From: Weissella confusa
GTDB taxonomy: Bacteria > Bacillota > Bacilli > Lactobacillales > Lactobacillaceae
Assembly (NCBI GenBank): GCA_016466735.1
Contig: JAAOED010000001.1
Location: forward strand, 1-64,000
Direction of reading: 5' to 3'
Length of the DNA: 64,000 nucleotides
Shown here piece by piece: positions 1 to 64,000 of this stretch (position 1 is its first letter; each line of letters starts with the position of its first letter). The notes beneath the pieces are model-generated. The model was not told the origin of the DNA. It was given only the letters and a program-made list of their open reading frames with translations, and did no database searches. A program made the position numbers and the translations under genes.

Positions 1-20
1 GCCAGGATCAAACTCTCAAT
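1..20 (-). rRNA. rrs: 16S rRNA, extreme 5' end (partial)
   Basis: The reverse complement of the first bases reads GAGAGTTTGATCCTGGC, the universal 5' end of bacterial 16S rRNA (the 27F primer region). The gene runs off the left edge, so only its tip is visible. The exact mature 5' end cannot be fixed here. It is transcribed away from oriC, co-directional with replication. Confidence 0.93.
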
Positions 21-371
21 TTGAAGTTTGAGTATAACTCAATTTTTGTTGTTTAACAGAAGTTAAACGAATTTACTAGCGAATTGACTTCGCAAATGTT
101 TTTGCATCAAGCTTAGCTTGATGACCCTACACATTTGTTTCATCGAAACGATATTCAGTTTTCAATGACCTACGTCGTTGCCTCATCAGACAACTCATAT
201 ATCATAACAACCTTTCAAGCGAATGTCAACAACTTCTTTCAAAGAAGTTTGAATATCAATTAGCTATTCAAGTTAAATATGTTTTGCTGTTTCCCTGAAA
301 CAACTTAATCTATATTACATATGTTTATGCGATTCGTCAACACTTTCTTCAAACTTTGTTCATATAAAATA
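21..371 (-). promoter_or_regulatory. rRNA operon leader with two tandem sigma-A promoters
   Basis: Two well-spaced promoters read leftward into 16S. The distal one has TTGACG (340-335) and TAATAT (317-312) separated by 17 bp. The proximal one has TTGACA (229-224) and TATGAT (206-201), also 17 bp. The leader between the proximal promoter and 16S carries inverted repeats near 20-60 that probably form the processing stem of pre-16S. No ORF is supported here. Confidence 0.8.
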
Positions 372-408
372 AAAACCGCAGTCAGAAACCCATTCTGACT
401 GCGGTTTT
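372..408. terminator. Bidirectional hairpin terminator after the sirtuin gene
   Basis: A 16-bp perfect stem (372-387 with 393-408) around a 5-base loop, with A and T tracts on the two sides. It sits just past the stop of the minus-strand deacylase gene and upstream of the rRNA promoters. Confidence 0.85.
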
Positions 409-416
409 ACGTGATT

Positions 417-1121
417 TTAAATATGCAATTCATCAAAGAATGACGTAGCATCCCCAATAATCTGTTGCACTCGATCCGGGGCTGGAATGCGTTCCAAGTT
501 AATTGCCAACACTGGAACGCCCGCCTTTGCGTACTGTAACAACCCAGCGAATGGGTAAACCACAAAGCTAGTGCCAACAATGACAATTAAGTCTGCCTGG
601 TTAACCCACATGGCTGCTTCTTCCACATTAAATGGAATTTCGCCATACAACGTAATACCAGGTCGCAACAATGCCCCATCGGCTCGGCGCATATTCGCCA
701 TGTACTCAGCCAACGTTGCTTTCTTGCCATCAGTTACCGCATAAATATCATAAAGCGATCCATGAAATTCAATTGTCGCTTCACTTCCTGCCTTCTTATG
801 AAGACCATCGACATTTTGCGTAATAATCTTGGCGCGACCTTGTTTAGTTAGCGCCGCCATTTTCTCGTGAATCACATTTGGCTTGGCCTCTGGAAAATAC
901 ATATTGTCCATCATGAACTGATACATCTTCTCAGGTTCGTTAGCCAATGCATCCGTACTTAATAAGTATTCTGGACGCTCAACTACACCACTATCGTCAT
1001 AGATGCCACCTTTTGAGCGATAATCTGGGATACCCGACGCGGTTGAAACACCGGCACCCGTTAGAAATACAATTTGCTTTGCATTATCAAATAGGTTTTG
1101 AATTTCTGGATTAACACTCAT
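417..1121 (-). CDS. Sir2-family NAD-dependent protein deacylase, cysteine-free
   Basis: This 234-residue sirtuin would remove acyl groups from protein lysines using NAD+. The NAD-binding signature GAGVSTASGIPDYRS is at residues 22-36, TQNVDGLH at 101-108, and the catalytic histidine is His120 in FHGSLY. The GTS motif near residue 192 and the C-terminal Rossmann strand are present. The segment after HGS, which in classical sirtuins carries two CxxC pairs binding structural zinc, holds no cysteine, and the whole protein has none. The start is preceded by TAGGAG. It probably begins a transcription unit of its own, ending in the hairpin at 372-408. Family assignment is firm; acyl specificity is unknown. 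Confidence 0.88.
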   Translation of the reverse strand: MSVNPEIQNLFDNAKQIVFLTGAGVSTASGIPDYRSKGGIYDDSGVVERPEYLLSTDALANEPEKMYQFMMDNMYFPEAKPNVIHEKMAALTKQGRAKIITQNVDGLHKKAGSEATIEFHGSLYDIYAVTDGKKATLAEYMANMRRADGALLRPGITLYGEIPFNVEEAAMWVNQADLIVIVGTSFVVYPFAGLLQYAKAGVPVLAINLERIPAPDRVQQIIGDATSFFDELHI

Positions 1122-1146
1122 TTTATGGCACTCCTATCTATATTAA

Positions 1147-2106
1147 TTACTGACGTACAACGAAAGGTTGACCGATTTGTTCTAGCACTTCACGAACCGG
1201 TGTTTGATACAACGCCTTAAAGAACTCAGGTTGGTTCTCATCTGGTGCAGAAATAACAAAACTGTTCTGTCCTTCTGACTTGCTCAAACCAACATAGGCT
1301 GACTTTTCCGTGTTACGGTCTGTCATCTCTGTGTGCTTAATATCGAATACTTGAGCCAATGGCAAACGCAATTGGCGTTCTGATAGCACTGGCGTCAACG
1401 TTGCGAATTCAAGCGCCTTCAATTCAGGCAAGTTCCAAGCAATCATTTGCGCATCAAAGCCCTTAAAGGCTGCGATTACTGCACGGTGCACCGTGAATGG
1501 ATCCTTGATATCATCAACCTTCATCGTTGCAAAAATGTGGCCTGCAGCTTCCCATGCTTCTGGGAATGCATCTGCAAAGCTATCAGTGTAAATAGCCGTA
1601 TCGATGTCAGTTGGCACAGCGTTCATGAAGACGCGCGCATCCAGCAACGTTAACAAACGTAGCGCTGCTTCTGAACGATCGTTGTTTGCTTCAGGCGTCA
1701 ACGTTGACATAACCCCATTTGCAAATGCCTTTACAACTGCCGCTGTCACCAAACCATGCTTGGCTTGTTCCTTATAGGTAATGGCACGCAAGGCTGGTTG
1801 GTAAAGATACGTTGACATAACCATCAATTGATCCGTCATATTAATGTCTTCTGACTTCAATTGGAAATAAACTTGTGGGTAACCACTCAACGTCAACATC
1901 ATGTTCAACAATTCTTGCGTTGCTGAGAAGTCAGGTGCAGTTGCATCCGTTACTTCAACCATCAAACGCGTCCCCAACATATCCGTTGAAACTTGGTCGT
2001 GGGTCAACTTCCCCGTTGCTTCACCTGAACCGCGAAGGACCACTGAACCTGGGTAAACTTGATTCACTTGGTTTAGGAGCTTAACTGTATCTTCTGAAAA
2101 TTGCAT
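1147..2106 (-). CDS. IpaB/EvcA-family protein of unknown function
   Basis: A 319-residue protein that I recognise only as the family annotated 'IpaB/EvcA family protein' in Leuconostoc and Weissella. That name does not imply a proven function. It has no signal peptide or membrane segment and looks like a soluble cytoplasmic protein, with a mixed alpha/beta N-terminal part and a largely helical middle (about 85-200). It lies between HMG-CoA reductase upstream and the sirtuin downstream, all on the minus strand with gaps of about 20-25 bases, so the three are probably cotranscribed. The start is supported by AGAAAGAG about 7 bases upstream. Confidence 0.6.
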   Translation of the reverse strand: MQFSEDTVKLLNQVNQVYPGSVVLRGSGEATGKLTHDQVSTDMLGTRLMVEVTDATAPDFSATQELLNMMLTLSGYPQVYFQLKSEDINMTDQLMVMSTYLYQPALRAITYKEQAKHGLVTAAVVKAFANGVMSTLTPEANNDRSEAALRLLTLLDARVFMNAVPTDIDTAIYTDSFADAFPEAWEAAGHIFATMKVDDIKDPFTVHRAVIAAFKGFDAQMIAWNLPELKALEFATLTPVLSERQLRLPLAQVFDIKHTEMTDRNTEKSAYVGLSKSEGQNSFVISAPDENQPEFFKALYQTPVREVLEQIGQPFVVRQ

Positions 2107-2126
2107 AATAATCTCTTTCTTATTCT

Positions 2127-3383
2127 TTATTTACTTTGACGCAATGTCGCCAACGCTTCACGGGCAACCGTTTCGTTAAATCGGCCGAGTTGTTGTAAAC
2201 GCGCTGTTAGTGCTGGCACTTCTTCGGTCGTGGCACCAACCTGCAACGCTAATGACTTAGCCTGCAAGGCCATGTGCCCAGCTTGAATACCGGTTGTGAC
2301 AAGGGCGCGTAATGCTGACAAGTTTTGTGCCAGTCCAACTGCAGCAACAATGCTTGTAAGTTCATTAACCGTTGGATTATCCATCAACGCATGATTTAGC
2401 TTAACCGCTGGCACAATCCCAATTGACCCACCAACCACGCCAAGCATCAATGGTAATGTTGTTTCACCTAACAACATATCGTCTTGTACCGTCCAGCTGG
2501 TTAGGCCATGATATTGCCCATTGTTGGCCGCATAGGCATGCAGGGCAGCGTTAACTGCTCTTGTATCATTACCACTTGCCAATACAGCTGCTTCTATCCC
2601 GTTAAGCAAGCCTTTATTTGATGTCACTGCGCGGTAAGGTGACAATTGTTCAACATGACTTGCAGCTGCGATTCTGCGGGCCACTTCCGTACCAGCCATC
2701 CCCTGCTTCGTTGCCAATGCCTCCACCGGCACAGCCACACGCGCCTTAACTAGGGCCTCAGTCGCGTAATTTGACAAAATCGCCATCAAAACCTGATAAC
2801 CAGCAACCGTCAATTCCTTAGCAACGGCCTCAGACATCGTATTAACAACATTCGCTCCCATAGCTGCCTTAGGATCAACCAACACATTCACAATAGCTGT
2901 TTGCTCATCTAAAACTTCTACGGTTAGCGCCTTAGCACCACCGCCACGCTTTGCCATTGAAGGATGCGCATCATTTGCAGCTTGTAACAATGCTTGGTTA
3001 TGACTTGCCACGTATTCTTGCAACGCATCCACGCTTGCCACATCCGTCAAAATGACCTGACCACGTAGCAAGCGACTTTGAATCGTCGTTTTAACACCTT
3101 CACCAGCGCGCATCATTCGCGCACCATTACTTGCAGCCGCAATGACACTTGGTTCCTCAGTACTCATTGGCACTGTTACTAATCGTCCATCAACTGGCAA
3201 ATCTGGTAACAAGCCAGTCGGCACCCCAAAGTTATAAAGATAATTTTCAACCTGTTGTTCACCAACTGCATCGTACTGCGCTTCAATTAATGCTACTTGC
3301 TCAGCAGTCAATTGCTTATTTTCAATCGTTTTGTCTAGTCGTTCTCGCCAAGACAACTTATAAAAGCCGTGCCAATCCGCCAT
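2127..3383 (-). CDS. mvaA: Hydroxymethylglutaryl-CoA reductase, class II
   Basis: Interconverts HMG-CoA and mevalonate. In lactic acid bacteria it works biosynthetically in the mevalonate route to isoprenoids such as undecaprenyl phosphate. The 418-residue length fits the class II (mvaA-type) enzyme. Catalytic residues are in place: Glu77 in EEPSVIAA, Lys257 in SNKGLLNGIEA, Asp273 in GNDTRAVNAA and His370 in AGHMALQAK. The AMGANVVNT motif lies at about 174-182 and a glycine-rich GGGAK at 147-151. The start has AAGGAAC upstream. It is the first gene of the minus-strand set that continues with the IpaB/EvcA-family protein and sirtuin. No other mevalonate-pathway gene is in the window. Confidence 0.93.
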   Translation of the reverse strand: MADWHGFYKLSWRERLDKTIENKQLTAEQVALIEAQYDAVGEQQVENYLYNFGVPTGLLPDLPVDGRLVTVPMSTEEPSVIAAASNGARMMRAGEGVKTTIQSRLLRGQVILTDVASVDALQEYVASHNQALLQAANDAHPSMAKRGGGAKALTVEVLDEQTAIVNVLVDPKAAMGANVVNTMSEAVAKELTVAGYQVLMAILSNYATEALVKARVAVPVEALATKQGMAGTEVARRIAAASHVEQLSPYRAVTSNKGLLNGIEAAVLASGNDTRAVNAALHAYAANNGQYHGLTSWTVQDDMLLGETTLPLMLGVVGGSIGIVPAVKLNHALMDNPTVNELTSIVAAVGLAQNLSALRALVTTGIQAGHMALQAKSLALQVGATTEEVPALTARLQQLGRFNETVAREALATLRQSK

Positions 3384-3447
3384 TATCTAAACGTTCCTTT
3401 TCTAATATCTCTTATAGTTTAACAGTTATTTTCCTTGTTTAAAGTAA

Positions 3448-3480
3448 AAAACGGTTTTGGCGTCGTCACCAAAACCGTTT
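3448..3480. terminator. Hairpin terminator after the MerR-family gene
   Basis: A 12-bp stem, 3448-3460 with 3469-3480, flanked by A/T tracts, directly after the stop of the minus-strand MerR-family gene. It separates that gene from mvaA. Confidence 0.8.
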
Positions 3481-3483
3481 CCA

Positions 3484-3936
3484 TTATTCTTCAATCGTTT
3501 GTACGCGGTACTTCACCACGTTTTGCTCATCTACCGTCGCAAACAAGCGTTGGGTTTGTTCTGCATCGAAGAATCCCAAATCAACTGCCGGAATACCATC
3601 AATTTCAGCAGTTCCTTGCACAGCTCGACTCATAACATCATGCAAAACCTTCCATGATTGCTCAAGCTCTTCCTTCTTCTTCACGGCAGCCTTCAACGTG
3701 TAACCTTCATCCAAGAAATTCTTGATTGTGGCTACCGCGACATATGTTTTGTAGTTATAAACACGCGCATCTTGCTCTCCATCACGACTAAGCGATGAGA
3801 TAATGCCCTTGCTCTCCCAGTAGCGAAGTTGACGAGTCGAAACACCTGTCATCGTTGCCAACTCACCAATGCGAAACTGGAATACTTCAGACTTCAAAAA
3901 GTTCTTATGAAATTGTTGCTTTGATACAAACGTCAT
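3484..3936 (-). CDS. MerR-family transcriptional regulator
   Basis: A 150-residue DNA-binding protein. The N-terminal winged helix carries the MerR signature at about residues 22-52 (FRIGELATMTGVSTRQLRYW, then ESKG). A helical region around 75-110 (the dimerisation coiled coil) follows. The C-terminal 40 residues show no cysteine pattern typical of metal-sensing members, so the effector is unknown. AGAGGAGG precedes the start. The gene is monocistronic by its position between hairpins and may act on neighbours such as mvaA or the LTA synthase gene, but no operator was identified. Confidence 0.88.
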   Translation of the reverse strand: MTFVSKQQFHKNFLKSEVFQFRIGELATMTGVSTRQLRYWESKGIISSLSRDGEQDARVYNYKTYVAVATIKNFLDEGYTLKAAVKKKEELEQSWKVLHDVMSRAVQGTAEIDGIPAVDLGFFDAEQTQRLFATVDEQNVVKYRVQTIEE

Positions 3937-4023
3937 CGTCTCGTCCTCCTCTCATTTTGCCGTCTATTATTGTCAGGTTATTTAACATAAATGTCAAGGC
4001 GCGCCGGCTGTTTGCTCTCAAAA

Positions 4024-4053
4024 AAAGACACCCAGAAATTTCTGGATGTCTTT
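4024..4053. terminator. Hairpin terminator after the LTA synthase gene
   Basis: Near-perfect 15-bp stem, 4024-4038 with 4039-4053, with A and T tracts, about 20 bases past the stop of the minus-strand sulfatase gene. Confidence 0.8.
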
Positions 4054-4071
4054 GATACTTCGACTATTCAA

Positions 4072-6252
4072 TTATGGGTTTGGCGTGTCATCCCCACCAT
4101 CAGTCGAATCGCCACCGTCCGGGTTAACCTGCTTAATACGTGATGTATCTGACTTAGGTTCATCCTTTTCGGGCGCATCCGTCGTATAGAGTGACTGCGT
4201 CGTCTTATTATCGTTTTCCGTCCAAAGACTAGTTGAACCAACACCCTTTTGGTTTTCGAGGTTTTCTAGCTTGCCCAAACCATTGGCATAGTTGTACTTA
4301 GAAGCATCTACCTTAGAGAAGCCCTTTGGCGTGTAGAAACGCAACAAGTCTTTCTGGTTAATGTCATCAGAAATCGACAACTGCTTATTAACTTGCTTGC
4401 GCGCCGCTGCAACTTCCTTTTGAACTTGCTTTGATGGATCACTAATGACCTGTCCTGTCGTGTTGTCATAGATTGTATCGCCGATTACCGTGTACTTTGG
4501 TGTAATAAAGTCCTTATCACGGAAAGCTACGACCTGATCTCGCTTCGTACTCAACAAATCTTGTCCAAGTTGGACATAATTTTTCGTATCAACACCCAAC
4601 AAGTGTAGCAGCGTTGGCATAACATCAATTTCACCACCGTATGTGTGGTTAATGCCACCACCTGTGTAGCCAGGAATGTTCACCATGAATGGTACACGTT
4701 GCATTTGCGCGTTATCGAAATCAGTCCAATTATCAGCGCTCTTGCCTAGTACAGAGGCCAAGGACTTGTTTTCAGAATTTGAGATACCGTAGTGGTCACC
4801 ATACAACACAATAATTGACTTGTCATATAGTCCTGACTTCTTCAAGTAGTCATAGAACTCACCAATTGATTGGTCAAGATAGTGGTTCGTTTCAAAGTAA
4901 CCATTCACCACATCAGAATCAGTCGTCGTTGTCACAAAGTTAGGATCCTTATCTTGTTCATCAAGACTGTATGGGAAGTGGTTTGTTACCGTAATGTACT
5001 TGGCGTAGAACGGTTGTTGCATGTGCTCCAAGTATGGAATTGAATCATAGAACAACAACTTGTCCTTCAACCCATAACCCATCGCCTTATCGCCAGACGT
5101 GTCATAGTAACTTGCATCGAAGAAGTATTGGTAACCCATGTTCTTATAAACATTACTACGGTTCCAGAAACTAGCATTGTTACCGTGGAATACCGCTGAT
5201 GAGTAACCCTGCGTTTGACGTAGGATAGCTGGCATAGCTTGGAACGTTTGGTCATTACCTTGCGTTGCAAACAATGAGCCCTGTGGCAAACCAAATGTTG
5301 ATGTCTCCAGCATATTTTCCGCATCTGATGTCTTTCCTTGACCAACTTGGTTAAAGAAATTATCAAACGCAATCGTTGAGTTTGAATTGTAAATCGCATT
5401 CAAGTTTGGCGTTACTTCCTGCCCATTGATTTTTAGATTCAATGAGAATTGTTGGAATGACTCCAAGTGAATGACAAACACATTCTTACCCTTTGCGATA
5501 CCGGCATACTGTGGATTTGAATCCGCAAAGTGTCCCTTTACATAACTCAGCACATTATCAATATCAGACTTCTTAGCCGACTTACGCATTTCAGAAACAC
5601 CATGTGTCTTAATCGCATCAACCGCGGTGTAAGCATCAATACCAAGATACTTAACCATCATGCTACTGTCGAATTGACGCGTAATTAGTTGTGGACGATC
5701 AGCTTCACCAAGCGTTAACGTCACCATGAAGGCGAAAATCGAAAATGTCGTCATCGCAAAACTCATGAACTTCGTCGTGCCCTCTTTTTGAATGCGCATC
5801 TTTTTAAAGATGAACAGCCCAATAATAATCGGCACATCAATCCAGAAGAAAATATCATGGATATTCGTTAGCGCAAATCCTGACGCACCCAGTCCTTGGT
5901 TAACCTTGTTGTAACCCAACATCGTGGCCACCGACATAAAGTCCGTAAACTCACGATAGTAAATGACGTTTAACTGAATCATCAGCACGTTGACTACATA
6001 TAAAATCGTCGCAACTGGATAAAATAGTTTTGCTGATCGGAAGTAAAACGCTAACCCAATCAACAACGTTGATATGGTTAACGGATTAAGTAGCATCGTC
6101 ACATACTGAACCGGCGACGCACCCGAATACAAGTGGAAATCCATGATATTGGCTAACTGTGTTTTAGCCCAAACCAATGCCACCAGCAGCAATACAAACC
6201 CCAAGCGGGTATTTAACCAGCTGAAACGGCCATAATGCCTCATATATTTCAC
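4072..6252 (-). CDS. ltaS: Lipoteichoic acid synthase family membrane sulfatase
   Basis: Polymerises glycerol phosphate from phosphatidylglycerol onto a lipid anchor outside the membrane. The 726-residue protein begins with about five membrane segments (roughly 14-34, 50-70, 77-97, 128-150, 163-183), then has an extracellular sulfatase domain. The metal-binding Glu264 in HLESFQ, nucleophile Thr308 in GQGKTSDAEN and the YGDHYG motif near 475 match LtaS. The C-terminal 60 residues are a low-complexity Asp/Gly/Pro-rich tail that classical LtaS lacks. LtaS-like primases share this architecture, so the exact role (polymerase or primase) is uncertain. The gene stands alone, ends in the hairpin at 4024-4053, and starts at ATG 6252. 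Confidence 0.88.
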   Translation of the reverse strand: MKYMRHYGRFSWLNTRLGFVLLLVALVWAKTQLANIMDFHLYSGASPVQYVTMLLNPLTISTLLIGLAFYFRSAKLFYPVATILYVVNVLMIQLNVIYYREFTDFMSVATMLGYNKVNQGLGASGFALTNIHDIFFWIDVPIIIGLFIFKKMRIQKEGTTKFMSFAMTTFSIFAFMVTLTLGEADRPQLITRQFDSSMMVKYLGIDAYTAVDAIKTHGVSEMRKSAKKSDIDNVLSYVKGHFADSNPQYAGIAKGKNVFVIHLESFQQFSLNLKINGQEVTPNLNAIYNSNSTIAFDNFFNQVGQGKTSDAENMLETSTFGLPQGSLFATQGNDQTFQAMPAILRQTQGYSSAVFHGNNASFWNRSNVYKNMGYQYFFDASYYDTSGDKAMGYGLKDKLLFYDSIPYLEHMQQPFYAKYITVTNHFPYSLDEQDKDPNFVTTTTDSDVVNGYFETNHYLDQSIGEFYDYLKKSGLYDKSIIVLYGDHYGISNSENKSLASVLGKSADNWTDFDNAQMQRVPFMVNIPGYTGGGINHTYGGEIDVMPTLLHLLGVDTKNYVQLGQDLLSTKRDQVVAFRDKDFITPKYTVIGDTIYDNTTGQVISDPSKQVQKEVAAARKQVNKQLSISDDINQKDLLRFYTPKGFSKVDASKYNYANGLGKLENLENQKGVGSTSLWTENDNKTTQSLYTTDAPEKDEPKSDTSRIKQVNPDGGDSTDGGDDTPNP

Positions 6253-6422
6253 TCTTTTCTTTTTATCGTTAGATTTTAAGTTTCAATCAGCCAAATTTAG
6301 ACTGTATCTGCCCTATTATAGCGTAATTTTTAAGTTCATACCTTATAGTCTTCTGTTTAACATAATTTGCGCTAAAATAGTTTGAGTATTGTTGCACGAA
6401 TTTACCCAGAGGTGATCAGTCC

Positions 6423-6869
6423 ATGTCAAATGAACTCATTGTAAGTAAAGAATACGGTGCTGGTGCACTTAGCCGTGAAGCGCTTGCTATCCGTCAAACC
6501 GTTTTCGTCGGCGAGCAAGGTGTACCGCTCGAACTAGAGATTGACGACTTAGATGATTCTACAACCCACTACGTTGGCTTTACAGAAAGTCGCGCAGTAA
6601 CCACAGCGCGTGTCCTAGTAAATCAAGATGGTTCTAACTGGCACATTCAACGTGTAGCGACCCTATCTGATGCCCGCGGTCACGGTTACGCTGCGAAAAT
6701 TATGCAAGAAATTATTGCGGATGCCAAAGAAGCTGGTGTTCACACCCTAGATTTGGGTGCCCAAGTTTCAGCGCTTGGCTTCTATGAAAAGCTCGGTTTC
6801 AAGGCTGAAGGCGATATTTTCCTAGATGCTGGTATTGAACACCGCAACATGGTTCTAAAACTTTCATAA
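6423..6869 (+). CDS. GNAT-family N-acetyltransferase
   Basis: A 148-residue acetyl-CoA-dependent acyltransferase. It carries the ElaA/YjcF-type N-terminus (EALAIRQTVFVGEQGVP at about 19-35) and the acetyl-CoA-binding motif A region VATLSDARGHGYAAKIMQEI at about 79-98. The C-terminal GFYEKLGFKAEGDIF is the usual GNAT ending. GAGGTGA lies just upstream of the start. The substrate is unknown. It converges on the minus-strand regulator gene, and the two share a terminator. Confidence 0.88.
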   Translation: MSNELIVSKEYGAGALSREALAIRQTVFVGEQGVPLELEIDDLDDSTTHYVGFTESRAVTTARVLVNQDGSNWHIQRVATLSDARGHGYAAKIMQEIIADAKEAGVHTLDLGAQVSALGFYEKLGFKAEGDIFLDAGIEHRNMVLKLS

Positions 6870-6876
6870 AGCAGAC

Positions 6877-6916
6877 AAAAGCACCGCAACGAGATTAATC
6901 GTTACGGTGCTTTTTT
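6877..6916. terminator. Shared bidirectional terminator
   Basis: A 14-bp stem (6877-6890 with 6901-6914) with A and T tracts. It serves the converging GNAT gene and the minus-strand XRE/Rgg-like gene. Confidence 0.85.
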
Positions 6917-6925
6917 CATATTTAA

Positions 6926-7897
6926 TTATTTACCTTCATTGATGTGTTGACGGTATGACAACACAGGAATTGAAAATTCACTGTATGAGCGACGGGCAAT
7001 AAATGAATAGATTGGCCAGAAACGTTCATCAACCAAGAACTTTGCTGATTCAGTTGCTTGATTCCACAACGCTTCAGCAGCGTCATCGTCATCAGCCAAT
7101 GACAATTCAACAACTTGTGCCATCTTCTTAACGAAGCCAAAGTATGTGCTCAAAGCCGGCAAACGATACTCACGCAAGAACATCAACGTGTTGCGAACTG
7201 TTTCATCATCCTTGTTTTCCAATGCCATAATCAACAATTGGAAGTGTAGCAACGCCACATTACGCACTTCAGCTGAAGAGAAGTTATCCAACTCCATCAA
7301 ACCATATCCTTCAAGGCTAGCCATACGGCGTGCTTGATCAGACATTTGCTTTACGACAAGCTTTGCTGCGTTGTATGGCTCGTGGCGAATGATGTTTGCA
7401 AACATCAACATATCATTTGCCGTATAGAATTCACGTGATGAGAGCAACTTAACGATTGTTGGACGAACCATTTCAATCAAGCGATACTTCTCAACTTCAT
7501 CAACCACTTGAGAGTTAATTGCACGTACCAAGTTAACTAGCAAACGGACATCGCGCGTCTCATCATACATTGAAAGTGTACGATAAACTGTGTCTTCCGT
7601 TGGCGTCATCGTAACAGAGTGCGCGTCCAAACCAAGTTCCTTAATTGCTGGATCCAACAATTCAGGATTATTCATATAGATGTGGAGCATCAATTCATCA
7701 AATGACACACCAATCGTCATCAACAAATTCACCAACGTCGTTGCACTGACTTTTCCATTACCTTGCAAGTAATCGTACAAACGTGATCGTGAAATATCAA
7801 CTGTCTTCAAAACAACCGGCACTGAAATGTTTCGTTCCTTAATGAAATAAATCATCGCGTCACGAATTGCATCTACCGGCACTCGATTCTTACCCAT
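6926..7897 (-). CDS. Helix-turn-helix regulator with helical-repeat C-terminus (Rgg/MutR-like)
   Basis: A 323-residue soluble protein. Residues about 8-70 form an XRE-like helix-turn-helix (VVLKTVDISRSRLYDYLQGN). The rest is almost entirely alpha-helical, in the style of Rgg/PlcR-type TPR sensors that bind short peptides. Length is close to Rgg proteins (about 290), but the N-terminal motif is not a classical Rgg one, so the call is structural. No SHP-like pheromone ORF was found on either strand in the following intergenic region. The gene starts at ATG 7897, ends next to the shared terminator, and lies just downstream of gyrA on the same strand. Targets unknown. Confidence 0.65.
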   Translation of the reverse strand: MGKNRVPVDAIRDAMIYFIKERNISVPVVLKTVDISRSRLYDYLQGNGKVSATTLVNLLMTIGVSFDELMLHIYMNNPELLDPAIKELGLDAHSVTMTPTEDTVYRTLSMYDETRDVRLLVNLVRAINSQVVDEVEKYRLIEMVRPTIVKLLSSREFYTANDMLMFANIIRHEPYNAAKLVVKQMSDQARRMASLEGYGLMELDNFSSAEVRNVALLHFQLLIMALENKDDETVRNTLMFLREYRLPALSTYFGFVKKMAQVVELSLADDDDAAEALWNQATESAKFLVDERFWPIYSFIARRSYSEFSIPVLSYRQHINEGK

Positions 7898-8151
7898 ATA
7901 AACCTCTTACTTATCGTTAACTTTTCTCATATAACCACCCATAAGTATACTCCTATACATAATGTAAGTGTGATATTATGCAAACTTCTTTGTCCCACAG
8001 ATGATACATTCGGATTATAACTACGCGTCAACACCATACTATTTTAGTATTAATAACTACTATTTTATTATATTAATATGGTTAATAATAGCCTATAACT
8101 ATAAATCAAAAATAAGAATTCCTAAATAGTAGACAGGTGTATATATACAAA
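7898..8151. other. AT-rich intergenic region, nothing recognised
   Basis: This stretch between gyrA and the regulator gene is AT-rich, especially 8035-8120. It must contain the regulator's promoter. No small ORF with a ribosome binding site, RNA motif or clear repeat was found. Confidence 0.5.
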
Positions 8152-8187
8152 AAGAGGCATCATACATAACGCTGTATGATACCTCTT
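8152..8187. terminator. Terminator after gyrA
   Basis: A perfect 15-bp stem, 8152-8166 with 8173-8187, followed on the minus strand by a T-rich run. It lies just before the gyrA stop codon at 8193 and ends the minus-strand gyrase transcript. Confidence 0.85.
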
Positions 8188-8192
8188 ACTTT

Positions 8193-10790
8193 TTACTCTT
8201 GTGAATCTGAATCGTCTTCAGCACGCGCAAGTAGCTCGGCTACTTCGGCTGGTTGTTCACCAGCAGCTGGTGCATCAGGTAAATCAGCGCCTGCTTGGTC
8301 AGCAACTGGTGCAGTTGCTACCCCATCTTGCGTCGCATCTTCTGATTCATCTTCGTGTTCAACCTTAGCGAAGGTTGCCACCACAGCATCATCATCCAAA
8401 CGAATTACGCGCACACCTTGGGTTGCACGACCAGTTTCAGAAACTGAATCAACTGTGAATCGAATCATAACACCCTTGTTAGTCGTCAACATGATATCTT
8501 CTGATCCGTCAACAACTGCCAAACCTGCCAAAGGTCCGTTCTTTTCAGTGATTTGGGCTGTCTTAATACCCTTACCACCACGACCCTTGACTGGGTATTC
8601 AGAGACTGGTGTTTGCTTTCCGTATCCCTTTTCAGTGATAACCAAAACGTGGCCTTCGTCCTTCAAAACTTCAGCGCCGATAACAAAGTCATCGTCACGT
8701 AGCGTGATACCACGGACACCGGCAGCTGAACGGCCCATTGAACGAACGGCTTCAGCATTGAATGAAACAGCATAACCACCGTGCGTACCAATCAACAAGT
8801 TCTCAGTACCATCAGTAATCATAACGTTGATCAATTCATCATCGTCATTCAACGTAATCGCCTTCAAACCGTGAGTACGAATGTTACCAAAGTCAGATAC
8901 TGGCGTCTTCTTAACACGTCCAAGGCGCGTCGTGAAGAACAAGTAATCCTTACTTTCAGCGGCATCCCCACGCACGTTGATAACTGTTTGAACACTCTCG
9001 CCAGCTTCAATTCCAAGCAAGTTAACCACTGGAATACCCTTAGCTGAACGGCCGTACTCAGGGATTTCGTATCCCTTCATCTTGTAGACCTTACCGGCGT
9101 TCGTGAAGAACAACAACGTATCGTGTGTTGATGTACCAATCAATTGATCGATAAAGTCATCATCGTTAACACCCATTCCTTGGACACCACGACCACCACG
9201 GTTTTGGGCACGGAATTCAGTTTGTGCCATACGCTTGATGTAACCACCACTCGTCAATGACACGATAATGTCTTCTTCTTCAATCAAATCTTCATCTTCA
9301 ATGCTAGTCACGTCACCGATTTGCAATTCCGTACGACGCTCATCACCGTACTTTTCTTGAATCTCAAGCAGCTCAGTGTAAATGATTTCGTCGATTCGCT
9401 CAGGCTTAGCTAAGATATCCTTGTAGTCAGCAATCGCTGTCATCAAGCCTTGATACTCTTCTTCAATCTTGCCACGTTCCAAACCTGTCAAACGAACCAA
9501 ACGCATGTCCAAGATGGCTTGCGCTTGCTTATCTGACAATGCGTAATCAGACATCAAACGATTCTTCGCAATTTCTGACGTCTCTGAACCACGAATAATG
9601 CTGATAATCGCATCAATGTGATCCAACGCAATACGCAAACCTTCCAAGATGTGCGCACGTGCTTCAGCCTTACGCAATTCGAATTCCGTACGACGACGAA
9701 CCACGATTTGTTGGTGCTCAAGATAAGCAACCAACATCGCCTTCAAGCCCAACAACTTTGGACGACCATCTTGAACGGCCAGCATGTTAAAGCTGAAACC
9801 AGTTTGCATCAACGTGTTCTTGTACAAGTTGTTCAAAACAACTGAAGCTGAAACGTCACGACGGATATCGATTGCAATACGGTAACCTGTTTGGTCAGAT
9901 TCATCGTTAACAGCGGTGATACCTTCGATACGCTTCTCACGTCCAAGTTCAGCAATTCGCTCAATCAACTTAGCCTTGTTAACCATGTATGGCAACTCAG
10001 TTACGATGATGCGTTCCTTACCAGACTTTTCCGTTTCAATTTCGACCTTCGCACGAACCGTTACGACACCTTTACCAGTCTCGTATGCCTTACGGATACC
10101 AGACTTTCCCATCACAATCGCACCAGTTGGGAAGTCCGGTCCTGGGACGGCTTCCATTAACTCAGCTGTTGTCACATCGGGATTCTTCATCAACATGTGG
10201 ATGGCAGAAATCACTTCACCCAAATTGTGAGGTGGGATGTTCGTTGCCATACCAACGGCGATTCCGTTGGCTCCGTTAACTAGCAAGTTAGGGAAACGAG
10301 CTGGCAATACAACCGGCTCACGATCCGTACCATCATAGTTATCAGCAAAATCAATCGTATCCTTGTTGATATCACGAAGCATTTCTGTTGCAATCTTGCT
10401 CAAACGCGCTTCGGTATAACGCATGGCGGCAGCTGGGTCACCATCGACAGAACCGAAGTTTCCGTGACCATCAACTAGCATGTAGCGGTAACTAAAATCT
10501 TGCGCCATACGAACCATTGATTCGTAAATAGCAGAATCACCGTGGGGGTGATACTTACCCATAACGTCACCGACGATACGAGCAGACTTCTTGTGTTGCT
10601 TATCAGGCGTCACACCCAATTCGTTCATTCCGTACAAGATACGGCGGTGAACCGGCTTCAATCCATCACGGACGTCAGGCAAAGCACGAGCCACGATAAC
10701 TGACATCGCGTAGTCCAAGAATGACGTTCGCATTTGCTCGCCAAGCTTAGCGGGCTTAATGCGGCTGTTATTTTGTTCTTCTTCAGCCAT
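8193..10790 (-). CDS. gyrA: DNA gyrase subunit A
   Basis: The breakage-reunion subunit of DNA gyrase, which introduces negative supercoils as A2B2 with GyrB. The 865-residue protein has the winged helix with catalytic Tyr125 in AMRYTEARL. The quinolone-determining region [10 protein letters not shown] is at 81-90 with the usual Ser86 and Glu90. A GyrA-box ([10 protein letters not shown]) lies near 525-535 and a six-bladed C-terminal beta-pinwheel to about 810. The last 55 residues are an acidic, Ala/Asp/Glu-rich tail. AAAGGAAC precedes the start. It follows gyrB by about 43 bases in the same transcript. Confidence 0.98.
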
Positions 10791-10833
10791 TTTTGTTCCT
10801 TTCTAGTTGTTCAATGCTGTGGCTAACACAACA

Positions 10834-13945
<3,112 letters not shown>

Positions 13946-13946
<1 letters not shown>

Positions 13947-14185
13947 TAGTCTGCTTCAGCACCCATCCCGTTAATCACAAAGCGCTCACCAGATGGCACC
14001 GCCACGATATCGCCAGGGTACAACTTGCGACCACGACGATCATCAGGCTCTTGATTAACAAGCACCGTGTTCTCACGTAGGTACCACTTAGCTTGTCCAC
14101 CCGTTGAGATAATGCTTTCTTCCTTCAATAGTTGCCCTAGTGTAATAAAGGGCGTTTGAATATGCACTTCAGTAGCCAATTGCAT
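13946..14185 (-). CDS. yaaA: S4-domain RNA-binding protein YaaA
   Basis: A 79-residue S4-domain protein of the YaaA/YlmH type, always found between dnaN and recF in Firmicutes. The S4 fold covers about residues 13-66 ([37 protein letters not shown]). A role in 50S ribosome assembly has been suggested for B. subtilis YaaA. The stop codon overlaps the recF start by one base. The gap of about 190 bases back to dnaN contains the dnaN terminator, so yaaA probably has its own promoter near 14200-14260. Confidence 0.92.
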
Positions 14186-14317
14186 TGTCCTTTCTGCTGA
14201 AAAAATTCAGCTGAGAAATGTCTCCATAAGTAAATTTATTATACGCTATTTTCTAGCATTATTCAATGTAATTCCGGCTTCAGAGGGCGTCTGAGCGGTT
14301 GAAGATAAAATCAAACA

Positions 14318-14368
14318 AAAAAGCCGAAAATCGCTGTTTTTTCGTTAAACGGCGATTTTCGGCTTTTT
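14318..14368. terminator. Terminator after dnaN
   Basis: A long perfect stem, 14318-14334 with 14352-14368, ends in T tracts in the minus-strand direction just past dnaN. It separates dnaN from yaaA. Confidence 0.85.
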
Positions 14369-14376
14369 AAATCATT

Positions 14377-15507
14377 TTAGTAAGTACGCACTGGCGTAAT
14401 TAGTTGAATGAAGTTTGTTTCATTGTTAGTTGGCACCAAAGTAAATGGATCCAAGGCTGTCTTAAAGCCAATTTGAATTTGTTCATCACCAAATGACTTC
14501 AACGCTTCGCGCATGTAGTCAGGGTTAAATGAAATCGTCAATTCATCACCGGCAGTTTCAGCAGCGAAAATTTGCTCTTCAACGCGACCAACTTCAGGTG
14601 AGTTAGAAGAAATCAATGACTTCTCATCACTAACCGTAAATTGGATAACGTTTGAGCGACCTTCGTGACTCAACAAAGCAGCACGTTCGATTGTTTGCAA
14701 CAAGTCACGTGCGTTAATCGTCAAAGTCGTACGCTTCTCAGTTGGAATCAAACGTGAGGCATCTGGGTAATTACCTTCCAACAAACGTGAGTAGAACGTT
14801 GTGTTTGCTCCCAATTGGAAAATAACTTGGTTTTCAGCCACGCGGACATCAACCGTTTCTACTTCATCAAGCATTGCTTGCAATTGGTTCAATGAAGGAC
14901 CTGGCACGATGATATCAGCATCAACATCTGATTCGTTCAAAGCGACAGTACGTTGTGCTAAACGGTGACGATCAGTTGCAACAGCCGTCAAATTTCCGCC
15001 TGCCAAAATAAAGTGCACACCAGTCAAGATTGGTTGGCTAAGTTGCTTTGATACAGCAATAACCGTTTGACCAATAACTTCGTTCAACGTTTCTGATGGC
15101 AAAGTCAAATTGTTGCGAACTTCAATTTCTGGCAAATGTGGGTAGTTATTAGCATCTTGCCCATTAATATCAAATTCTGAATTTTCTGACGTAATCTTTG
15201 CTTGGAATCCAGTTGTGTTTGACAACGTGAATGTCTCACCTGGCAAACGCTTAACGATATTTGAGAAGAAGGCAGCTGGCAAAACCAATGCACCTGGTTC
15301 TTGTATTGTTAGTGATGCTTGATCATCTGTAACTGGAATCAAAGTTTCAATTGAGATATCCGTATCTGATCCAGTCAAGGTTAAACCGTTGTTATCGAGA
15401 ACCAACTTAACACCCGTTAGGATTGGCATTGATGTACGAGATGAAATAGCACGGCTAACGTTATTCATAGCCTTGATGAAAACAGCTCGATTAATTGTAA
15501 ATTGCAT
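14377..15507 (-). CDS. dnaN: DNA polymerase III beta sliding clamp
   Basis: A 376-residue ring-forming processivity clamp for the replicative polymerase. It begins with the characteristic MQFTINRAVFIKAMNNVSRA, contains three repeated clamp domains of about 120 residues, and ends with the conserved ITPVRTY. It lies downstream of dnaA across a 213-base intergenic region that carries origin elements. GAGGAGATTATC precedes the start. No unusual features. Confidence 0.98.
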   Translation of the reverse strand: MQFTINRAVFIKAMNNVSRAISSRTSMPILTGVKLVLDNNGLTLTGSDTDISIETLIPVTDDQASLTIQEPGALVLPAAFFSNIVKRLPGETFTLSNTTGFQAKITSENSEFDINGQDANNYPHLPEIEVRNNLTLPSETLNEVIGQTVIAVSKQLSQPILTGVHFILAGGNLTAVATDRHRLAQRTVALNESDVDADIIVPGPSLNQLQAMLDEVETVDVRVAENQVIFQLGANTTFYSRLLEGNYPDASRLIPTEKRTTLTINARDLLQTIERAALLSHEGRSNVIQFTVSDEKSLISSNSPEVGRVEEQIFAAETAGDELTISFNPDYMREALKSFGDEQIQIGFKTALDPFTLVPTNNETNFIQLITPVRTY

Positions 15508-15720
15508 GATAATCTCCTCAAGCTTTTTTGCTCGGCATACTGCGCATGCGTCGCCTTAATGACTGATTTATTTATAAACAAAAAGATAATAATAATAATA
15601 AGGGGTGTGCATACTGTGGAAAAGGTCAAACTAGACCATTACACCAAGGATTGGTCTATGTATACAAACCTGTGGAAAACTTTTAGACACTTCGTGAATT
15701 ATTCACAATAGGTATTGATA
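15508..15720. other. Origin sub-region between dnaA and dnaN: candidate unwinding element
   Basis: Three DnaA-box-like sites (TGTGGAAAA at 15615-15623 and 15671-15679; TTATTCACA at 15699-15707) are followed toward dnaN by a short GC-rich patch (15602-15612). Next comes a run of AAT triplets (15585-15601), then an AT-rich stretch (15565-15584). This order (box, GC cluster, DnaA-trio-like triplets, AT-rich DNA) matches the basal unwinding system described at the B. subtilis incC region. The region must also carry a dnaN promoter. Confidence 0.65.
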
Positions 15721-17127
15721 CTAATTGCTCAATTCTTCACGAATTTGTTGAACTTGGCCAGCCAACACGGCATCATTTTCAATTGCATTCTCAATTTTTT
15801 CAGTTGAGTGCATAACTGTCGTGTGATCTTTACCACCAAAAGCACGGCCAATTTGTGGCAATGAGTCTTGGGTCAATTCACGTGCAATGTACATCGCAAT
15901 TTGACGTGGCACCACAATTTCCTTATTACGCTTCTTACCATTCAAGTCTTGAACCGTGACATTAAAGAACTTAGCCACTGTTTCTTGAATGATTGGAATC
16001 GTAATCGCGCGTTGACGCTTGAAGTTCATGGTCTCCAATATATCACGCGCCGTTTCAACCGTGACAGGCGCTGTTGCGAAACGCAACTTACCAGCAACTT
16101 GATTGAAAACACCTTCCAAATCACGGACGTTCGTATCAACGGCCGCTGCGATTTCATCAATCACATCATTAGGAATGTTGAGGTTTTCTTGTTCGGCCTT
16201 ATTACGAAGGATTGCAACACGGGTTGGTAAATCAGGCTTCGTAATGTTTGCTGAATAACCTTGAGCAAAGCGTGTAACCAAACGCATCTCAAGACCAGGA
16301 ATTTCCTTAGGCAACTTATCAGATGTTAGAACAATTTGGTGATTCTCACGCGTAATCGCATTAAACGTGTGGAAGAATTCTTCCTGAATCTTGTCCTTAT
16401 CAGCTAAGAATTGAATATCGTCTACTAATAGAAGATCAGCTGAACGGTATTCTTGTTTGAATGCTTCAGTTGCATTCGCACCACGACGCAACGCATCCGT
16501 GAAGTCGTTGATAAAGTCCTCAGTCGTGATGAACTTTACCTTGGCACTTGGATTGCGCTCCAAAACTTTATTACCAATGGCTTGCATCAAGTGGGTCTTC
16601 CCCAAACCTACTCCTCCATATATAAGAAGTGGATTCCATTGTGTACCAGGATTGTCGGCCACGGCTTGCGCAACAGCGTAGGCTTCACCGTTTTCATCTG
16701 AAGACACAAACGTTTCGAATCGGAATTCTGGGTTCAAAATTGATTGTGTAACAAAGTCAGATGCTGAGATCTCAACATTTGATTGCGGTGCAGCAGCTGG
16801 CGCAGTTGGTGTTTCCTCAAACAATGAGGTTGGTTGTGGCTTTAGGAACGTAACAGATGGAATGACAAATGTTGGTGTGCCATTCAATTTGTTTGTCGCA
16901 ATCATTGCTGCTTGAATGAATGCTTGATTATAAGAACTACTGGTATCTTGCCATTCTTCAGCAACCTGCTCGTGATTTGTAGCAAGTTGTAAAGTCAGCG
17001 TGTTGTTCTCATTTTCCATTACTGCAACGGGCGTTAAGGTTTCAACGTAGTTAGCATAGGAAAAAGTTTGTGCGATTGTGGCACGCAGTTCTTCTTTAAT
17101 GGCGTTCCAAAGTTGGACAGGATCCAT
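15721..17127 (-). CDS. dnaA: Chromosomal replication initiator DnaA
   Basis: AAA+ initiator that binds DnaA boxes and melts oriC. Domain I is at about 1-80 and a Pro/Ala-rich linker at about 95-125. The AAA+ domain has Walker A GGVGLGKTHLMQAIG and Walker B LLLVDDIQFL. C-terminal domain IV carries the DnaA-box recognition signature GRAFGGKDHTTVMHS. The start was placed at ATG 17127 (protein begins MDPVQLW, 468 residues) because AAGGAGGTCG lies just upstream, rather than at an upstream in-frame codon. Its promoter lies in the box-rich region 17128-17300, so autoregulation by DnaA is likely. Confidence 0.98.
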   Translation of the reverse strand: MDPVQLWNAIKEELRATIAQTFSYANYVETLTPVAVMENENNTLTLQLATNHEQVAEEWQDTSSSYNQAFIQAAMIATNKLNGTPTFVIPSVTFLKPQPTSLFEETPTAPAAAPQSNVEISASDFVTQSILNPEFRFETFVSSDENGEAYAVAQAVADNPGTQWNPLLIYGGVGLGKTHLMQAIGNKVLERNPSAKVKFITTEDFINDFTDALRRGANATEAFKQEYRSADLLLVDDIQFLADKDKIQEEFFHTFNAITRENHQIVLTSDKLPKEIPGLEMRLVTRFAQGYSANITKPDLPTRVAILRNKAEQENLNIPNDVIDEIAAAVDTNVRDLEGVFNQVAGKLRFATAPVTVETARDILETMNFKRQRAITIPIIQETVAKFFNVTVQDLNGKKRNKEIVVPRQIAMYIARELTQDSLPQIGRAFGGKDHTTVMHSTEKIENAIENDAVLAGQVQQIREELSN

Positions 17128-17770
17128 TTGGACGACCTCCTTAAATAACAAATAACGGTATCGGAATCTTTGGGTGGAAAGTTTTCCACAATACGTTCGT
17201 CAAAATTAATGAAATAATTAAGACGCAATTCGACAAATTCCATTTTAGCAGGTTGTGGATAAGTTTTCCACAAGTAATATTGCCTATGTATCAAGGGTTA
17301 CCGCAATTTTCAATAACATTTTGTGATATTCACACCCTGTGGAAATCTAAATTTAGGTTATCAACTTGGTGTGAATTTTGAAAATGGTGTTTCTGTGGAA
17401 ATCTGTGGATAAACTAGCTAAAATTGAGTTATTTACAAGGATTTGTGTAAAAGCCAGTGCATACGAGGCAAGGTTTTCAGGAGTTTTCCACATATTCACA
17501 AGGGGGTGTTGGGTAAATTATACAACCATGTGGAGATTGTGGAAAAAATGTGGATATTGGGGAAAACTAAACTAACAGGCTGTTACATTGGCGATTTTTA
17601 TCAACATAACGCTCCGTTAGGTTTTGGAAAACTCGCACACGGTTTAAATTTAAATTTTTTAAAGAAATTGTTAAGCGCTTTAGAATTTGACGGCGGATCT
17701 GTGAATTTTAGATAAACTATTTGTAAGCTGCTTTTCTTAATAGTTATTAAAAATAAATAAAGTGCTTTAG
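17128..17770. other. oriC: Replication origin oriC, dnaA-rpmH intergenic part
   Basis: This 0.65-kb non-coding stretch lies where gene orientation switches from minus to plus. It contains two perfect DnaA boxes (17254-17262 and 17404-17412, reading TGTGGATAA). About eight one-mismatch boxes accompany them (for example TTTTCCACA at 17182, 17264 and 17484; TGTGGAAAA at 17538; TGTGGATAT at 17549). The part from 17640 to 17770 is very AT-rich. With the dnaA-dnaN intergenic region it makes a bipartite origin of the Bacillus type. Predicted short ORFs across it are shadows. Confidence 0.88.
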
Positions 17771-17775
17771 AAAGC

Positions 17776-17874
17776 TTGCTAAGTAGATAGTTACGTGATA
17801 AACTGAAATACGAATTGTGGTTTGGCCTTGCCAACCGCAGGCCAAATCTAACTACGAATGGGAGGTGTATTCAC
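17776..17874 (+). promoter_or_regulatory. rpmH promoter and leader with a hairpin
   Basis: TTGCTA (17776-17781) and TAAACT (17799-17804) are 17 bp apart. The leader contains an 8-bp perfect stem, TTTGGCCT (17821-17828) with AGGCCAAA (17839-17846). A strong ribosome binding site, GGGAGGTG, follows just before the rpmH start. The hairpin is not followed by a T tract, so it is not a terminator. Confidence 0.65.
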
Positions 17875-18009
17875 ATGAAGCGTACATACCAACCTAAGAA
17901 GCGTCACCGCGAGCGTGTACACGGCTTCCGTAAGCGCATGAGCACTAGCAACGGACGTAAGGTGCTAGCACGTCGCCGCCAAAAGGGCCGCAAGGTATTG
18001 TCAGCCTAA
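17875..18009 (+). CDS. rpmH: 50S ribosomal protein L34
   Basis: A 44-residue ribosomal protein that is almost entirely Lys/Arg-rich. It begins [20 protein letters not shown] and ends GRKVLSA, the invariant L34 pattern. It is the first gene rightward from oriC, in the conserved rpmH-rnpA-yidC order. GGGAGG at 17861-17866 fixes the start at ATG 17875 rather than the upstream in-frame codon. Confidence 0.98.
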
Positions 18010-18048
18010 TTAGGTCAGGCCTTCTATTAGGATTACTGATAACGATCG

Positions 18049-18081
18049 CGCGTGGTTCGGCCATTTTGGCTGAATCACGCG
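18049..18081 (+). promoter_or_regulatory. Hairpin between rpmH and rnpA
   Basis: A stem of about 14 bp with small mismatches (18049-18062 with 18068-18081) is followed by TTTTCTATTG. It could act as a partial terminator that lets a fraction of rpmH transcripts continue into rnpA, consistent with the different amounts needed of L34 and the RNase P protein. No separate rnpA promoter was seen. Confidence 0.5.
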
Positions 18082-18117
18082 TTTTCTATTGTCTTCAAAA
18101 AAGTCTGGAGCAAACAT

Positions 18118-18474
18118 ATGCGTAAGAGTTACCGTGTTAAAAAGGAAGCTGATTTCCAATTAGTCTTCGATCAACATCACTCGGTCGCAAACAAAATGTT
18201 TATTGTTTACACGATGGAGCGTGAACAACCAACCCACTTCCGCCTAGGAATTTCTATTTCTAAGAAGGTTGGGTTGCGTGGTCATGAGCGTGTATGGGTT
18301 AAGCGTCGTATTCGTCAAAGCGTTTTGGAATTTAAGCCAAACTTGCGCCAAGACGTCGATATCCTAGTGATTGCCCGTCCATCAGCTCATGACCAAGACA
18401 TGGCGATCATCAAGAAGAATTTGGAACACGTCTTCAAGTTGGCAAATCTGTTTGTCGATCAAGACGAAAACTAA
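18118..18474 (+). CDS. rnpA: Ribonuclease P protein component
   Basis: A 118-residue basic protein that assists the RNase P RNA in maturing tRNA 5' ends. The RNase P signature is at about residues 46-66 (FRLGISISKKVGLRGHERV; VKRRIRQSVLE). The start was set at ATG 18118 (MRKSYRVKKEADF) because a GGAG motif lies about 9 bases upstream and the protein then has the normal length. The upstream in-frame extension runs through the intergenic hairpin and is not supported. yidC follows after 27 bases. Confidence 0.96.
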   Translation: MRKSYRVKKEADFQLVFDQHHSVANKMFIVYTMEREQPTHFRLGISISKKVGLRGHERVWVKRRIRQSVLEFKPNLRQDVDILVIARPSAHDQDMAIIKKNLEHVFKLANLFVDQDEN

Positions 18475-18501
18475 AAACCACATATTATATGGAGAAAATC
18501 G

Positions 18502-19335
18502 ATGCAGTCTGCTAAGAAAGTATTTTCAACGCGTTCTACAGTTACCGCAGCTATCGCTTTAATCATTATGATTATTGCTGGTGTGATGTTTAAGGGTTCG
18601 GTTTCAGGAACTGGTTTCTGGCATGGTGTTATCATCGCCAACTTCTCACGCTCAATTTTGGGTGTGTCAGCTTGGTTTGGTAATAACTATGGTTTGGGAA
18701 TTATCGCCTTTACGATTTTGATTCGTCTTTTGATTTTGCCTTTGATGGTTTATCAAACGAAATCAATGCGTAAGATGCAAGAAGTTGCCCCTGCCTTGAA
18801 GGCTATTCAAGCCAAGTATCCAAATCGTGATACTGAGTCAATGGCTGCCATGCAAGCTGAGCAAAGCGCCCTTTATAAGGAAGCTGGTGTAAATCCATTT
18901 GCAAGCTTCTTGCCTTTGATTGTTCAAATGCCAATTTTGATTGCCTTGTATACGGCTATTCGTACAACGAAGCAATTGGAAACGGGAACTTTCTTGTGGG
19001 CTCAACTTGGTCAACACGACCACTTGTTCATTTTGCCAATTTTAGCTGCCCTATTCACGTTTGCTTCATCATACCTTGTGATGATGGGACAACCTGAAAA
19101 GAACAGCATGACAACGTCAATGACGTACATTATGCCAATTATGATCTTCATTTTTGCCATTAATGTACCATCAGCCTTGTCATTGTACTGGGTGGTTTCA
19201 AATGCCTTCCAAGTTGCACAAACATGGACGATTCAAAACCCATTTGAAATTCGTCGTGAGCGTGAAGCTAAGAAGCGTGCCGAAAAGGATCGCGAACGTG
19301 CAATCCGTAAGGCAAAGCGTGGCCACAAGCGTTAA
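18502..19335 (+). CDS. yidC: Membrane protein insertase YidC/Oxa1
   Basis: Inserts and folds membrane proteins, with or without SecYEG. This 277-residue Gram-positive type has a first hydrophobic segment at about 15-32. The conserved core follows (YGLGIIAFTILIRLLILPL at about 62-80), with further segments at about 127-145, 170-190 and 205-232. The C-terminal tail is strongly basic (KKRAEKDRERAIRKAKRGHK). Gram-positive YidC proteins usually end their signal peptide with a lipobox cysteine; this one has no cysteine there. A terminator follows instead of the usual jag (khpB) gene. Confidence 0.95.
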   Translation: MQSAKKVFSTRSTVTAAIALIIMIIAGVMFKGSVSGTGFWHGVIIANFSRSILGVSAWFGNNYGLGIIAFTILIRLLILPLMVYQTKSMRKMQEVAPALKAIQAKYPNRDTESMAAMQAEQSALYKEAGVNPFASFLPLIVQMPILIALYTAIRTTKQLETGTFLWAQLGQHDHLFILPILAALFTFASSYLVMMGQPEKNSMTTSMTYIMPIMIFIFAINVPSALSLYWVVSNAFQVAQTWTIQNPFEIRREREAKKRAEKDRERAIRKAKRGHKR

Positions 19336-19340
19336 CCATT

Positions 19341-19370
19341 AAAGACACCGCATTATGCGGTGTCTTTTTT
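19341..19370 (+). terminator. Terminator after yidC
   Basis: A 12-bp perfect stem (19341-19352 with 19356-19367) runs into a T tract, six bases past the yidC stop. Confidence 0.9.
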
Positions 19371-19494
19371 ATTACCAGTGAATGAAACTTGAAAAAATCT
19401 GAACGTTTTGTAAAGGCGCTTGTTATTGGGACATTTTTTCCTGGTAGGTGTGCTAAACTTAGGGATAGGAAACATATATGATAGGAGAACACCC

Positions 19495-20112
19495 ATGAAA
19501 GCATTTCGCGAGATTATGTCTTGGGTTATTCCGATTGCTATCGGATTAATTATTGCGCTCTTGATTAAGTCTTACTGGTTTACGTTGGTCCGTGTTGATG
19601 GAACTTCAATGGAGCCCAATTTGACTAACAACGAACGCGTATTTGTCTTGAAGCCAGACAAAGTTCACCGAGGAAGTGTCGTGGTATTTGATGCTTATGG
19701 TGAAGATCCAGAAGTTGATGGTCACAAGGATTACGTTAAGCGTGTAATTGGTATGCCTGGTGACACAGTTAGTGCTGTGAATGGTGTTATCAAGGTTAAC
19801 GGCAAGGTTGTTGATCAAGATTTTATTCCTGAATCTGAGCAAACAGCAACGAATACGGTTAATAATGTTGGTAACTGGTCAAGTTTGACTGAACTTGGTG
19901 ACCACATGGGGTGGCAACGTCAAAAGACGGTTAAGGTGCCAAAGGGACAATACTTCGTCCTTGGTGATCACCGTACAGTCTCAAATGACTCACGTTATTG
20001 GGGATTTGTCAGCGAAGACAAGGTTTTGGGTGTTGTGAAGGTGCCATTCTGGGGTAACGCAGAAAAGAAGGCCAACATTAACACACAATGGAAGACATTC
20101 TTTGAGAAGTAA
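19495..20112 (+). CDS. lepB: Signal peptidase I
   Basis: Membrane-bound serine-lysine protease that removes signal peptides from exported proteins. The 205-residue protein has one N-terminal membrane anchor (about 9-27). The nucleophile serine is in DGTSMEPNL (about residue 39) and the general-base lysine in KDYVKRVIGMPGD (about residue 81). The late GDHRTVSNDSRYWGFV motif is also present. The start is ATG 19495, preceded by AGGAGA; an upstream in-frame extension is not supported. It stands alone between two terminators. It would process the NEAT proteins and MetQ encoded in this window. Confidence 0.96.
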   Translation: MKAFREIMSWVIPIAIGLIIALLIKSYWFTLVRVDGTSMEPNLTNNERVFVLKPDKVHRGSVVVFDAYGEDPEVDGHKDYVKRVIGMPGDTVSAVNGVIKVNGKVVDQDFIPESEQTATNTVNNVGNWSSLTELGDHMGWQRQKTVKVPKGQYFVLGDHRTVSNDSRYWGFVSEDKVLGVVKVPFWGNAEKKANINTQWKTFFEK

Positions 20113-20114
20113 TG

Positions 20115-20150
20115 AAAAATGCGACTAGCAAAGTGCTAGTCGCATTTTTT
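20115..20150. terminator. Shared terminator of lepB and the haem operon
   Basis: A perfect 16-bp stem (20115-20130 with 20134-20149) with A and T tracts. It lies between the converging lepB gene and the last gene of the minus-strand haem uptake operon. Confidence 0.88.
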
Positions 20151-20833
20151 TATGCCGGTAAGATTAATGTTTGTTCATCCACGGACACGATTTTAAGTGG
20201 TGTTTGGAAAGCCACGGATAATTTTTCTGCATCAAGTAATGTAGGTGTCTCAGCAGTTGCTAATTCACCTGATTTATTAAGTAACCAGATATTATCGCTA
20301 TATGCAAATGCCTGGTTCAAATCATGTAGCACCATAATCACCGTTAAGTGGCGTTCTTTTTGGACACGCTGCAACGTTTTTAGAAAGATTTGCTGGTATT
20401 GCAAATCTAAATAAGTGGTTGGCTCATCAAGAATCAGTAAATCAGGTGCTTGATGGAGTACAAAGGCCAGCCAAGCGAGTTGCTGTTGCCCGCCAGATAG
20501 CGTCAGCATGTTTTGATCAAGCAATTCTTCGAGTTTTAAATCATTGATGATGTGTTCATCCAAGGATGGCTGTTTAATCGTTAATAAATCGCGTACAGTT
20601 AGCGGTTCAAACAACTCGTTTTTTTGTGCGAGCAACGCAATTTTCTTTGGCCGTTCCGTGATAAAACCGGCTGACGGATTTAGGTCATTGGTTATTAATT
20701 GCAATAAAGTTGTTTTACCGGCACCGTTTGGACCAATTAATGTCGTAATCCGATTGGGTGCAAGAGATGCTGAAACATCATTCAGAATATGTTTGTTATT
20801 ACGATTGAATGAAACATGATTAAGTTTAAGCAT
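20150..20833 (-). CDS. Haem/iron ABC transporter ATPase (FecE/FhuC type)
   Basis: Cytoplasmic ATPase energising uptake through the preceding FecCD-type permease. The 227-residue protein has Walker A GPNGAGKTTLLQ, ABC signature LSGGQQQLAWLAF, Walker B LLILDEPTTYLD and the H-loop MVLHDLNQAF. These are normal for cobalamin/siderophore/haem importers. The start was moved to ATG 20833, since GAGG lies 8 bases upstream. It overlaps the permease stop by 8 bases, so translation is coupled. It is the last gene of the five-gene operon. Substrate is inferred from the NEAT genes. Confidence 0.88.
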   Translation of the reverse strand: MLKLNHVSFNRNNKHILNDVSASLAPNRITTLIGPNGAGKTTLLQLITNDLNPSAGFITERPKKIALLAQKNELFEPLTVRDLLTIKQPSLDEHIINDLKLEELLDQNMLTLSGGQQQLAWLAFVLHQAPDLLILDEPTTYLDLQYQQIFLKTLQRVQKERHLTVIMVLHDLNQAFAYSDNIWLLNKSGELATAETPTLLDAEKLSVAFQTPLKIVSVDEQTLILPA

Positions 20834-21749
20834 GGCGACCACCTCGGACGAGCATTAGAACGAATAATGGACCACTAATTGCGAGCAAAACAGCGCTGGT
20901 AGACAATTCTTTCGGCGCTAAAACAGTTCGGGCGATGGTATCAGCATTTAATAATAGTAAGCTGCCCCACAAAGCGGTCGAACCGATTAGCTGTTGTGAT
21001 TTCGCTTTTGGTGACATTAACCGGGCGATTTGTGGCAGGATTGCACCTAAGAAAAAGACGACGCCAATCAAGCTAGTCAGAGCACCAATCCAAATACCAA
21101 TGGCGATTAAGACAAACCACATTGTGCGTGATTCATTGATTCCCAGCAGACGAACTTGCTGCGATGATAATGCAAAATATTTTAAATGATGCCAAACCAA
21201 GATTAATAAGATACTGCCGACTACCCCACTGATGACTAGTTGGATAACTTGCAACCAAGTTACAGTGCTGAGTGTAGGTAATGGTAGACCAAAGCCTTCG
21301 CTGGCGATACTTGTGCCGGCCTGAAATGTCATCGCGGTTGCGATACCAATTAAAATGAGTTGTAAATTACCGCGATTAGTCGGCATCACTAGACGCCAGC
21401 CAATCATGATTACGATACCAGCAAATGCCCCGACAATAACATTGTTGGCTAGCATGCTTGGAATTAAAACCAATGCGCCCGTTATGAAAAACTGACTACC
21501 GTTCATCATACCTAAAATCGAGGCATCGACAAACCGATTGCGTAAGACGAGTTGTAGTAGCAACCCGCTGGCGCCAATGATGGCACCACCAATAATGCTC
21601 ACGATAATACGTGGTAGTCGGTAAGTCACGATGAGGTGCCATGCATCATTATTTGAAAAGACTGGTAGGCCAGTGCTACCAACCAGTAAGGCGATGATAA
21701 CGCTGATGACTAGCAAACCAACTAGCACCCAATTATAAAGATGTTTCAT
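20826..21749 (-). CDS. Haem/iron ABC transporter permease (FecCD family)
   Basis: A polytopic permease of about 307 residues with 9-10 hydrophobic segments. It shows FecCD hallmarks: TYRLPRIIVSIIGGAIIGASG near the N-terminus and a GVVFFLGAILPQIARL motif near 240-255 that contacts the ATPase. The start is ATG 21749, because GAGGTG sits 8 bases upstream; an earlier in-frame TTG has no such site. It lies 11 bases after the binding-protein stop and overlaps the ATPase gene. In the haem operon it is the transmembrane channel, probably as a homodimer. Confidence 0.88.
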   Translation of the reverse strand: MKHLYNWVLVGLLVISVIIALLVGSTGLPVFSNNDAWHLIVTYRLPRIIVSIIGGAIIGASGLLLQLVLRNRFVDASILGMMNGSQFFITGALVLIPSMLANNVIVGAFAGIVIMIGWRLVMPTNRGNLQLILIGIATAMTFQAGTSIASEGFGLPLPTLSTVTWLQVIQLVISGVVGSILLILVWHHLKYFALSSQQVRLLGINESRTMWFVLIAIGIWIGALTSLIGVVFFLGAILPQIARLMSPKAKSQQLIGSTALWGSLLLLNADTIARTVLAPKELSTSAVLLAISGPLFVLMLVRGGRHA

Positions 21750-21760
21750 AGTCGGCACCT

Positions 21761-22630
21761 CTAATTTCCTAACCAAGTTTTGATTTGATTGAATGCTTTT
21801 ATTGCATTTAGATTAGCCGTCATACCAAAAATGGGTTCTTTGGCTTGATAGACATGCCCGTTTTTCACAGCATTAATGGTCTGCCAATTGTTTTGGGCAA
21901 ACAAAGCATCAAAACTTTTGAAAACATTGTCAGGCATTGCATGCGCCATGGTAACAATGACATCGGGGTTTTCGGCCGCGATTTGTTCAGCATTCAAGTT
22001 TGTATACGCTGAGTCACCTGCACCAATAACATCCCCACCTGCTTTATTAATTAAATCACCAACATAGCTGTGTTGGGTCCCAACCAAGAAAGACCCACCG
22101 GGCATGCCCATTAGGAGGGCGACTTTTGGTCGTGACGCCGGTTTAACTGGCGTAATCGTCAATTGTTTAACTAACTTGTTTGCTTCAGATTGCTTATTAT
22201 ATTGCTTCCCGACAGTTGTGATGCTACTTTTTAACGTATCAAGTGTTGAAAAATCTAATGTCTGCGACGCGATGTGATCGCTGTCTAATTTTTGTTGGTA
22301 GTCATCGACTAATGCGCTATCTAAGTAGACCACGTCGGGGTTTAGTGACGACATTTTTTCGAGGTTGGGTGCAACGTGATTACCAACTTGAGGTAACTTA
22401 GCATAACGTTTTGGCAATGTTTGTTGCTCACCGGGCGTGGGCACCCCGACTAAGGGAATGGCTAATTGATCAAATACTTGTGCTTGCGCATTGGTGGTGA
22501 CAATTATCCGTTTTGTTGGGGATGATGCTGTGTTAGTGTTTTTTTGCGTCGCTAACCAGATCCATCCACCGGTTATAATAACCAAAATAACAAATAGGAT
22601 TCCTAACCCCGTTAATTGTTTTTTCGACAT
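21761..22630 (-). CDS. ABC transporter substrate-binding protein, IsdE/FecB-like, membrane-anchored
   Basis: A 289-residue periplasmic-binding-type protein, probably for haem. One N-terminal hydrophobic segment (about 8-27) is followed directly by a linker (NTNTASSPTK). There is no lipobox cysteine, so it should stay anchored by an uncleaved helix. The FecB fold begins at RIIVTTNAQ. IsdE of S. aureus uses Met78 and His229 as haem ligands. Here His230 in VTMAHAMPDN sits in the equivalent second lobe, while the first-lobe region reads VGNHVAPN (81-88), offering His85 or another residue. It follows the single-NEAT gene with almost no gap and precedes the permease. Confidence 0.82.
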   Translation of the reverse strand: MSKKQLTGLGILFVILVIITGGWIWLATQKNTNTASSPTKRIIVTTNAQAQVFDQLAIPLVGVPTPGEQQTLPKRYAKLPQVGNHVAPNLEKMSSLNPDVVYLDSALVDDYQQKLDSDHIASQTLDFSTLDTLKSSITTVGKQYNKQSEANKLVKQLTITPVKPASRPKVALLMGMPGGSFLVGTQHSYVGDLINKAGGDVIGAGDSAYTNLNAEQIAAENPDVIVTMAHAMPDNVFKSFDALFAQNNWQTINAVKNGHVYQAKEPIFGMTANLNAIKAFNQIKTWLGN

Positions 22631-22633
22631 GAT

Positions 22634-23413
22634 TTACTTCTTCTTTAGTAGATTTAGCGCAACTGCACCGGCAATTCCAATTACCAATCCGCCACCGATA
22701 ATCGCTGCAATTGGCAAAGGGGTTTCACTAGCTACTGGCTTAGGTGTCGCAGATTTTTTAGCCGGTGTGGCTTTTTTATTTTCGCGTGAGCTAGTTGATG
22801 ATGAGTTGCTACTTATTGTTGCTGATGATTCAGACTGGCTTGAAGCATCAGTTGAGCTTGTTGAAGCGACTGATGCAGCCGTTGTACTTGTTTCAGTCGC
22901 TGCGTTGGCCTCGCTTGGTGCAGTAGTGCTGCTTTGAGCGACAGATGACGCAGTAACAGTTGCTTTTTGTGGCGCAGGAACGGATGCGCTATCAATAACT
23001 AACCCAACTGTGTAGTTATGGTGATAGTTGATACTATCAACGTCAACTCGAATATTAGCATTATGACGTGCATCAAGATTGTTTGTCTGGAAGGTATACG
23101 TAATCGTTTGATTATTACCTGATTGGCTTTTTGAAACCGAAACACCTGAACCATCAACGCTAAGCATCTGAACAGGATAGTTACCTAAACTTGTATCAGT
23201 TGTAATCGTTGAGGTGACCGTATATCCGCTATCACTCGGTGTCACGGTTGCGGATCCCGCAAAATACGCAGCCGCATATGAAGTGTTTGATGATCCATTT
23301 TCCAGTATTTGCATAGGAACTGTGTAACTATTGGCCTGAGCAACTTGACTTGGTACAAAAATAGCAGTTAAACCAAAGGCTAGTGCTAACAATATATATT
23401 TAATCTTCATCAT
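22634..23413 (-). CDS. Single-NEAT-domain haem-binding surface protein
   Basis: A 259-residue exported protein. The signal peptide ends at AQA. A NEAT domain spans about 30-145 and contains YHHNY, matching the YxxxY motif whose first tyrosine ligates haem iron. Next comes a Ser/Thr/Ala-rich wall-spanning spacer (about 150-215), then a C-terminal membrane helix (about 234-257) with KKK after it. No sortase motif is present. The start was set at ATG 23413, which shares one base with the stop of the upstream gene (TAATG) and has GGAG at a good distance; the in-frame TTG upstream is unlikely. It probably passes haem from the large NEAT protein to the binding protein. Confidence 0.88.
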   Translation of the reverse strand: MMKIKYILLALAFGLTAIFVPSQVAQANSYTVPMQILENGSSNTSYAAAYFAGSATVTPSDSGYTVTSTITTDTSLGNYPVQMLSVDGSGVSVSKSQSGNNQTITYTFQTNNLDARHNANIRVDVDSINYHHNYTVGLVIDSASVPAPQKATVTASSVAQSSTTAPSEANAATETSTTAASVASTSSTDASSQSESSATISSNSSSTSSRENKKATPAKKSATPKPVASETPLPIAAIIGGGLVIGIAGAVALNLLKKK

Positions 23414-25608
23414 TAGTGCTTTCTCCAAACGTTCAAAGCAAGAGAGGCACCAACAAATCCAACCGCCGCAGTAATCGCAACGCCAGCTCCAATCATTGTT
23501 GCGCGTACAATTTTAGACTGCTTAGGTGCTGCGGCAGATTGACTAGGTTTTGAGGCAGAATTGGTCGTTTTGTTTTTAGCCACAGTTTGCTCTTTTGTCG
23601 GTGCTAATTTGATTTTTTTATCAGATGTCGGTGCTTGAGGCGTGGTAACTGTTTGTGGCGACGCAATTAGATGAGTCGTTGCCAAAGTAGTTGGTGCCAT
23701 TGGTACTGATGAAGCAACAGTAGTGAATGCAACTGGTGCAGGATCAAAAGTCGTTGCTGTTGTTTCTGTTTCACGTGGAACAATCGCCGTATCTGAAATT
23801 TCATGTTGCGTTTGATCATTATTTTGGTTGTTGGCTGATGTTTCGCCAGACAATTGATCACCGATAACCAGACGAATGTCGTAGTTTTCGTTATAAACGA
23901 GTGGCGATGTAAATTGCACGTGAATGTTAGTCAAAATTGGTGACGTAATTTCAGATTCGCTTAGTGTTAGACGGAAAACGGATTGATAATACCCGTTTAC
24001 CAGATTAGTGCTCATTAACTTAGCCGCATGCTTGGTATCGTTAAAACGAATTGGATTTTGTCCCATCATGGCTGGCGTGTGTGTCGTTAGATAAGCGTAG
24101 TACGTGCCATCAGCATTTTTGCTTAACTTAATCGTTGGTAGCATGTATGTTGCGGCCATTGATTTTTCGTTTTTATCAGCTTGTAAAATGTTCAAGGCGT
24201 ATGTTGAATCTTGTGCAACAACGTTTGAATTGTCAGGCGTTGAAGATGGCTTATCCCCTGCTGGCTTGTCAGGAGTTGTTGGTGTCGTTGGTTGTGAATC
24301 CGTCGGTGCATCGCTTAGGCGAACCGCATTTTCAACATCAAATAGCATATCAGCCTTTGGTTGCTCAATGATGTTACCGTTCATTGAAATTGTCATGCTA
24401 GTTGCAACGGTTTTATTCAAATCAGCCACTGGTAATGTCACCAACCAGTGAGTACCAGTGGCGGTTGCCTTAACACCGTTGAAGCGGTAGTTAGACATCA
24501 TTCCCATAATGGCAGCATTACTAGTTTCAATATCGATGGTCGCTTGGCCGTTTTTAACCGTGACGGTGGCTGGCGTCTTCAAGTAATTGTTCATACTTGA
24601 AGCGGTTGTTGTACCAGTCTTGTAGTTGGTTAATGGAACCGTGTAAACACCGTCCGTTAGTACTGATTGACTTGGTGTTTCTGGCTCTGGTTCCGGTTCG
24701 CTTGGGATTTCCGGTTGTGTAGGCGTGGTTGGCACTTCCGGTACGACTGGATTTGTCGGAGCTGACTCACCAGGTGCGTTGGTCATATCAAATGACAAAG
24801 TTGACTTATATCCCTTTGAAGGACTCATAGGCACGCCCGTGAATGAGTCGATTTTGGCAATGCCATCAGCATCTGGATTTAAATCTTTGGTTGGAATATC
24901 GAAAGTAATCGTTCGTTGTCCGTTAACTGGTTTGGTAATGTTGTCGAAAGTCAAATCAGAAATCATGCCAAGCATTGGTTGCTTAGATGCCTGGTAGCTG
25001 ACTGTGACCTTAGATGTTAACCAACCAATTTCAGTTGAGAAAGTCTTATCAAACCATGACCCCATCCCGCCATCAGCCGATACCGGCAAATCAAAAGAAC
25101 CGGTTGTGACAGCTGCACTAGGCAAAAGTGACGACATATCAAATGTTAGATTTGACTTGTAGCCTTTACTAGGACTCATAGGCACACTAGTGAAAGAGGC
25201 TAACGTCACTTTTGACCCTGATTCTGGCTTCAAATCATCAGTTGGGATGGTGAATGTAATAGCTTGTTGTCCGTTTACTTGTTGTGTAATACCATCAAAC
25301 GTCAGTTCTGGAATCATAGCCAACATGCCAGATACTGAATCCTTGAAAGAAATTGTGACGTCAGTTGTCGCTCCCTTAACTGCTAACTTAGCCGTTGCGT
25401 TAAAGAATCGATCCATACCGTCGCTAGCTTCCATGGGAACTTCCGCCGTGATAATTGCGTCGGCGGTCGTCTTGTTAGATGTGCTAGTAACTGCTGTTGT
25501 TTCGGCAGCGAATGTGACAGTTGCAACGCTGGTAATTGATGTTGTCAACAGCATGCCGCCCAAAACGGCTGTTGAAAACAATGAAGCAGTACGTGATAAG
25601 TTACTCAT
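23413..25608 (-). CDS. Multi-NEAT-domain haem/haemoprotein-binding surface protein
   Basis: A 731-residue exported protein with four NEAT-like units at about 50-160, 167-278, 316-432 and 466-590. A Pro/Glu-rich linker lies at 282-314, a Ser/Thr/Pro-rich stalk at 600-700, and a C-terminal membrane helix at 703-727 without a sortase motif. Only unit 4 has a YxxxY motif (YNENY, 572-576). Units 1 and 2 are close duplicates in which the axial-tyrosine position is proline (MSPSKGY at 144-150 and 261-267). They carry methionines at the places where Met ligands could sit (Met65, Met144; Met182, Met261). Unit 3 lacks both tyrosines. It is the first gene of the haem operon; AGGAGA lies upstream. Confidence 0.85.
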   Translation of the reverse strand: MSNLSRTASLFSTAVLGGMLLTTSITSVATVTFAAETTAVTSTSNKTTADAIITAEVPMEASDGMDRFFNATAKLAVKGATTDVTISFKDSVSGMLAMIPELTFDGITQQVNGQQAITFTIPTDDLKPESGSKVTLASFTSVPMSPSKGYKSNLTFDMSSLLPSAAVTTGSFDLPVSADGGMGSWFDKTFSTEIGWLTSKVTVSYQASKQPMLGMISDLTFDNITKPVNGQRTITFDIPTKDLNPDADGIAKIDSFTGVPMSPSKGYKSTLSFDMTNAPGESAPTNPVVPEVPTTPTQPEIPSEPEPEPETPSQSVLTDGVYTVPLTNYKTGTTTASSMNNYLKTPATVTVKNGQATIDIETSNAAIMGMMSNYRFNGVKATATGTHWLVTLPVADLNKTVATSMTISMNGNIIEQPKADMLFDVENAVRLSDAPTDSQPTTPTTPDKPAGDKPSSTPDNSNVVAQDSTYALNILQADKNEKSMAATYMLPTIKLSKNADGTYYAYLTTHTPAMMGQNPIRFNDTKHAAKLMSTNLVNGYYQSVFRLTLSESEITSPILTNIHVQFTSPLVYNENYDIRLVIGDQLSGETSANNQNNDQTQHEISDTAIVPRETETTATTFDPAPVAFTTVASSVPMAPTTLATTHLIASPQTVTTPQAPTSDKKIKLAPTKEQTVAKNKTTNSASKPSQSAAAPKQSKIVRATMIGAGVAITAAVGFVGASLALNVWRKH
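23767..23782 (-). promoter_or_regulatory. parS site (perfect consensus, minus strand)
   Basis: On the minus strand this reads TGTTCCACGTGAAACA, identical to the ParB consensus TGTTNCACGTGAAACA and to the gyrB site. It lies inside the multi-NEAT gene, about 6 kb right of oriC. Confidence 0.85.
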
Positions 25609-25699
25609 ACTTGATATCGTTCTCCTAAAAAATAAAATAAATCCCCGAAATAATAGCGATTGAGAAAATTCACAGAAAGTTCACAATTTAACTTTTACC

Positions 25700-25729
25700 A
25701 TTCTATGCAGATAGTAAGATTTAATGCAA
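25700..25729 (-). promoter_or_regulatory. Promoter of the haem uptake operon
   Basis: On the minus strand TTGCAT (25729-25724) and TAGAAT (25705-25700) are 18 bp apart. They lie about 90 bases before the multi-NEAT start. Between promoter and gene the leader contains two half-similar TGTGAA elements. A Fur-type or haem-sensor operator could not be identified with confidence. Confidence 0.55.
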
Positions 25730-25811
25730 GTTTAATTCCGAAGTTTAGGAATTGTGTGTGCAAGTGTTAAAATTAAAACATAAAATTATATTTGGGGAAT
25801 GGTTATTAGGT

Positions 25812-26480
25812 ATGAAACAAACATTTGCAGTCATTGGGTTGGGAAGATTTGGTGGTTCATTGCTTGAATCTTTAATTGCGGCCGATCAAGAAGTACTTGC
25901 GATTGATAACAATCCAGCTTTGGTTGAAAATTACATGGACGTCGCAACCCACGCCGTGATTGCTGATGCCCAAGACGAAGATGCCTTGCGTGATTTGGAC
26001 TTACCTAGTTTTGATCACGTGATTGTTGCGATTGGACACAATCAACAAGCTTCAATTTTGACAACGATTTTGTTGAAGGACATGGGTGTGCGCCACGTGG
26101 TTGCAAAAGCCGAAAACAACTTACACGCGCGCGTGCTAGACAAGGTTGGTGCTGACCAAGTGGTACGACCTGAACACGAAATGGCGCAACGTTTGGCTGA
26201 ACAAATCATGACACCGAACTTGATTAACTACATTGATTTGGGCGATAAGCACTCATTGGGTGAAATCAAGATTGCGAATTTAAAGTTTGCGAATAAAACA
26301 ATTTCAGAATTGAATATTCGCAAGAACTACGGTTTGAATGTGATTGCGATTAAGTCGCAAGGGCGCGTTGTTGTGGCGCCAGAATCATCAGAGATGATTC
26401 AAATTGGTGACGTACTCACAGTGGTTGGTGAGAGCGTTGATGTGAAGCACTTTGAATCACTCGTTGAAAAGGTGAAGTAA
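25812..26480 (+). CDS. ktrA: Potassium uptake regulatory subunit KtrA (TrkA/RCK family)
   Basis: Cytoplasmic gating ring of a Ktr potassium transporter. The 222-residue protein has an RCK-N Rossmann domain (FAVIGLGRFGGSL at about 5-17, acidic residue after strand 2) that binds ATP/ADP. A C-terminal RCK-C domain follows (about 140-220), which binds cyclic di-AMP in other Firmicutes. The start is set at ATG 25812, giving the family's usual MKQTFAVIGLGRFG beginning; the upstream in-frame extension covers promoter-like sequence. The partner membrane subunit, KtrB, is encoded 7.7 kb away at 34146 rather than adjacent. Confidence 0.93.
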   Translation: MKQTFAVIGLGRFGGSLLESLIAADQEVLAIDNNPALVENYMDVATHAVIADAQDEDALRDLDLPSFDHVIVAIGHNQQASILTTILLKDMGVRHVVAKAENNLHARVLDKVGADQVVRPEHEMAQRLAEQIMTPNLINYIDLGDKHSLGEIKIANLKFANKTISELNIRKNYGLNVIAIKSQGRVVVAPESSEMIQIGDVLTVVGESVDVKHFESLVEKVK

Positions 26481-26490
26481 GCCGGAATAC

Positions 26491-26519
26491 TTGACTAATA
26501 AATAAGAAGTTATTATAGT
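26491..26519 (+). promoter_or_regulatory. Promoter of the T-box/permease transcript
   Basis: TTGACT (26491-26496) and TATAGT (26514-26519), spaced by exactly 17 bp. It lies just upstream of the T-box leader. Confidence 0.75.
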
Positions 26520-26526
26520 TAAGATT

Positions 26527-26752
26527 ATTAATTGTCGTCTTGATGAAGAAAGAGGTTCTCAGCTAAAGTTAACGACTTAAGAGAGCTCGCGGTTGGTGGA
26601 AGCGAGTGTGTTAACGTTGGGGATGGCGCTTTTGGAGAGATTTTCAATTGACCGTAATTAAGTTGCTCAGTCATAATCGATTGAGAATTAGGGTGGAACC
26701 GCGTTAATGAACGTCCCTATGTCAAATTTAATTTGGCATGGGGACTTTTTTT
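26527..26752 (+). promoter_or_regulatory. T-box riboswitch upstream of the amino acid permease
   Basis: A tRNA-sensing leader. It has a Stem I with GAGAGCTCGC and the GGTGGAAGCGAG distal part (about 26580-26606). The invariant T-box sequence AGGGTGGAACCGCG is at 26690-26703. A terminator hairpin (26713-26745) ends in a T run. GTTAAC segments on the two sides of Stem I pair. The specifier could not be assigned with certainty; GAT or GGC in the loop after the second GTTAAC are candidates. Uncharged cognate tRNA would allow read-through into the permease gene. Confidence 0.9.
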
Positions 26753-26777
26753 ATACCCCATGCAGTGAGGGTTTATT

Positions 26778-28142
26778 ATGGAAAATCAAAATGAGCAACG
26801 TGAATTGTCACGTGGTTTGAAGTCCCGGCACATTCAGATGATCGCCATTGGTGGTGCCATCGGAACGGGATTGTTCTTGGGATCAGGAACGGCAATCAAG
26901 GCCGCTGGTCCATCACTTATCTTGGCGTACATTATCACGGGTATCTTTGCTTACTTGATGATGCGAGCGGTTGGTGAACTATTGTTGTCAAATACTAAGA
27001 TGCGATCATTTATTGATTTTGTTCGTGAATATCTTGGTGATAAATGGGAATTTGCCATCGGTTGGGCCTATTGGTTAAGTTGGGCAAGTTTGGCAATGGC
27101 GGACTTAACAGCAACTGGAATTTATCTACGTTACTGGTTCCCCTTCCTACCGCAATGGTTAACGCCACTAATTGTGGTCGTGGTCTTGGTAGCGTTGAAC
27201 TTGGTGAATGTTCGTTGGTTCGGTGAATTGGAATCAGGGTTTGCATCGATTAAGGTCATTGCAATTATCGCGTTGATTGTTGCAGGTCTTGGCTTGATTG
27301 CAACTGGTTTCCACACTGGTGGTCACACAGCAAGCTTTGCTAACTTGGTTGACCATGGTGGCTTCTTCGCCACAGGTTTCTCAGGATTCTTGATGGCATT
27401 CCCAATGGTCATCTTTGCCTTTACAGGAATTGAAATGGTTGGTTTGACGGCTGGTGAAACGGAAAATCCAGAGCGTGATTTGCCAAAGGCAATCAACGCC
27501 GTTCCAGTTCGTGTTGGTTTGTTCTACGTTGGTGCGGTTGCAATTATTATGGCAATCTATCCTTGGAATGACATCAATACATCACAATCACCTTTCGTGC
27601 AAGTGTTTGCGGGTATGGGAATTAAGTTTGCCGCTGATTTGGTTAACTTTGTTGTGCTAACATCAGCCTTGTCAGCCGCAAACTCAGCAATCTTCTCAAC
27701 ATCACGTACGTTGTATGTGTTGGCAAAGAACAAGCAAGCACCACACTCATTGGCAAAGATTTCTAAGAACATGGTGCCGGTAACGGGTATGTTGGCATCA
27801 TCAATCATCTTCTTGGCGGTTGTGTTGTTGAACTACTTCTTCCCATCACAAATCTTCGTTTTGATTACTGGTGTGGCAACAATTAGCTTTATCTTCGTTT
27901 GGATTTTGATTATGTTGGCGCACATCAAGTACAAGAAGACGACAGCATCAGAAACTAATCCATACAAGATGCCATTGTTCCCGGCAACGAGCTATTTGAC
28001 GATTGCTTTCTTCTTGGCAGTTTTGGTTATCTTGGTTTTGAGTCCTGCAACGCAAGTGTCAGTTATCGCTACGATCATCTTCTTCATTTTGATGATTGGT
28101 GGATATACACTTTGGTCAAAGCATAAGCAACAAACATTGTAA
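26778..28142 (+). CDS. Amino acid permease, AAT/APC family
   Basis: A 454-residue proton-coupled amino acid importer with about 12 membrane segments. It has the APC signature near the N-terminus (MIAIGGAIGTGLFLGSG at about 21-37) and EMVGLTAGETENPERDLPKA near 220-240, typical of the AAT family (YtnA/GabP/RocE-like). It starts at ATG 26778 with GAGGG upstream, directly behind a T-box leader. Expression should therefore rise when one particular tRNA is uncharged. The transported amino acid should match the T-box specifier, which I could not fix. Confidence 0.9.
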   Translation: MENQNEQRELSRGLKSRHIQMIAIGGAIGTGLFLGSGTAIKAAGPSLILAYIITGIFAYLMMRAVGELLLSNTKMRSFIDFVREYLGDKWEFAIGWAYWLSWASLAMADLTATGIYLRYWFPFLPQWLTPLIVVVVLVALNLVNVRWFGELESGFASIKVIAIIALIVAGLGLIATGFHTGGHTASFANLVDHGGFFATGFSGFLMAFPMVIFAFTGIEMVGLTAGETENPERDLPKAINAVPVRVGLFYVGAVAIIMAIYPWNDINTSQSPFVQVFAGMGIKFAADLVNFVVLTSALSAANSAIFSTSRTLYVLAKNKQAPHSLAKISKNMVPVTGMLASSIIFLAVVLLNYFFPSQIFVLITGVATISFIFVWILIMLAHIKYKKTTASETNPYKMPLFPATSYLTIAFFLAVLVILVLSPATQVSVIATIIFFILMIGGYTLWSKHKQQTL

Positions 28143-28146
28143 TAAC

Positions 28147-28188
28147 AAAAATTGGCAGTTCGCAATTTGCGAGCTGCCAATTTTTTTT
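28147..28188. terminator. Shared terminator of the permease and the NAD(P)-binding protein genes
   Basis: A long perfect stem (about 28147-28163 with 28170-28186, pairing ATTGGCAG with CTGCCAAT) with A and T tracts lies between the two converging genes. Confidence 0.88.
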
Positions 28189-28190
28189 GC

Positions 28191-28808
28191 TTATTTACGA
28201 TCACCAACGGTAATCATTTGATTGTGCCACTTATCTTGTAGCAAGGCTTCCAAGTAGACAAGGGCAACTGTTTCACGTGAAACAGTTTGTGCAGGCGTCT
28301 TTTCGTGACTATCTGTGATAATCGCCTTTCCCGCCGCACCACCATGGAACATAACAGGACTAATGACTGTTGTGTCAAATGGTGAATTCATCAACATCTC
28401 ACCTGCTTGGCGTTGCTGGCTGAAGTAACCGGGCATTGCTTTCCAAAGCTCACCTTCACGACCGGTGGTTTCTTGGTTCATGCCACCGGCACCCAACCAC
28501 AAAATACGTTGAACGTCCGTGCCAGACTGGTCAATGGCATCCAAAAGTGCTTGGGCGTACGTTGGCATTGGTGATGATCCAACGAAGCTGACAATAATGT
28601 CAGCATCACGGACGGCCTCGACCAAACTTTGTGACTCATACATGTCACCAGGAAAGACTTGGTAACTGTTTTGTTGGTCACGCGTTAGGCCACGTGGGCG
28701 ACGCGCTAACAATGTCAATTGCATATCGTTTGGCGCGACGTTTTCAAAGTTATCGATAAAATACTGTGCGACGTTTCCTGTTGCACCAAGTACTAGTACA
28801 TTTGTCAT
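28191..28808 (-). CDS. NAD(P)-binding (NmrA/SDR-like) protein
   Basis: A 205-residue atypical short-chain dehydrogenase-like protein with the dinucleotide motif VLGATGNVAQ at about 5-14 and a Rossmann fold throughout. It lacks the YxxxK dyad of classical SDRs, so it may be an NAD(P)H sensor or an epimerase-like enzyme of unknown substrate. The start is ATG 28808, with GAGGTGG upstream; the longer in-frame version is not supported. A perfect palindromic ParB site lies in its 3' half. Confidence 0.8.
   Translation of the reverse strand: MTNVLVLGATGNVAQYFIDNFENVAPNDMQLTLLARRPRGLTRDQQNSYQVFPGDMYESQSLVEAVRDADIIVSFVGSSPMPTYAQALLDAIDQSGTDVQRILWLGAGGMNQETTGREGELWKAMPGYFSQQRQAGEMLMNSPFDTTVISPVMFHGGAAGKAIITDSHEKTPAQTVSRETVALVYLEALLQDKWHNQMITVGDRK
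28269..28284. promoter_or_regulatory. parS site (perfect palindrome)
   Basis: TGTTTCACGTGAAACA is the exact 16-bp palindromic ParB/Spo0J site. It lies in the coding sequence of the NAD(P)-binding protein, about 11 kb right of oriC. Confidence 0.92.
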
Positions 28809-28873
28809 TGTTACCACCTCATTTTCTTGTGCAAATAATAGCACAGAAAATTAAAATAGTGGTTGCAAAAGGG

Positions 28874-29392
28874 CTAGTCCAGAATGAGTTGGTAAGCCAT
28901 GCGCTCACCGTGAGGAACGGGCATTTCAACCATGCCGCGATAATCGAAGCCAAGGTTAGTCATCACTTTTTGCATAATGACATTCTTAGGGTATGTATCC
29001 ATGCGAATATCATTAAAGCCGTGTTCCAAAGAAATAACTAACAAATCTTGGAGGAATTGTTGAGCAAGTCCTTTACCGCGAATGGTACCGTCCATCCCCA
29101 CGCGGTGAATAGTCATGTATTGCGAGGCATCCCCTAACCATGAACCGTCGATTTCTTCATAAGGTCCTTCTGGTCCAGGAATCAACTTGGCGATGCCAGA
29201 TACCTTGCCCTCGTAAACTTGCACATAAGCAATACCTTCATTGATGGCTGTTTCAAATTCTGCTCGAGAAGGCCCATCTCCATGTTGCCATTGTGGTGAA
29301 TCTTGCTCGGCCAAAAAGGCGATGGCATGGTCAATAATTGTGCTAATGGCGTCTAAGTCTGACAAACGCGCACGACGTGTATAAGTCGTCAT
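28874..29392 (-). CDS. GNAT-family N-acetyltransferase
   Basis: A 172-residue acetyltransferase beginning MTTYTRRARLSDLDAI. The acetyl-CoA pyrophosphate-binding region is HRVGMDGTIRGKGLAQQFLQ (about 107-126). A C-terminal KVMTNLGFDYRGMVEMP follows. The start was placed at ATG 29392, just after GAGGAGA; the much longer open frame upstream is non-coding and runs through the divergent promoter region. Substrate unknown. Confidence 0.88.
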   Translation of the reverse strand: MTTYTRRARLSDLDAISTIIDHAIAFLAEQDSPQWQHGDGPSRAEFETAINEGIAYVQVYEGKVSGIAKLIPGPEGPYEEIDGSWLGDASQYMTIHRVGMDGTIRGKGLAQQFLQDLLVISLEHGFNDIRMDTYPKNVIMQKVMTNLGFDYRGMVEMPVPHGERMAYQLILD

Positions 29393-29561
29393 AAGTCTTC
29401 TCCTCGGAATAAAAGGTTTGTTTCTTACATAATAGGCTATTCTAGCCGAAATATGATGTCGATTTGTTATCAAGATGACAACAGATTGGACAGCCAACTT
29501 GTTGTTGGTGTGGGGCTCAGTTAGAATTGATACTATCAAATGAAATTCATGAGGTTTCGAC

Positions 29562-30392
29562 ATGCAAAAACAACCAGGAGATTGGATCTTCCGTGCTGTT
29601 AAAGGTGCACTGATTGGATCTGGGTTTATTCTACCCGGTATTAGTGGTGGCGCATTAGCTGCTGTATTTGGATTATATGAGCGAATTATCAACTTCTTGG
29701 CGCACCCATTTAAGCGTCTGAAGGAAAATATTTTCTTTTTCTTGCCAGTTGGTATCGGTGCGATTTTAGGTATTTTCGCGCTATCATTTGCGATTAGTTT
29801 TGTTCTTGGTAAGCACGAAAGCGTTGCCCTTTGGTTCTTCGTGGGTGCAATCGTTGGAACGTTGCCGTCGTTGTGGCGTGACGCTGCCAAGGAAGGACGT
29901 ACCAAAGTCGATGTGGCGATTATGATTGTGGCGTTTGTTGCGATGCTGGCCTTTTTGTTGTTTGGCGCCCCACTCTTTTCGGAAATTGAACCAAGTTTTG
30001 GGGCTTGGATTTTAGCGGGTGCCTTAATTGGTCTTGGATTAATTGTGCCCGGTCTTAGCCCATCTAATTTCTTGATTTACTTGGGATTATACAAAGGTAT
30101 GAGTGATGGTATTAAGCATGGTGACTTAAGTGTTTTGGTGCCAATCTTAATTGGATTGGTTGCTATCATTGCCTTGCTTTCAAAGTTCATGACCTACATT
30201 TTCAAGGTTGCGTATGCAAAACTATTCCATGGTATTTTTGGAATTGTTTTAGCGTCAACAGTTATGATTGTGCCGAATGATTTTAACGACTTTACAATCA
30301 TTCACGTTATCATTTCAGTGTTATTGTTGGTACTTGGAACGTGGCTTGGTTGGTGGATGAGTCGTTTGGAAGATAAGATGAATACAAAATAA
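29562..30392 (+). CDS. DUF368 membrane protein, probable undecaprenyl-phosphate translocase
   Basis: A 276-residue protein with about 8 membrane segments. It carries DUF368 features: GSGFILPGISGGALAAVFGLYE near the N-terminus and a repeated version in the second half (LIVPGLSPSNFLIYLGLYK). The family (PopT) was shown, together with DedA proteins, to return undecaprenyl phosphate to the cytoplasmic face of the membrane. It starts at ATG 29562 behind GAGG and ends at a terminator, so it is monocistronic. A VTT-domain protein distantly related to DedA is encoded at 48124. Confidence 0.85.
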   Translation: MQKQPGDWIFRAVKGALIGSGFILPGISGGALAAVFGLYERIINFLAHPFKRLKENIFFFLPVGIGAILGIFALSFAISFVLGKHESVALWFFVGAIVGTLPSLWRDAAKEGRTKVDVAIMIVAFVAMLAFLLFGAPLFSEIEPSFGAWILAGALIGLGLIVPGLSPSNFLIYLGLYKGMSDGIKHGDLSVLVPILIGLVAIIALLSKFMTYIFKVAYAKLFHGIFGIVLASTVMIVPNDFNDFTIIHVIISVLLLVLGTWLGWWMSRLEDKMNTK

Positions 30393-30396
30393 AGAT

Positions 30397-30431
30397 AAAG
30401 CGGTCGCACGAGAATATGCGACCGCTTTTTT
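30397..30431 (+). terminator. Terminator after the DUF368 gene
   Basis: A 12-bp stem (30397-30408 with 30417-30428) ends in a T run, immediately after the stop codon. Confidence 0.88.
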
Positions 30432-30537
30432 CAAAAAAGGTTAAGGAATTCTGACTTCAAGTTGGCACAACGGTAACTAGTTGCTAACGGTGCTACAATC
30501 ACGTCACTTAATACTGATAGTGAATGAGGTAAGCAGT

Positions 30538-30894
30538 ATGAATGTGACCATGCATTTAAATTTAGATACATTTGAATTTGAGCTGGCGGATAGTCAGGTA
30601 ATCGACGAATTAGTGAGTAAAAAGAAACTGAAAGTCACGATGTTGGATCATTATGGTCGCTTGTACGAAGGTGACTTGGCAGAAGCTTTTTCATCTGATG
30701 ATTTGACGACACGTGATTTAGTACCGGGCAACTTATACTACGACATCGAAGATAAGCGCCTCGTATTGCCATATGAATTGCTGAAGAAGATGGATAAACA
30801 CTATGTACATTTGGCGGCTGCAGTTGATACAGAAGAATTTGTGACTTTTTTGAAGCAAGCAGATCAGGAAATAACGTTAAGCTGCAAACTTTAA
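30538..30894 (+). CDS. Hypothetical protein, 118 residues, possibly cyclophilin-like fold
   Basis: A small acidic soluble protein starting at ATG 30538 (MNVTMHLNLDTFEFELADSQ), with GAGG 11 bases upstream; the upstream in-frame extension is not supported. No signal peptide, membrane helix or catalytic motif is visible. The strand-rich pattern and length weakly recall the cyclophilin-like fold family common in lactobacilli, but no diagnostic motif was seen. It is monocistronic, ending at the hairpin at 30893-30926. Confidence 0.6.
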   Translation: MNVTMHLNLDTFEFELADSQVIDELVSKKKLKVTMLDHYGRLYEGDLAEAFSSDDLTTRDLVPGNLYYDIEDKRLVLPYELLKKMDKHYVHLAAAVDTEEFVTFLKQADQEITLSCKL

Positions 30895-30926
30895 AAGCAG
30901 GCGGACATCAAATCCGCCTGCTTTTT
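30893..30926. terminator. Shared terminator, overlapping the azlD stop
   Basis: A perfect 13-bp stem (30893-30905 with 30913-30925) between the converging hypothetical gene and azlD. Confidence 0.88.
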
Positions 30927-31242
30927 AAATAGCACGCAAAATAGCCATGCTGATAATACCGACTAAGACTGTCCACATAATCGATTTCGTGCGCCAAATT
31001 GTAAGTAATGTTGGGATCGTTGCGAAAACGGCTAGCCAATTAATGCCAGGGAGTTGCCCGGCTTTAATCACGACTAGATTTTCAAAAAATAAAGCTGTCA
31101 TCAGGCTTAGTGGAATGAATGCTAAAAATGATTGTAGCCAATTTGGTAATTTACCAAAACGGACTAAAACAAATGGTGAGATACGAGGCAACCAGGTAAC
31201 TAATCCGGCAGTAATCAGCACAATGACGTAATAACTTGTCAT
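30925..31242 (-). CDS. azlD: Branched-chain amino acid exporter small subunit AzlD
   Basis: A 105-residue membrane protein with about four hydrophobic segments. It carries the AzlD signature near the N-terminus (VTWLPRISPFVLV). With AzlC it forms a LIV-E-type exporter of branched-chain amino acids and analogues. Its ATG overlaps the azlC stop (ATGA), so the two are translationally coupled. Confidence 0.9.
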   Translation of the reverse strand: MTSYYVIVLITAGLVTWLPRISPFVLVRFGKLPNWLQSFLAFIPLSLMTALFFENLVVIKAGQLPGINWLAVFATIPTLLTIWRTKSIMWTVLVGIISMAILRAI

Positions 31243-31955
31243 AAAAAACCTCCTGGGCGTTTGGCGTTCAAGTATGCGCTTAGTCCAGCAGCGACAATAG
31301 TAGCAATTAGAACGGCACTGGCACTGCCGAAAAATGGCGCCATGATTAGATAAATCAAAATTGTGCTACCAACAGTCGTGATGATTAAACGGCGAGTTGT
31401 GATGACTTTGGCGGTGTCGACTTGAAAATACCAAAGGGCTGCAAACATAGCAACTAGGGCAAAATCCAAACCAAATTGTTGCGGATTGGGAATAAATTGA
31501 CCGAAAAAGGCCCCGACAAAGGTTGCAATAATCCATGCCAGATATGATGCGATATTTACACCGTGTTGCCAGCCAACTGTGATATTAGCGTTAGTGTGAT
31601 TGCTAGCAAACACACCATAAGATTCGTCAGTTAGCAGGGAACCCATACCAATCGCAGAGGGTAAAGATTGGTGGCTAAATTTTTGAGCCACTGATAGTGA
31701 CATCAATAAGTGACGGGCATTAACTAGAAATACTAAGGAAGTAATCGCAGATACCGGTGCCATGGAAGCAGTCAAACTGGTCATCAAAAATTGCGCGCTA
31801 CCAGCATAAACAAAAATCGACATACCAACAATGAACCAAATCGGCAAATGTGCACTAACACCCAGAATCCCAACCGTTAACCCAATGCTCAAATAACCCA
31901 GCATGGTTGGCGCAGCATCTAGTACGCCCCGTTTGAATGTGTAAGTTTCGTCCAT
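31239..31955 (-). CDS. azlC: Branched-chain amino acid exporter large subunit AzlC
   Basis: A 238-residue membrane protein with about six hydrophobic segments. The AzlC motif region is YAGSAQFLMTSL (about 50-61), followed by NARHLLMSLSVAQKF (about 77-91). Pairs with AzlD for export of branched-chain amino acids. The start chosen is ATG 31955 behind GGGGG; an in-frame GTG nine bases upstream is an alternative. The segment upstream (31956-32178) holds its promoter and that of the divergent small ORF; no operator was recognised. Confidence 0.9.
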   Translation of the reverse strand: MDETYTFKRGVLDAAPTMLGYLSIGLTVGILGVSAHLPIWFIVGMSIFVYAGSAQFLMTSLTASMAPVSAITSLVFLVNARHLLMSLSVAQKFSHQSLPSAIGMGSLLTDESYGVFASNHTNANITVGWQHGVNIASYLAWIIATFVGAFFGQFIPNPQQFGLDFALVAMFAALWYFQVDTAKVITTRRLIITTVGSTILIYLIMAPFFGSASAVLIATIVAAGLSAYLNAKRPGGFL

Positions 31956-32178
31956 AACCCCCACCCTACTTTCCAGATTGTAAAGATATGTGTCATTACA
32001 ACATACTTATTAGCAAATCACTAGCGATAAATTTGTCGCAGCCGTTAAAAAACGGATTTAATAAGGCCCTTATTTAAGTTTGAACAAGTTTCGTCAAAAA
32101 TTTCTTTAAGGCTTTCAAACTAGGATTAAGTTATTGAATAGCAGAAAAGCATTTTTGAACTAGATGGAGGACCGCGTT

Positions 32179-32352
32179 ATGTTTAGTTATAGTACATTGG
32201 ATTATGCAAATTTTGTTTACGACGCAGCCATTGGCGATTTTGTTGCGACAACCAATGATGGCCAAGGTATGGATTTACGCCAGGTTGCATCAGCAGAAGA
32301 AACGGTGGCGTATCAGTTACCGGCGCCTGTTTATCACCAAGTTTCAATGTAG
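32179..32352 (+). CDS. Small hypothetical protein, 57 residues
   Basis: Starts at ATG 32179 behind TGGAGGA (MFSYSTLDYANFVYDAAIGD). It is acidic, soluble, and has no recognisable domain. A good ribosome binding site, its own terminator and an intact frame suggest a real gene; the five-residue upstream extension is not supported. Confidence 0.55.
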   Translation: MFSYSTLDYANFVYDAAIGDFVATTNDGQGMDLRQVASAEETVAYQLPAPVYHQVSM

Positions 32353-32371
32353 TTAATGACGGAATATTAAA

Positions 32372-32410
32372 AAAATAGACGAATCGCATTTTTACGATTC
32401 GTCTATTTTT
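32372..32410. terminator. Shared bidirectional terminator
   Basis: Perfect 15-bp stem (32372-32386 with 32395-32409) with A and T tracts, between the small plus-strand gene and the minus-strand gene ending at 32416. Confidence 0.9.
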
Positions 32411-32415
32411 ATGGT

Positions 32416-32916
32416 CTAAGCACGAGAAAGTTCGTCTAAAGTTCTGCCCTGATCATCTATTAGCTGAAGCCAAGTGTTTGTACCGGCAAAATACAAAAAA
32501 TGGCCAACTTCATTAGCGCTCTTCAAAACCACGTCTTTGGTAGTATGACCATTCGAAATGGCATCAGCGTGTTCTTCACGTAATGTTAAAGCGAATCGTT
32601 GCGCAAACCCAACCGATCCATCTTTATTTAGTGGCATATCACTTTGCAGTGTGGCGCCAGCAGCGATAACCATTTCATCACGCTTGCGCCAAGTAACAGT
32701 GGCCTTTGCGCCGTTGTAGTCAATGAAGAATGGCACATCGGCAAAGGCTTGCTGAAAACGATGCTGCGCTTTTGCCGATTTTTTTGGACCGCCAGCGTTT
32801 GTAACCAAGGACGCCAGATGCTTTGCGATTCCGTCAGCTAAGTCGGTTGTACCAAGCAAATCAGGCAATGCGTTAGCTGTTTCTTCGCTTATTGTAATCG
32901 TGATTTTCTCAGGCAT
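32416..32916 (-). CDS. Hypothetical protein downstream of rlmH
   Basis: A 166-residue soluble protein that I do not recognise. The N-terminus (PEKITITISEETANALPDLL) and the repeated helical pattern give no family. Residues 45-60 are rich in Lys/Ala/Gln. It begins 16 bases after rlmH with AGAGGA upstream of the ATG, so it is very probably cotranscribed with rlmH and shares its terminator at 32372-32410. Confidence 0.65.
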   Translation of the reverse strand: MPEKITITISEETANALPDLLGTTDLADGIAKHLASLVTNAGGPKKSAKAQHRFQQAFADVPFFIDYNGAKATVTWRKRDEMVIAAGATLQSDMPLNKDGSVGFAQRFALTLREEHADAISNGHTTKDVVLKSANEVGHFLYFAGTNTWLQLIDDQGRTLDELSRA

Positions 32917-32932
32917 GAACGATTCCTCTAAA

Positions 32933-33412
32933 TTACTTGTGATAAGGACTGTGGGCGTTAATCATAAATGCACGGTAAATTTGTTCAGTCAAAACCAGGC
33001 GCATCAATTGGTGTGGCAAAGTAAAACGACCAAAACTAATTTGCGTGTTGGCGCGTTGCAAAACTTCAGGGGCCAAACCAAGTGATCCACCGATGACGAA
33101 AGTGATGTCTGAATCACCACGAAGCGCCAACTTATCGATTTCAGCAGCAAGTTCTTCACTACTACGTTCGTTTCCCTTGATGGCCAAGGCGAAAACATAT
33201 TCCTTATCCTTAATCTTTGACAGGATTCGTTCACCTTCTTTGCCCATAACTTGGTCCATTTGGGCCTGTGACAATTGTTCGGGTGCTTTTTCGTCAGGAA
33301 CCTCGATTATTTCGAACTTTGCAAACTTTTGCAAACGTTTTGCGTATTCTGCAATACCATCTTTCAGGTATTTTTCTTTCAATTTTCCGACACCAATGAT
33401 TTTAATATTCAT
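32933..33412 (-). CDS. rlmH: 23S rRNA (pseudouridine1915-N3)-methyltransferase RlmH
   Basis: SPOUT methyltransferase that modifies pseudouridine 1915 in helix 69 of 23S rRNA in assembled ribosomes. The 159-residue length is exactly that of the family. Landmarks are [20 protein letters not shown] at the N-terminus, [14 protein letters not shown] (SAM-binding knot) and the C-terminal [14 protein letters not shown]. The start was moved to ATG 33412; a longer frame upstream includes a perfect DnaA box and is not coding. It is often found near the origin in Firmicutes. A cluster of DnaA boxes lies immediately upstream. Confidence 0.96.
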
Positions 33413-34145
33413 CCGTCTTAAACCTTTCTTAAGAAATTTATTGATTTCATCATAGTTTTTAACAGTTGTGGATAACTGTTTAAACAAATTGCAATTACTA
33501 CCTTTTCCACATGTTACTAACAGGTTGTGAATTGGCTACAAACGTTATTATATCAAAGATTCATAGGGTTTACGTGGATAGTTATCCACATTTATCCACA
33601 GATGGGCAAAAATCGTGTGGATAACTCTGGAAACGTTAGAAACTCGGCATTTGATCATAATTTTTCACAATTTAAGCCACAAAAAATTCTGGAGTAAAAA
33701 CAGTTTTGCACACCCTATTTTTTCCTGAAAGAGTCGAATACAAAGTATGAAAAGGATGTAAGTTTGTAATATTCGGAAAACAGGATTATTTAACATTATT
33801 TACATTGAAATTGTGATATTTGCCGATAAAAGGCGTACATTTCGCCATGTGAATTCAGAAATCAGCTAAAATCACCGAATTTAATTAAGGTTAAACTTAA
33901 CAACGGTTTAGAAATGCCTAGATTTGGGGGTATTGCATGTGACAATTAGTTTCGCACAGGTTTTCCACACTGACTTTTCCCCCGTAGGTAGTGGGTTTCA
34001 TTGCACAAATGGTCATTTTATCCACAAGTTATCCACAGGTTGTGGGGAAAAGAGTGCGGTTATCCCCTATTTATCCACAAAATTCTGTGTAAAACCTTCA
34101 TCCCGCATCCTGTATAATAAATCAAGTTGGGGGATACTTAATATT
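33413..34145. other. Remote DnaA-box cluster between rlmH and ktrB
   Basis: A 0.73-kb gene-free segment holding seven perfect DnaA boxes. They read TTATCCACA at 33582-33590, 33592-33600, 34018-34026, 34029-34037 and 34071-34079, and TGTGGATAA at 33467-33475 and 33616-33624. TTTTCCACA is present at 33503-33511 and 33961-33969. The boxes form two groups about 400 bases apart, separated by AT-rich DNA. This is denser in perfect boxes than the main origin in this window. It may titrate DnaA or regulate the divergent rlmH and ktrB genes. Confidence 0.85.
34113..34118 (+). promoter_or_regulatory. ktrB promoter -10 element next to a DnaA box
   Basis: A perfect TATAAT, 28 bases before the ktrB start. 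The -35 region (34089-34095) is weak, and the perfect DnaA box at 34071-34079 ends about 10 bases before it, so DnaA binding could influence ktrB transcription. Confidence 0.5.
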
Positions 34146-35489
34146 ATGAAAAAACGATTCAGTGGTTTAACACCGCCACAAGTCTTAACGTTAGGTTTTT
34201 TGGCAATTATCTTTGCTGGCGCCTTGATTTTGACACTACCAATTTCACATCAAGAGGGTGTTCACATTAGTTTTATGGATGCGTTATTCACAGCTGTATC
34301 AGCAACTGCGATTACGGGACTGACAGTTGTGAATACGGCAACCACTTGGTCGTTGTTCGGTCAAATCATCCTATTGATTATGATTGAAATCGGGGCCCTT
34401 GGTTTTATGACGTTTGCGGTTTTGCTATTTGCAATTACCGGGCAACGCATGGATTTGAAAGCCCGTTTGATGGCGCAACAAGCGTTGAATCTGCGCAATT
34501 TAGCGGATGTTAAAAGCGTGTTGCGATATGTCTTCTCGCTATCTGCCATCATCCAAGTAATTGGTGCTGCATTGATGATGCCGGATTTTATTCCCCGCTT
34601 CGGTTGGACACACGGAATTTATTTGAGTATTGCATCATCAATTTCGGCCTTTGGTAATGCCGGATTTACATTTTTCGATGAACCGGTATTCTTCTTGCGC
34701 AATGATCCATACATCTTATTGGTTTGGATGTTGTTGATTTCAGCTGGATCGCTCGGATTCCTGGTTTGGCGCGATTTGCTCTTGTTCTACAAGCAGCGTC
34801 GGTTGAGTTTGCACACCCGTGTCGCATTACACGTCTCGGCATGGCTAACTGGACTTGGCTTCTTGTTCTTCCTGTTTACTGAGAAAGTATTGGCGCCATT
34901 AGCTAACACAACTTCAATTGGGCATCGTGTGATGGATACACTGTTCTTGGCGGTTGTCCCCAGAACGGCGGGGCTTGAAGTTGTGCCACTTAGTTCAATC
35001 TCGGCGGCCGGTTTGATGATTATCATGCTGCTAATGTTCGTCGGTGGAACGCCAGGATCAACCTCTGGTGGTATTAAAACGACCACGCTTGGTATTTTAT
35101 GGTTGCAGTCAATGGCAGCTCTCAGAGGCCAAGAAACGGTTAATTTCGGTGGTCGTCGCTTTAGCCAAAAGATTGTGATTAAAGCAATGATGTTGGCCGT
35201 TATTTCCAGCGTATTCGTGGTTGGTGTATCATTGTTGCTAACCATCACGGAAGCGATTCCTAAGGGCGAGGGTCTTGAATACATCGTCTTTGAAGTTATC
35301 TCAGCCTTTTCAACCACTGGTTTCTCGATGGGACTCACTCCTCACCTAACCGATTTTGGTAAGGTTGTCATCATGATTGTGATGTTCATCGGCCGTGTTG
35401 GTTTGTATACGGTTATGTTCTCGGTAATGAACATTCGTGAAAAGCCAACGAGTTTCCAATACCCAACTGAAGAAATCATTATTGGTTAA
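34146..35489 (+). CDS. ktrB: Potassium transporter membrane subunit KtrB (TrkH family)
   Basis: Pore-forming subunit of a Ktr potassium uptake system, gated by KtrA (25812). The 447-residue protein has four M1-P-M2-like repeats with the selectivity-filter glycines in SATAITGLT, SSISAFGNAGFTF, TAGLEV and SAFSTTGFSMG. An intramembrane GGTPGSTSGGIKT loop is also present. The start is ATG 34146 (MKKRFSGLTPPQ), with GGGGG upstream; the long open frame before it crosses the DnaA-box cluster and is not coding. A terminator follows. Confidence 0.95.
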   Translation: MKKRFSGLTPPQVLTLGFLAIIFAGALILTLPISHQEGVHISFMDALFTAVSATAITGLTVVNTATTWSLFGQIILLIMIEIGALGFMTFAVLLFAITGQRMDLKARLMAQQALNLRNLADVKSVLRYVFSLSAIIQVIGAALMMPDFIPRFGWTHGIYLSIASSISAFGNAGFTFFDEPVFFLRNDPYILLVWMLLISAGSLGFLVWRDLLLFYKQRRLSLHTRVALHVSAWLTGLGFLFFLFTEKVLAPLANTTSIGHRVMDTLFLAVVPRTAGLEVVPLSSISAAGLMIIMLLMFVGGTPGSTSGGIKTTTLGILWLQSMAALRGQETVNFGGRRFSQKIVIKAMMLAVISSVFVVGVSLLLTITEAIPKGEGLEYIVFEVISAFSTTGFSMGLTPHLTDFGKVVIMIVMFIGRVGLYTVMFSVMNIREKPTSFQYPTEEIIIG

Positions 35490-35494
35490 ACATC

Positions 35495-35525
35495 AAGCAC
35501 CGACAATATTTTGTCGGTGCTTTTT
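35495..35525 (+). terminator. Terminator after ktrB
   Basis: A 12-bp stem (35495-35506 with 35511-35522) followed by T residues. Confidence 0.88.
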
Positions 35526-35580
35526 CTGTGCATTCTGGATACAATAGTCTTAAACATAGGAATTACTAACGGGGGAAATC

Positions 35581-36405
35581 ATGACGAAGGTTGATTTGGT
35601 AGCAACGGACTTAGATGGGACGTTTTTGAGTGATACAAAAAGAATTAACGAGGACTTTTTTGACCAAATATTAAAGCGTCTCGAAGCGACTGGTGGGCAC
35701 TTTGTGATTGCGAGTGGTCGTGATGAAGAGCAAATCCATAAGCAATTTAAGCGATTTGTTGGGCGTTATGATGTTGTGGCCGATAATGGTGCAGTCGTTC
35801 GAACAGCCAATGGTGAATTGTTAAACGTATCCGGTCTATCCGTAGCAGAGGTCGAAACGATGATGCAAGTTGTTGCTGATTTGCCGTTCGACCCACGCCA
35901 AGGTGCCCTATTCACTGGGCATGAGGCAGTTTACATGCTGCGTGATCAAGGTCGCTTGAACTTGGCTCATCAATCACTGGTTTTGATGATGTTTTCAAAT
36001 GTTAAGATGATTGATTCGTTAGATGAGATTCATGAACCGATTTTGAAGGTGACGATTACGTATGCTGAGCATCAAATGATGGATTTTATTGCTGCTGCGC
36101 GTGAAGCGTTGGGCGATCGCGCCCATGTGACGACATCAGGTTATGGCTCGGTTGATATTGTGGCGCCGGATGTTAATAAAGCGAATGGATTGGCGTATGT
36201 TGCGAAGCATTATGGCCTTGATTTGGAGCAAGATTTAGTTGCCTTTGGTGATGGGTTGAATGATGCTGAAATGTTGGCAAAAGCGAAGCGTCCATTTGCG
36301 ATGCCAAATGGTGATAAAACGTTAATTGCGACCTACCCTGTTGCGGATGCGGATAATAACCATGACGGAGTTTTAACGACTTTGGAAAATTTATTAAATA
36401 AATAA
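35581..36405 (+). CDS. Cof-type HAD phosphatase
   Basis: A 274-residue HAD-superfamily IIB hydrolase that dephosphorylates sugar phosphates or related metabolites. Motif I DLDGTFLSD (Asp10 nucleophile), motif II ASGRD, the lysine motif (NKANGLAYVAKHYG) and motif IV AFGDGLNDAEML are intact. Its cap domain lies at about 85-190. GGGGGAAATC precedes the ATG. Monocistronic; substrate unknown. Confidence 0.92.
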   Translation: MTKVDLVATDLDGTFLSDTKRINEDFFDQILKRLEATGGHFVIASGRDEEQIHKQFKRFVGRYDVVADNGAVVRTANGELLNVSGLSVAEVETMMQVVADLPFDPRQGALFTGHEAVYMLRDQGRLNLAHQSLVLMMFSNVKMIDSLDEIHEPILKVTITYAEHQMMDFIAAAREALGDRAHVTTSGYGSVDIVAPDVNKANGLAYVAKHYGLDLEQDLVAFGDGLNDAEMLAKAKRPFAMPNGDKTLIATYPVADADNNHDGVLTTLENLLNK

Positions 36406-36414
36406 TAAGACGAC

Positions 36415-36458
36415 AATACGTTTCAATATGCAAAATTATGCATATAGAAACGTATTTT
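36415..36458 (+). terminator. Terminator after the HAD gene
   Basis: Long near-perfect stem (36415-36432 with 36439-36456, one bulge) followed by T residues. Confidence 0.85.
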
Positions 36459-36594
36459 TGTATACGAAAATCTTCCTCCAGCTTGACGTTCAAAAAACGA
36501 CTTTGTGAAGTTCACAAACCAGTAACATTGTTGATTTAAAATTTAAAGATGAAGTTAAATGTTTGTTCGCATCGAAACTCAAGGAGGAATAATC

Positions 36595-36894
36595 ATGGCA
36601 TATATGATATTTAAAGTTGGCGCACAACGGGTATCATGCACTGTATATGATGGTGAACAACCAAAAGAACGATCTGGATTCGATGTTTTAGGGGCTGATG
36701 AACAGATTGTTGCCAAGATGAAGCGATTAATTAAGTTATATGGCGCCTTTTATACGTTGAAAAGTGTTGGTGTACTAACCGAAACCGGTGATTTTAAAGA
36801 AAAAACGCTGCAAAAGTTGCCGGTAACGGCAGGCAAATTGGCAGCTGAAGACACTGTAAAAAACACCTGCGAAATGTATGATACAAACAACTAA
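36595..36894 (+). CDS. Hypothetical protein, 99 residues
   Basis: Starts at ATG 36595 behind a full AAGGAGG; the upstream in-frame extension is not supported. The protein is soluble and basic (MAYMIFKVGAQRVSCTVYDG). It has no recognised domain, signal or membrane segment. It stands alone, with the HAD gene upstream and a converging RNase H gene downstream. Confidence 0.6.
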   Translation: MAYMIFKVGAQRVSCTVYDGEQPKERSGFDVLGADEQIVAKMKRLIKLYGAFYTLKSVGVLTETGDFKEKTLQKLPVTAGKLAAEDTVKNTCEMYDTNN

Positions 36895-36996
36895 ACGTTA
36901 TTTGTGAATAACATCACAACAAAAGGTTTAGATTTTATAAAGGTGGTAGTGAATTGTTTCACAAGACAGTTGTATCAAGGGATAAGAGCGACAGAA

Positions 36997-37030
36997 AACA
37001 AAAAATCACCGTCAAAAATGACGGCGATTT
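36997..37030 (-). terminator. Terminator after the RNase H gene
   Basis: A 12-bp stem with one G-U pair (37003-37014 with 37019-37030), ending in T residues in the minus-strand direction, just past the stop of the RNase H gene. Confidence 0.75.
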
Positions 37031-37035
37031 AGCAA

Positions 37036-37734
37036 TTATTTGAGATTATCCATTGCTTCGTTAAGCAATTTGTCTACCAGAATGTTACCTGCGCTGGTTG
37101 CGTGACCCTTCACCCAGATGAATGACAAACGATCCTTTACTTGTTGCACCAAATCATAGACTTGTTGCCAAGCAGTCAAGTTAGCGATTTCGCCGGAAGC
37201 TTTACGCCACCCCTTTGATTGCCAGTTGTACATCCAATCTGTAACAGTATCTAGGACGTACTTTGAGTCACTGACAATCGTGACTGGTTCGGAGACCTTG
37301 GCCATTTGCAAAAGCGCGTTAATTAGACCAAGGATTTCCATTTCGTTGTTCGTGCGCCCGTAAAATGCACCGCTATCTGAGAAGACGGGTGTCTGCATAT
37401 CTGATCCACGATAAACAGCAATCGCCCAGGCAGCTTTGTCAGTTGGGCGTACGTGTCCACCAGCTACGTTACCAGTGTTACGACTACCACCATCCGTGAA
37501 GATGTAATAATATTCACTTTTTGCATCAAATTTACCATCGTAAGCAGTTTCGTATTTACGTGATAAATCACCCGAAGCGCCGGTTTGATCGTCAAACCAT
37601 GCTTGTGCTTCAGCGCGCGTTGCAAAGCCCTTGTACTTTGGTGCTGGCTTTGTGTGGGTGTACTTTTGAACCTCAGACCATGGCTTGGTGTAGAGGCCCT
37701 CGAACTGGTTTCCGACAATTGCGTAGGTCTTCAT
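37036..37734 (-). CDS. rnhA: Ribonuclease HI with viroplasmin (hybrid-binding) domain
   Basis: Degrades RNA in RNA-DNA hybrids. The 232-residue protein has an N-terminal hybrid-binding/viroplasmin domain (TYAIVGNQFEGLYTKPWSEV; FATRAEAQAWF, residues 1-50). A central linker and the RNase H fold follow from about residue 76. The acidic catalytic residues lie in IFTDGGSRNTG (Asp), NNEMEILGLINAL (Glu) and IVSDSKYVLD (Asp), with a histidine in the late GHATSAGN. The start has GGGAG upstream. Monocistronic. Confidence 0.92.
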   Translation of the reverse strand: MKTYAIVGNQFEGLYTKPWSEVQKYTHTKPAPKYKGFATRAEAQAWFDDQTGASGDLSRKYETAYDGKFDAKSEYYYIFTDGGSRNTGNVAGGHVRPTDKAAWAIAVYRGSDMQTPVFSDSGAFYGRTNNEMEILGLINALLQMAKVSEPVTIVSDSKYVLDTVTDWMYNWQSKGWRKASGEIANLTAWQQVYDLVQQVKDRLSFIWVKGHATSAGNILVDKLLNEAMDNLK

Positions 37735-37832
37735 TGTTTCTCCCTAATTTTCGATTAATCTTATGTAATATCATAGCCTAAATTGCTATGTAACGGAATT
37801 ATTCAACTATTTTTTATTCGAAGGGGAACCGG

Positions 37833-38588
37833 ATGTTTAAGTATTATTTCACTTATGAACCATCGATCCCAACGGGCATTGGGTTTGGACAATTTTCATT
37901 GACCCATGGCACAATGCTTTTGCTAATGGCGGGCTTGATTTATTATCTTGTGCGTTATTATAGTGCATCAACTGATAATCGTCGTCGCCACGTACGCTGG
38001 GGGATTGCGATTGCCATTTGGACGATGGAATTATTTAAGGATTGCTATTTGGCTGTGACTGGCCAATGGGAACCGAGCTTGTTGCCGCTACATTTATGTG
38101 GCTTTGGGTTGATGATGATTGCGGTGGATGCTATCCATCCCAACAAAACGACCCGCGAAATTTTGTATAGTTTAACGATTTGGGGTGCCTTTGCGGCTGA
38201 AATTTTCCCAGATTGGGCGTACTATCCAATTATGAATCAATGGGCGTTGCAAAGTTTCTTGATTCACGCATTGTTGATTGCTTACCCAATGATGCTGATG
38301 GTCAGTGGCGAAATGGTGCCAAACTGGCGTGTGTTGTGGCGCCCAGTATTATTCCTGGTGGTTGTCGTGCCGTTTGTCATTTGGGTAAACGGACACTTGG
38401 GAACGAACTTCTTCTTCCTAAACGTCGCAGCGCCAGGATCGCCATTAGAGCCTTTGCAGCAAGCGTTTGGACATGGCGGCTTGTATATTACCGTAGTACT
38501 GTCTCTTTTGGCGTTGTTATGGGTCATCATGTACACACCATGGGAAATTGCCAAGCGTCGTAAAGCAGCGGTTGCTGTCACAATGTAA
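37833..38588 (+). CDS. TIGR02206/YwaF-family integral membrane protein
   Basis: A 251-residue protein with six to seven membrane segments, of the YwaF family (TIGR02206) whose function is not known. Characteristic points are an early FSLTHGTMLLL, LPLHLCGFGLMMIAVDA in the third segment region, and WALQSFLIHALLIAYPMML. The start is ATG 37833 after AGGGGAA. It stands between the divergent RNase H gene and a converging PTS permease gene, so it is monocistronic. Confidence 0.82.
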   Translation: MFKYYFTYEPSIPTGIGFGQFSLTHGTMLLLMAGLIYYLVRYYSASTDNRRRHVRWGIAIAIWTMELFKDCYLAVTGQWEPSLLPLHLCGFGLMMIAVDAIHPNKTTREILYSLTIWGAFAAEIFPDWAYYPIMNQWALQSFLIHALLIAYPMMLMVSGEMVPNWRVLWRPVLFLVVVVPFVIWVNGHLGTNFFFLNVAAPGSPLEPLQQAFGHGGLYITVVLSLLALLWVIMYTPWEIAKRRKAAVAVTM

Positions 38589-38597
38589 TCTGATATG

Positions 38598-38632
38598 AAA
38601 AAACGGTAGAACATGAGGTCCTACCGTTTTTG
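38598..38632. terminator. Shared bidirectional terminator
   Basis: A 10-bp stem (38600-38609 with 38621-38630) with A and T tracts between two converging genes. Confidence 0.82.
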
Positions 38633-38635
38633 TGT

Positions 38636-39697
38636 CTACAATGGGATTTTTAAATCACGTTCAGGCTGAATGAGGCTGGTTTTCTTAACGAAAATAAGAT
38701 TCATCAGCCAAGCTGAGATAACAGGAGCAATGATGTATGAACCAAGCAGTCTTAGCCAAATATAGGGGCCGTCAGAGGCTTGCAAGGCGGTTAGGGGGCC
38801 GATTAGACCGGATGCCCCAAAACCGGCTGAAAAGGGCGTTCCTTTAATTGATAGGAGTGTTGCGACACCACCGGCTATTCCAGCGGCAATCATGACTGGA
38901 ATAAATAGCAACGGCTTACGCAACATGTTAGCCATTTGAATTTTTGGAGAGCCGATAACGTGAGCGATTGTGCCACCAATTGGGTTTACCGAAGCGCTCA
39001 TCCAGGCTAATGTCAGCGCACCAGCAACAATACCAGCATTTGCTGCACCAGATCCGACGCCACTAATGCCAAGAGCAGTCGCGATACCGACTGATGAAAT
39101 AGGTGAGACAATCAAGGCTGCAAACGCCAGCCCGAGGAATATCCCCATCGGTAAAGGTGAAAGATGGGTTGCCACCGCAACGACATTACCAATCGCATTT
39201 TGGATTCGAATCATCCAAGGCAGGGTCGCCAAGCCGATACCACCGCCAATCAACAAGGTGATGGTTGGTAAGAAGATAATTTTTAATTGACCAAGGCGAG
39301 GCTCCAATACCAACACCAATAATGCCGAAATAAAAGTAACCAGCATAATATTTAGGATTGCACCAGTTCCGGCGAGAGTATAGGTGTTATTCGGATTGAT
39401 CGTCACAACCCCGGCCGAAACAACACTCGCTAGACCGATTGACGCGGAAGCCAACGTACTAAGTCGAAGGAAATAACCGACGGCAAACGCGGCAATGATG
39501 GGCAACATGCTTTGTGAAACATTCGTCATCATAGTGATGAGGCGAACCCAAGGATGTTGGCCGAAAAGGAGTAAGACCTGGCTCGTTAAAGCAGGGGGTA
39601 ACAGAGCGATGATAATGCCGAGGCTATTACCATTTAAGACGTTCAATGTGAAATCTTGCCAATTACGGCGCGGTGATACAAGCGTTTCAGGGTGCAT
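38636..39697 (-). CDS. PTS-type sugar permease IIC protein (PfoR-like, PTS_EIIC_2)
   Basis: A 353-residue protein with about 9 hydrophobic segments, of the COG3641/PfoR-like EIIC family. Segments include GNSLGIIIALLPPALTSQVL near the N-terminus and glycine-rich stretches at 100-130, 200-235 and 280-305. No EIIA or EIIB domain is fused or encoded nearby, as is usual for this family. Whether it does PTS transport is unproven and its substrate is unknown. AGGAGAAG precedes the ATG at 39697. Confidence 0.8.
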   Translation of the reverse strand: MHPETLVSPRRNWQDFTLNVLNGNSLGIIIALLPPALTSQVLLLFGQHPWVRLITMMTNVSQSMLPIIAAFAVGYFLRLSTLASASIGLASVVSAGVVTINPNNTYTLAGTGAILNIMLVTFISALLVLVLEPRLGQLKIIFLPTITLLIGGGIGLATLPWMIRIQNAIGNVVAVATHLSPLPMGIFLGLAFAALIVSPISSVGIATALGISGVGSGAANAGIVAGALTLAWMSASVNPIGGTIAHVIGSPKIQMANMLRKPLLFIPVMIAAGIAGGVATLLSIKGTPFSAGFGASGLIGPLTALQASDGPYIWLRLLGSYIIAPVISAWLMNLIFVKKTSLIQPERDLKIPL

Positions 39698-39739
39698 CGT
39701 TGGCTTCTCCTATATAAGTATGATGGGCGCGAAAAAATT

Positions 39740-39771
39740 AAAACGCCGATTTGAAAGAACAAATCGGCGTT
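39740..39771 (-). terminator. Terminator after the YczE-type gene
   Basis: An 11-bp perfect stem (39742-39752 with 39761-39771) lies past the stop of the minus-strand YczE-like gene and before the PTS-type gene. Confidence 0.75.
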
Positions 39772-39814
39772 GATTTGTTGATACTAATCATACGGACAAA
39801 CCGGTTAGTGTCAA

Positions 39815-40495
39815 CTAGTTATTTAACTTTAATTTGTGGTCTAAGTGGCAAAAAACAATTTTATCGGCATAACCGATGACGACTCCTTGGAAAAAGAATG
39901 AGACCAAGGTTCCGATGTTAACTGCTACAAGGTTACCAGTGAAGGTCCAAACAGCCATTGAGATGACCATTGGGATGGCGAAATTAACGATTTGCGCGAC
40001 GCCAGCATTCCCCTTGAAGAACATGAAACGGGTTAGGTTTGTTAAGTCGTCTAGGGGATGCAAAATAAATTGCAAGCGTTGAGTAATTGAAACCCCACAA
40101 CCGACTGAAACGATGGCAATCAAATCAATCAACAAGCGGGTGGGCATTGGTAAATCACCAATACCTTGTGCAGTGAAGAATGATGAAACAAAGCCGATGA
40201 TGACACTAAACGTCAAGACGAATAGCAAATTACCAATCACACGTGGCCAATCAATACTCTTCAATAGAATGCAGCTGAGAATCGCGGCGATAAGTCCGTA
40301 TGCAAACAAAAACACACTGATTGATAGGCCAGTTGCATTGGCCAAATTGGCTGCAGATGCCGTCCAGGGCGCGGATCCCATATTGGTGGCAACTGTTAAG
40401 CCGTTACCGACAGCGTTAAAGAGCAATCCGGCAATAAAATAAAGTCCTGTTTCACGACTGCTTAAATTGCGCAGCTGTCCGTTTTCGTTATACAT
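39815..40495 (-). CDS. YczE/YyaS/YitT-family membrane protein
   Basis: A 226-residue integral membrane protein with five to six segments. The typical start is YFIAGLLFNAVGNGLTVATNMGSAPW (shown here as positions 18-43). The GxxxTxxTxxGxxPW-like region matches the YczE family of unknown function. The second ATG (40495) was chosen because GAGGTGA then has a 7-base spacing; the first ATG would sit directly on it. Monocistronic between its hairpin and the divergent DUF805 gene. Confidence 0.78.
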   Translation of the reverse strand: MYNENGQLRNLSSRETGLYFIAGLLFNAVGNGLTVATNMGSAPWTASAANLANATGLSISVFLFAYGLIAAILSCILLKSIDWPRVIGNLLFVLTFSVIIGFVSSFFTAQGIGDLPMPTRLLIDLIAIVSVGCGVSITQRLQFILHPLDDLTNLTRFMFFKGNAGVAQIVNFAIPMVISMAVWTFTGNLVAVNIGTLVSFFFQGVVIGYADKIVFCHLDHKLKLNN

Positions 40496-40634
40496 CGTCA
40501 TTCACCTCTGTTTTCATTCTAACAGTATGCTTTAACGAATAAAATAACTGTCAGGCCTTTTTGAATGGTTTATTAATGATGATATGTTACAATGTTGTTA
40601 CAAATGAAAGGGTTATTATTAGGAGGACTTAATT

Positions 40635-40967
40635 ATGGGTGCTTATGGGGCTTTTTGGCGTAACTATTTTAATTTTTCAGGACGCTCAACACGACTAGAG
40701 TTTTGGGTGCCATATATTCTAAATGTCATTATTTTATTTGTCCTAGCTTTGCTAGCTGGACCACAAAGCAGTCATTGGTGGACGGCACCGTTTGGAATCG
40801 CAACTTTTGTATTTGGACTGTTGATTATCATTCCGATGTACGCCTTAATTGTGCGACGCGTGCGCGACACAGGTGTTAAGCATGTGGTTGTCTGGGGTGT
40901 GCTAGGTATCATTTTCAACATCGTTGCGTTCGTTTTTGGTTTCATTCCAACAAATCAATTTAAGTAA
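40635..40967 (+). CDS. DUF805 membrane protein
   Basis: A 110-residue protein with three hydrophobic segments and the DUF805 pattern: FSGRSTRLEFWVPYIL near residues 15-30 and ALIVRRVRDTG near 74-84. The family is common and its function unproven. AGGAGGACTT precedes the ATG. It is followed by PurR-type boxes and a weak hairpin. Confidence 0.88.
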   Translation: MGAYGAFWRNYFNFSGRSTRLEFWVPYILNVIILFVLALLAGPQSSHWWTAPFGIATFVFGLLIIIPMYALIVRRVRDTGVKHVVVWGVLGIIFNIVAFVFGFIPTNQFK

Positions 40968-40971
40968 CGTG

Positions 40972-41005
40972 AATGTTCGGAAAAATCAATGTAATGTTCG
41001 TGTTT
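40972..41005 (-). promoter_or_regulatory. Two PurR-box-like elements upstream of the purine permease
   Basis: On the minus strand, TTTTCCGAACATT (40984-40972) differs from the PurBox AWWWCCGAACWWT by one base. A second CGAACATT element lies at 41005-40993. They sit about 75-100 bases upstream of the probable -10 of the permease gene (GACAAT at 41073-41078). The lactococcal PurR activator binds at about that distance. Confidence 0.5.
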
Positions 41006-41029
41006 AGAGGTCGTTTCCGGCCTCTTTTT
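41006..41029 (+). terminator. Short terminator after DUF805 gene
   Basis: An 8-bp stem including one G-U pair, followed by TTTTTA. It may end the DUF805 transcript. Confidence 0.6.
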
Positions 41030-41129
41030 ATTTATTGTTTGCAAAACCTTTGTGTTAATCGTTTTAATGTGCGACAATAGTTAAGTTGTTTTTAGAAAAG
41101 TGAATACATTTTATAAGGAGTTTTGCTTC

Positions 41130-42437
41130 ATGTTTGAACGCTACTTCAAGTTGTCTGAACTTGGGACGACGATGCGCACGGAATTTTTGGCCGGTGCGAC
41201 AACGTTCGTTTCAATGGCCTACATTCTCTTCGTTAACCCATCTGTTTTGGGCGCTGCGGGGATGGATAAAGGGGCCGTGTTCACGGCAACTGGATTAATC
41301 GCAGCGATTGCAACCATCTTTATGGGTGCCGTTGCACGTTATCCTTTCGCCATTGCACCGGGACTTGGTGTGAACGCCTTCTTTGCTTACAGTGTGGTAA
41401 TCGGAATGGGCGTTAAATGGCAAACGGCATTGGCAGGCGTATTCGTCGCCGGTGTCATCTTCTGGATTTTGACAGTTCTCCGCATTCGCGAAACGATTAT
41501 CAACGCCATTCCAGCTGATTTGAAGGCTGCCATTGCGGGTGGTATCGGTTTGTTTATTGCCATGATCGGATTGGTCGACGGTGGGATTGTCGCGGCCAAC
41601 AAGTCAACGATTATTGGTTGGGGTGATTGGAGCAATCCACAAGTGATGCTAACGATTTTTGGTGTCTTGGTCAGCTTTGCGTTGTTCGCGCGTAAGATTC
41701 CAGGCGCTATCTTCATTGGTATCGTGATTACGTCAATTGTTGGTTTGGTGACAGGTTTGATTCCTGCGCCATCTGGCATTGTAGCTGGTGTGCCAAGTTT
41801 GGCACCGACGTTTGGACAAGCTATCTTCGGATTGCACGATGTCTTTACGATGCAGATGATTCCAGTTATCCTAACGTTCTTGCTCGTGGCATTCTTTGAC
41901 ACGGCTGGTTCATTGGTCGGAATCGCTCGCTCTGGTGGGTTCTTGGTTAACAACGAATTGCCACGTGCGGGTAAGGCGTTGATGGCTGACTCAATTGGAA
42001 TGTTGGGTGGTGCTTTGTTGGGAACGTCACCTACAACGGCGTTCGTTGAATCATCAACTGGAATTGCCGTTGGTGGTCGTTCGGGAATGACATCAGTGTT
42101 TACAGGATTCTTCTTCTTGTTGGCATTGTTCTTCTCACCATTGTTGGTTGTTGTAACGTCTCACGTGACGGCGCCAGCTTTGATTGTAGTTGGTGTGTTG
42201 ATGGCTGGAAATCTTGCTGCTGTTAACTGGGAAGATTTCCCAATTGCTGCTGCGTCATTCTTGACGGTTATTGGTATGCCATTGGCTTACTCAATTTCAG
42301 ATGGAATTGCCATTGGGTTTATCGTGTACCCATTCTTGATGATCGTAACTGGTCGTGGGAAGAAGGTGCATCCAATTATGTATGCACTAGCAGTTGTCTT
42401 TATCGGCTTCGTTTACGTGCTACAAACTAATCACTAA
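41130..42437 (+). CDS. NCS2-family purine (guanine/hypoxanthine) permease
   Basis: A 435-residue, 12-14-segment purine importer of the AzgA/PbuG branch. Motifs: RTEFLAGATTFVSMAYILFV near 15-34, APGLGVNAFFAY near 73-84, the family's FDTAGSLVG near 250-258 and GTSPTTAFVESSTGIAVGGR near 292-311. The start is ATG 41130 behind AAGGAG, not the in-frame codon 30 bases upstream. The PurR-like boxes upstream fit a purine salvage role. It ends at a strong bidirectional terminator. Confidence 0.92.
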   Translation: MFERYFKLSELGTTMRTEFLAGATTFVSMAYILFVNPSVLGAAGMDKGAVFTATGLIAAIATIFMGAVARYPFAIAPGLGVNAFFAYSVVIGMGVKWQTALAGVFVAGVIFWILTVLRIRETIINAIPADLKAAIAGGIGLFIAMIGLVDGGIVAANKSTIIGWGDWSNPQVMLTIFGVLVSFALFARKIPGAIFIGIVITSIVGLVTGLIPAPSGIVAGVPSLAPTFGQAIFGLHDVFTMQMIPVILTFLLVAFFDTAGSLVGIARSGGFLVNNELPRAGKALMADSIGMLGGALLGTSPTTAFVESSTGIAVGGRSGMTSVFTGFFFLLALFFSPLLVVVTSHVTAPALIVVGVLMAGNLAAVNWEDFPIAAASFLTVIGMPLAYSISDGIAIGFIVYPFLMIVTGRGKKVHPIMYALAVVFIGFVYVLQTNH

Positions 42438-42443
42438 TAACAC

Positions 42444-42459
42444 TGTTTCATGTGAAACA
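42444..42459. promoter_or_regulatory. parS-like site, one mismatch
   Basis: TGTTTCATGTGAAACA differs from the ParB consensus by one central base. It lies between the purine permease gene stop and its terminator. Confidence 0.6.
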
Positions 42460-42460
42460 A

Positions 42461-42501
42461 AAATGGGCAGGGCTACCAATTTTGGTATCCCTGCCCATTT
42501 G
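42461..42501. terminator. Shared bidirectional terminator
   Basis: A nearly perfect 18-bp stem (42461-42478 with 42483-42500) between the converging purine permease and flavin reductase genes. Confidence 0.9.
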
Positions 42502-42503
42502 TT

Positions 42504-43040
42504 TTAGTGAGATTCGACGCATGCCTTAAAGTTTGGCATGACCGTATCCAACCAGGCGATTGTGCTTTCATCAGTGACGTCATCTGAGCCACTCAACTTT
42601 TGGTGGCCGGCACCAACTAGCGTATCATTACCCATCAAAACGGGTGATTGTAAGGCGAACAAAATATCGCGTAAGTGCATTTGCGCATAAACCGTTCCTA
42701 AAAATCCAGGTGTGGTACCCATGATTAATGATGGCTTGCTGATCATAACCTTGTCGACACGTGACAACCAGTCGATGGCGTTTTTTAGGACACCTGGAAT
42801 TGAGTGGTTGTATTCTGGTGTCAGCCAGATAACACCGTCAGCCTCTTTGACAGCTTGCTTGAATGCAACAACTTCTTGTGAAGGTGTTAGTTCATCATCT
42901 ACACTGTAAAATGGCAAGTTATTGATAGAAAGAACGTCAATAGATAGGTCGTCAGAACCATAACGCTTGGCCAAAAAGTTAGCCAAGACACGGTTTAATG
43001 AGTTCTTGCTGTTACTACCAACGATTGCAACGTATTTCAT
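42504..43040 (-). CDS. NADPH-dependent FMN reductase family protein
   Basis: A 178-residue flavodoxin-fold oxidoreductase. The FMN-phosphate-binding GSNSKNSLNR is at about 8-17 and the family's LTPEYNHSIPGVLKNAIDWL at 73-92. It would reduce FMN, quinones or azo/nitro compounds with NAD(P)H. AGGAG precedes the ATG. It is divergent from the marR gene at 43193 and shares its intergenic region, so it may belong to the same regulon, though the MarR operator lies nearer marR. Confidence 0.88.
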   Translation of the reverse strand: MKYVAIVGSNSKNSLNRVLANFLAKRYGSDDLSIDVLSINNLPFYSVDDELTPSQEVVAFKQAVKEADGVIWLTPEYNHSIPGVLKNAIDWLSRVDKVMISKPSLIMGTTPGFLGTVYAQMHLRDILFALQSPVLMGNDTLVGAGHQKLSGSDDVTDESTIAWLDTVMPNFKACVESH

Positions 43041-43133
43041 AAATCTGTTCTCCTACGTTAAATTGAAAAATACTGTCTTCAAGTTTACAGCAGGAATGAT
43101 GAAAACCAAAATGATAGCCATTATTCTGTGGGC

Positions 43134-43167
43134 GTTTGTTGATATGGAAACAAAACCCGCATATAAT
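43134..43167 (+). promoter_or_regulatory. marR promoter overlapped by its probable operator
   Basis: TTGATA (43139-43144) and TATAAT (43162-43167) are 17 bp apart. An imperfect inverted repeat with arms TTTGTT and AACAAA (43135-43154) covers the -35 element. The same arms and centre recur twice upstream of the MFS gene, so this is the likely site of MarR autorepression. Confidence 0.75.
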
Positions 43168-43192
43168 GAATTTGGTATAGGAGGGTTTTGCT

Positions 43193-43654
43193 ATGGACCA
43201 ACAACGCGTTTTCATTCAGAGTTATATGTCATTAATGAGTAAGTTAGTCGGCTTGAATCAATCGCAAATGAGCGAAAAGCTTGCTGATTATCGTCACCCG
43301 GAAGTGGAGACGGTCGAGTTCATTGCGAATCATCCGGACGATGCGAACGTCACAAAGTTGGCGGAATATTCTGATATGACACGTGGTGCAATCACGAAGA
43401 TTACGAACAAAATGATTGAAAAAGGGCTAGTCACTGATTATAAGAAGCCTGAAAACAAAAAGGAACGTTATTTTACACTGACCGACAAGGGGCACAAAGT
43501 GAATGAGATTCACGAATCACTGAATAACGAGTTTTTTAATCGGGACAAGCCGGTGTTCGATTCAGTGAGTTCAGCAGACCTTGAACGGATGATTGCGTTC
43601 GCCCAAACTTACAGCCAATATTTGGATGCTGAAATTGCAAAAACAAAAGAATAA
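43193..43654 (+). CDS. MarR-family transcriptional repressor
   Basis: A 153-residue winged-helix regulator. The HTH core NVTKLAEYSDMTRGAITKIT is at about 53-72, and the wing with the DxR-like KKERYFTLTDKG at about 88-100. MarR proteins typically repress nearby efflux genes and release DNA on binding an aromatic ligand. The operator repeats upstream of this gene and of the MFS pump immediately downstream make that pump the obvious target. AGGAGG precedes the ATG. Confidence 0.9.
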   Translation: MDQQRVFIQSYMSLMSKLVGLNQSQMSEKLADYRHPEVETVEFIANHPDDANVTKLAEYSDMTRGAITKITNKMIEKGLVTDYKKPENKKERYFTLTDKGHKVNEIHESLNNEFFNRDKPVFDSVSSADLERMIAFAQTYSQYLDAEIAKTKE

Positions 43655-43659
43655 ACATG

Positions 43660-43696
43660 AAACTGCAACTGGTTTTAAACTGGTTGCAGTTTTTTA
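43660..43696 (+). terminator. Terminator after marR
   Basis: A 13-bp stem around GTTTTAAAC followed by a T run. It means that the MFS gene needs its own promoter. Confidence 0.85.
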
Positions 43697-43705
43697 ATCT
43701 CTTCG

Positions 43706-43765
43706 TTTTGTTGACAAGGAAACAAAATGAGTTTAATATCTATTTTTGTTGACAAGGAAACAAAA
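43706..43765 (+). promoter_or_regulatory. Tandem MarR operators and promoter of the MFS efflux gene
   Basis: Two copies of the same element (43706-43727 and 43744-43765), each with arms TTTTGTT and AACAAAA around GACAAGGA. TTGACA lies inside each copy (43711-43716; 43749-43754). For the first, TAATAT follows at 43734-43739 with 17-bp spacing. The centre-to-centre distance is 38 bp. The marR promoter holds a third, slightly diverged copy. Confidence 0.8.
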
Positions 43766-43824
43766 AAGAAAATCCGAATAAATCGGTGCTTCTTATTCAT
43801 AACAATTAAACGAGGTTTATTTAC

Positions 43825-45237
43825 ATGTTTCATTCAAAGACGATGCAAGCCGAACCGCTACCTGCTAATTTAGTTAGCATTGCATGGTTGCTAGTTCTTG
43901 GTGCGATGGCACCTATGCTGGATTCAACGATGGTGAATATCGCTGTTAATCAATTACAAATCGATTTAGGTACCAGTTTGGCGTTGATTCAATGGGCCGT
44001 TACTGGCTTTATTTTGGCGATGGGAGCTGCCGTGCCATTTTCAAGTTGGCTGGTCGATCACTTTTCTGGCAAGTTGGTCTATTTCTGGTCAGAAATCGCA
44101 TTTGGCGTTGCGTCACTGCTAGCTGGGCTATCAGGGAATGTTGAAATGCTAATTGTCCTACGCATTGTGCAAGGCTTTGCTGCTGGTATGATTATGCCAG
44201 TTATGTTCACACTGTTAGTTGATCTATTTGGTGGTGACAAAATGGGGCGTGTGATGTCAATTATCGGTGTACCTATGACATTAGGTCCGATGGCCGGACC
44301 AATTATTGGTGGATTGATTATCCAATTGATTTCATGGCGCTGGATTTTCTTCATTAACGTACCGGTTGTGTTACTATCAGCCTTGATGCTATATAAGAAG
44401 GTGCCAGCGATTGCACCTAAAAATCCAACCGCCACGTTCGATGGTGTTGGTGTTGGGCTGTTGGTCACACTGTCAGTAACGTTTGTTTATGGTACGGTGC
44501 AAGCCAGTACGAAGGGATCGTTTAACAATCATCTAACGGTTGGCTTCGGTGCGATTACAGTCGTTATTTTAATCGGGTACCTAGTGTACGCTTGGCGTTA
44601 TCCAAATAAGGCAGTGTTGCCACTTCGTCTTTTCAAGCACCGCAATTTTTCAGGTGCCATGCTAGGTAACCTACTAGCCGGCTTTATCACTAGTGGACCA
44701 ATGATTTTGTTGCCACTCTTTTTCCAGGATGTTCGTGGCGAAAGCGTCATTATGGCCGCGGTATCACTCATTCCACAGAGTGTCGGCATGCTAGTTTCAC
44801 GTGGAACAATTGGTAAGTTGATTGATACGTTTGGTGCTCGCTGGGTTGTCATTATGGGTACAGTACTTACTATTATTAGTACGTTGCCGTTTGTATTTTT
44901 TGATGCCCAGACGGCCTACTGGTTAATCGCTGTTGTGATGTTTGTTCGCGGTGTCGGTGGTGCAGCGGTAAAATCAGCCATTCAAGCCGATGCATATGTT
45001 GGCATCGAACGTTCTGATTCCGGTAAGGCATCATTGGGGTCTAATTTGTTTCAACAAGTTGGCTCAGCTTTCGGTTCAGCCGTCCTAGCCACGTTGGTTG
45101 CCGGTTTTGTAAGCACACATCATATTGTTCAAACATCTCAATTGTTGGGTGCATACCAATATGCATTTGCTTGGGGCACGGTCTTTGTTATTTTGATGTT
45201 TGTCCCAGCGTTTATGCTAACTAATAAAATTAAGTAA
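43825..45237 (+). CDS. MDR-type MFS transporter, DHA2 (EmrB/QacA) family
   Basis: A 470-residue, 14-segment drug:proton antiporter. DHA2 motifs are visible: LDSTMVNIAVNQL in the first segment (about 33-45), then ALIQWAVTGFILAMGAAVP. RIVQGFAAGMIMPVMFTLL and motif C-like GPMAGPIIGGLI near 155-166 are also present. It is under the tandem MarR-type operators. GAGG precedes the ATG. The substrate range is unknown. A one-mismatch parS site lies in the coding region. Confidence 0.92.
   Translation: MFHSKTMQAEPLPANLVSIAWLLVLGAMAPMLDSTMVNIAVNQLQIDLGTSLALIQWAVTGFILAMGAAVPFSSWLVDHFSGKLVYFWSEIAFGVASLLAGLSGNVEMLIVLRIVQGFAAGMIMPVMFTLLVDLFGGDKMGRVMSIIGVPMTLGPMAGPIIGGLIIQLISWRWIFFINVPVVLLSALMLYKKVPAIAPKNPTATFDGVGVGLLVTLSVTFVYGTVQASTKGSFNNHLTVGFGAITVVILIGYLVYAWRYPNKAVLPLRLFKHRNFSGAMLGNLLAGFITSGPMILLPLFFQDVRGESVIMAAVSLIPQSVGMLVSRGTIGKLIDTFGARWVVIMGTVLTIISTLPFVFFDAQTAYWLIAVVMFVRGVGGAAVKSAIQADAYVGIERSDSGKASLGSNLFQQVGSAFGSAVLATLVAGFVSTHHIVQTSQLLGAYQYAFAWGTVFVILMFVPAFMLTNKIK
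44793..44808 (-). promoter_or_regulatory. parS-like site, one mismatch
   Basis: On the minus strand TGTTCCACGTGAAACT, one terminal base off the ParB consensus. It lies inside the MFS transporter gene. Confidence 0.6.
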
Positions 45238-45249
45238 TTTTACTCCACA

Positions 45250-45281
45250 AAACTGTTCGCGTTCGCGTGAGCAGTTTTTAA
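45250..45281 (+). terminator. Terminator after the MFS gene
   Basis: AACTGTTCGCG pairs imperfectly with CGTGAGCAGTT, followed by T residues. Confidence 0.65.
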
Positions 45282-45357
45282 TTTAGGAGTATTAAATGAC
45301 ATTCAATGTAAGAGGTTGTATATTTAGTAAATAACGATTTTTTAGGGTGAAAAAATT

Positions 45358-46884
45358 ATGGAGTGGATGATTGAGAAAAAGGATCGCCAAAAAGTAGAGT
45401 TATTACGCTACTTGGTTTCGCGTCCCGAGATTAAATTGCCACTAAAGATGGTCCAAGAATATTTTGGCTGGTCAAAGTATATGGTGCTTTCGACAATTCG
45501 TGGCTTGTTTGATGACATGCAGGAATTTTATGGTGAGGAACCATCGTTTTTTAAATTGTCAGCGGATGAAAAAATGATTGAATTGACGCAGAATCGCAAT
45601 GTTGATTCGAATGTTTTCGCGTTGCAATACATGCGTCAGTCAATTCCGTGGCAGCTGATGCGTGAGACGTTTAATGAAACCATGCATTCATATGAAGATT
45701 TTGCGGTGCGTAATTTGACGACAGTTTCTTCAGCCCGTAACGGAAAGCTACAACTCGATGAATTCTTCGAGCAACATGGTATTAAAATTACGCAGGATTA
45801 TACCTTGGCCGGGAATGAAGCTGAAATACGAGCAGTATACTTCCGCCTATTTGTAAAGTACTTTGCGGACCGTATTTTTCCATTTTCAGATGAAGAGTTG
45901 GCCCTATCAAATCAAGCGATTAAGGCAATCATCAAAATTATTTCACCTGACGAAACAAACATTCGTCAGAGTAAGCGAATTGCGTTGCGATTTTCGACCG
46001 CCATTTGGCTTGAGCGTTTGCAATTAGGCCATTTCGTGGAAGATGATGCAATTGATGATTTGTTGTTACCGAATGAACAACTAAACGAAAAGTCACAACG
46101 TCTCATTGCGTATTTTGAACAGCAAGTGAAGCTTCGTGTGCCGGACATTACTAATGAACAATTACATCGAGAAGCACGTTATGCGCTGATTGCGTTGTTT
46201 TCAATTGATGTCGGCTACGAAGTGGGACGGTATGAGAATTTGACGCCATCAGCGGCAGGAATGATTGAAGGATTTATTCGTTTGGTCGACCGTCATTATG
46301 ACAGTTTCTTTGGCTATCAATTAACAGTGCGCGAACGGGATCTTCTTCGAGAAGTGTTCTTCGGCACGTTGATTGGGGCAGTAGTTAGTCCGACGAGTGA
46401 CGATCGTCAAATGGTGGTGCGCTTTGATGCCGCATATGAGCAATTCCCATTGATGGCTGATTTTACGTTGAACCTGATTGATGATATCGCAGAGCGTCGT
46501 CACCTTGACGTGACGGCTGCACGAAATGCGTATTTTGAAATTTTGTATGTTGGTTTTGCGTCAGTGTTTGACATGCACCGTGTTTTCCCAAAGATTAAGG
46601 TCGCGATTGATATTAACTACCAATTTGGGCTTGAGGCTATTCTGACGGATATGTTGTTAGGATTACGTGCTATGAACGTCGAAGTGTCGGAATTCATTGA
46701 TGATGATACCGATATTTTGATATCTGATATTAATCATGCGCAGATTCCGGAAGAGAATACGTTTATTTGGCCGACGATGCCAACATCACTAGACTTCGAG
46801 CAACTGCGTCGTCGTTTGAGTGAGATGAAGGTGGAAAAATTTGAAAAAGAGCGTGGTATCAAGTTGCGTTTCCCAGTAAATTAA
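45358..46884 (+). CDS. Mga/AtxA-like helix-turn-helix regulator
   Basis: A 508-residue protein. Its architecture resembles Mga-family regulators: an N-terminal winged helix (about 10-70, LPLKMVQEYFGWSKYMVLST), a second DNA-binding segment near 75-135, and PRD-like helical domains (about 190-410). A C-terminal EIIB-like part follows. Such regulators are controlled through phosphorylation of PRD histidines or by dimerisation. The start is ATG 45358; AGGG lies 10 bases upstream. It stands alone with no obvious target operon beside it. The family call rests on pattern, not on a diagnostic motif. Confidence 0.62.
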   Translation: MEWMIEKKDRQKVELLRYLVSRPEIKLPLKMVQEYFGWSKYMVLSTIRGLFDDMQEFYGEEPSFFKLSADEKMIELTQNRNVDSNVFALQYMRQSIPWQLMRETFNETMHSYEDFAVRNLTTVSSARNGKLQLDEFFEQHGIKITQDYTLAGNEAEIRAVYFRLFVKYFADRIFPFSDEELALSNQAIKAIIKIISPDETNIRQSKRIALRFSTAIWLERLQLGHFVEDDAIDDLLLPNEQLNEKSQRLIAYFEQQVKLRVPDITNEQLHREARYALIALFSIDVGYEVGRYENLTPSAAGMIEGFIRLVDRHYDSFFGYQLTVRERDLLREVFFGTLIGAVVSPTSDDRQMVVRFDAAYEQFPLMADFTLNLIDDIAERRHLDVTAARNAYFEILYVGFASVFDMHRVFPKIKVAIDINYQFGLEAILTDMLLGLRAMNVEVSEFIDDDTDILISDINHAQIPEENTFIWPTMPTSLDFEQLRRRLSEMKVEKFEKERGIKLRFPVN

Positions 46885-47218
46885 CGTTTTTTTTATTGTT
46901 AAAAAAAACAAAAAAATAACAAGCAAATCTCACGAGGAGCCTTTATCATAAACAGTGTAATAGAAATGATGTGCAAGAGAAAAGGGACGCTATATTATCT
47001 TTGCCAGTCATTCGAGCGTGCTCTTCTGCGGGAGCCAAACTTGTAACCGAACAATTAAAGTCAGTGACTTTTTGGGGTTTGTTCAATTTCAAGTGAATGA
47101 TAATGGTGCCTATCTGCGAAGGCGATAATTGTGTGATCACAAGTGAATCTTCACAGATGATTTTGTTACGGGAAATATTTTGATATATTTCTACTCACTC
47201 AATACTCTCTCTAAAAAA
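46885..47218. other. Intergenic region with a possible gene remnant
   Basis: It begins with A- and T-rich tracts after the Mga-like gene. On the minus strand, 47178-46946 stays open for about 77 codons with protein-like composition (…SLAPAEEHARMTGKDNIASL…). It has no ATG, no ribosome binding site and no recognised domain. It might be a decayed small gene. Nothing else was recognised. Confidence 0.35.
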
Positions 47219-47252
47219 TAAAAACCAGGATGTCTGCGCATCCTGGTTTTTA
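47219..47252. terminator. Terminator after the TIM-paralogue gene
   Basis: Perfect stem (AAAAACCAGGATG with CATCCTGGTTTTT), between the minus-strand TIM paralogue and the gene-poor region. Confidence 0.88.
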
Positions 47253-47268
47253 TTTTTTATTACAGCAA

Positions 47269-47958
47269 CTATCGGCTGAGATTATTTAGCACATCCAACA
47301 CTGGTTGGAACGCTTCAAGAGTGTGGTAACGATCACCGATTAACACACCGTCATAGCCAATGGCGCTGGCGATTGGTGAACCCACTTCATCCATGTGACC
47401 ACCTAGAATCAATTGATAATCAATGGCTGGGTAATTACTCTTCATGAAAGCACGAATCGTATTGTGAACATCGCGAATTTCATCGATTGAATAAAGTGCT
47501 CGCCCCATTTCTGTAGAAGCTAATGATTCATACGCGATAATGATTGGCTTCGTGATTTTTTGATCCAAAAGCAGAATGTCGAGCTCTTCAGTGACCATTT
47601 CCAGGTTACTGTATTGACCGACTGAGATGATTGGCTTGATATCATTTTCCAAGGCATTTTCGAGACGCTTACGCACGATTAATAGGCCTTCATTAAGTGA
47701 CTTTCGACGTTCCAAGTGACCGATGAAACTCGTTGTAATGCCAAGTGAACGCAACACGCTAGGCGAAATTTCGCCTACTGTACGCTCCTTAATTGTCAAA
47801 TTCTGACTAATCACCTCGAAGTTGTTGTGATTATTTTCAACGGGTAGTGTTGGCGCGATTTTTAAGTCAACTTGAACTTCGGCATTATCTAAATCAGTTA
47901 GAAATTGCTTTTGAAGTTCAAAATCAACCAAGTTTTTAAAATTTAGAACAGCTAACAT
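47269..47958 (-). CDS. Divergent triosephosphate isomerase paralogue
   Basis: A 229-residue TIM-barrel protein aligned to triosephosphate isomerase along its length. Probable catalytic residues are kept: Lys8 in LNFKNL (for the NxK motif), the histidine in FIGHLERR (about residue 80, with SERR replaced by LERR) and the glutamate in IIAYESLAS (about residue 144). GEISPSVLRSLGI, IISVGQY and the LILGGHMDEVG phosphate loop also follow TIM order. Loop 6, normally PVWAIGTG, reads SLASTEMG, and the protein is about 20 residues shorter than usual. Catalysis is therefore doubtful. GGGGGAGG precedes the start; monocistronic. Confidence 0.75.
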   Translation of the reverse strand: MLAVLNFKNLVDFELQKQFLTDLDNAEVQVDLKIAPTLPVENNHNNFEVISQNLTIKERTVGEISPSVLRSLGITTSFIGHLERRKSLNEGLLIVRKRLENALENDIKPIISVGQYSNLEMVTEELDILLLDQKITKPIIIAYESLASTEMGRALYSIDEIRDVHNTIRAFMKSNYPAIDYQLILGGHMDEVGSPIASAIGYDGVLIGDRYHTLEAFQPVLDVLNNLSR

Positions 47959-48123
47959 GTATTATTTATCCTCCCCCAAAGGTAACGTTGTTATACTTTT
48001 CGATTGATTACTTGCAGTATACCCCATATTTCTGATGAAAGAATGGCTGATAATCGAATAATGGAAACTGAGTCATGAAAAAGCCACGAAAACATGGTTT
48101 AATTTAATTCTGGGGGGAAGGCA

Positions 48124-48720
48124 ATGAAGGTATATCACGTAAAATGGATTTTAAAGGGCCTATCAGTCATTGGTATCTTACTAACGATTTGGGCGGTTTT
48201 TAAACTTTATCAGATGGGCGCTTTTAGCAATTCAAAAGTCTTAATCGAATTGCTAAAAGGATATGGAATTTTGGCGCCAATTGTTTTTATTTTGATTCAG
48301 ATTATCCAAGTGGTCATTCCAGTGTTACCTGGTGGTGTATCGTTAGCTGCCGGTGTGTTGATGTTCGGCCCTTGGTGGGGATTTTTGTACAATTATATTG
48401 GTATTGTATTGGGGTCCCTCGCGCTATTTGCGTTAGGTCGACGATTCGGACACCGCATAATTGATATTTTTGTCAGCGAGGCGACTTTGGAAAAATACAT
48501 GCATCGATTGGATTCAAAAGGCTGGCACATTACGTTTGCGCTACTTATTTTGGCGCCAGTCGCACCGGACGATGCATTGGTTCTCTTGACTAGTTTGACG
48601 AAAATGACTTGGCGTGAATTTACATTGATTATTTTGCTCGGAAAGCCACTTTCAATACTTGCGTATAGTTTGGGGATGCTTTACGGTGCTGATTGGCTAA
48701 TGAATTTTGTTGGGAAATAG
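48124..48720 (+). CDS. TVP38/TMEM64 (VTT-domain) membrane protein
   Basis: A 198-residue membrane protein with about six hydrophobic segments. The VTT/SNARE-associated domain covers about 45-175. Features are VIPVLPGGVSLAAGVLMFGP (about 60-79), followed by LGSLALFALGRRFG, and a late LLILAPVAPDDALVLLTSL. The VTT fold is shared with DedA lipid translocases, so a lipid-translocating role is possible but unproven. GGGGGGAAGG precedes the ATG. Confidence 0.82.
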   Translation: MKVYHVKWILKGLSVIGILLTIWAVFKLYQMGAFSNSKVLIELLKGYGILAPIVFILIQIIQVVIPVLPGGVSLAAGVLMFGPWWGFLYNYIGIVLGSLALFALGRRFGHRIIDIFVSEATLEKYMHRLDSKGWHITFALLILAPVAPDDALVLLTSLTKMTWREFTLIILLGKPLSILAYSLGMLYGADWLMNFVGK

Positions 48721-48856
48721 CGTATTTGAGACATAATAATTGTAAAGATTGTTACGACGTTATTCCTAACTTTTTATGCGTTAATTACAAGTGAAGTTCG
48801 GCATTGCCCGCATAATAATAAACAGACATTTGTCCTTGTACGACTTTAACTGATTG

Positions 48857-48887
48857 ACCCCGCGGAACCTATGTTTCGCGGGGTTTT
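48857..48887 (+). terminator. GC-rich hairpin terminator
   Basis: CCCCGCGGAAC pairs with GTTTCGCGGGG, followed by TTTTATG. It lies about 140 bases after the VTT gene, in an otherwise featureless 250-base gap, and separates that gene from the next operon. Confidence 0.75.
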
Positions 48888-48971
48888 ATGTTACATTTCA
48901 ATGTTTGCTAAATCATTAAGATTTCTTGATAATAGATAAGTTGAGTTTTTCTATTTGGAGGAGATGACATC

Positions 48972-49157
48972 ATGTCACATCACACACAAGCTGACCGTCA
49001 ATTAACGACGGGGGGCTTGGCAGTTGCTATGGTTCCTGCGATGGTAATTTCCGCAGGACTAACAGCACTTATGGCAGCGAAAGCATATGAAATGATTCGG
49101 CTAGCAAATGCGAACGGAAAAGTATTAGAAGAGAAAGCGAAGCAAGTAAATGATTAA
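48972..49157 (+). CDS. Small membrane protein coupled to a permease
   Basis: A 61-residue protein with a single hydrophobic segment at about 15-37 (GLAVAMVPAMVISAGLTALM) and a charged C-terminal helix (KVLEEKAKQVND). A strong GGAGGAG precedes the ATG. Its stop overlaps the start of the following permease by 8 bases, so translation is coupled and an accessory subunit role is plausible. No family recognised. Confidence 0.7.
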   Translation: MSHHTQADRQLTTGGLAVAMVPAMVISAGLTALMAAKAYEMIRLANANGKVLEEKAKQVND

Positions 49158-50247
49158 TCGTGTATTAACGTATCTAAAAGATGACGTCATGTTCACGGTT
49201 AGTATGATACTTGCTGTTGGGACGTCTTTCTTTGTAACGCCTGATTTTGGGGCTGTTAACTGGCATACTATTTTCAGTTTGATGTCGATGATGATTTGGG
49301 TTGGCTTTTTGGAACGAGCAGGCGTATTGCACGCTGTTTCAGTTTGGCTGGTCAGCCGTAGTCACCATGCGCGAACGCTGATGACTTCTGTCACATTCCT
49401 ATCGTTCTTCGGAGCGATGTTCCTATCAAACGATATTGCCATCTTGACGTTGATGCCAATTTATCTACGATTGGCTAAGGATCTTTCAATTCGATTGAAG
49501 GTTATCGGGTCGACGTTGGTTATCATGGCAGCTAACTCTGGGGCTATTTTATTCCCATTTGGTAAGTCACAAAACTTGTACATGTATGGGTTCTATCACG
49601 TCAGTGTTGGTCAATTCTTCAAGTGGTCAGTATCATTGACGTTGGCATCATTGGTTTTGATGTTCATCATTACGCGATTTGTGCGTGCGACGCCATTGGA
49701 AATCAAGTTGAAGCCGGCTGATAAGCTAAACCATGGCTCGCTTGTATTCTTGGCCATTACCGGTCTCATCTTGGTTGCCACAATCTTTGGTTGGACGCCA
49801 TTTAACGTTGTTGTGCCATTGATTCTGGTTGCATTTTTCATTTACAATCGCTCAATGTTCAAGATGGTCGACTTCGGTTTGCTAATCACGTTCTTCTTCT
49901 TCTTCATCGCGACAAACAATTTGGCGCACATTGAAGTGGTTCGTAACTTGGTCAGCTCATTGTTTGACACTAAGGCACACGTTCTATTCGGCACGTTCTT
50001 CTTGAGCCAATTCATCTCAAACGTACCATCAACGATTTTGATTTCAACATTCACCGATCATGCGCGTGAATTGTTTATTGGATCAAACATTGGTGGATTG
50101 GGAACGGTTGTTGCTTCAATGGCCAATTTGATTGGATTCCGTGTGTTCCGTCAAATTGAACCAGACTCATCTAAGTCATTCATGAAGTTGTTCATGGTTG
50201 TGAACTTCGTCATGGCCGCAATTTTGCTGGTAATTTTTGGCATTTAA
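49150..50247 (+). CDS. SLC13/ArsB-NhaD superfamily ion transporter
   Basis: A 365-residue protein with about 10 membrane segments, of the ion-transporter superfamily (CitMHS/ArsB/SLC13). The family-typical loops are FLSNDIAILTLMPIYLRLA (about 96-114), SGAILFPFGKSQN (about 136-148), and a second SNVPSTILISTF (about 284-295). The two re-entrant SND/SNxxP loops define the substrate sites. It is shorter than SLC13 members (about 450). Substrate could be an organic or inorganic anion. Coupled to the upstream 61-residue protein. Confidence 0.82.
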   Translation: MINRVLTYLKDDVMFTVSMILAVGTSFFVTPDFGAVNWHTIFSLMSMMIWVGFLERAGVLHAVSVWLVSRSHHARTLMTSVTFLSFFGAMFLSNDIAILTLMPIYLRLAKDLSIRLKVIGSTLVIMAANSGAILFPFGKSQNLYMYGFYHVSVGQFFKWSVSLTLASLVLMFIITRFVRATPLEIKLKPADKLNHGSLVFLAITGLILVATIFGWTPFNVVVPLILVAFFIYNRSMFKMVDFGLLITFFFFFIATNNLAHIEVVRNLVSSLFDTKAHVLFGTFFLSQFISNVPSTILISTFTDHARELFIGSNIGGLGTVVASMANLIGFRVFRQIEPDSSKSFMKLFMVVNFVMAAILLVIFGI

Positions 50248-50254
50248 TAATCAA

Positions 50255-50293
50255 AACGGCTGTTGCTCGAAAAAATGAGCAACAGCCGTTTTT
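50255..50293. terminator. Shared bidirectional terminator
   Basis: A long perfect stem (AAAACGGCTGTTGCTC with GAGCAACAGCCGTTTT) between converging genes. Confidence 0.9.
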
Positions 50294-50296
50294 TAA

Positions 50297-50800
50297 TTAT
50301 TCACTTCGAGCTGGCAATTCAACGCTGGCTTCTGCCAATACGTGGCCGACGAGGTCTTTGCGAAGTTCGTTAAAGAAGTAGCCGGGGGCTAAATCGAGTG
50401 TTGTATCAACGGCGTAAACCGTTAACGTGTAATCGTGCGTTTGATCAGGTGGCATTGGTCCAATGTATGATTGTGTAATTTCAGGCTTACTGTGCTTGAA
50501 AATGCTGTACATTGAGTTCGTACCAGGGACAAATGACACGTCAGAGGTCACTAGATTTTCTGGCACATCATCAACAGGATGGTTTGCCACTGTCCAGTGA
50601 ATCCATGGAAATCCCCCAACTGGGATGGCGTCATAATCAATGAATGCAATCGCAAGTGTTTCAGTGCCAGCTGGCACGTCGCTAACGGCGATTGGAAAAT
50701 TAACAACGGGATTATCTTCTAAACGATATTCCGCTGGTGCAAACTTGGCGTACTTATCAGGCAACAAGCCTTGATTATCAAGCGTTACGGATACTTTCAT
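50297..50800 (-). CDS. YbhB/YbcL-family (PEBP-like) protein
   Basis: A 167-residue soluble protein of the phosphatidylethanolamine-binding-protein/Raf-kinase-inhibitor-like family. It has the family's AIAFIDYDAIPVGGFPWIHW (about 68-87), with the anion-pocket Asp and His, and YIGPMPPDQTHDYTLTVYAVD (112-132, broken by an anion-binding PPDxxH). Function in bacteria is not established. GGAGGAAC precedes the ATG. Monocistronic. Confidence 0.9.
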   Translation of the reverse strand: MKVSVTLDNQGLLPDKYAKFAPAEYRLEDNPVVNFPIAVSDVPAGTETLAIAFIDYDAIPVGGFPWIHWTVANHPVDDVPENLVTSDVSFVPGTNSMYSIFKHSKPEITQSYIGPMPPDQTHDYTLTVYAVDTTLDLAPGYFFNELRKDLVGHVLAEASVELPARSE

Positions 50801-50909
50801 AAGGTGTTCCTCCAGATGCTTTTGCTGTCAGTTTACCACATTGAGCAATTTAAAGTGTTGACGACAAAATGGGATTCGTGTAATCTAAAGCCACATACAA
50901 ATACGATAA

Positions 50910-51039
50910 CCTATCAAGAGTTCGGTGAGTGATACCACACGATGACCCGACAGCAACCTACAGCGATGCAAGGTGCTCCACTGGTAACGGATAGGTGCTA
51001 ATGATAACGGCACCTACTGGTTTTGTAGGTGTCGTTTTT
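50910..51039 (+). promoter_or_regulatory. SAM-riboswitch-like (S-box) leader with terminator
   Basis: The aptamer-like part (50910-50995) is closed by CCTATC/GATAGG. It contains TATCAAGAG, then GATGACCCGACAGCAACC and AAGGTGCTCCA, the order and wording of SAM-I riboswitches. The GGAGGGA box is changed to GGTGAGTGA, so it is a variant or degenerate member. The 3' strand of the closing stem is followed by a terminator hairpin (51007-51017 with 51025-51035) and T residues. SAM binding would be expected to switch off the downstream gene. SAM-I identity is likely but not proven. Confidence 0.68.
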
Positions 51040-51072
51040 GCTATGCAAAATATTTTTAGGACGGTAATCGTA

Positions 51073-51486
51073 ATGCCAACGATTAAGACAGATACAATGC
51101 AAGAAGCTTCAACGGTAAGCTTGATGATGGATATGGAAGTAATTACGGGTAAGGGAATGTTCGGTTCGATGGCGCGTAGGAAACGAATCACGCAACTATG
51201 GAACCGTGCGAAGAATAACGATCCATTGGCACAAAAGTTTGTTGCCGATAATCCAACGATTTTTGACGTGATGAAGCCGAAGCAACCGATGATGACGCCA
51301 ATTGAGAAAGCGGCTGTGTCGTTGGTGAATTTGGAGGAACGTATTCATGAGTTGGAGGCGACGATTAGCGAACAACGTGCATTTCTGCTGGGAATGTTTT
51401 CAGAAGAGGAATTGGATGCAGCCGTAAAACAATTACGTCTAAACGCTGTTTCACGTGGAACTAATTTTCCAAAGTTGCAGGACTAA
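51073..51486 (+). CDS. Unknown 137-residue protein under a SAM-riboswitch-like leader
   Basis: A soluble, basic protein without a known domain. Two helical regions are visible: a Lys/Arg-rich one (about 30-50, ARRKRITQLWNRAKNNDPLA) and a coiled-coil-like one (about 80-115, VNLEERIHELEATISEQRAF). The start is ATG 51073 behind AGGACGG, just beyond the leader terminator; the longer frame begins inside the riboswitch and is not used. The isochorismatase-like gene follows after 56 bases, perhaps in the same transcript. Regulation suggests a link to methionine or SAM metabolism. A one-mismatch parS site overlaps its 3' end. Confidence 0.65.
   Translation: MPTIKTDTMQEASTVSLMMDMEVITGKGMFGSMARRKRITQLWNRAKNNDPLAQKFVADNPTIFDVMKPKQPMMTPIEKAAVSLVNLEERIHELEATISEQRAFLLGMFSEEELDAAVKQLRLNAVSRGTNFPKLQD
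51447..51462 (-). promoter_or_regulatory. parS-like site, one mismatch
   Basis: On the minus strand AGTTCCACGTGAAACA, one base from the ParB consensus. It lies in the 3' end of the unknown gene. Confidence 0.6.
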
Positions 51487-51542
51487 ATCAAACTGGTGTA
51501 AGCTTAGTCCACTAATACGAAAGCATGAGATGAGGTTTTGAG

Positions 51543-52133
51543 ATGGACTTGACGTTTGATTTGGCACGCACAGCTTTGGTTGTGATTGATGTGCAAGATG
51601 GGATTGCGTTTTCGGGCGCAGCGACACCTAATACGCCGGAACAATTGGTGGCACGCAACAACGAGTTGGCGGCGGTTTTGAAGAATACGGCAGCGCAAAT
51701 TGTGTTGGTGCGCGTTAAGAATGATGGTGCAGAAGGGTTTAATCCTGTAACTGACGCACCATCCACACCAGCGCAACCAATGTCAGCTGAGGCAACGCGT
51801 TTATCATTGGACATTGCGACTGACGAAACAGCTGAAAATGTGATTGTTGTGAACAAGCACAACTGGGGTGCGTTTTACGGTACTGACTTGGATGTGCAAT
51901 TGCGTCGTCGTGGCATCGACACCATCATTTTGACGGGAATTGCCACGTCAATTGGTGTTGATACAACGGCCCGTGAAGCAGCTCAACGTGGCTACAACCT
52001 CGTGTTTATCCCAGAAGCAATGACGGATCGCACGGAGCAAGGTCACAACGCTTCTGTCGATGTTATTTTCCCACGCCTAGGGAAAATTCGTACGGTAGCC
52101 GAAGTTAAGACGGCAATTGCCGAAGCAAAGTAA
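51543..52133 (+). CDS. Isochorismatase-family hydrolase with Gly at the nucleophile position
   Basis: A 196-residue alpha/beta hydrolase. Asp in VVIDVQDGI (about residue 17) and Lys in NKHNWGAFYGTDLD (about 103) are placed as in the family. The segment ILTGIATSIGVDTTAREA has glycine where cysteine hydrolases (nicotinamidase, N-carbamoylsarcosine amidase) have the catalytic Cys. This matches the isochorismatase/PhzD subtype, which also lacks the cysteine. True substrate unknown. GAGG precedes the ATG. Confidence 0.85.
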   Translation: MDLTFDLARTALVVIDVQDGIAFSGAATPNTPEQLVARNNELAAVLKNTAAQIVLVRVKNDGAEGFNPVTDAPSTPAQPMSAEATRLSLDIATDETAENVIVVNKHNWGAFYGTDLDVQLRRRGIDTIILTGIATSIGVDTTAREAAQRGYNLVFIPEAMTDRTEQGHNASVDVIFPRLGKIRTVAEVKTAIAEAK

Positions 52134-52250
52134 AGGGAGAGTCTGGACTTCACGTTCAGGCTTTTCTGTTTTTCGGACTAGTGTCTGGCTAATATGGGCA
52201 AATGGCGTTAATATGGCAACAATAATAAAAAGTAAGGAATGGTGAGAGAC

Positions 52251-53165
52251 GTGATTGAATTTCGCAATATCTCGAAAATTTATCAAGGTAAGCCAGCGGT
52301 CTCGAACCTAACGTTGGATATTGCTGACGGTGAATTATTTGTCTTGGTTGGCCCAAGTGGTAGTGGGAAGACCACGTCAATGAAGATGATTAATCGTTTA
52401 GTTGAACCAACTGATGGGGATACGTATGTGCGTGGTAAGCGCGCGATTGAGTATGACTTGGTTGAACTACGTCGAGGGATTGGGTATGTGCTCCAAAATT
52501 CAGCCTTGTTCCCTAATATGACGATTTTTCAAAATGCTGGTATTCAGTTAGAAGCGGCTGGGGTGTCGCTAGATCAGCGTAAGCAACGCGTCTACGAACT
52601 GCTAGATCGCGTTGGCTTGCCAGCGACGCAATATGCAGACCGTATGCCAAATGAGCTCTCGGGCGGAGAACAACAGCGGGTTGGGATTGTGCGTGCCTTG
52701 GCGACAAAGCCAGATATTATTTTGATGGATGAGCCATTTAGCGCGTTGGATCCATTGTCACGTCGTTCGCTACAAGATTTGGTCTTGGAATTGCACGCAG
52801 ATTTGCACACGACCATTCTATTTGTGACGCACGATATGAGTGAAGCAACGCGCCTGGGAAACCGCATCGGTGTGATGTATGATGGCGTTTTGCAACAAGT
52901 TGGTACACCAACGGAGGTCACGACACACCCAGCAAATGAGCTGGTCGAAGCAATGTTTAGCGAGCGCCCAGCAACGATGATTCAAGCGATTTTGGATGCT
53001 GGATTTGGTGAACAAATCACTGAATTAAGTGATGAACCACAGCTGCAAGCAACCGATTATTTGGCTGAATTATCGAAGCAATTGGTCGATCATCCAGCCG
53101 TGGTGGTCAATGGGACAACCAAGTTGACGGTGCAAGATTTGTTGCAGTATTTGGCTGCGTTTTAA
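52251..53165 (+). CDS. opuCA: Osmoprotectant ABC transporter ATPase (OpuCA-like)
   Basis: ATPase subunit for glycine betaine/carnitine/choline uptake. The 304-residue protein begins VIEFRNISKIYQGKPAV. It has Walker A GPSGSGKTTSMKMI, signature LSGGEQQRVGIVRALA and Walker B IILMDEPFSALDPLSRRSL, all typical of the OpuCA/ProV group. A truncated, CBS-like C-terminal region follows (about 225-304). The start is taken as GTG 52251, seven bases after GGTGAG; ATG 52239 is an alternative, but AGGA would then abut it. The fused permease/binding gene follows after 18 bases. Confidence 0.88.
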   Translation: MIEFRNISKIYQGKPAVSNLTLDIADGELFVLVGPSGSGKTTSMKMINRLVEPTDGDTYVRGKRAIEYDLVELRRGIGYVLQNSALFPNMTIFQNAGIQLEAAGVSLDQRKQRVYELLDRVGLPATQYADRMPNELSGGEQQRVGIVRALATKPDIILMDEPFSALDPLSRRSLQDLVLELHADLHTTILFVTHDMSEATRLGNRIGVMYDGVLQQVGTPTEVTTHPANELVEAMFSERPATMIQAILDAGFGEQITELSDEPQLQATDYLAELSKQLVDHPAVVVNGTTKLTVQDLLQYLAAF

Positions 53166-53183
53166 AGAAAGTAGAGTGTGGGG

Positions 53184-54707
53184 ATGTTAGCAGATATGTT
53201 ACACATGCTGACAACACAATCTGGCGATATATTGACGGCGTTGCGTGAACACGTACTGCTTTCTTTGTTAGCGATTGTGATTGCAGCAATCATTGCCCTG
53301 CCATTGGCTATCGGCTTGATGAATCATCGCCGTGCCGGTGAGTGGGTGCTTCAAATTGCCGGGGTTATTCAAACGATTCCGAGTTTGGCGATTCTAGGAG
53401 CGTTAATTCCGTTTGTGGGTATCGGAACGGTGCCGTCAGTCATTGCGTTGGTTTTGTATGCTATTATGCCAATTTTTCAAAACGCCTATGCTGGTTTGAC
53501 TGGAATTGATCCAACGTTGTTAGAAGCAGCCGATGCGTTTGGATTATCGAAGCGTTTCAAACTGTTCCGCGTGCAGTTACCATTGGCGATGCCGATGATT
53601 ATGTCAGGTTTGCGTATTGCGATGGTGATGATTATCGGAACCGCAACCTTGGCAGCCTTGATTGGTGGCGGTGGCTTGGGAACCTTCATCATGTTGGGAA
53701 TTCAAACTAATAACAATGCTGAATTGTTGTTGGGTGCCATCTTATCAGCCTTGCTGGCGTTGGTATTTTCTTGGGGTATTAAGTTGCTAAGTAAGTTGTC
53801 ACTAAAGCGTATTGGCATTGTGATAGCAAGCTTGATTGTGATTTTTGGTGGGGTTGCCGGTTATCGTGCAATTGCTCAACCAGCCGGTACGATTACGATT
53901 GCTGGAAAATTGGGTGGTGAGCCTGAAATTTTGATTAACATGTACAAGGATTTGATCCAGCAGGATAATCCACGTTTGAAGGTGCAACTAAAGCCTAATT
54001 TTGGTGGGACAACCTTCTTGTATAAGGCGTTGCAGAGTGGTCAGGTTGATATTTATCCCGAGTTTACCGGAACGGTATTGCAATCATTGGTTAAGACAGA
54101 TGGTCATATTCCACATGACCCTGTCACGGCTTATGAGCGTGGTAAGAAGTTGTTGAAGCAACAAGACAATCTGGACTACTTGCAACCAATGAAGTATCAA
54201 AACACGTATGCTTTGGCGGTTCGTAAGGCTGACGCTAAGAAGTATGGTTTGAAAACGACATCTGATTTGAAGAAGGTCGATGCCCAATTTGCAGCCGGCT
54301 TCGACCCAGATTTCGCTAAGTTGTCTGATGGTTATCCTGGTTTGCAAAAGGCATACGACTTGAACTTCAGTAAGGTCGTGACGATGGAATCAAGTTTACG
54401 TTACGAGGCGGTTGCCAATAAGCAGGTTGATGTGACGGATGCTTATACAACGGATCCGCAATTGAAGCAGGATGATTTGGTGTCATTGAAGGATGATAAG
54501 CAATTCTTCCCACCTTACCAAGGTGCCCCGTTGGTTAACGATGCGACATTGCAGAAGTATCCAAGCATTAAAAAGAGCTTGAATAAGTTGGCGGGCAAGA
54601 TTTCAGAAGATGATATGATTCAAATGAATTATGAAGTAACGGTTCAGCATAAAAAGGCTGGGGATGTTGCGCGTGATTATTTGAAGCAGCATGGCTTGAT
54701 AGATTAA
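53184..54707 (+). CDS. Osmoprotectant permease fused to substrate-binding domain (OpuFB/OpuCB-CC-like)
   Basis: A 507-residue fusion. Residues about 1-225 form a permease with six membrane segments and the EAA motif LEAADAFGLSKRFKLFRVQL. A hinge with one further hydrophobic segment (GIVIASLIVIFGGVAGYRA) follows. From about 235 comes an OpuCC-type binding domain (GTITIAGKLGGEPEILINMY). The binding domain is anchored by the membrane part, so no lipid anchor is needed. It takes up betaine/choline/carnitine-type solutes with the ATPase just upstream. ATG 53184 was chosen; GTG 53178 is an alternative. Confidence 0.88.
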   Translation: MLADMLHMLTTQSGDILTALREHVLLSLLAIVIAAIIALPLAIGLMNHRRAGEWVLQIAGVIQTIPSLAILGALIPFVGIGTVPSVIALVLYAIMPIFQNAYAGLTGIDPTLLEAADAFGLSKRFKLFRVQLPLAMPMIMSGLRIAMVMIIGTATLAALIGGGGLGTFIMLGIQTNNNAELLLGAILSALLALVFSWGIKLLSKLSLKRIGIVIASLIVIFGGVAGYRAIAQPAGTITIAGKLGGEPEILINMYKDLIQQDNPRLKVQLKPNFGGTTFLYKALQSGQVDIYPEFTGTVLQSLVKTDGHIPHDPVTAYERGKKLLKQQDNLDYLQPMKYQNTYALAVRKADAKKYGLKTTSDLKKVDAQFAAGFDPDFAKLSDGYPGLQKAYDLNFSKVVTMESSLRYEAVANKQVDVTDAYTTDPQLKQDDLVSLKDDKQFFPPYQGAPLVNDATLQKYPSIKKSLNKLAGKISEDDMIQMNYEVTVQHKKAGDVARDYLKQHGLID

Positions 54708-54714
54708 ATGAAAT

Positions 54715-54745
54715 AAGGTGCTCAAAATTTTGAGCACCTTATTTT
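54715..54745. terminator. Shared bidirectional terminator
   Basis: A perfect stem (ATAAGGTGCTCAAA with TTTGAGCACCTTAT) between the converging transporter and deaminase genes. Confidence 0.9.
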
Positions 54746-55119
54746 TAGTTTACGTAGGGTAATAACGTGGCCAAATCTGTCGTCCTGTTGTCTGGTAATA
54801 AGAATTCAGTTGCCAAGTTATCTGGATTAATATTATAAAAGAATTGTCGGCAACGCCCGCATGGCGCATAAATTTTCCCGCTTTGATGGACTGCGACGCA
54901 ACGAACAACGCGAGATTCATTATGCTGAATCATATCGGCGATTGCACCATGTTCCGCACAAAACCCCAAACTACTTGAGGAATCAATTGAAACACCAGTG
55001 TACACGCGGCCGTCCTCTGTTTCTAATGCACATGCGACGGAGGCAACATAACAATTTGGCGTTAGTTCACGAGGATTCACTTTTTCTTTTGCTAAGTTAG
55101 TTAGTTCTTCAAATGTCAT
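54745..55119 (-). CDS. Cytidine deaminase-like zinc enzyme
   Basis: A 124-residue hydrolytic deaminase. The zinc site is HAE-type: FCAEHGAIADMI (about 52-63) with its catalytic glutamate, and PCGRCRQF (about 84-91). The CAEHGA spelling differs from the CAERTA of classical Cdd and resembles blasticidin-S deaminase-type relatives. Cytidine/deoxycytidine are likely but not certain substrates. The start ATG 55119 is chosen over an in-frame upstream ATG; a weak GGAA lies before it. Confidence 0.85.
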   Translation of the reverse strand: MTFEELTNLAKEKVNPRELTPNCYVASVACALETEDGRVYTGVSIDSSSSLGFCAEHGAIADMIQHNESRVVRCVAVHQSGKIYAPCGRCRQFFYNINPDNLATEFLLPDNRTTDLATLLPYVN

Positions 55120-55186
55120 TTTTGGTTCCAACTTTCTTTCTGTAAATCGTACCATAACTAAAATTAGAAAACGATGACAAAAGTTG

Positions 55187-55215
55187 TTGACAAATTAAAA
55201 GTATGAGCATATCAT
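55187..55215 (+). promoter_or_regulatory. Promoter of the methionine T-box/metQ transcript
   Basis: TTGACA (55187-55192) and TATCAT (55210-55215), 17 bp apart, directly before the leader RNA. Confidence 0.75.
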
Positions 55216-55234
55216 AATCAACATCAACGAAGAC

Positions 55235-55523
55235 GAGATGTAGTAGTGATTGAAAAATCTGCAGAGAGCTAGCGTTTGGTGAAAGCTAGTGATTGGCAAA
55301 TCGTGAAAATGGTCTCTGAGTTAGTGCGTGACTGCGAGCAGCTTCTGTAAGTGGTTACCGGGTGCGCCCGTTATAGCGCCAACGTATTTCCGGCGGCTGT
55401 CGACTAGTCCAGCTTGAAGGCGTACGTGTAAGCTTATTTGGGTAACTAGATAAGAAAACTGGGTGGTAACACGAGTCATTTCGTCCCGGGGATTGTGTCA
55501 TGAGACACGGTCCCCGGGTTTTT
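55235..55523 (+). promoter_or_regulatory. T-box riboswitch with ATG (Met) specifier upstream of metQ
   Basis: Stem I carries AGAGAGCTAGC and its pairing arm GCTAG. The specifier strand reads GTGAAAATGGTCTC, with ATG at 55309-55311, consistent with a methionine tRNA. The T-box sequence GGGTGGTAACACGAG is at 55461-55475. A GC-rich terminator (55485-55518) is followed by TTTTT. The region between Stem I and the T-box (about 55325-55455) is long and strongly base-paired. Starvation for methionine should allow transcription of metQ. Confidence 0.9.
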
Positions 55524-55593
55524 GTTTATTCGGCCAAATAAACAGCCATCAAAGATAGGTTAATAAATTGGGTTTAAACGGAGAGTAGAAATT

Positions 55594-56487
55594 ATGAGCA
55601 AGAAGATTATTACAAGTGCAGTACTAGCATTGGCAGTGGCCGGCGCGGTTATCCCAGCGACATCAGTTGTGGCATCAGCAAAGGAATTGAAGACGGTGAA
55701 GGTGGGAATCAATTCACCATCTAAGACAGATCAGGCCGTTTGGAACATCGTTAAGAAGAATGGTGAAAAGCGCGGTATCAAGATTAAGTTGATTACCTTT
55801 ACGGACTTCAACCAACCAAACGCGGCTTTGAAGCAAGGGAATATTGATGCGAATGCCTTCCAACACTATGCCTTCTTGTCAGATTGGAATAAAGCGCACA
55901 AGGCAGATTTGCAACCAGTTGGTGAGACGGTATTGGGACCTGGTCGCTTGTACTCAGATAAGTACAAGTCAGTGAAGGATATTCCAGATGGTGGTACGAT
56001 TGCGGTTGCTAACGACCCAACTAACGAAGCGCGTGCTTTGTTCTTGTTGCAAGCAGCTGGCTTGATTAAGATTAAGGCAGGCGTTACAAGTCCAACGGTT
56101 CGTGATATCGTTTCAAGTTCTAAGAATTTGCACGTGAAGGAATTGGCAGCCGATCAAACGTTGGCTAGCTTGAATTCAGTTGATGCTGCCGTTATCTCAG
56201 CTACATTCGTTGAAGCCGCTGGTCGCAACCCGAACTCAGCCATCTACGTTTGGAACGCCAACAACAAGCAATCACACCAATGGGTGAACATCATCGCAGC
56301 GCGCCACGACGATGCTAAGAAGTGGTACATCAAGGCTTTGGTAAAGTCATACCAAACGAAGGAAGTTGGGCAATACATCAACGACCACAACAACGGTACG
56401 GAAATCGCAGCTTGGAAGGGTGCACCTAAGGCTACGGTTGTGACGGCCGATACGGCTAGCGATGCATCATCTGCATCATCAAACTAA
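55594..56487 (+). CDS. metQ: MetQ/NlpA-family methionine-binding protein without lipobox
   Basis: A 297-residue extracytoplasmic binding protein. Its signal peptide (residues 1-31, basic start then AVLALAVAGAVIPATSVVASA) ends in an AxA cleavage site with no cysteine, so signal peptidase I should release the mature protein unlipidated. The NlpA fold begins KTVKVGINSPSKTDQAVWNI. The Met T-box leader makes methionine the likely ligand. No MetN or MetI gene is adjacent, so its permease is elsewhere. GGAG precedes the ATG. The C-terminus is a Ser/Ala-rich tail. Confidence 0.88.
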   Translation: MSKKIITSAVLALAVAGAVIPATSVVASAKELKTVKVGINSPSKTDQAVWNIVKKNGEKRGIKIKLITFTDFNQPNAALKQGNIDANAFQHYAFLSDWNKAHKADLQPVGETVLGPGRLYSDKYKSVKDIPDGGTIAVANDPTNEARALFLLQAAGLIKIKAGVTSPTVRDIVSSSKNLHVKELAADQTLASLNSVDAAVISATFVEAAGRNPNSAIYVWNANNKQSHQWVNIIAARHDDAKKWYIKALVKSYQTKEVGQYINDHNNGTEIAAWKGAPKATVVTADTASDASSASSN

Positions 56488-56509
56488 TCATAAAATCGAG
56501 GGGATTTGA

Positions 56510-58381
56510 ATGGCAACAGCACTAGGAAACATCAGGGGAATCGCACGGCCAACAATTGTTGGTCAAGCGCTATATGCGACAGAAAGCGTTGCGGAGGAAA
56601 TTGGAAATCGCTATCAAACGAATTTGGTGATTGTGAACGAGACGGATACGACCACGTTGGTAAATGACGCGACCGATTTGCAAGGCACGACACGGGCGAT
56701 TTTCTATCAGCATGATGGTCAAATTTATCGTCGCACTGGTGATGGTGAAACGGTGCAATTAACGCATCAAAGTGATCACATCACGAGTTTTGCGCCAACA
56801 CCTGATGGGGCGGGTGTTGTGTTTGCCGTTCAGCTTGAAACACAAGCATCGTTTAATGCCGTCAGCGAGCGACCAACGGTGCGTTATTATACGAAGCGTC
56901 ATTATAAGGATGATGGGGTCGGCTTTATCGATGAGCAACGTCGCTTTGAGATTTATCAAGCCACGGCTTCAGGGGTGACACGTTTATTGGGCACGTTCTC
57001 GTTGCCGGTTAAGGTTGCGGATGCGACTGATACGCAGGCGTTGGTTATTGTGCAAACGAATGATGAAGACGCCCATGAATATCGCTCTGAGTTGCGTACG
57101 ATTGATTTTGAAGCGCAGACACAGACAATCGTGCCAACGAACTTAGCGCAAGTTTTTGAAGCGACAATTGCACCAGATGCAACGCAAATTTTGATTCTCG
57201 GTAATGATGATCAATATCCTAATCGACGCGCAGTGAGCCTGCATTATTATGATGGTCATCAAACACGATTGGTTTTTGATGACGAAGAATTGTTAGCAGG
57301 ACCTAATTCCGATGTCATTGTACAGGGACAAGGCCGCCATGTGCGTTGGTTGGATTCAGAAACGTACATCTTTGAAACTGGCTATCACGGACATACGCGT
57401 CTTTATCATGGAACGGTAGCTGGTGAGATTACGCGACTACTTGATGAGCCACAACTGTTAACTGATTTTGTGATTACTGATCGACGATTAGTCATTGCGC
57501 AACAAGATACGAGCCACCCAAGCCGTTTGATTACAGTCGATTTAGACACGTATGCACAAACGGTGCGTTATGATGCCAATCCGACGTTGTCGTTTACGGC
57601 AGCCGACAAATTCACTTTTGCTAGTGAAGACGGTTCGGATGTGGATGGTTGGTTCTTGCCAGCGCATTCAGAGGAGCCAGCACCAGTTGTGCTATATGTT
57701 CACGGTGGTCCTCATGGTGCTTATGGGGATGCGTTCTTCTGGGAATTCCAACGCTTTGCGGAAGCGGGATATAACGTTGTCTTTACGAATCCGCATGGTT
57801 CAACGACATACGGCCAAGCATTTATCAATGCAGTAGTAAACCATTATGGTGAACAAGATTATCGCGATGTATTAGCGGGCTTAGATAGGGCTATTGAACG
57901 CTATGCAGATAAGATTGATGCTACCCAACAAATCATTATTGGTGGGTCATATGGTGGCTTTATGACGACTTGGGCAATCGGTCATACTGATCGATTCCAA
58001 GCGGCTGTTTCACAACGACCAGTAACAGAGTGGCTACATCTAACGGGCGCTAGTGACATTGGGTATAACTTTGTCGCTGACGAAATGGGTGCAACGCCAT
58101 ATACGGAAGCTGGTCGAGCAGAATTGATTAAGCGCTCGCCAATTACGTACGCTGGGGCGGTTAAAACGCCACTTCTAATGATGCATGGTGAATATGATTT
58201 ACGGACACCGATTGCGCAGACGGAAATGTATTTCACAGCGGTGAAGACGTTGACGGATACGCCGGTTGAAATGGTGCGTTTCCCGCAATCGTGGCACGGT
58301 GTATCTCGTAACGGCTTACCGAACTTACGCGATGCGCGATTGACCGTCATGTTTGAATGGTTAGACAAGACGCTTAAATAA
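56510..58381 (+). CDS. S9-family serine peptidase (acylaminoacyl-peptidase type)
   Basis: A 623-residue peptidase with an N-terminal seven-bladed beta-propeller (about 1-360) and a C-terminal alpha/beta hydrolase. The catalytic serine is Ser480 in GGSYGGFMTT. The aspartate is in GEYDLRTP (about 563) and the histidine in SWHGVSRNG (about 599). The HGGPHGAYGDAF oxyanion-loop motif lies near 397-408. Cytoplasmic; likely trims oligopeptides. GAGGGG precedes the ATG. It lies 22 bases after metQ and may be cotranscribed with it, linking peptide breakdown to methionine supply. Confidence 0.92.
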   Translation: MATALGNIRGIARPTIVGQALYATESVAEEIGNRYQTNLVIVNETDTTTLVNDATDLQGTTRAIFYQHDGQIYRRTGDGETVQLTHQSDHITSFAPTPDGAGVVFAVQLETQASFNAVSERPTVRYYTKRHYKDDGVGFIDEQRRFEIYQATASGVTRLLGTFSLPVKVADATDTQALVIVQTNDEDAHEYRSELRTIDFEAQTQTIVPTNLAQVFEATIAPDATQILILGNDDQYPNRRAVSLHYYDGHQTRLVFDDEELLAGPNSDVIVQGQGRHVRWLDSETYIFETGYHGHTRLYHGTVAGEITRLLDEPQLLTDFVITDRRLVIAQQDTSHPSRLITVDLDTYAQTVRYDANPTLSFTAADKFTFASEDGSDVDGWFLPAHSEEPAPVVLYVHGGPHGAYGDAFFWEFQRFAEAGYNVVFTNPHGSTTYGQAFINAVVNHYGEQDYRDVLAGLDRAIERYADKIDATQQIIIGGSYGGFMTTWAIGHTDRFQAAVSQRPVTEWLHLTGASDIGYNFVADEMGATPYTEAGRAELIKRSPITYAGAVKTPLLMMHGEYDLRTPIAQTEMYFTAVKTLTDTPVEMVRFPQSWHGVSRNGLPNLRDARLTVMFEWLDKTLK

Positions 58382-58387
58382 TGAAAA

Positions 58388-58430
58388 ATCAGCCATCTCT
58401 CAACTTGTGTTGGGGGATGGCTGATTTACT
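58388..58430 (+). terminator. Terminator after the S9 peptidase gene
   Basis: AAATCAGCCATC pairs with GATGGCTGATTT around a small internal loop. It lies just past the stop. Confidence 0.8.
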
Positions 58431-58455
58431 ATATGTTTGTTAATTTTGGTGTCAA

Positions 58456-58471
58456 TGTTTCACATGAAACA
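58456..58471. promoter_or_regulatory. parS-like site, one mismatch
   Basis: TGTTTCACATGAAACA, one central base off the ParB consensus. It is intergenic, between two converging genes, about 41 kb from oriC. Confidence 0.6.
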
Positions 58472-58556
58472 TTGGCGAATATATCGTTTTAAATAACCTA
58501 GCAAAATTAAAAAACTATTTATTACAGCAGCCGTTGGACTAAAACCGCCGGCATTC

Positions 58557-59066
58557 TCAGTCTGCTTTATTCTCAGATTCTGTTTTACGATTCAACTGGC
58601 TCAACATAATGCGGGTACCAAGGTTTTGGATACCATCAAGCTTCAAGTGATCACGGATACCATCGTTCATCTTATCTAGCATGGCTGCGAGTTGCGTCCA
58701 TTCTTCTGGGCTTAGATAATCGAGGTATTCGGGGATGTAAAACAAACTCTTTTCAGCTTCGTGGCGACCTTTTTCAGTGAGCTGAATTAATTGAATACGA
58801 CCATCAGTTGGGGACTTTGTCTTAGTGACAAAGTCCTTTTTAACTAGCTTAGCGACGAATTCAGCTGTTGATTGCACACTCATGTCCAAGCGATCAGCGA
58901 GGTCCTTTTGAGAAATATTATCGCCTTCACTTAATGCGACCAAGACTTTATTTTGCCCACGGAAAACGGGTGAGTGACGTTCAACTTGTTCATCAGCCAA
59001 GTGCTGAAGTGATGTAAATTCAAATAGTTTTGCTGCTAATTGGTGCTTTTCGATCAAATCAGCCAT
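58557..59066 (-). CDS. MarR-family regulator of the adjacent ABC exporter
   Basis: A 169-residue winged-helix repressor. The HTH is NISQKDLADRLDMSVQSTAEF (shown in part) at about 49-69, and the wing TKTKSPTDGRIQLIQLTEKG at about 80-100. It is divergent from the DrrAB-type exporter genes, with three palindromic sites between them. AGGA precedes the ATG. Probably controls its own gene and the exporter. Confidence 0.88.
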   Translation of the reverse strand: MADLIEKHQLAAKLFEFTSLQHLADEQVERHSPVFRGQNKVLVALSEGDNISQKDLADRLDMSVQSTAEFVAKLVKKDFVTKTKSPTDGRIQLIQLTEKGRHEAEKSLFYIPEYLDYLSPEEWTQLAAMLDKMNDGIRDHLKLDGIQNLGTRIMLSQLNRKTESENKAD

Positions 59067-59140
59067 GTGTCTTGCCGTCCTTTAATTTTTCTACTAATGC
59101 CAGTATAACAGGGTTCGTGACGAATATGAACTAAAATACA

Positions 59141-59211
59141 CAGGGTACCTGAACAAAATCGTTGACATGTTAATCAGGGTACCTTATTATTGTTTTCATC
59201 AGGTACCCTGA
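59141..59211. promoter_or_regulatory. Promoter and three palindromic operators of the ABC exporter operon
   Basis: CAGGGTACCTG occurs at 59141-59151, CAGGGTACCT at 59175-59184 and CAGGTACCCTGA at 59200-59211. TTGACA (59162-59167) and TATTAT (59185-59190) are 17 bp apart, and the middle operator fills the spacer. This arrangement strongly suggests repression by the divergently encoded MarR-type protein. Confidence 0.85.
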
Positions 59212-59242
59212 TAATTAATTTTGAAAACAAGAAGGCAATATC

Positions 59243-60178
59243 ATGAGTGAAGAGTATGCAGTTGAAATTGAAGGATTGACTAAGACGTTTGGCACGCAAA
59301 CGGCGGTTGATAACGTGTCGTTTAACATCAAGCGTGGTGAGGTGTTCGGTTTGCTTGGACCAAACGGAGCGGGTAAGACAACTACGCTGCGCATGATGAC
59401 GACGTTGCTAAAACCGACGTCAGGAACGATTCAAATTTTCGGTCACGATGTTAAGAAGGAACCGAAGGTGGTTCGTTCGTTGTTTGGTTTGACTGGTCAA
59501 TACGCATCGGTTGATGAGGATATTTCTGCTCGCGAAAACTTGATGATTTTCTCACGCCTAAATGGTTTGTCACGACGCGAGGCTAAGGAACGTACAGAAG
59601 AATTATTGACCGAGTTTTCATTGGTGGCCTCAGCTGATAAGGCGATTTCGAATTTCTCAGGTGGCATGCGTCGTCGCTTGGATTTGGCAGTTAGCCTGAT
59701 TTCACGACCAGCGTTGATTTTCTTGGATGAACCAACGACCGGTCTTGATCCACGCACACGTACGCAAATGTGGGATACCATTCGCGAGTTGGTTGCAGAA
59801 GGCTCAACAATTGTCCTAACGACCCAATACTTGGAAGAGGCTGATGAATTAGCTGATCGCATCGCGTTGATTGACCACGGAAAGTTGGTCAGTCTCGGCA
59901 CGCCAGCCGAGTTAAAGGCCCAAGTTGGGGGCGCAAAGCTACGTTTGGAAATGGCAGATGCACAACAAGCTGACCAGGCCAAGCAAATCGTAACTGATGC
60001 GTTGCACGAAGAAGTAAAGGTGGCCAATAACATTGTTACAGCGCCACTACGCGATACGAATCAGGTTGCGGGTATCTTGAGCCAACTAACTGTAGCGGGG
60101 CTCACAATGACGAATATGGCCGTTGAACAACCATCTATGGATGATGTGTTCTTTGCGTTGACGGTTGGAAAGAATTAA
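59243..60178 (+). CDS. Drug-type ABC exporter ATPase (DrrA-like)
   Basis: A 311-residue ATPase. Walker A GPNGAGKTTTLRMMT, Q-loop GLTGQYASVDEDISARENL, signature NFSGGMRRRLDLA and Walker B ALIFLDEPTTGLDPRTR follow the daunorubicin-resistance DrrA pattern. The C-terminal 80 residues form the usual regulatory tail. AAGG precedes the ATG. It forms an operon with the permease 22 bases downstream, under MarR-type control. Confidence 0.92.
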   Translation: MSEEYAVEIEGLTKTFGTQTAVDNVSFNIKRGEVFGLLGPNGAGKTTTLRMMTTLLKPTSGTIQIFGHDVKKEPKVVRSLFGLTGQYASVDEDISARENLMIFSRLNGLSRREAKERTEELLTEFSLVASADKAISNFSGGMRRRLDLAVSLISRPALIFLDEPTTGLDPRTRTQMWDTIRELVAEGSTIVLTTQYLEEADELADRIALIDHGKLVSLGTPAELKAQVGGAKLRLEMADAQQADQAKQIVTDALHEEVKVANNIVTAPLRDTNQVAGILSQLTVAGLTMTNMAVEQPSMDDVFFALTVGKN

Positions 60179-60200
60179 GGGAAATAAGAAGGTTAGAATC

Positions 60201-60980
60201 ATGATGGATGTACAAGCACACAAGACAAATATTATTGCGAACACGGCTACGATGGCATACCGTAATTTGCTAAAGACGTTACACAACCCAGACAAGTTTT
60301 TGGATGTGATTGTGCAACCTGTGATGTTCATGTTGATGTTTGGTTACCTATTTGGTGGGGCGATTGCAGGTAACGTGCATGCTTATTTGCCAACGATTGT
60401 GCCAGGAATTCTTATGCAAGCGTTGATTTCAGCTGCATCAGGTTCCGGTACCCAAATTAGTGACGACATGAATTCAGGTATTTATGATCGTTTGAAGTCA
60501 TTGCCAATCGCCCACATTGCACCATTGGCCGGACAACTATTCGCAGATATTTTGCGTTTGTTTATCGCTGCAATTGCGTCATTGACGACGGGATTCCTAA
60601 TGGGATGGCGTCCAGCAGCCGGATTTGGTTGGGTAGTTGTCGTTGTGTTGTTAGATGTGTTCCTGGGATGGGCCTTGAGCTGGGTATTCGCTTTGTACGG
60701 TATGGTTGCCAAGAGTTCAACGATGGTCGAAAGTGTCTCATTGATCACGATGCTTTTGCTAACGTTCCTATCAAGTGCATTCGTACCTGTTAAGACGATG
60801 CCACATGCCATGCAATTTTTGGTAAACCTAAACCCGGTAACGTATGTCATTAAGGCATCACGTGTCATGCTAAACCAAGGTGTTTGGTCAAACCAAGCCT
60901 GGATTGTACTAGGTGCTGGTGTGTTGGTGGTTGCAATCTTTGCACCGCTAACAGTGTTGGTTTATAACCGTAAGAATTAA
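60201..60980 (+). CDS. ABC-2-type exporter permease (DrrB-like)
   Basis: A 259-residue membrane protein with six segments and the ABC-2 family pattern. The first helix is preceded by NPDKFLDVIVQPVMFMLMFGY. The signature region lies at about 105-140 (YDRLKSLPIAHIAPLAGQL). A final NLNPVTYVIKASR is present. It pairs with the ATPase upstream. ATG 60201 was chosen over upstream in-frame codons because AAGG lies about 10 bases before it. Confidence 0.9.
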   Translation: MMDVQAHKTNIIANTATMAYRNLLKTLHNPDKFLDVIVQPVMFMLMFGYLFGGAIAGNVHAYLPTIVPGILMQALISAASGSGTQISDDMNSGIYDRLKSLPIAHIAPLAGQLFADILRLFIAAIASLTTGFLMGWRPAAGFGWVVVVVLLDVFLGWALSWVFALYGMVAKSSTMVESVSLITMLLLTFLSSAFVPVKTMPHAMQFLVNLNPVTYVIKASRVMLNQGVWSNQAWIVLGAGVLVVAIFAPLTVLVYNRKN

Positions 60981-60985
60981 TAAGT

Positions 60986-61032
60986 AAAAGCCCTGTATCA
61001 AGGTTTGGAAATGGCCTTGATACAGGGCTTTG
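60986..61032. terminator. Shared terminator of the exporter operon and guaA
   Basis: AAAGCCCTGTATCAAGG pairs with CCTTGATACAGGGCTTT, between converging genes. Confidence 0.88.
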
Positions 61033-61047
61033 ATGTTTATTTGAGCA

Positions 61048-62601
61048 TTATTCCCACTCTACAGTTGCAGGTGGCTTAGCCGTAATGTCGTAGACGACGC
61101 GGTTGATGTGGTCGACTTCGTTTACGATGCGACGAGAAATCTCTTCCAAGATATCCCATGGCAACTTTGCGAAGTCAGCCGTCATACCGTCGACTGACGT
61201 GATGGCACGAATAGCGATGGTGTAGTCGTACGTACGACCGTCTCCCATGACACCGACTGAACGAACGCCAGTCAATACCGTGAAGTATTGCCAAACTGCG
61301 CCGTCTAGGCCGTGCTTGGCGATTTCTTCACGCAAGATAGCGTCAGATTCGCGCACAATTTCAAGCTTGTCTTCAGTGACTTCGCCCAAAATACGGATTC
61401 CAAGACCAGGACCAGGGAATGGTTGGCGCCATACAAGTTCGTGTGGCATACCCAACTTTTCACCCAAAGCACGTACTTCATCCTTGAAGAGCGTGTTCAA
61501 AGGCTCAATCAATTGGAATTGCATGTCTTCAGGCAATCCGCCAACGTTGTGGTGTGACTTAATTGTTTGGGCAGTATCAGTTCCTGACTCGATAACGTCC
61601 GTGTACAACGTTCCTTGGGCCAAGAAGTCGATACCATCAAGCTTTGCAGCTTCTTCGTCAAAGACACGAATGAATTCGTTTCCGATAATCTTACGCTTTT
61701 GCTCAGGGTCAGTAACACCGGCAAGCTTAGATAGGAAACGTTCTTGGGCGTCGACCTTGATGATGTTCAAACCGAACTTACCACCAAGTGATGCCATCAC
61801 TTCATCAGCTTCATTCTTACGTAGCAAACCGTGATCAACGAAGATTGATGTCAATTGGTCACCGATGGCGCGTTGCAACAACACACCAACGACTGATGAA
61901 TCAACACCACCAGAAAGTCCCAACAAGACCTTCTTGTCGCCAACCGTTTCGCGGATTTGCTTAATTTGTTCGTCGATGAAGTCATCCATTGACCAGTTAC
62001 GTTCAGCACGAACAGCCTTGTCGACGAAGTTTTCCAAGATTTGCATCCCGTATTCAGTGTGTTGTACTTCAGCGTGGAATTGTACACCGTAGAAGTTGTG
62101 GTATGTGTCTTCCATTGCAGCGATAGGCGTGCTTTCTGACGTTGCAACCGCCTTGAAGCCATCAGGGACTTGTTCGACATAGTCTCCGTGTGACATCAAA
62201 ACTGTTTGCGTCTCAGGCGTGTTGCCGAACAATAGCGCGCTATCATCCGTCACATCCATTTCAGTTTCGCCGTATTCAGCTGAATCGTTAGCTGGTGCAA
62301 CCTTTCCCCCTGGTAAAACGTGTGCCATGAGTTGCATACCGTAGCAGACACCCAAAATAGGAATGTTCAAGTTGAACACCTCTGGGTCAATTGTGAAGGC
62401 GCCGTCTTCGTAAACCGAGTTTGGTCCGCCAGAGAAAATAAGTCCCTTAGGATTTAGTTCCTTAATCTCGGCTGCCGTCAAAGTGTGTGGCTTTAGTTCT
62501 GAGTACACACCCAATTCGCGAATACGTCGTGAAATGAGTTGGTTGTACTGTGATCCAAAGTCCAAAACAAGAATACTGTCGTGTGCTTGTGTGTTTCCCA
62601 T
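61048..62601 (-). CDS. guaA: GMP synthase (glutamine-hydrolysing)
   Basis: Makes GMP from XMP, ATP and glutamine. The 517-residue protein has a class I glutamine amidotransferase domain (about 1-195), with nucleophile Cys in [17 protein letters not shown] and His/Glu in [13 protein letters not shown]. The ATP-pyrophosphatase domain follows, with the P-loop [16 protein letters not shown]. The C-terminal dimerisation domain ends [11 protein letters not shown] 62601 was chosen, right after GGGGGA; the longer frame runs through the promoter (TATAAT, 62635-62630). PurR-like boxes lie upstream. Confidence 0.97.
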
Positions 62602-62962
62602 GATGTCCCCCATTAATAAGTTGTTTCTAATTATACGTACTTGTCGATATTTATCAATGATAACTTTTGGGAATGTTCGTAATTTGTTCACATATTACAA
62701 TGTTCTCATAATCGTAGTTACTAAAAATAAGTTATTGACGAAAAATACTTATTTTAAAGGGTTCATACGTTGATAATCTGGTTAATCGTTTTTAATAATT
62801 CAAAACTGATGATTTTTGTAATGACTTAGCCCTTGCATTATCTTAAATAGACCTTTATAGTGGTAAAAATTAAATTTTTATATGGACTCTGAGTTGGCCA
62901 GTTTTGGCCGGCAAAACGAGTGGTCGGGTCGAGGGATTTTATACTTGGAGGTATTAGGAAAA
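62602..62962. promoter_or_regulatory. Divergent promoter region of guaA and the BMP-family gene
   Basis: Left side, minus strand: TTGATA (62657-62652) and TATAAT (62635-62630), spacer 16. Upstream of it are three GAACA-centred PurBox-like elements (62684-62672, 62695-62683, 62711-62699); the first reads AATTACGAACATT, one base off the consensus AWWWCCGAACWWT. Right side, plus strand: TTGCAT and TATAGT, spaced 17 bp (about 62833-62861), lead to the BMP gene with GGAGG at 62947-62951. No riboswitch was recognised. Confidence 0.65.
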
Positions 62963-64000
62963 ATGGTTTCACGTCGTAACTTAATTATTGGTGGAGTGGC
63001 ACTTGTCGCGGTTGCAGGAATTGCATACGCAGCAACGTCAGGAAGCAACGGTGGTTCAAGCGATAAGTTCACTGCAGCAGTTGTTTCAGACACGAACGGT
63101 GTTAACGACAAGGGCTTCAACCAAAGCGCTTGGGAAGGTTTGGAGAAGTGGGGTAAGGAAAACGGCTTGGAAAAGGGCCAAAACGGATACAACTACTTCC
63201 AACCTAAGACAGTTGCGGATTACGACACGCAATTGACGCAAGCCGCAACGGCTAAGTACGATGTTGTTGCAGCAATCGGAAACACGTTTAAGGACTCAGT
63301 TCAAACTGTTTCAAAGAAGTACCCAGACACGAAGTTTGTCTTGGTTGACGAAATTGCTGGTGCTAAGTACAAGAACGTTGCGTCAGTCATGTTCCGTTCA
63401 GAGCAATCATCATACTTGGTTGGTGTGGCTGCAGCTACGAAGGCTAAGACGATGGGCGACAACACAGTTGGCTTCGTTGGTGGTATGAAGAACCCGGTTA
63501 TCGAGGCGTTCTTGGCTGGTTACCAAGCCGGCGTGAAGTCAGTTGACCCTAATATCAAGGTAGATGCAACGTATGCTGGTACGTTCTCAGACCCTGCCAA
63601 GGGACAAACGATTGCGAAGGCTAAGATTGCACAAGGTGAGCACATCATCTTCCAAGCCGCTGGTGGTGTTGGAAACGGTGTCTTCCAAGCTGCGAAGGAT
63701 CAAGACGCAACGTTGGCTGCCGACTCTAAGGATAAGGTATGGGTTATCGGTGTCGACATGGATCAAACTGACATGGGTGCCTACAAGACAAAGGATGGCA
63801 AGGCTGATAACTTGACGTTGACATCATCATTGACTGGAATCGGTCGTGGTGTGCAATTGGTTACTGAAGCTGCCCAAAAGGATAAGTTCCCTGGTGGCAA
63901 GACGGTCTACTACGGTTTGAAGGAAAAGGGTGTTGGTGTTACGACTAACAACTTGAACGCAGACGAAAAGAAGGCTGTTGAAGATGCAAAGGCAAAGATT
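62963..64000 (+). CDS. BMP-family nucleoside-binding protein, partial, without lipobox
   Basis: An open frame of 346 codons from ATG 62963 that runs off the right edge. It has the basic membrane protein (BmpA/Med/TmpC) fold: AAVVSDTNGVNDKGFNQSAW near 39-58, VAAIGNTF near 102-109, and GFVGGMKNPVIEAFLAGY near 172-189. The N-terminus MVSRRNLIIGGVALVAVAGIAYA is hydrophobic but has no lipobox cysteine, unlike usual BMP lipoproteins. It likely binds purine nucleosides for an ABC importer encoded beyond the window. The promoter is TTGCAT/TATAGT with GGAGG upstream of the start. Confidence 0.88.
   Translation, partial: MVSRRNLIIGGVALVAVAGIAYAATSGSNGGSSDKFTAAVVSDTNGVNDKGFNQSAWEGLEKWGKENGLEKGQNGYNYFQPKTVADYDTQLTQAATAKYDVVAAIGNTFKDSVQTVSKKYPDTKFVLVDEIAGAKYKNVASVMFRSEQSSYLVGVAAATKAKTMGDNTVGFVGGMKNPVIEAFLAGYQAGVKSVDPNIKVDATYAGTFSDPAKGQTIAKAKIAQGEHIIFQAAGGVGNGVFQAAKDQDATLAADSKDKVWVIGVDMDQTDMGAYKTKDGKADNLTLTSSLTGIGRGVQLVTEAAQKDKFPGGKTVYYGLKEKGVGVTTNNLNADEKKAVEDAKAKI

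Follow-up and report, generated by a model that had tools for sequence, protein, structure and literature searches.

Evidence for a single ancestral loss of lgt and lspA in Weissella, Leuconostoc and their close relatives

Weissella, Leuconostoc, Fructobacillus, Convivina and, probably, Oenococcus lack both lgt and lspA. We consider it very probable that the two genes, and with them lipoprotein biogenesis, were lost once in a common ancestor of these genera and that the former substrates were rerouted. Each native locus has closed up, with the flanking genes now side by side. Gene absence itself served to delimit the clade at first, and support for it as a group comes from genus codes and from a tree; Oenococcus is the probable identity of one code, g29, judged by its tree position and divergence.

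The starting point was a window of 64,000 nucleotides from Weissella confusa, in which four proteins of typically lipidated families had been described as lacking the lipobox cysteine. The ORFs are at the positions given, and in all four the signal sequence ends without a cysteine. YidC (60KD_IMP; 18502..19335, plus strand) begins with a hydrophobic segment, and a haem-type solute-binding protein (Peripla_BP_2; 21761..22630, minus strand) with a membrane segment that has no clear AxA site. The signal peptide of the MetQ/NlpA-family binding protein (55594..56487, plus strand) ends, as described, in VASA, a predicted signal peptidase I site. In the BMP/PnrA-like binding protein (62963..64000, plus strand), an ORF taken from an internal ATG at 62963 and continuing 3' beyond the window end, the hydrophobic segment is followed by AYAATSG. 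The Pfam domains of all four (60KD_IMP, Peripla_BP_2, Lipoprotein_9/NlpA and Bmp) score far above cut-off, Lipoprotein_9 in MetQ reaching 250.9 bits against a cut-off of 27; this MetQ is one of five family matches in the genome. A signal peptidase I gene (Peptidase_S26; 19420..20112, plus strand) adjoins yidC, and its product is presumably the kind of peptidase that cuts AxA-type signals here. The window also encodes a glycine-betaine-type permease fused with its binding domain, for which a lipid anchor is not needed (BPD_transp_1 and OpuAC in one ORF; 53178..54707, plus strand). The preliminary description had set this fusion beside the other cases. The fusion is real, but it is not evidence of lipoprotein loss because such fusions are common among lactic acid bacteria that have lgt, and we dropped it as a consequence of pathway loss.

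The suggestion that lgt and lspA might be absent is borne out by the genome. A search of this Weissella genome, which is 99.99% complete, with the Lgt profile (PF01790) gave no match, and hprK and gpsA adjoin at the native locus. Across a family sample of 301 genomes, Lgt was found in 247/247 genomes outside the clade, whereas full-length Lgt was found in 0/54 clade genomes, some of them single contigs; the absence is common to seven genus codes. In a phylum sample, 393 of the 397 other genomes have Lgt, which is thus close to universal outside the clade, although the profile missed Bacillus subtilis, a named control, in every run. Gene order provides a test that is independent of profile sensitivity. 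Among the best 80 named loci, lgt follows hprK in 61/61 from outside the clade, two Periweissella loci included, and in 0/19 from within it, and hprK is followed directly by gpsA in all 22 clade genomes examined. The two genes are 73 to 141 nt apart in nine Weissella-type loci, in whose gaps no lgt remnant was found; in the Leuconostoc group they overlap, by 8 nt at 10 of the 11 loci, and in g29 they overlap by 20 nt at 3/3 loci. Weak Lgt matches in six clade genomes were rejected as divergent Lgt, since all are C-terminal pieces (profile positions 154-240; open frames of up to 117 residues). By eye, their surroundings are metal-transport, Dps/Crp-type or transposase ORFs.

The picture for lspA is similar. 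The LspA profile (PF01252) has no match in the same Weissella genome, and lspA is missing from the native rluD locus. LspA is present in 24/24 control genomes and in 2/54 clade genomes, where both copies are the same gene, located beside a cadmium-resistance (Cad) transporter gene and a transposase. In three of three genomes with lgt, lspA lies directly before rluD; in 17/17 clade genomes rluD stands without it, preceded by an EbsA-type ORF as in Periweissella.

How many times were the genes lost? Periweissella keeps both, with lgt in place at its locus and a match to the LspA profile, and in a five-gene tree the taxa without lgt form one clade (SH-aLRT 99) with Periweissella just outside, so that one ancestral loss suffices. 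The differing hprK-gpsA junctions of the Weissella-type, Leuconostoc-group and g29 loci could instead reflect two or more independent losses, in Weissella and in the Leuconostoc group separately. We regard this as unlikely. The junctions could have drifted after a single loss, the tree disfavours separate events, and AU tests rejected the grouping of Periweissella with Weissella (p-AU 0.00014) and with the Leuconostoc group (p-AU 0.0026), both regroupings having been chosen after the tree was seen. A single loss after the Periweissella split widens the abandonment of lipoprotein modification proposed in the preliminary description from a lineage to the whole clade.

Could divergent lgt and lspA genes be hidden by assembly gaps or by insensitive profiles? 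The missed B. subtilis control lends this some weight, but the single-contig genomes without a full-length match, the flanking genes that adjoin with neither gene between them and the positive results for Periweissella make it very improbable.

Loss of the pathway is also reflected in the proteins. A strict pattern for the lipobox of Gram-positives (G+LPP) matched none of the 60 window ORFs and 0 of 1175 in five clade genomes (1,248 kb sampled), compared with 8 of 749 in four genomes with lgt (800 kb sampled; Fisher p = 5e-4). One of the latter, G013, likewise had no strict match in 300 kb. When the cysteine of the pattern was exchanged for W, H or Y as a control, there were 15 matches in the clade sample and 8 in the sample with lgt. 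A looser lipobox pattern matched 4/1175 clade ORFs and 15/749 ORFs from genomes with lgt. Three of the four clade matches are unlike lipoproteins by eye; the fourth, g29 ORF L175:9008-10009, carries a lipobox-like LASC (LLASCGAFWYLQM) and could be a lipoprotein relic.

YidC and MetQ were compared across relatives. A lipobox is present in YidC of all relatives with lgt that were read (15/15 genus codes; 9/9 rows, three shared), and the 26 clade rows that could be read all lack it. For MetQ, the N-terminal lipobox cysteine is missing from all 21 clade proteins read, but also from 5 of 13 read in genomes with lgt, some lactobacilli among them. We therefore rejected MetQ as a marker of the loss. 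The same data bear on whether another enzyme has taken the place of Lgt and LspA and lipidates a different motif. Nothing was seen in favour of this, a cysteine-lipid chemistry unrelated to Lgt being at most conceivable. Since the cysteine itself has disappeared from the old substrates YidC and MetQ, no modification is expected at that position, and we give a replacement enzyme very little credence. Least tenable is the view that the four window proteins are individual exceptions in a genome that makes normal lipoproteins: membrane-anchored MetQ without a lipobox does occur in genera with lgt, so one such protein proves nothing, but this genome has neither lgt nor lspA, both native loci are closed, and 0 strict lipoboxes were found in its 404 ORFs scanned (19% of the genome), which refutes the view unless lgt sits in unassembled DNA. 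The result that the preliminary description had named as its refutation, both genes intact and good lipoboxes in other genes, was thus looked for, with lipoboxes sought in that 19%, and not obtained.

We propose the following course for a single ancestral loss. After the Periweissella split, the ancestor of Weissella, Leuconostoc, Fructobacillus, Convivina and probably Oenococcus would have lost lgt from between hprK and gpsA and lspA from upstream of rluD, and therefore bacterial lipoprotein biogenesis. The now useless cysteine would then have been lost from the former lipoproteins, which may have taken three routes. In YidC and several binding proteins the signal sequence would stay in place and hold the N-terminus in the membrane. 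A second set, to which the window MetQ and an OppA-type protein belong, carries AxA sites at which signal peptidase I probably cuts; these would be released to the wall space or the medium and may be kept by wall trapping or electrostatics. Some binding domains may have been fused with their permease.

The preliminary description had asked how MetQ stays near its transporter. An answer is suggested for some: by eye, 11 of the 21 clade MetQ look anchored by an uncleaved signal. The other 10, the window MetQ among them, look cleavable. The net charge of these 10 has a median of +21, compared with +5 for the 11 anchored proteins (Mann-Whitney p = 0.005, for related sequences in classes set by eye). 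Electrostatic retention is a lead only, as the cleavable class does not differ clearly from eight lipobox MetQ (+14; p = 0.23), the sequences are related, and the window MetQ lies near the low end.

Phytoplasmas are wall-less plant pathogens with reduced genomes, whereas the bacteria of the present clade are walled and have genomes of mostly 1.2 to 2.3 Mb. The two are alike in a natural absence, phytoplasmas having no predicted lipoproteins (PMC5727369). The same source, citing PRED-LIPO, remarks that the lactic acid bacterium Oenococcus oeni PSU-1 has none, and gives 9 or more for each of the other 176 Gram-positive genomes; if any Leuconostoc is among those 176, the prediction conflicts with a clade-wide absence. 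That remark concerns one species, and the text available from the source says nothing of lgt or lspA loss, a clade, Weissella, Leuconostoc or the fate of the proteins. It is the only precedent in print among the literature matches listed: no title or abstract of the open-licence PMC matches listed reports that Weissella, Leuconostoc or related genera have lost lgt or lspA, the available portions of PMC11988878, PMC5817068 and PMC5020093 do not mention it, and the words 'lipoprotein', 'lgt' and 'signal peptidase' are absent from the main text of a Leuconostoc comparative genomics study (PMC11279345). Among laboratory lgt deletion mutants of Gram-positives, a delta-lgt mutant of Lactiplantibacillus plantarum WCFS1 is viable, grows normally in the laboratory and releases its binding proteins (PMC7403179). 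It is a one-step mutant of a lipoprotein-making strain, whereas in the clade both genes are gone and the substrates have no lipobox.

From the genomes, it appears likely that these are free-living walled bacteria without any protein lipidation, whose ABC importers would use signal-anchored or released binding proteins, whose lipoteichoic acid would be naturally free of lipopeptide, and in which incoming mobile lgt has been seen only as broken fragments, as if of no benefit. Wild-type Weissella or Leuconostoc could then settle a dispute over TLR2. A 2017 review cites purified Weissella cibaria lipoteichoic acid for the view that lipoteichoic acid is a TLR2 agonist, in opposition to evidence pointing to lipoproteins as the real agonists (PMC5553087). 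In the W. cibaria genome examined here, possibly of another strain than the cited one, LspA is absent genome-wide and the lgt locus, the only site examined for that gene, is empty. If this species indeed has no lipoproteins, its lipoteichoic acid is by nature free of that contaminant. Predictions of lipoproteins in these food bacteria would also have to be corrected. That an entire clade lost the pathway cleanly and long ago, while the close sister Periweissella still has it, is a natural experiment on the role of the lipid anchor, and is relevant to the working of binding-protein-dependent transporters whose binding protein has no lipid tether.

The four window proteins in which the preliminary description had seen no lipobox cysteine are genuine open reading frames with Pfam scores far above the cut-off: YidC (18502-19335, + strand), a haem-type Peripla_BP_2 binding protein (21761-22630, - strand), MetQ/NlpA (55594-56487, + strand) and a BMP protein (62963 to the window end). 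None of the four has a cysteine at the signal end. The MetQ signal does end in VASA, as described, a site of the signal peptidase I type. YidC and the Peripla_BP_2 protein carry an N-terminal hydrophobic segment that, from its sequence, may be retained uncut. Beside the Peripla_BP_2 ABC transporter lie two NEAT-domain surface proteins with hydrophobic C-terminal tails (22634-25608), which possibly form with it a haem relay independent of lipoproteins.

Profile searches of the whole W. confusa genome gave zero matches to the lipoprotein biogenesis enzymes Lgt (PF01790) and LspA (PF01252). This genome comprises 2,304,631 bases in 55 contigs at 99.99% completeness, and its HprK shares 96% identity with the W. 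cibaria protein. Across the family sample, Lgt is found in 253 of 301 genomes, this one counted. The 48 misses (28 assigned by absence from the match list, with genus codes taken from the LspA search) and six weak matches are confined to seven genus codes, g1, g2, g7, g8, g17, g29 and g39, outside which Lgt is present in 247 of 247 genomes at E values of 5e-73 or better. We use ‘clade’ for the resulting 54 genomes, a boundary initially set by Lgt absence itself; from its long branch beside Leuconostoc, we infer that g29 is Oenococcus. With E values up to 10 admitted, nothing appears in 48 of the 54. All 24 control genomes, each representing one genus code, have LspA, versus 2 of 54 in the clade. 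Of 19 clade genomes with species names, 18 lack it and W. fangxianensis has an accessory gene; the nine non-clade genomes with species names all have it, both Periweissella among them. In a phylum sample (completeness at least 95%), 393 of 398 genomes have Lgt, and the five misses are this genome and four scattered ones.

The PF01790 search also gave no match in the named Bacillus subtilis control genome, which presumably has lgt. This miss is a gap in the search tool or in that genome, and absence was therefore retested by gene order. Relatives that keep Lgt have the order hprK, lgt, gpsA; in all 22 clade genomes examined gpsA directly follows hprK, and in W. confusa the HprK and GpsA domains at the junction were confirmed. 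At least 584 hprK loci carry species labels; of the best 80, the 61 from outside the clade, among them those of Periweissella fabalis and P. beninensis, all have lgt after hprK, and the 19 from Weissella, Leuconostoc, Fructobacillus, Convivina and relatives all lack it there. In nine Weissella-type loci hprK and gpsA are separated by 73 to 141 nt, and none of these gaps yielded an lgt remnant; in 10 of 11 Leuconostoc-group loci the two genes overlap by 8 nt. Similarly, lspA lies immediately upstream of rluD in the three Lgt-keeping genomes examined, Periweissella included, and is missing before rluD in 17 of 17 clade genomes. A small FYQ-type ORF precedes rluD in the clade and lspA in Periweissella; in W. 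confusa it belongs to the EbsA family and ends 9 nt from rluD. Except in g29, clade rluD is followed by pyrR and carA (named by eye). With no profile match and both native loci empty, the suspected absence of lgt and lspA from this genome is confirmed.

Truncated copies are the sole kind of lgt seen in the clade. Six genomes carry fragments of the C-terminal part, within profile positions 154-240 and in open frames no longer than 117 aa; one of these genomes has an additional chance-level match at E up to 10. At five loci (L058, L062, L063, L064 and L065) the fragment has, by eye, a Dps/Crp-type block on one side and a metal (copper-type) transport block on the other; these fragments are probably left over from mobile metal-resistance clusters of a kind that elsewhere includes lgt. 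Plasmid copies of lgt are frequent in Enterococcus, Listeria and Lactococcus, these being the commonest genera, and clade plasmids may be among the rest. The two LspA-positive clade genomes share the same gene, next to a transposase and a transporter gene of the Cad family, and close copies occur on Enterococcus, Peribacillus and Cytobacillus plasmids, indicating an accessory rather than native gene. It is found at loci L051, L052 and L299, in W. fangxianensis and a near relative, whose genomes have no full-length lgt; the enzyme there would have no lipidated substrate available.

As judged from sequence, the former lipoprotein substrates have followed the loss of the enzymes. The window-type YidC paralogue, to which our counts are restricted, has a lipobox in each of the 15 Lgt-keeping genus codes that could be read, a 16th (G009) having yielded no locus. 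All nine Lgt-keeping entries of a second set, which includes Periweissella and shares three entries with the first, have one too. No cysteine occurs in the first 60 residues of 26 readable clade YidC sequences, among which a species may recur. A 27th (G018, genus g1) was dropped for its broken N-terminus; at its locus, L264, yidC is apparently broken near codon 40 and the N-terminal part matches as a separate piece. For MetQ, in a subset of all matches comprising 30 loci, one per genome, and four W. confusa paralogues, a lipobox is present in 0 of 21 clade proteins versus 8 of 13 Lgt-keeping ones. Five Lgt-keeping genus codes have a membrane-anchored MetQ without the cysteine (L105, L106, L107, L108 and L094), which marks this family as partly pre-adapted. 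Scanned with a strict lipobox pattern, the 1175 ORFs of a 1,248 kb sample of five clade genomes gave no match and the 749 ORFs of an 800 kb sample of four Lgt-keeping genomes gave eight (p = 5e-4). One of the eight (L156) resembles a membrane segment, and the Lgt-keeping genome G013 gave no strict match. A looser pattern gave 4 versus 15 matches. One g29 ORF (L175:9008-10009) starts MKKRASIIVGSSLVAILLASCGAFWYLQM, a lipobox-like site continuing into hydrophobic residues, and is a possible relic.

In a quick maximum-likelihood tree of 38 taxa (HprK, GpsA, GalU, TrxB and the YidC core, the last three absent for some taxa), the 22 taxa lacking lgt fall on one side of a single branch (SH-aLRT 99, no bootstrap), with Periweissella as neighbour when lactobacilli are the outgroup. 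Constraints grouping Periweissella with Weissella (p-AU 0.00014) or with the Leuconostoc group (p-AU 0.0026), both chosen after the tree was seen, were rejected. These comparisons support one ancestral, clade-wide loss of lipoprotein biogenesis, extending the earlier proposal that this lineage gave up lipoprotein modification. According to PMC5727369, PRED-LIPO predicts zero lipoproteins in Oenococcus oeni PSU-1 and nine or more in each of the 176 other genomes, which would contradict the clade-wide loss if a Leuconostoc were among them. In the literature consulted, this remark on O. oeni was the sole related statement found, and no report of pathway loss in the Weissella/Leuconostoc clade was found.

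Binding proteins of the W. confusa genome were surveyed in 448 kb, with signal sites judged by eye. The window Peripla_BP_2 protein (21761-22630), an SBP_bac_5 protein (L129:3745-5613), an SBP_bac_8 protein (L125:12398-13483) and one MetQ (L124) appear signal-anchored; a second SBP_bac_5 protein (L133:1325-2947) is probably cut by signal peptidase I. The genome has five MetQ matches (window 55594-56487, L121, L122, L123 and L124), of which four are probably cut. Among clade MetQ, those probably released are on the whole more basic than those anchored, a difference that is not strong in the window MetQ. A pilus-like cluster (L136:3787-13832) encodes three large surface proteins, each with a membrane tail at the C-terminus, and a sortase after them. 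Without lipid anchors, binding proteins would keep the signal as an anchor, be cut by signal peptidase I, or be fused to the permease, as is the window binding domain at 53178-54707. According to one report, L. plantarum lacking lgt shows normal growth while releasing binding proteins (PMC7403179), so such a loss is tolerable in a relative.
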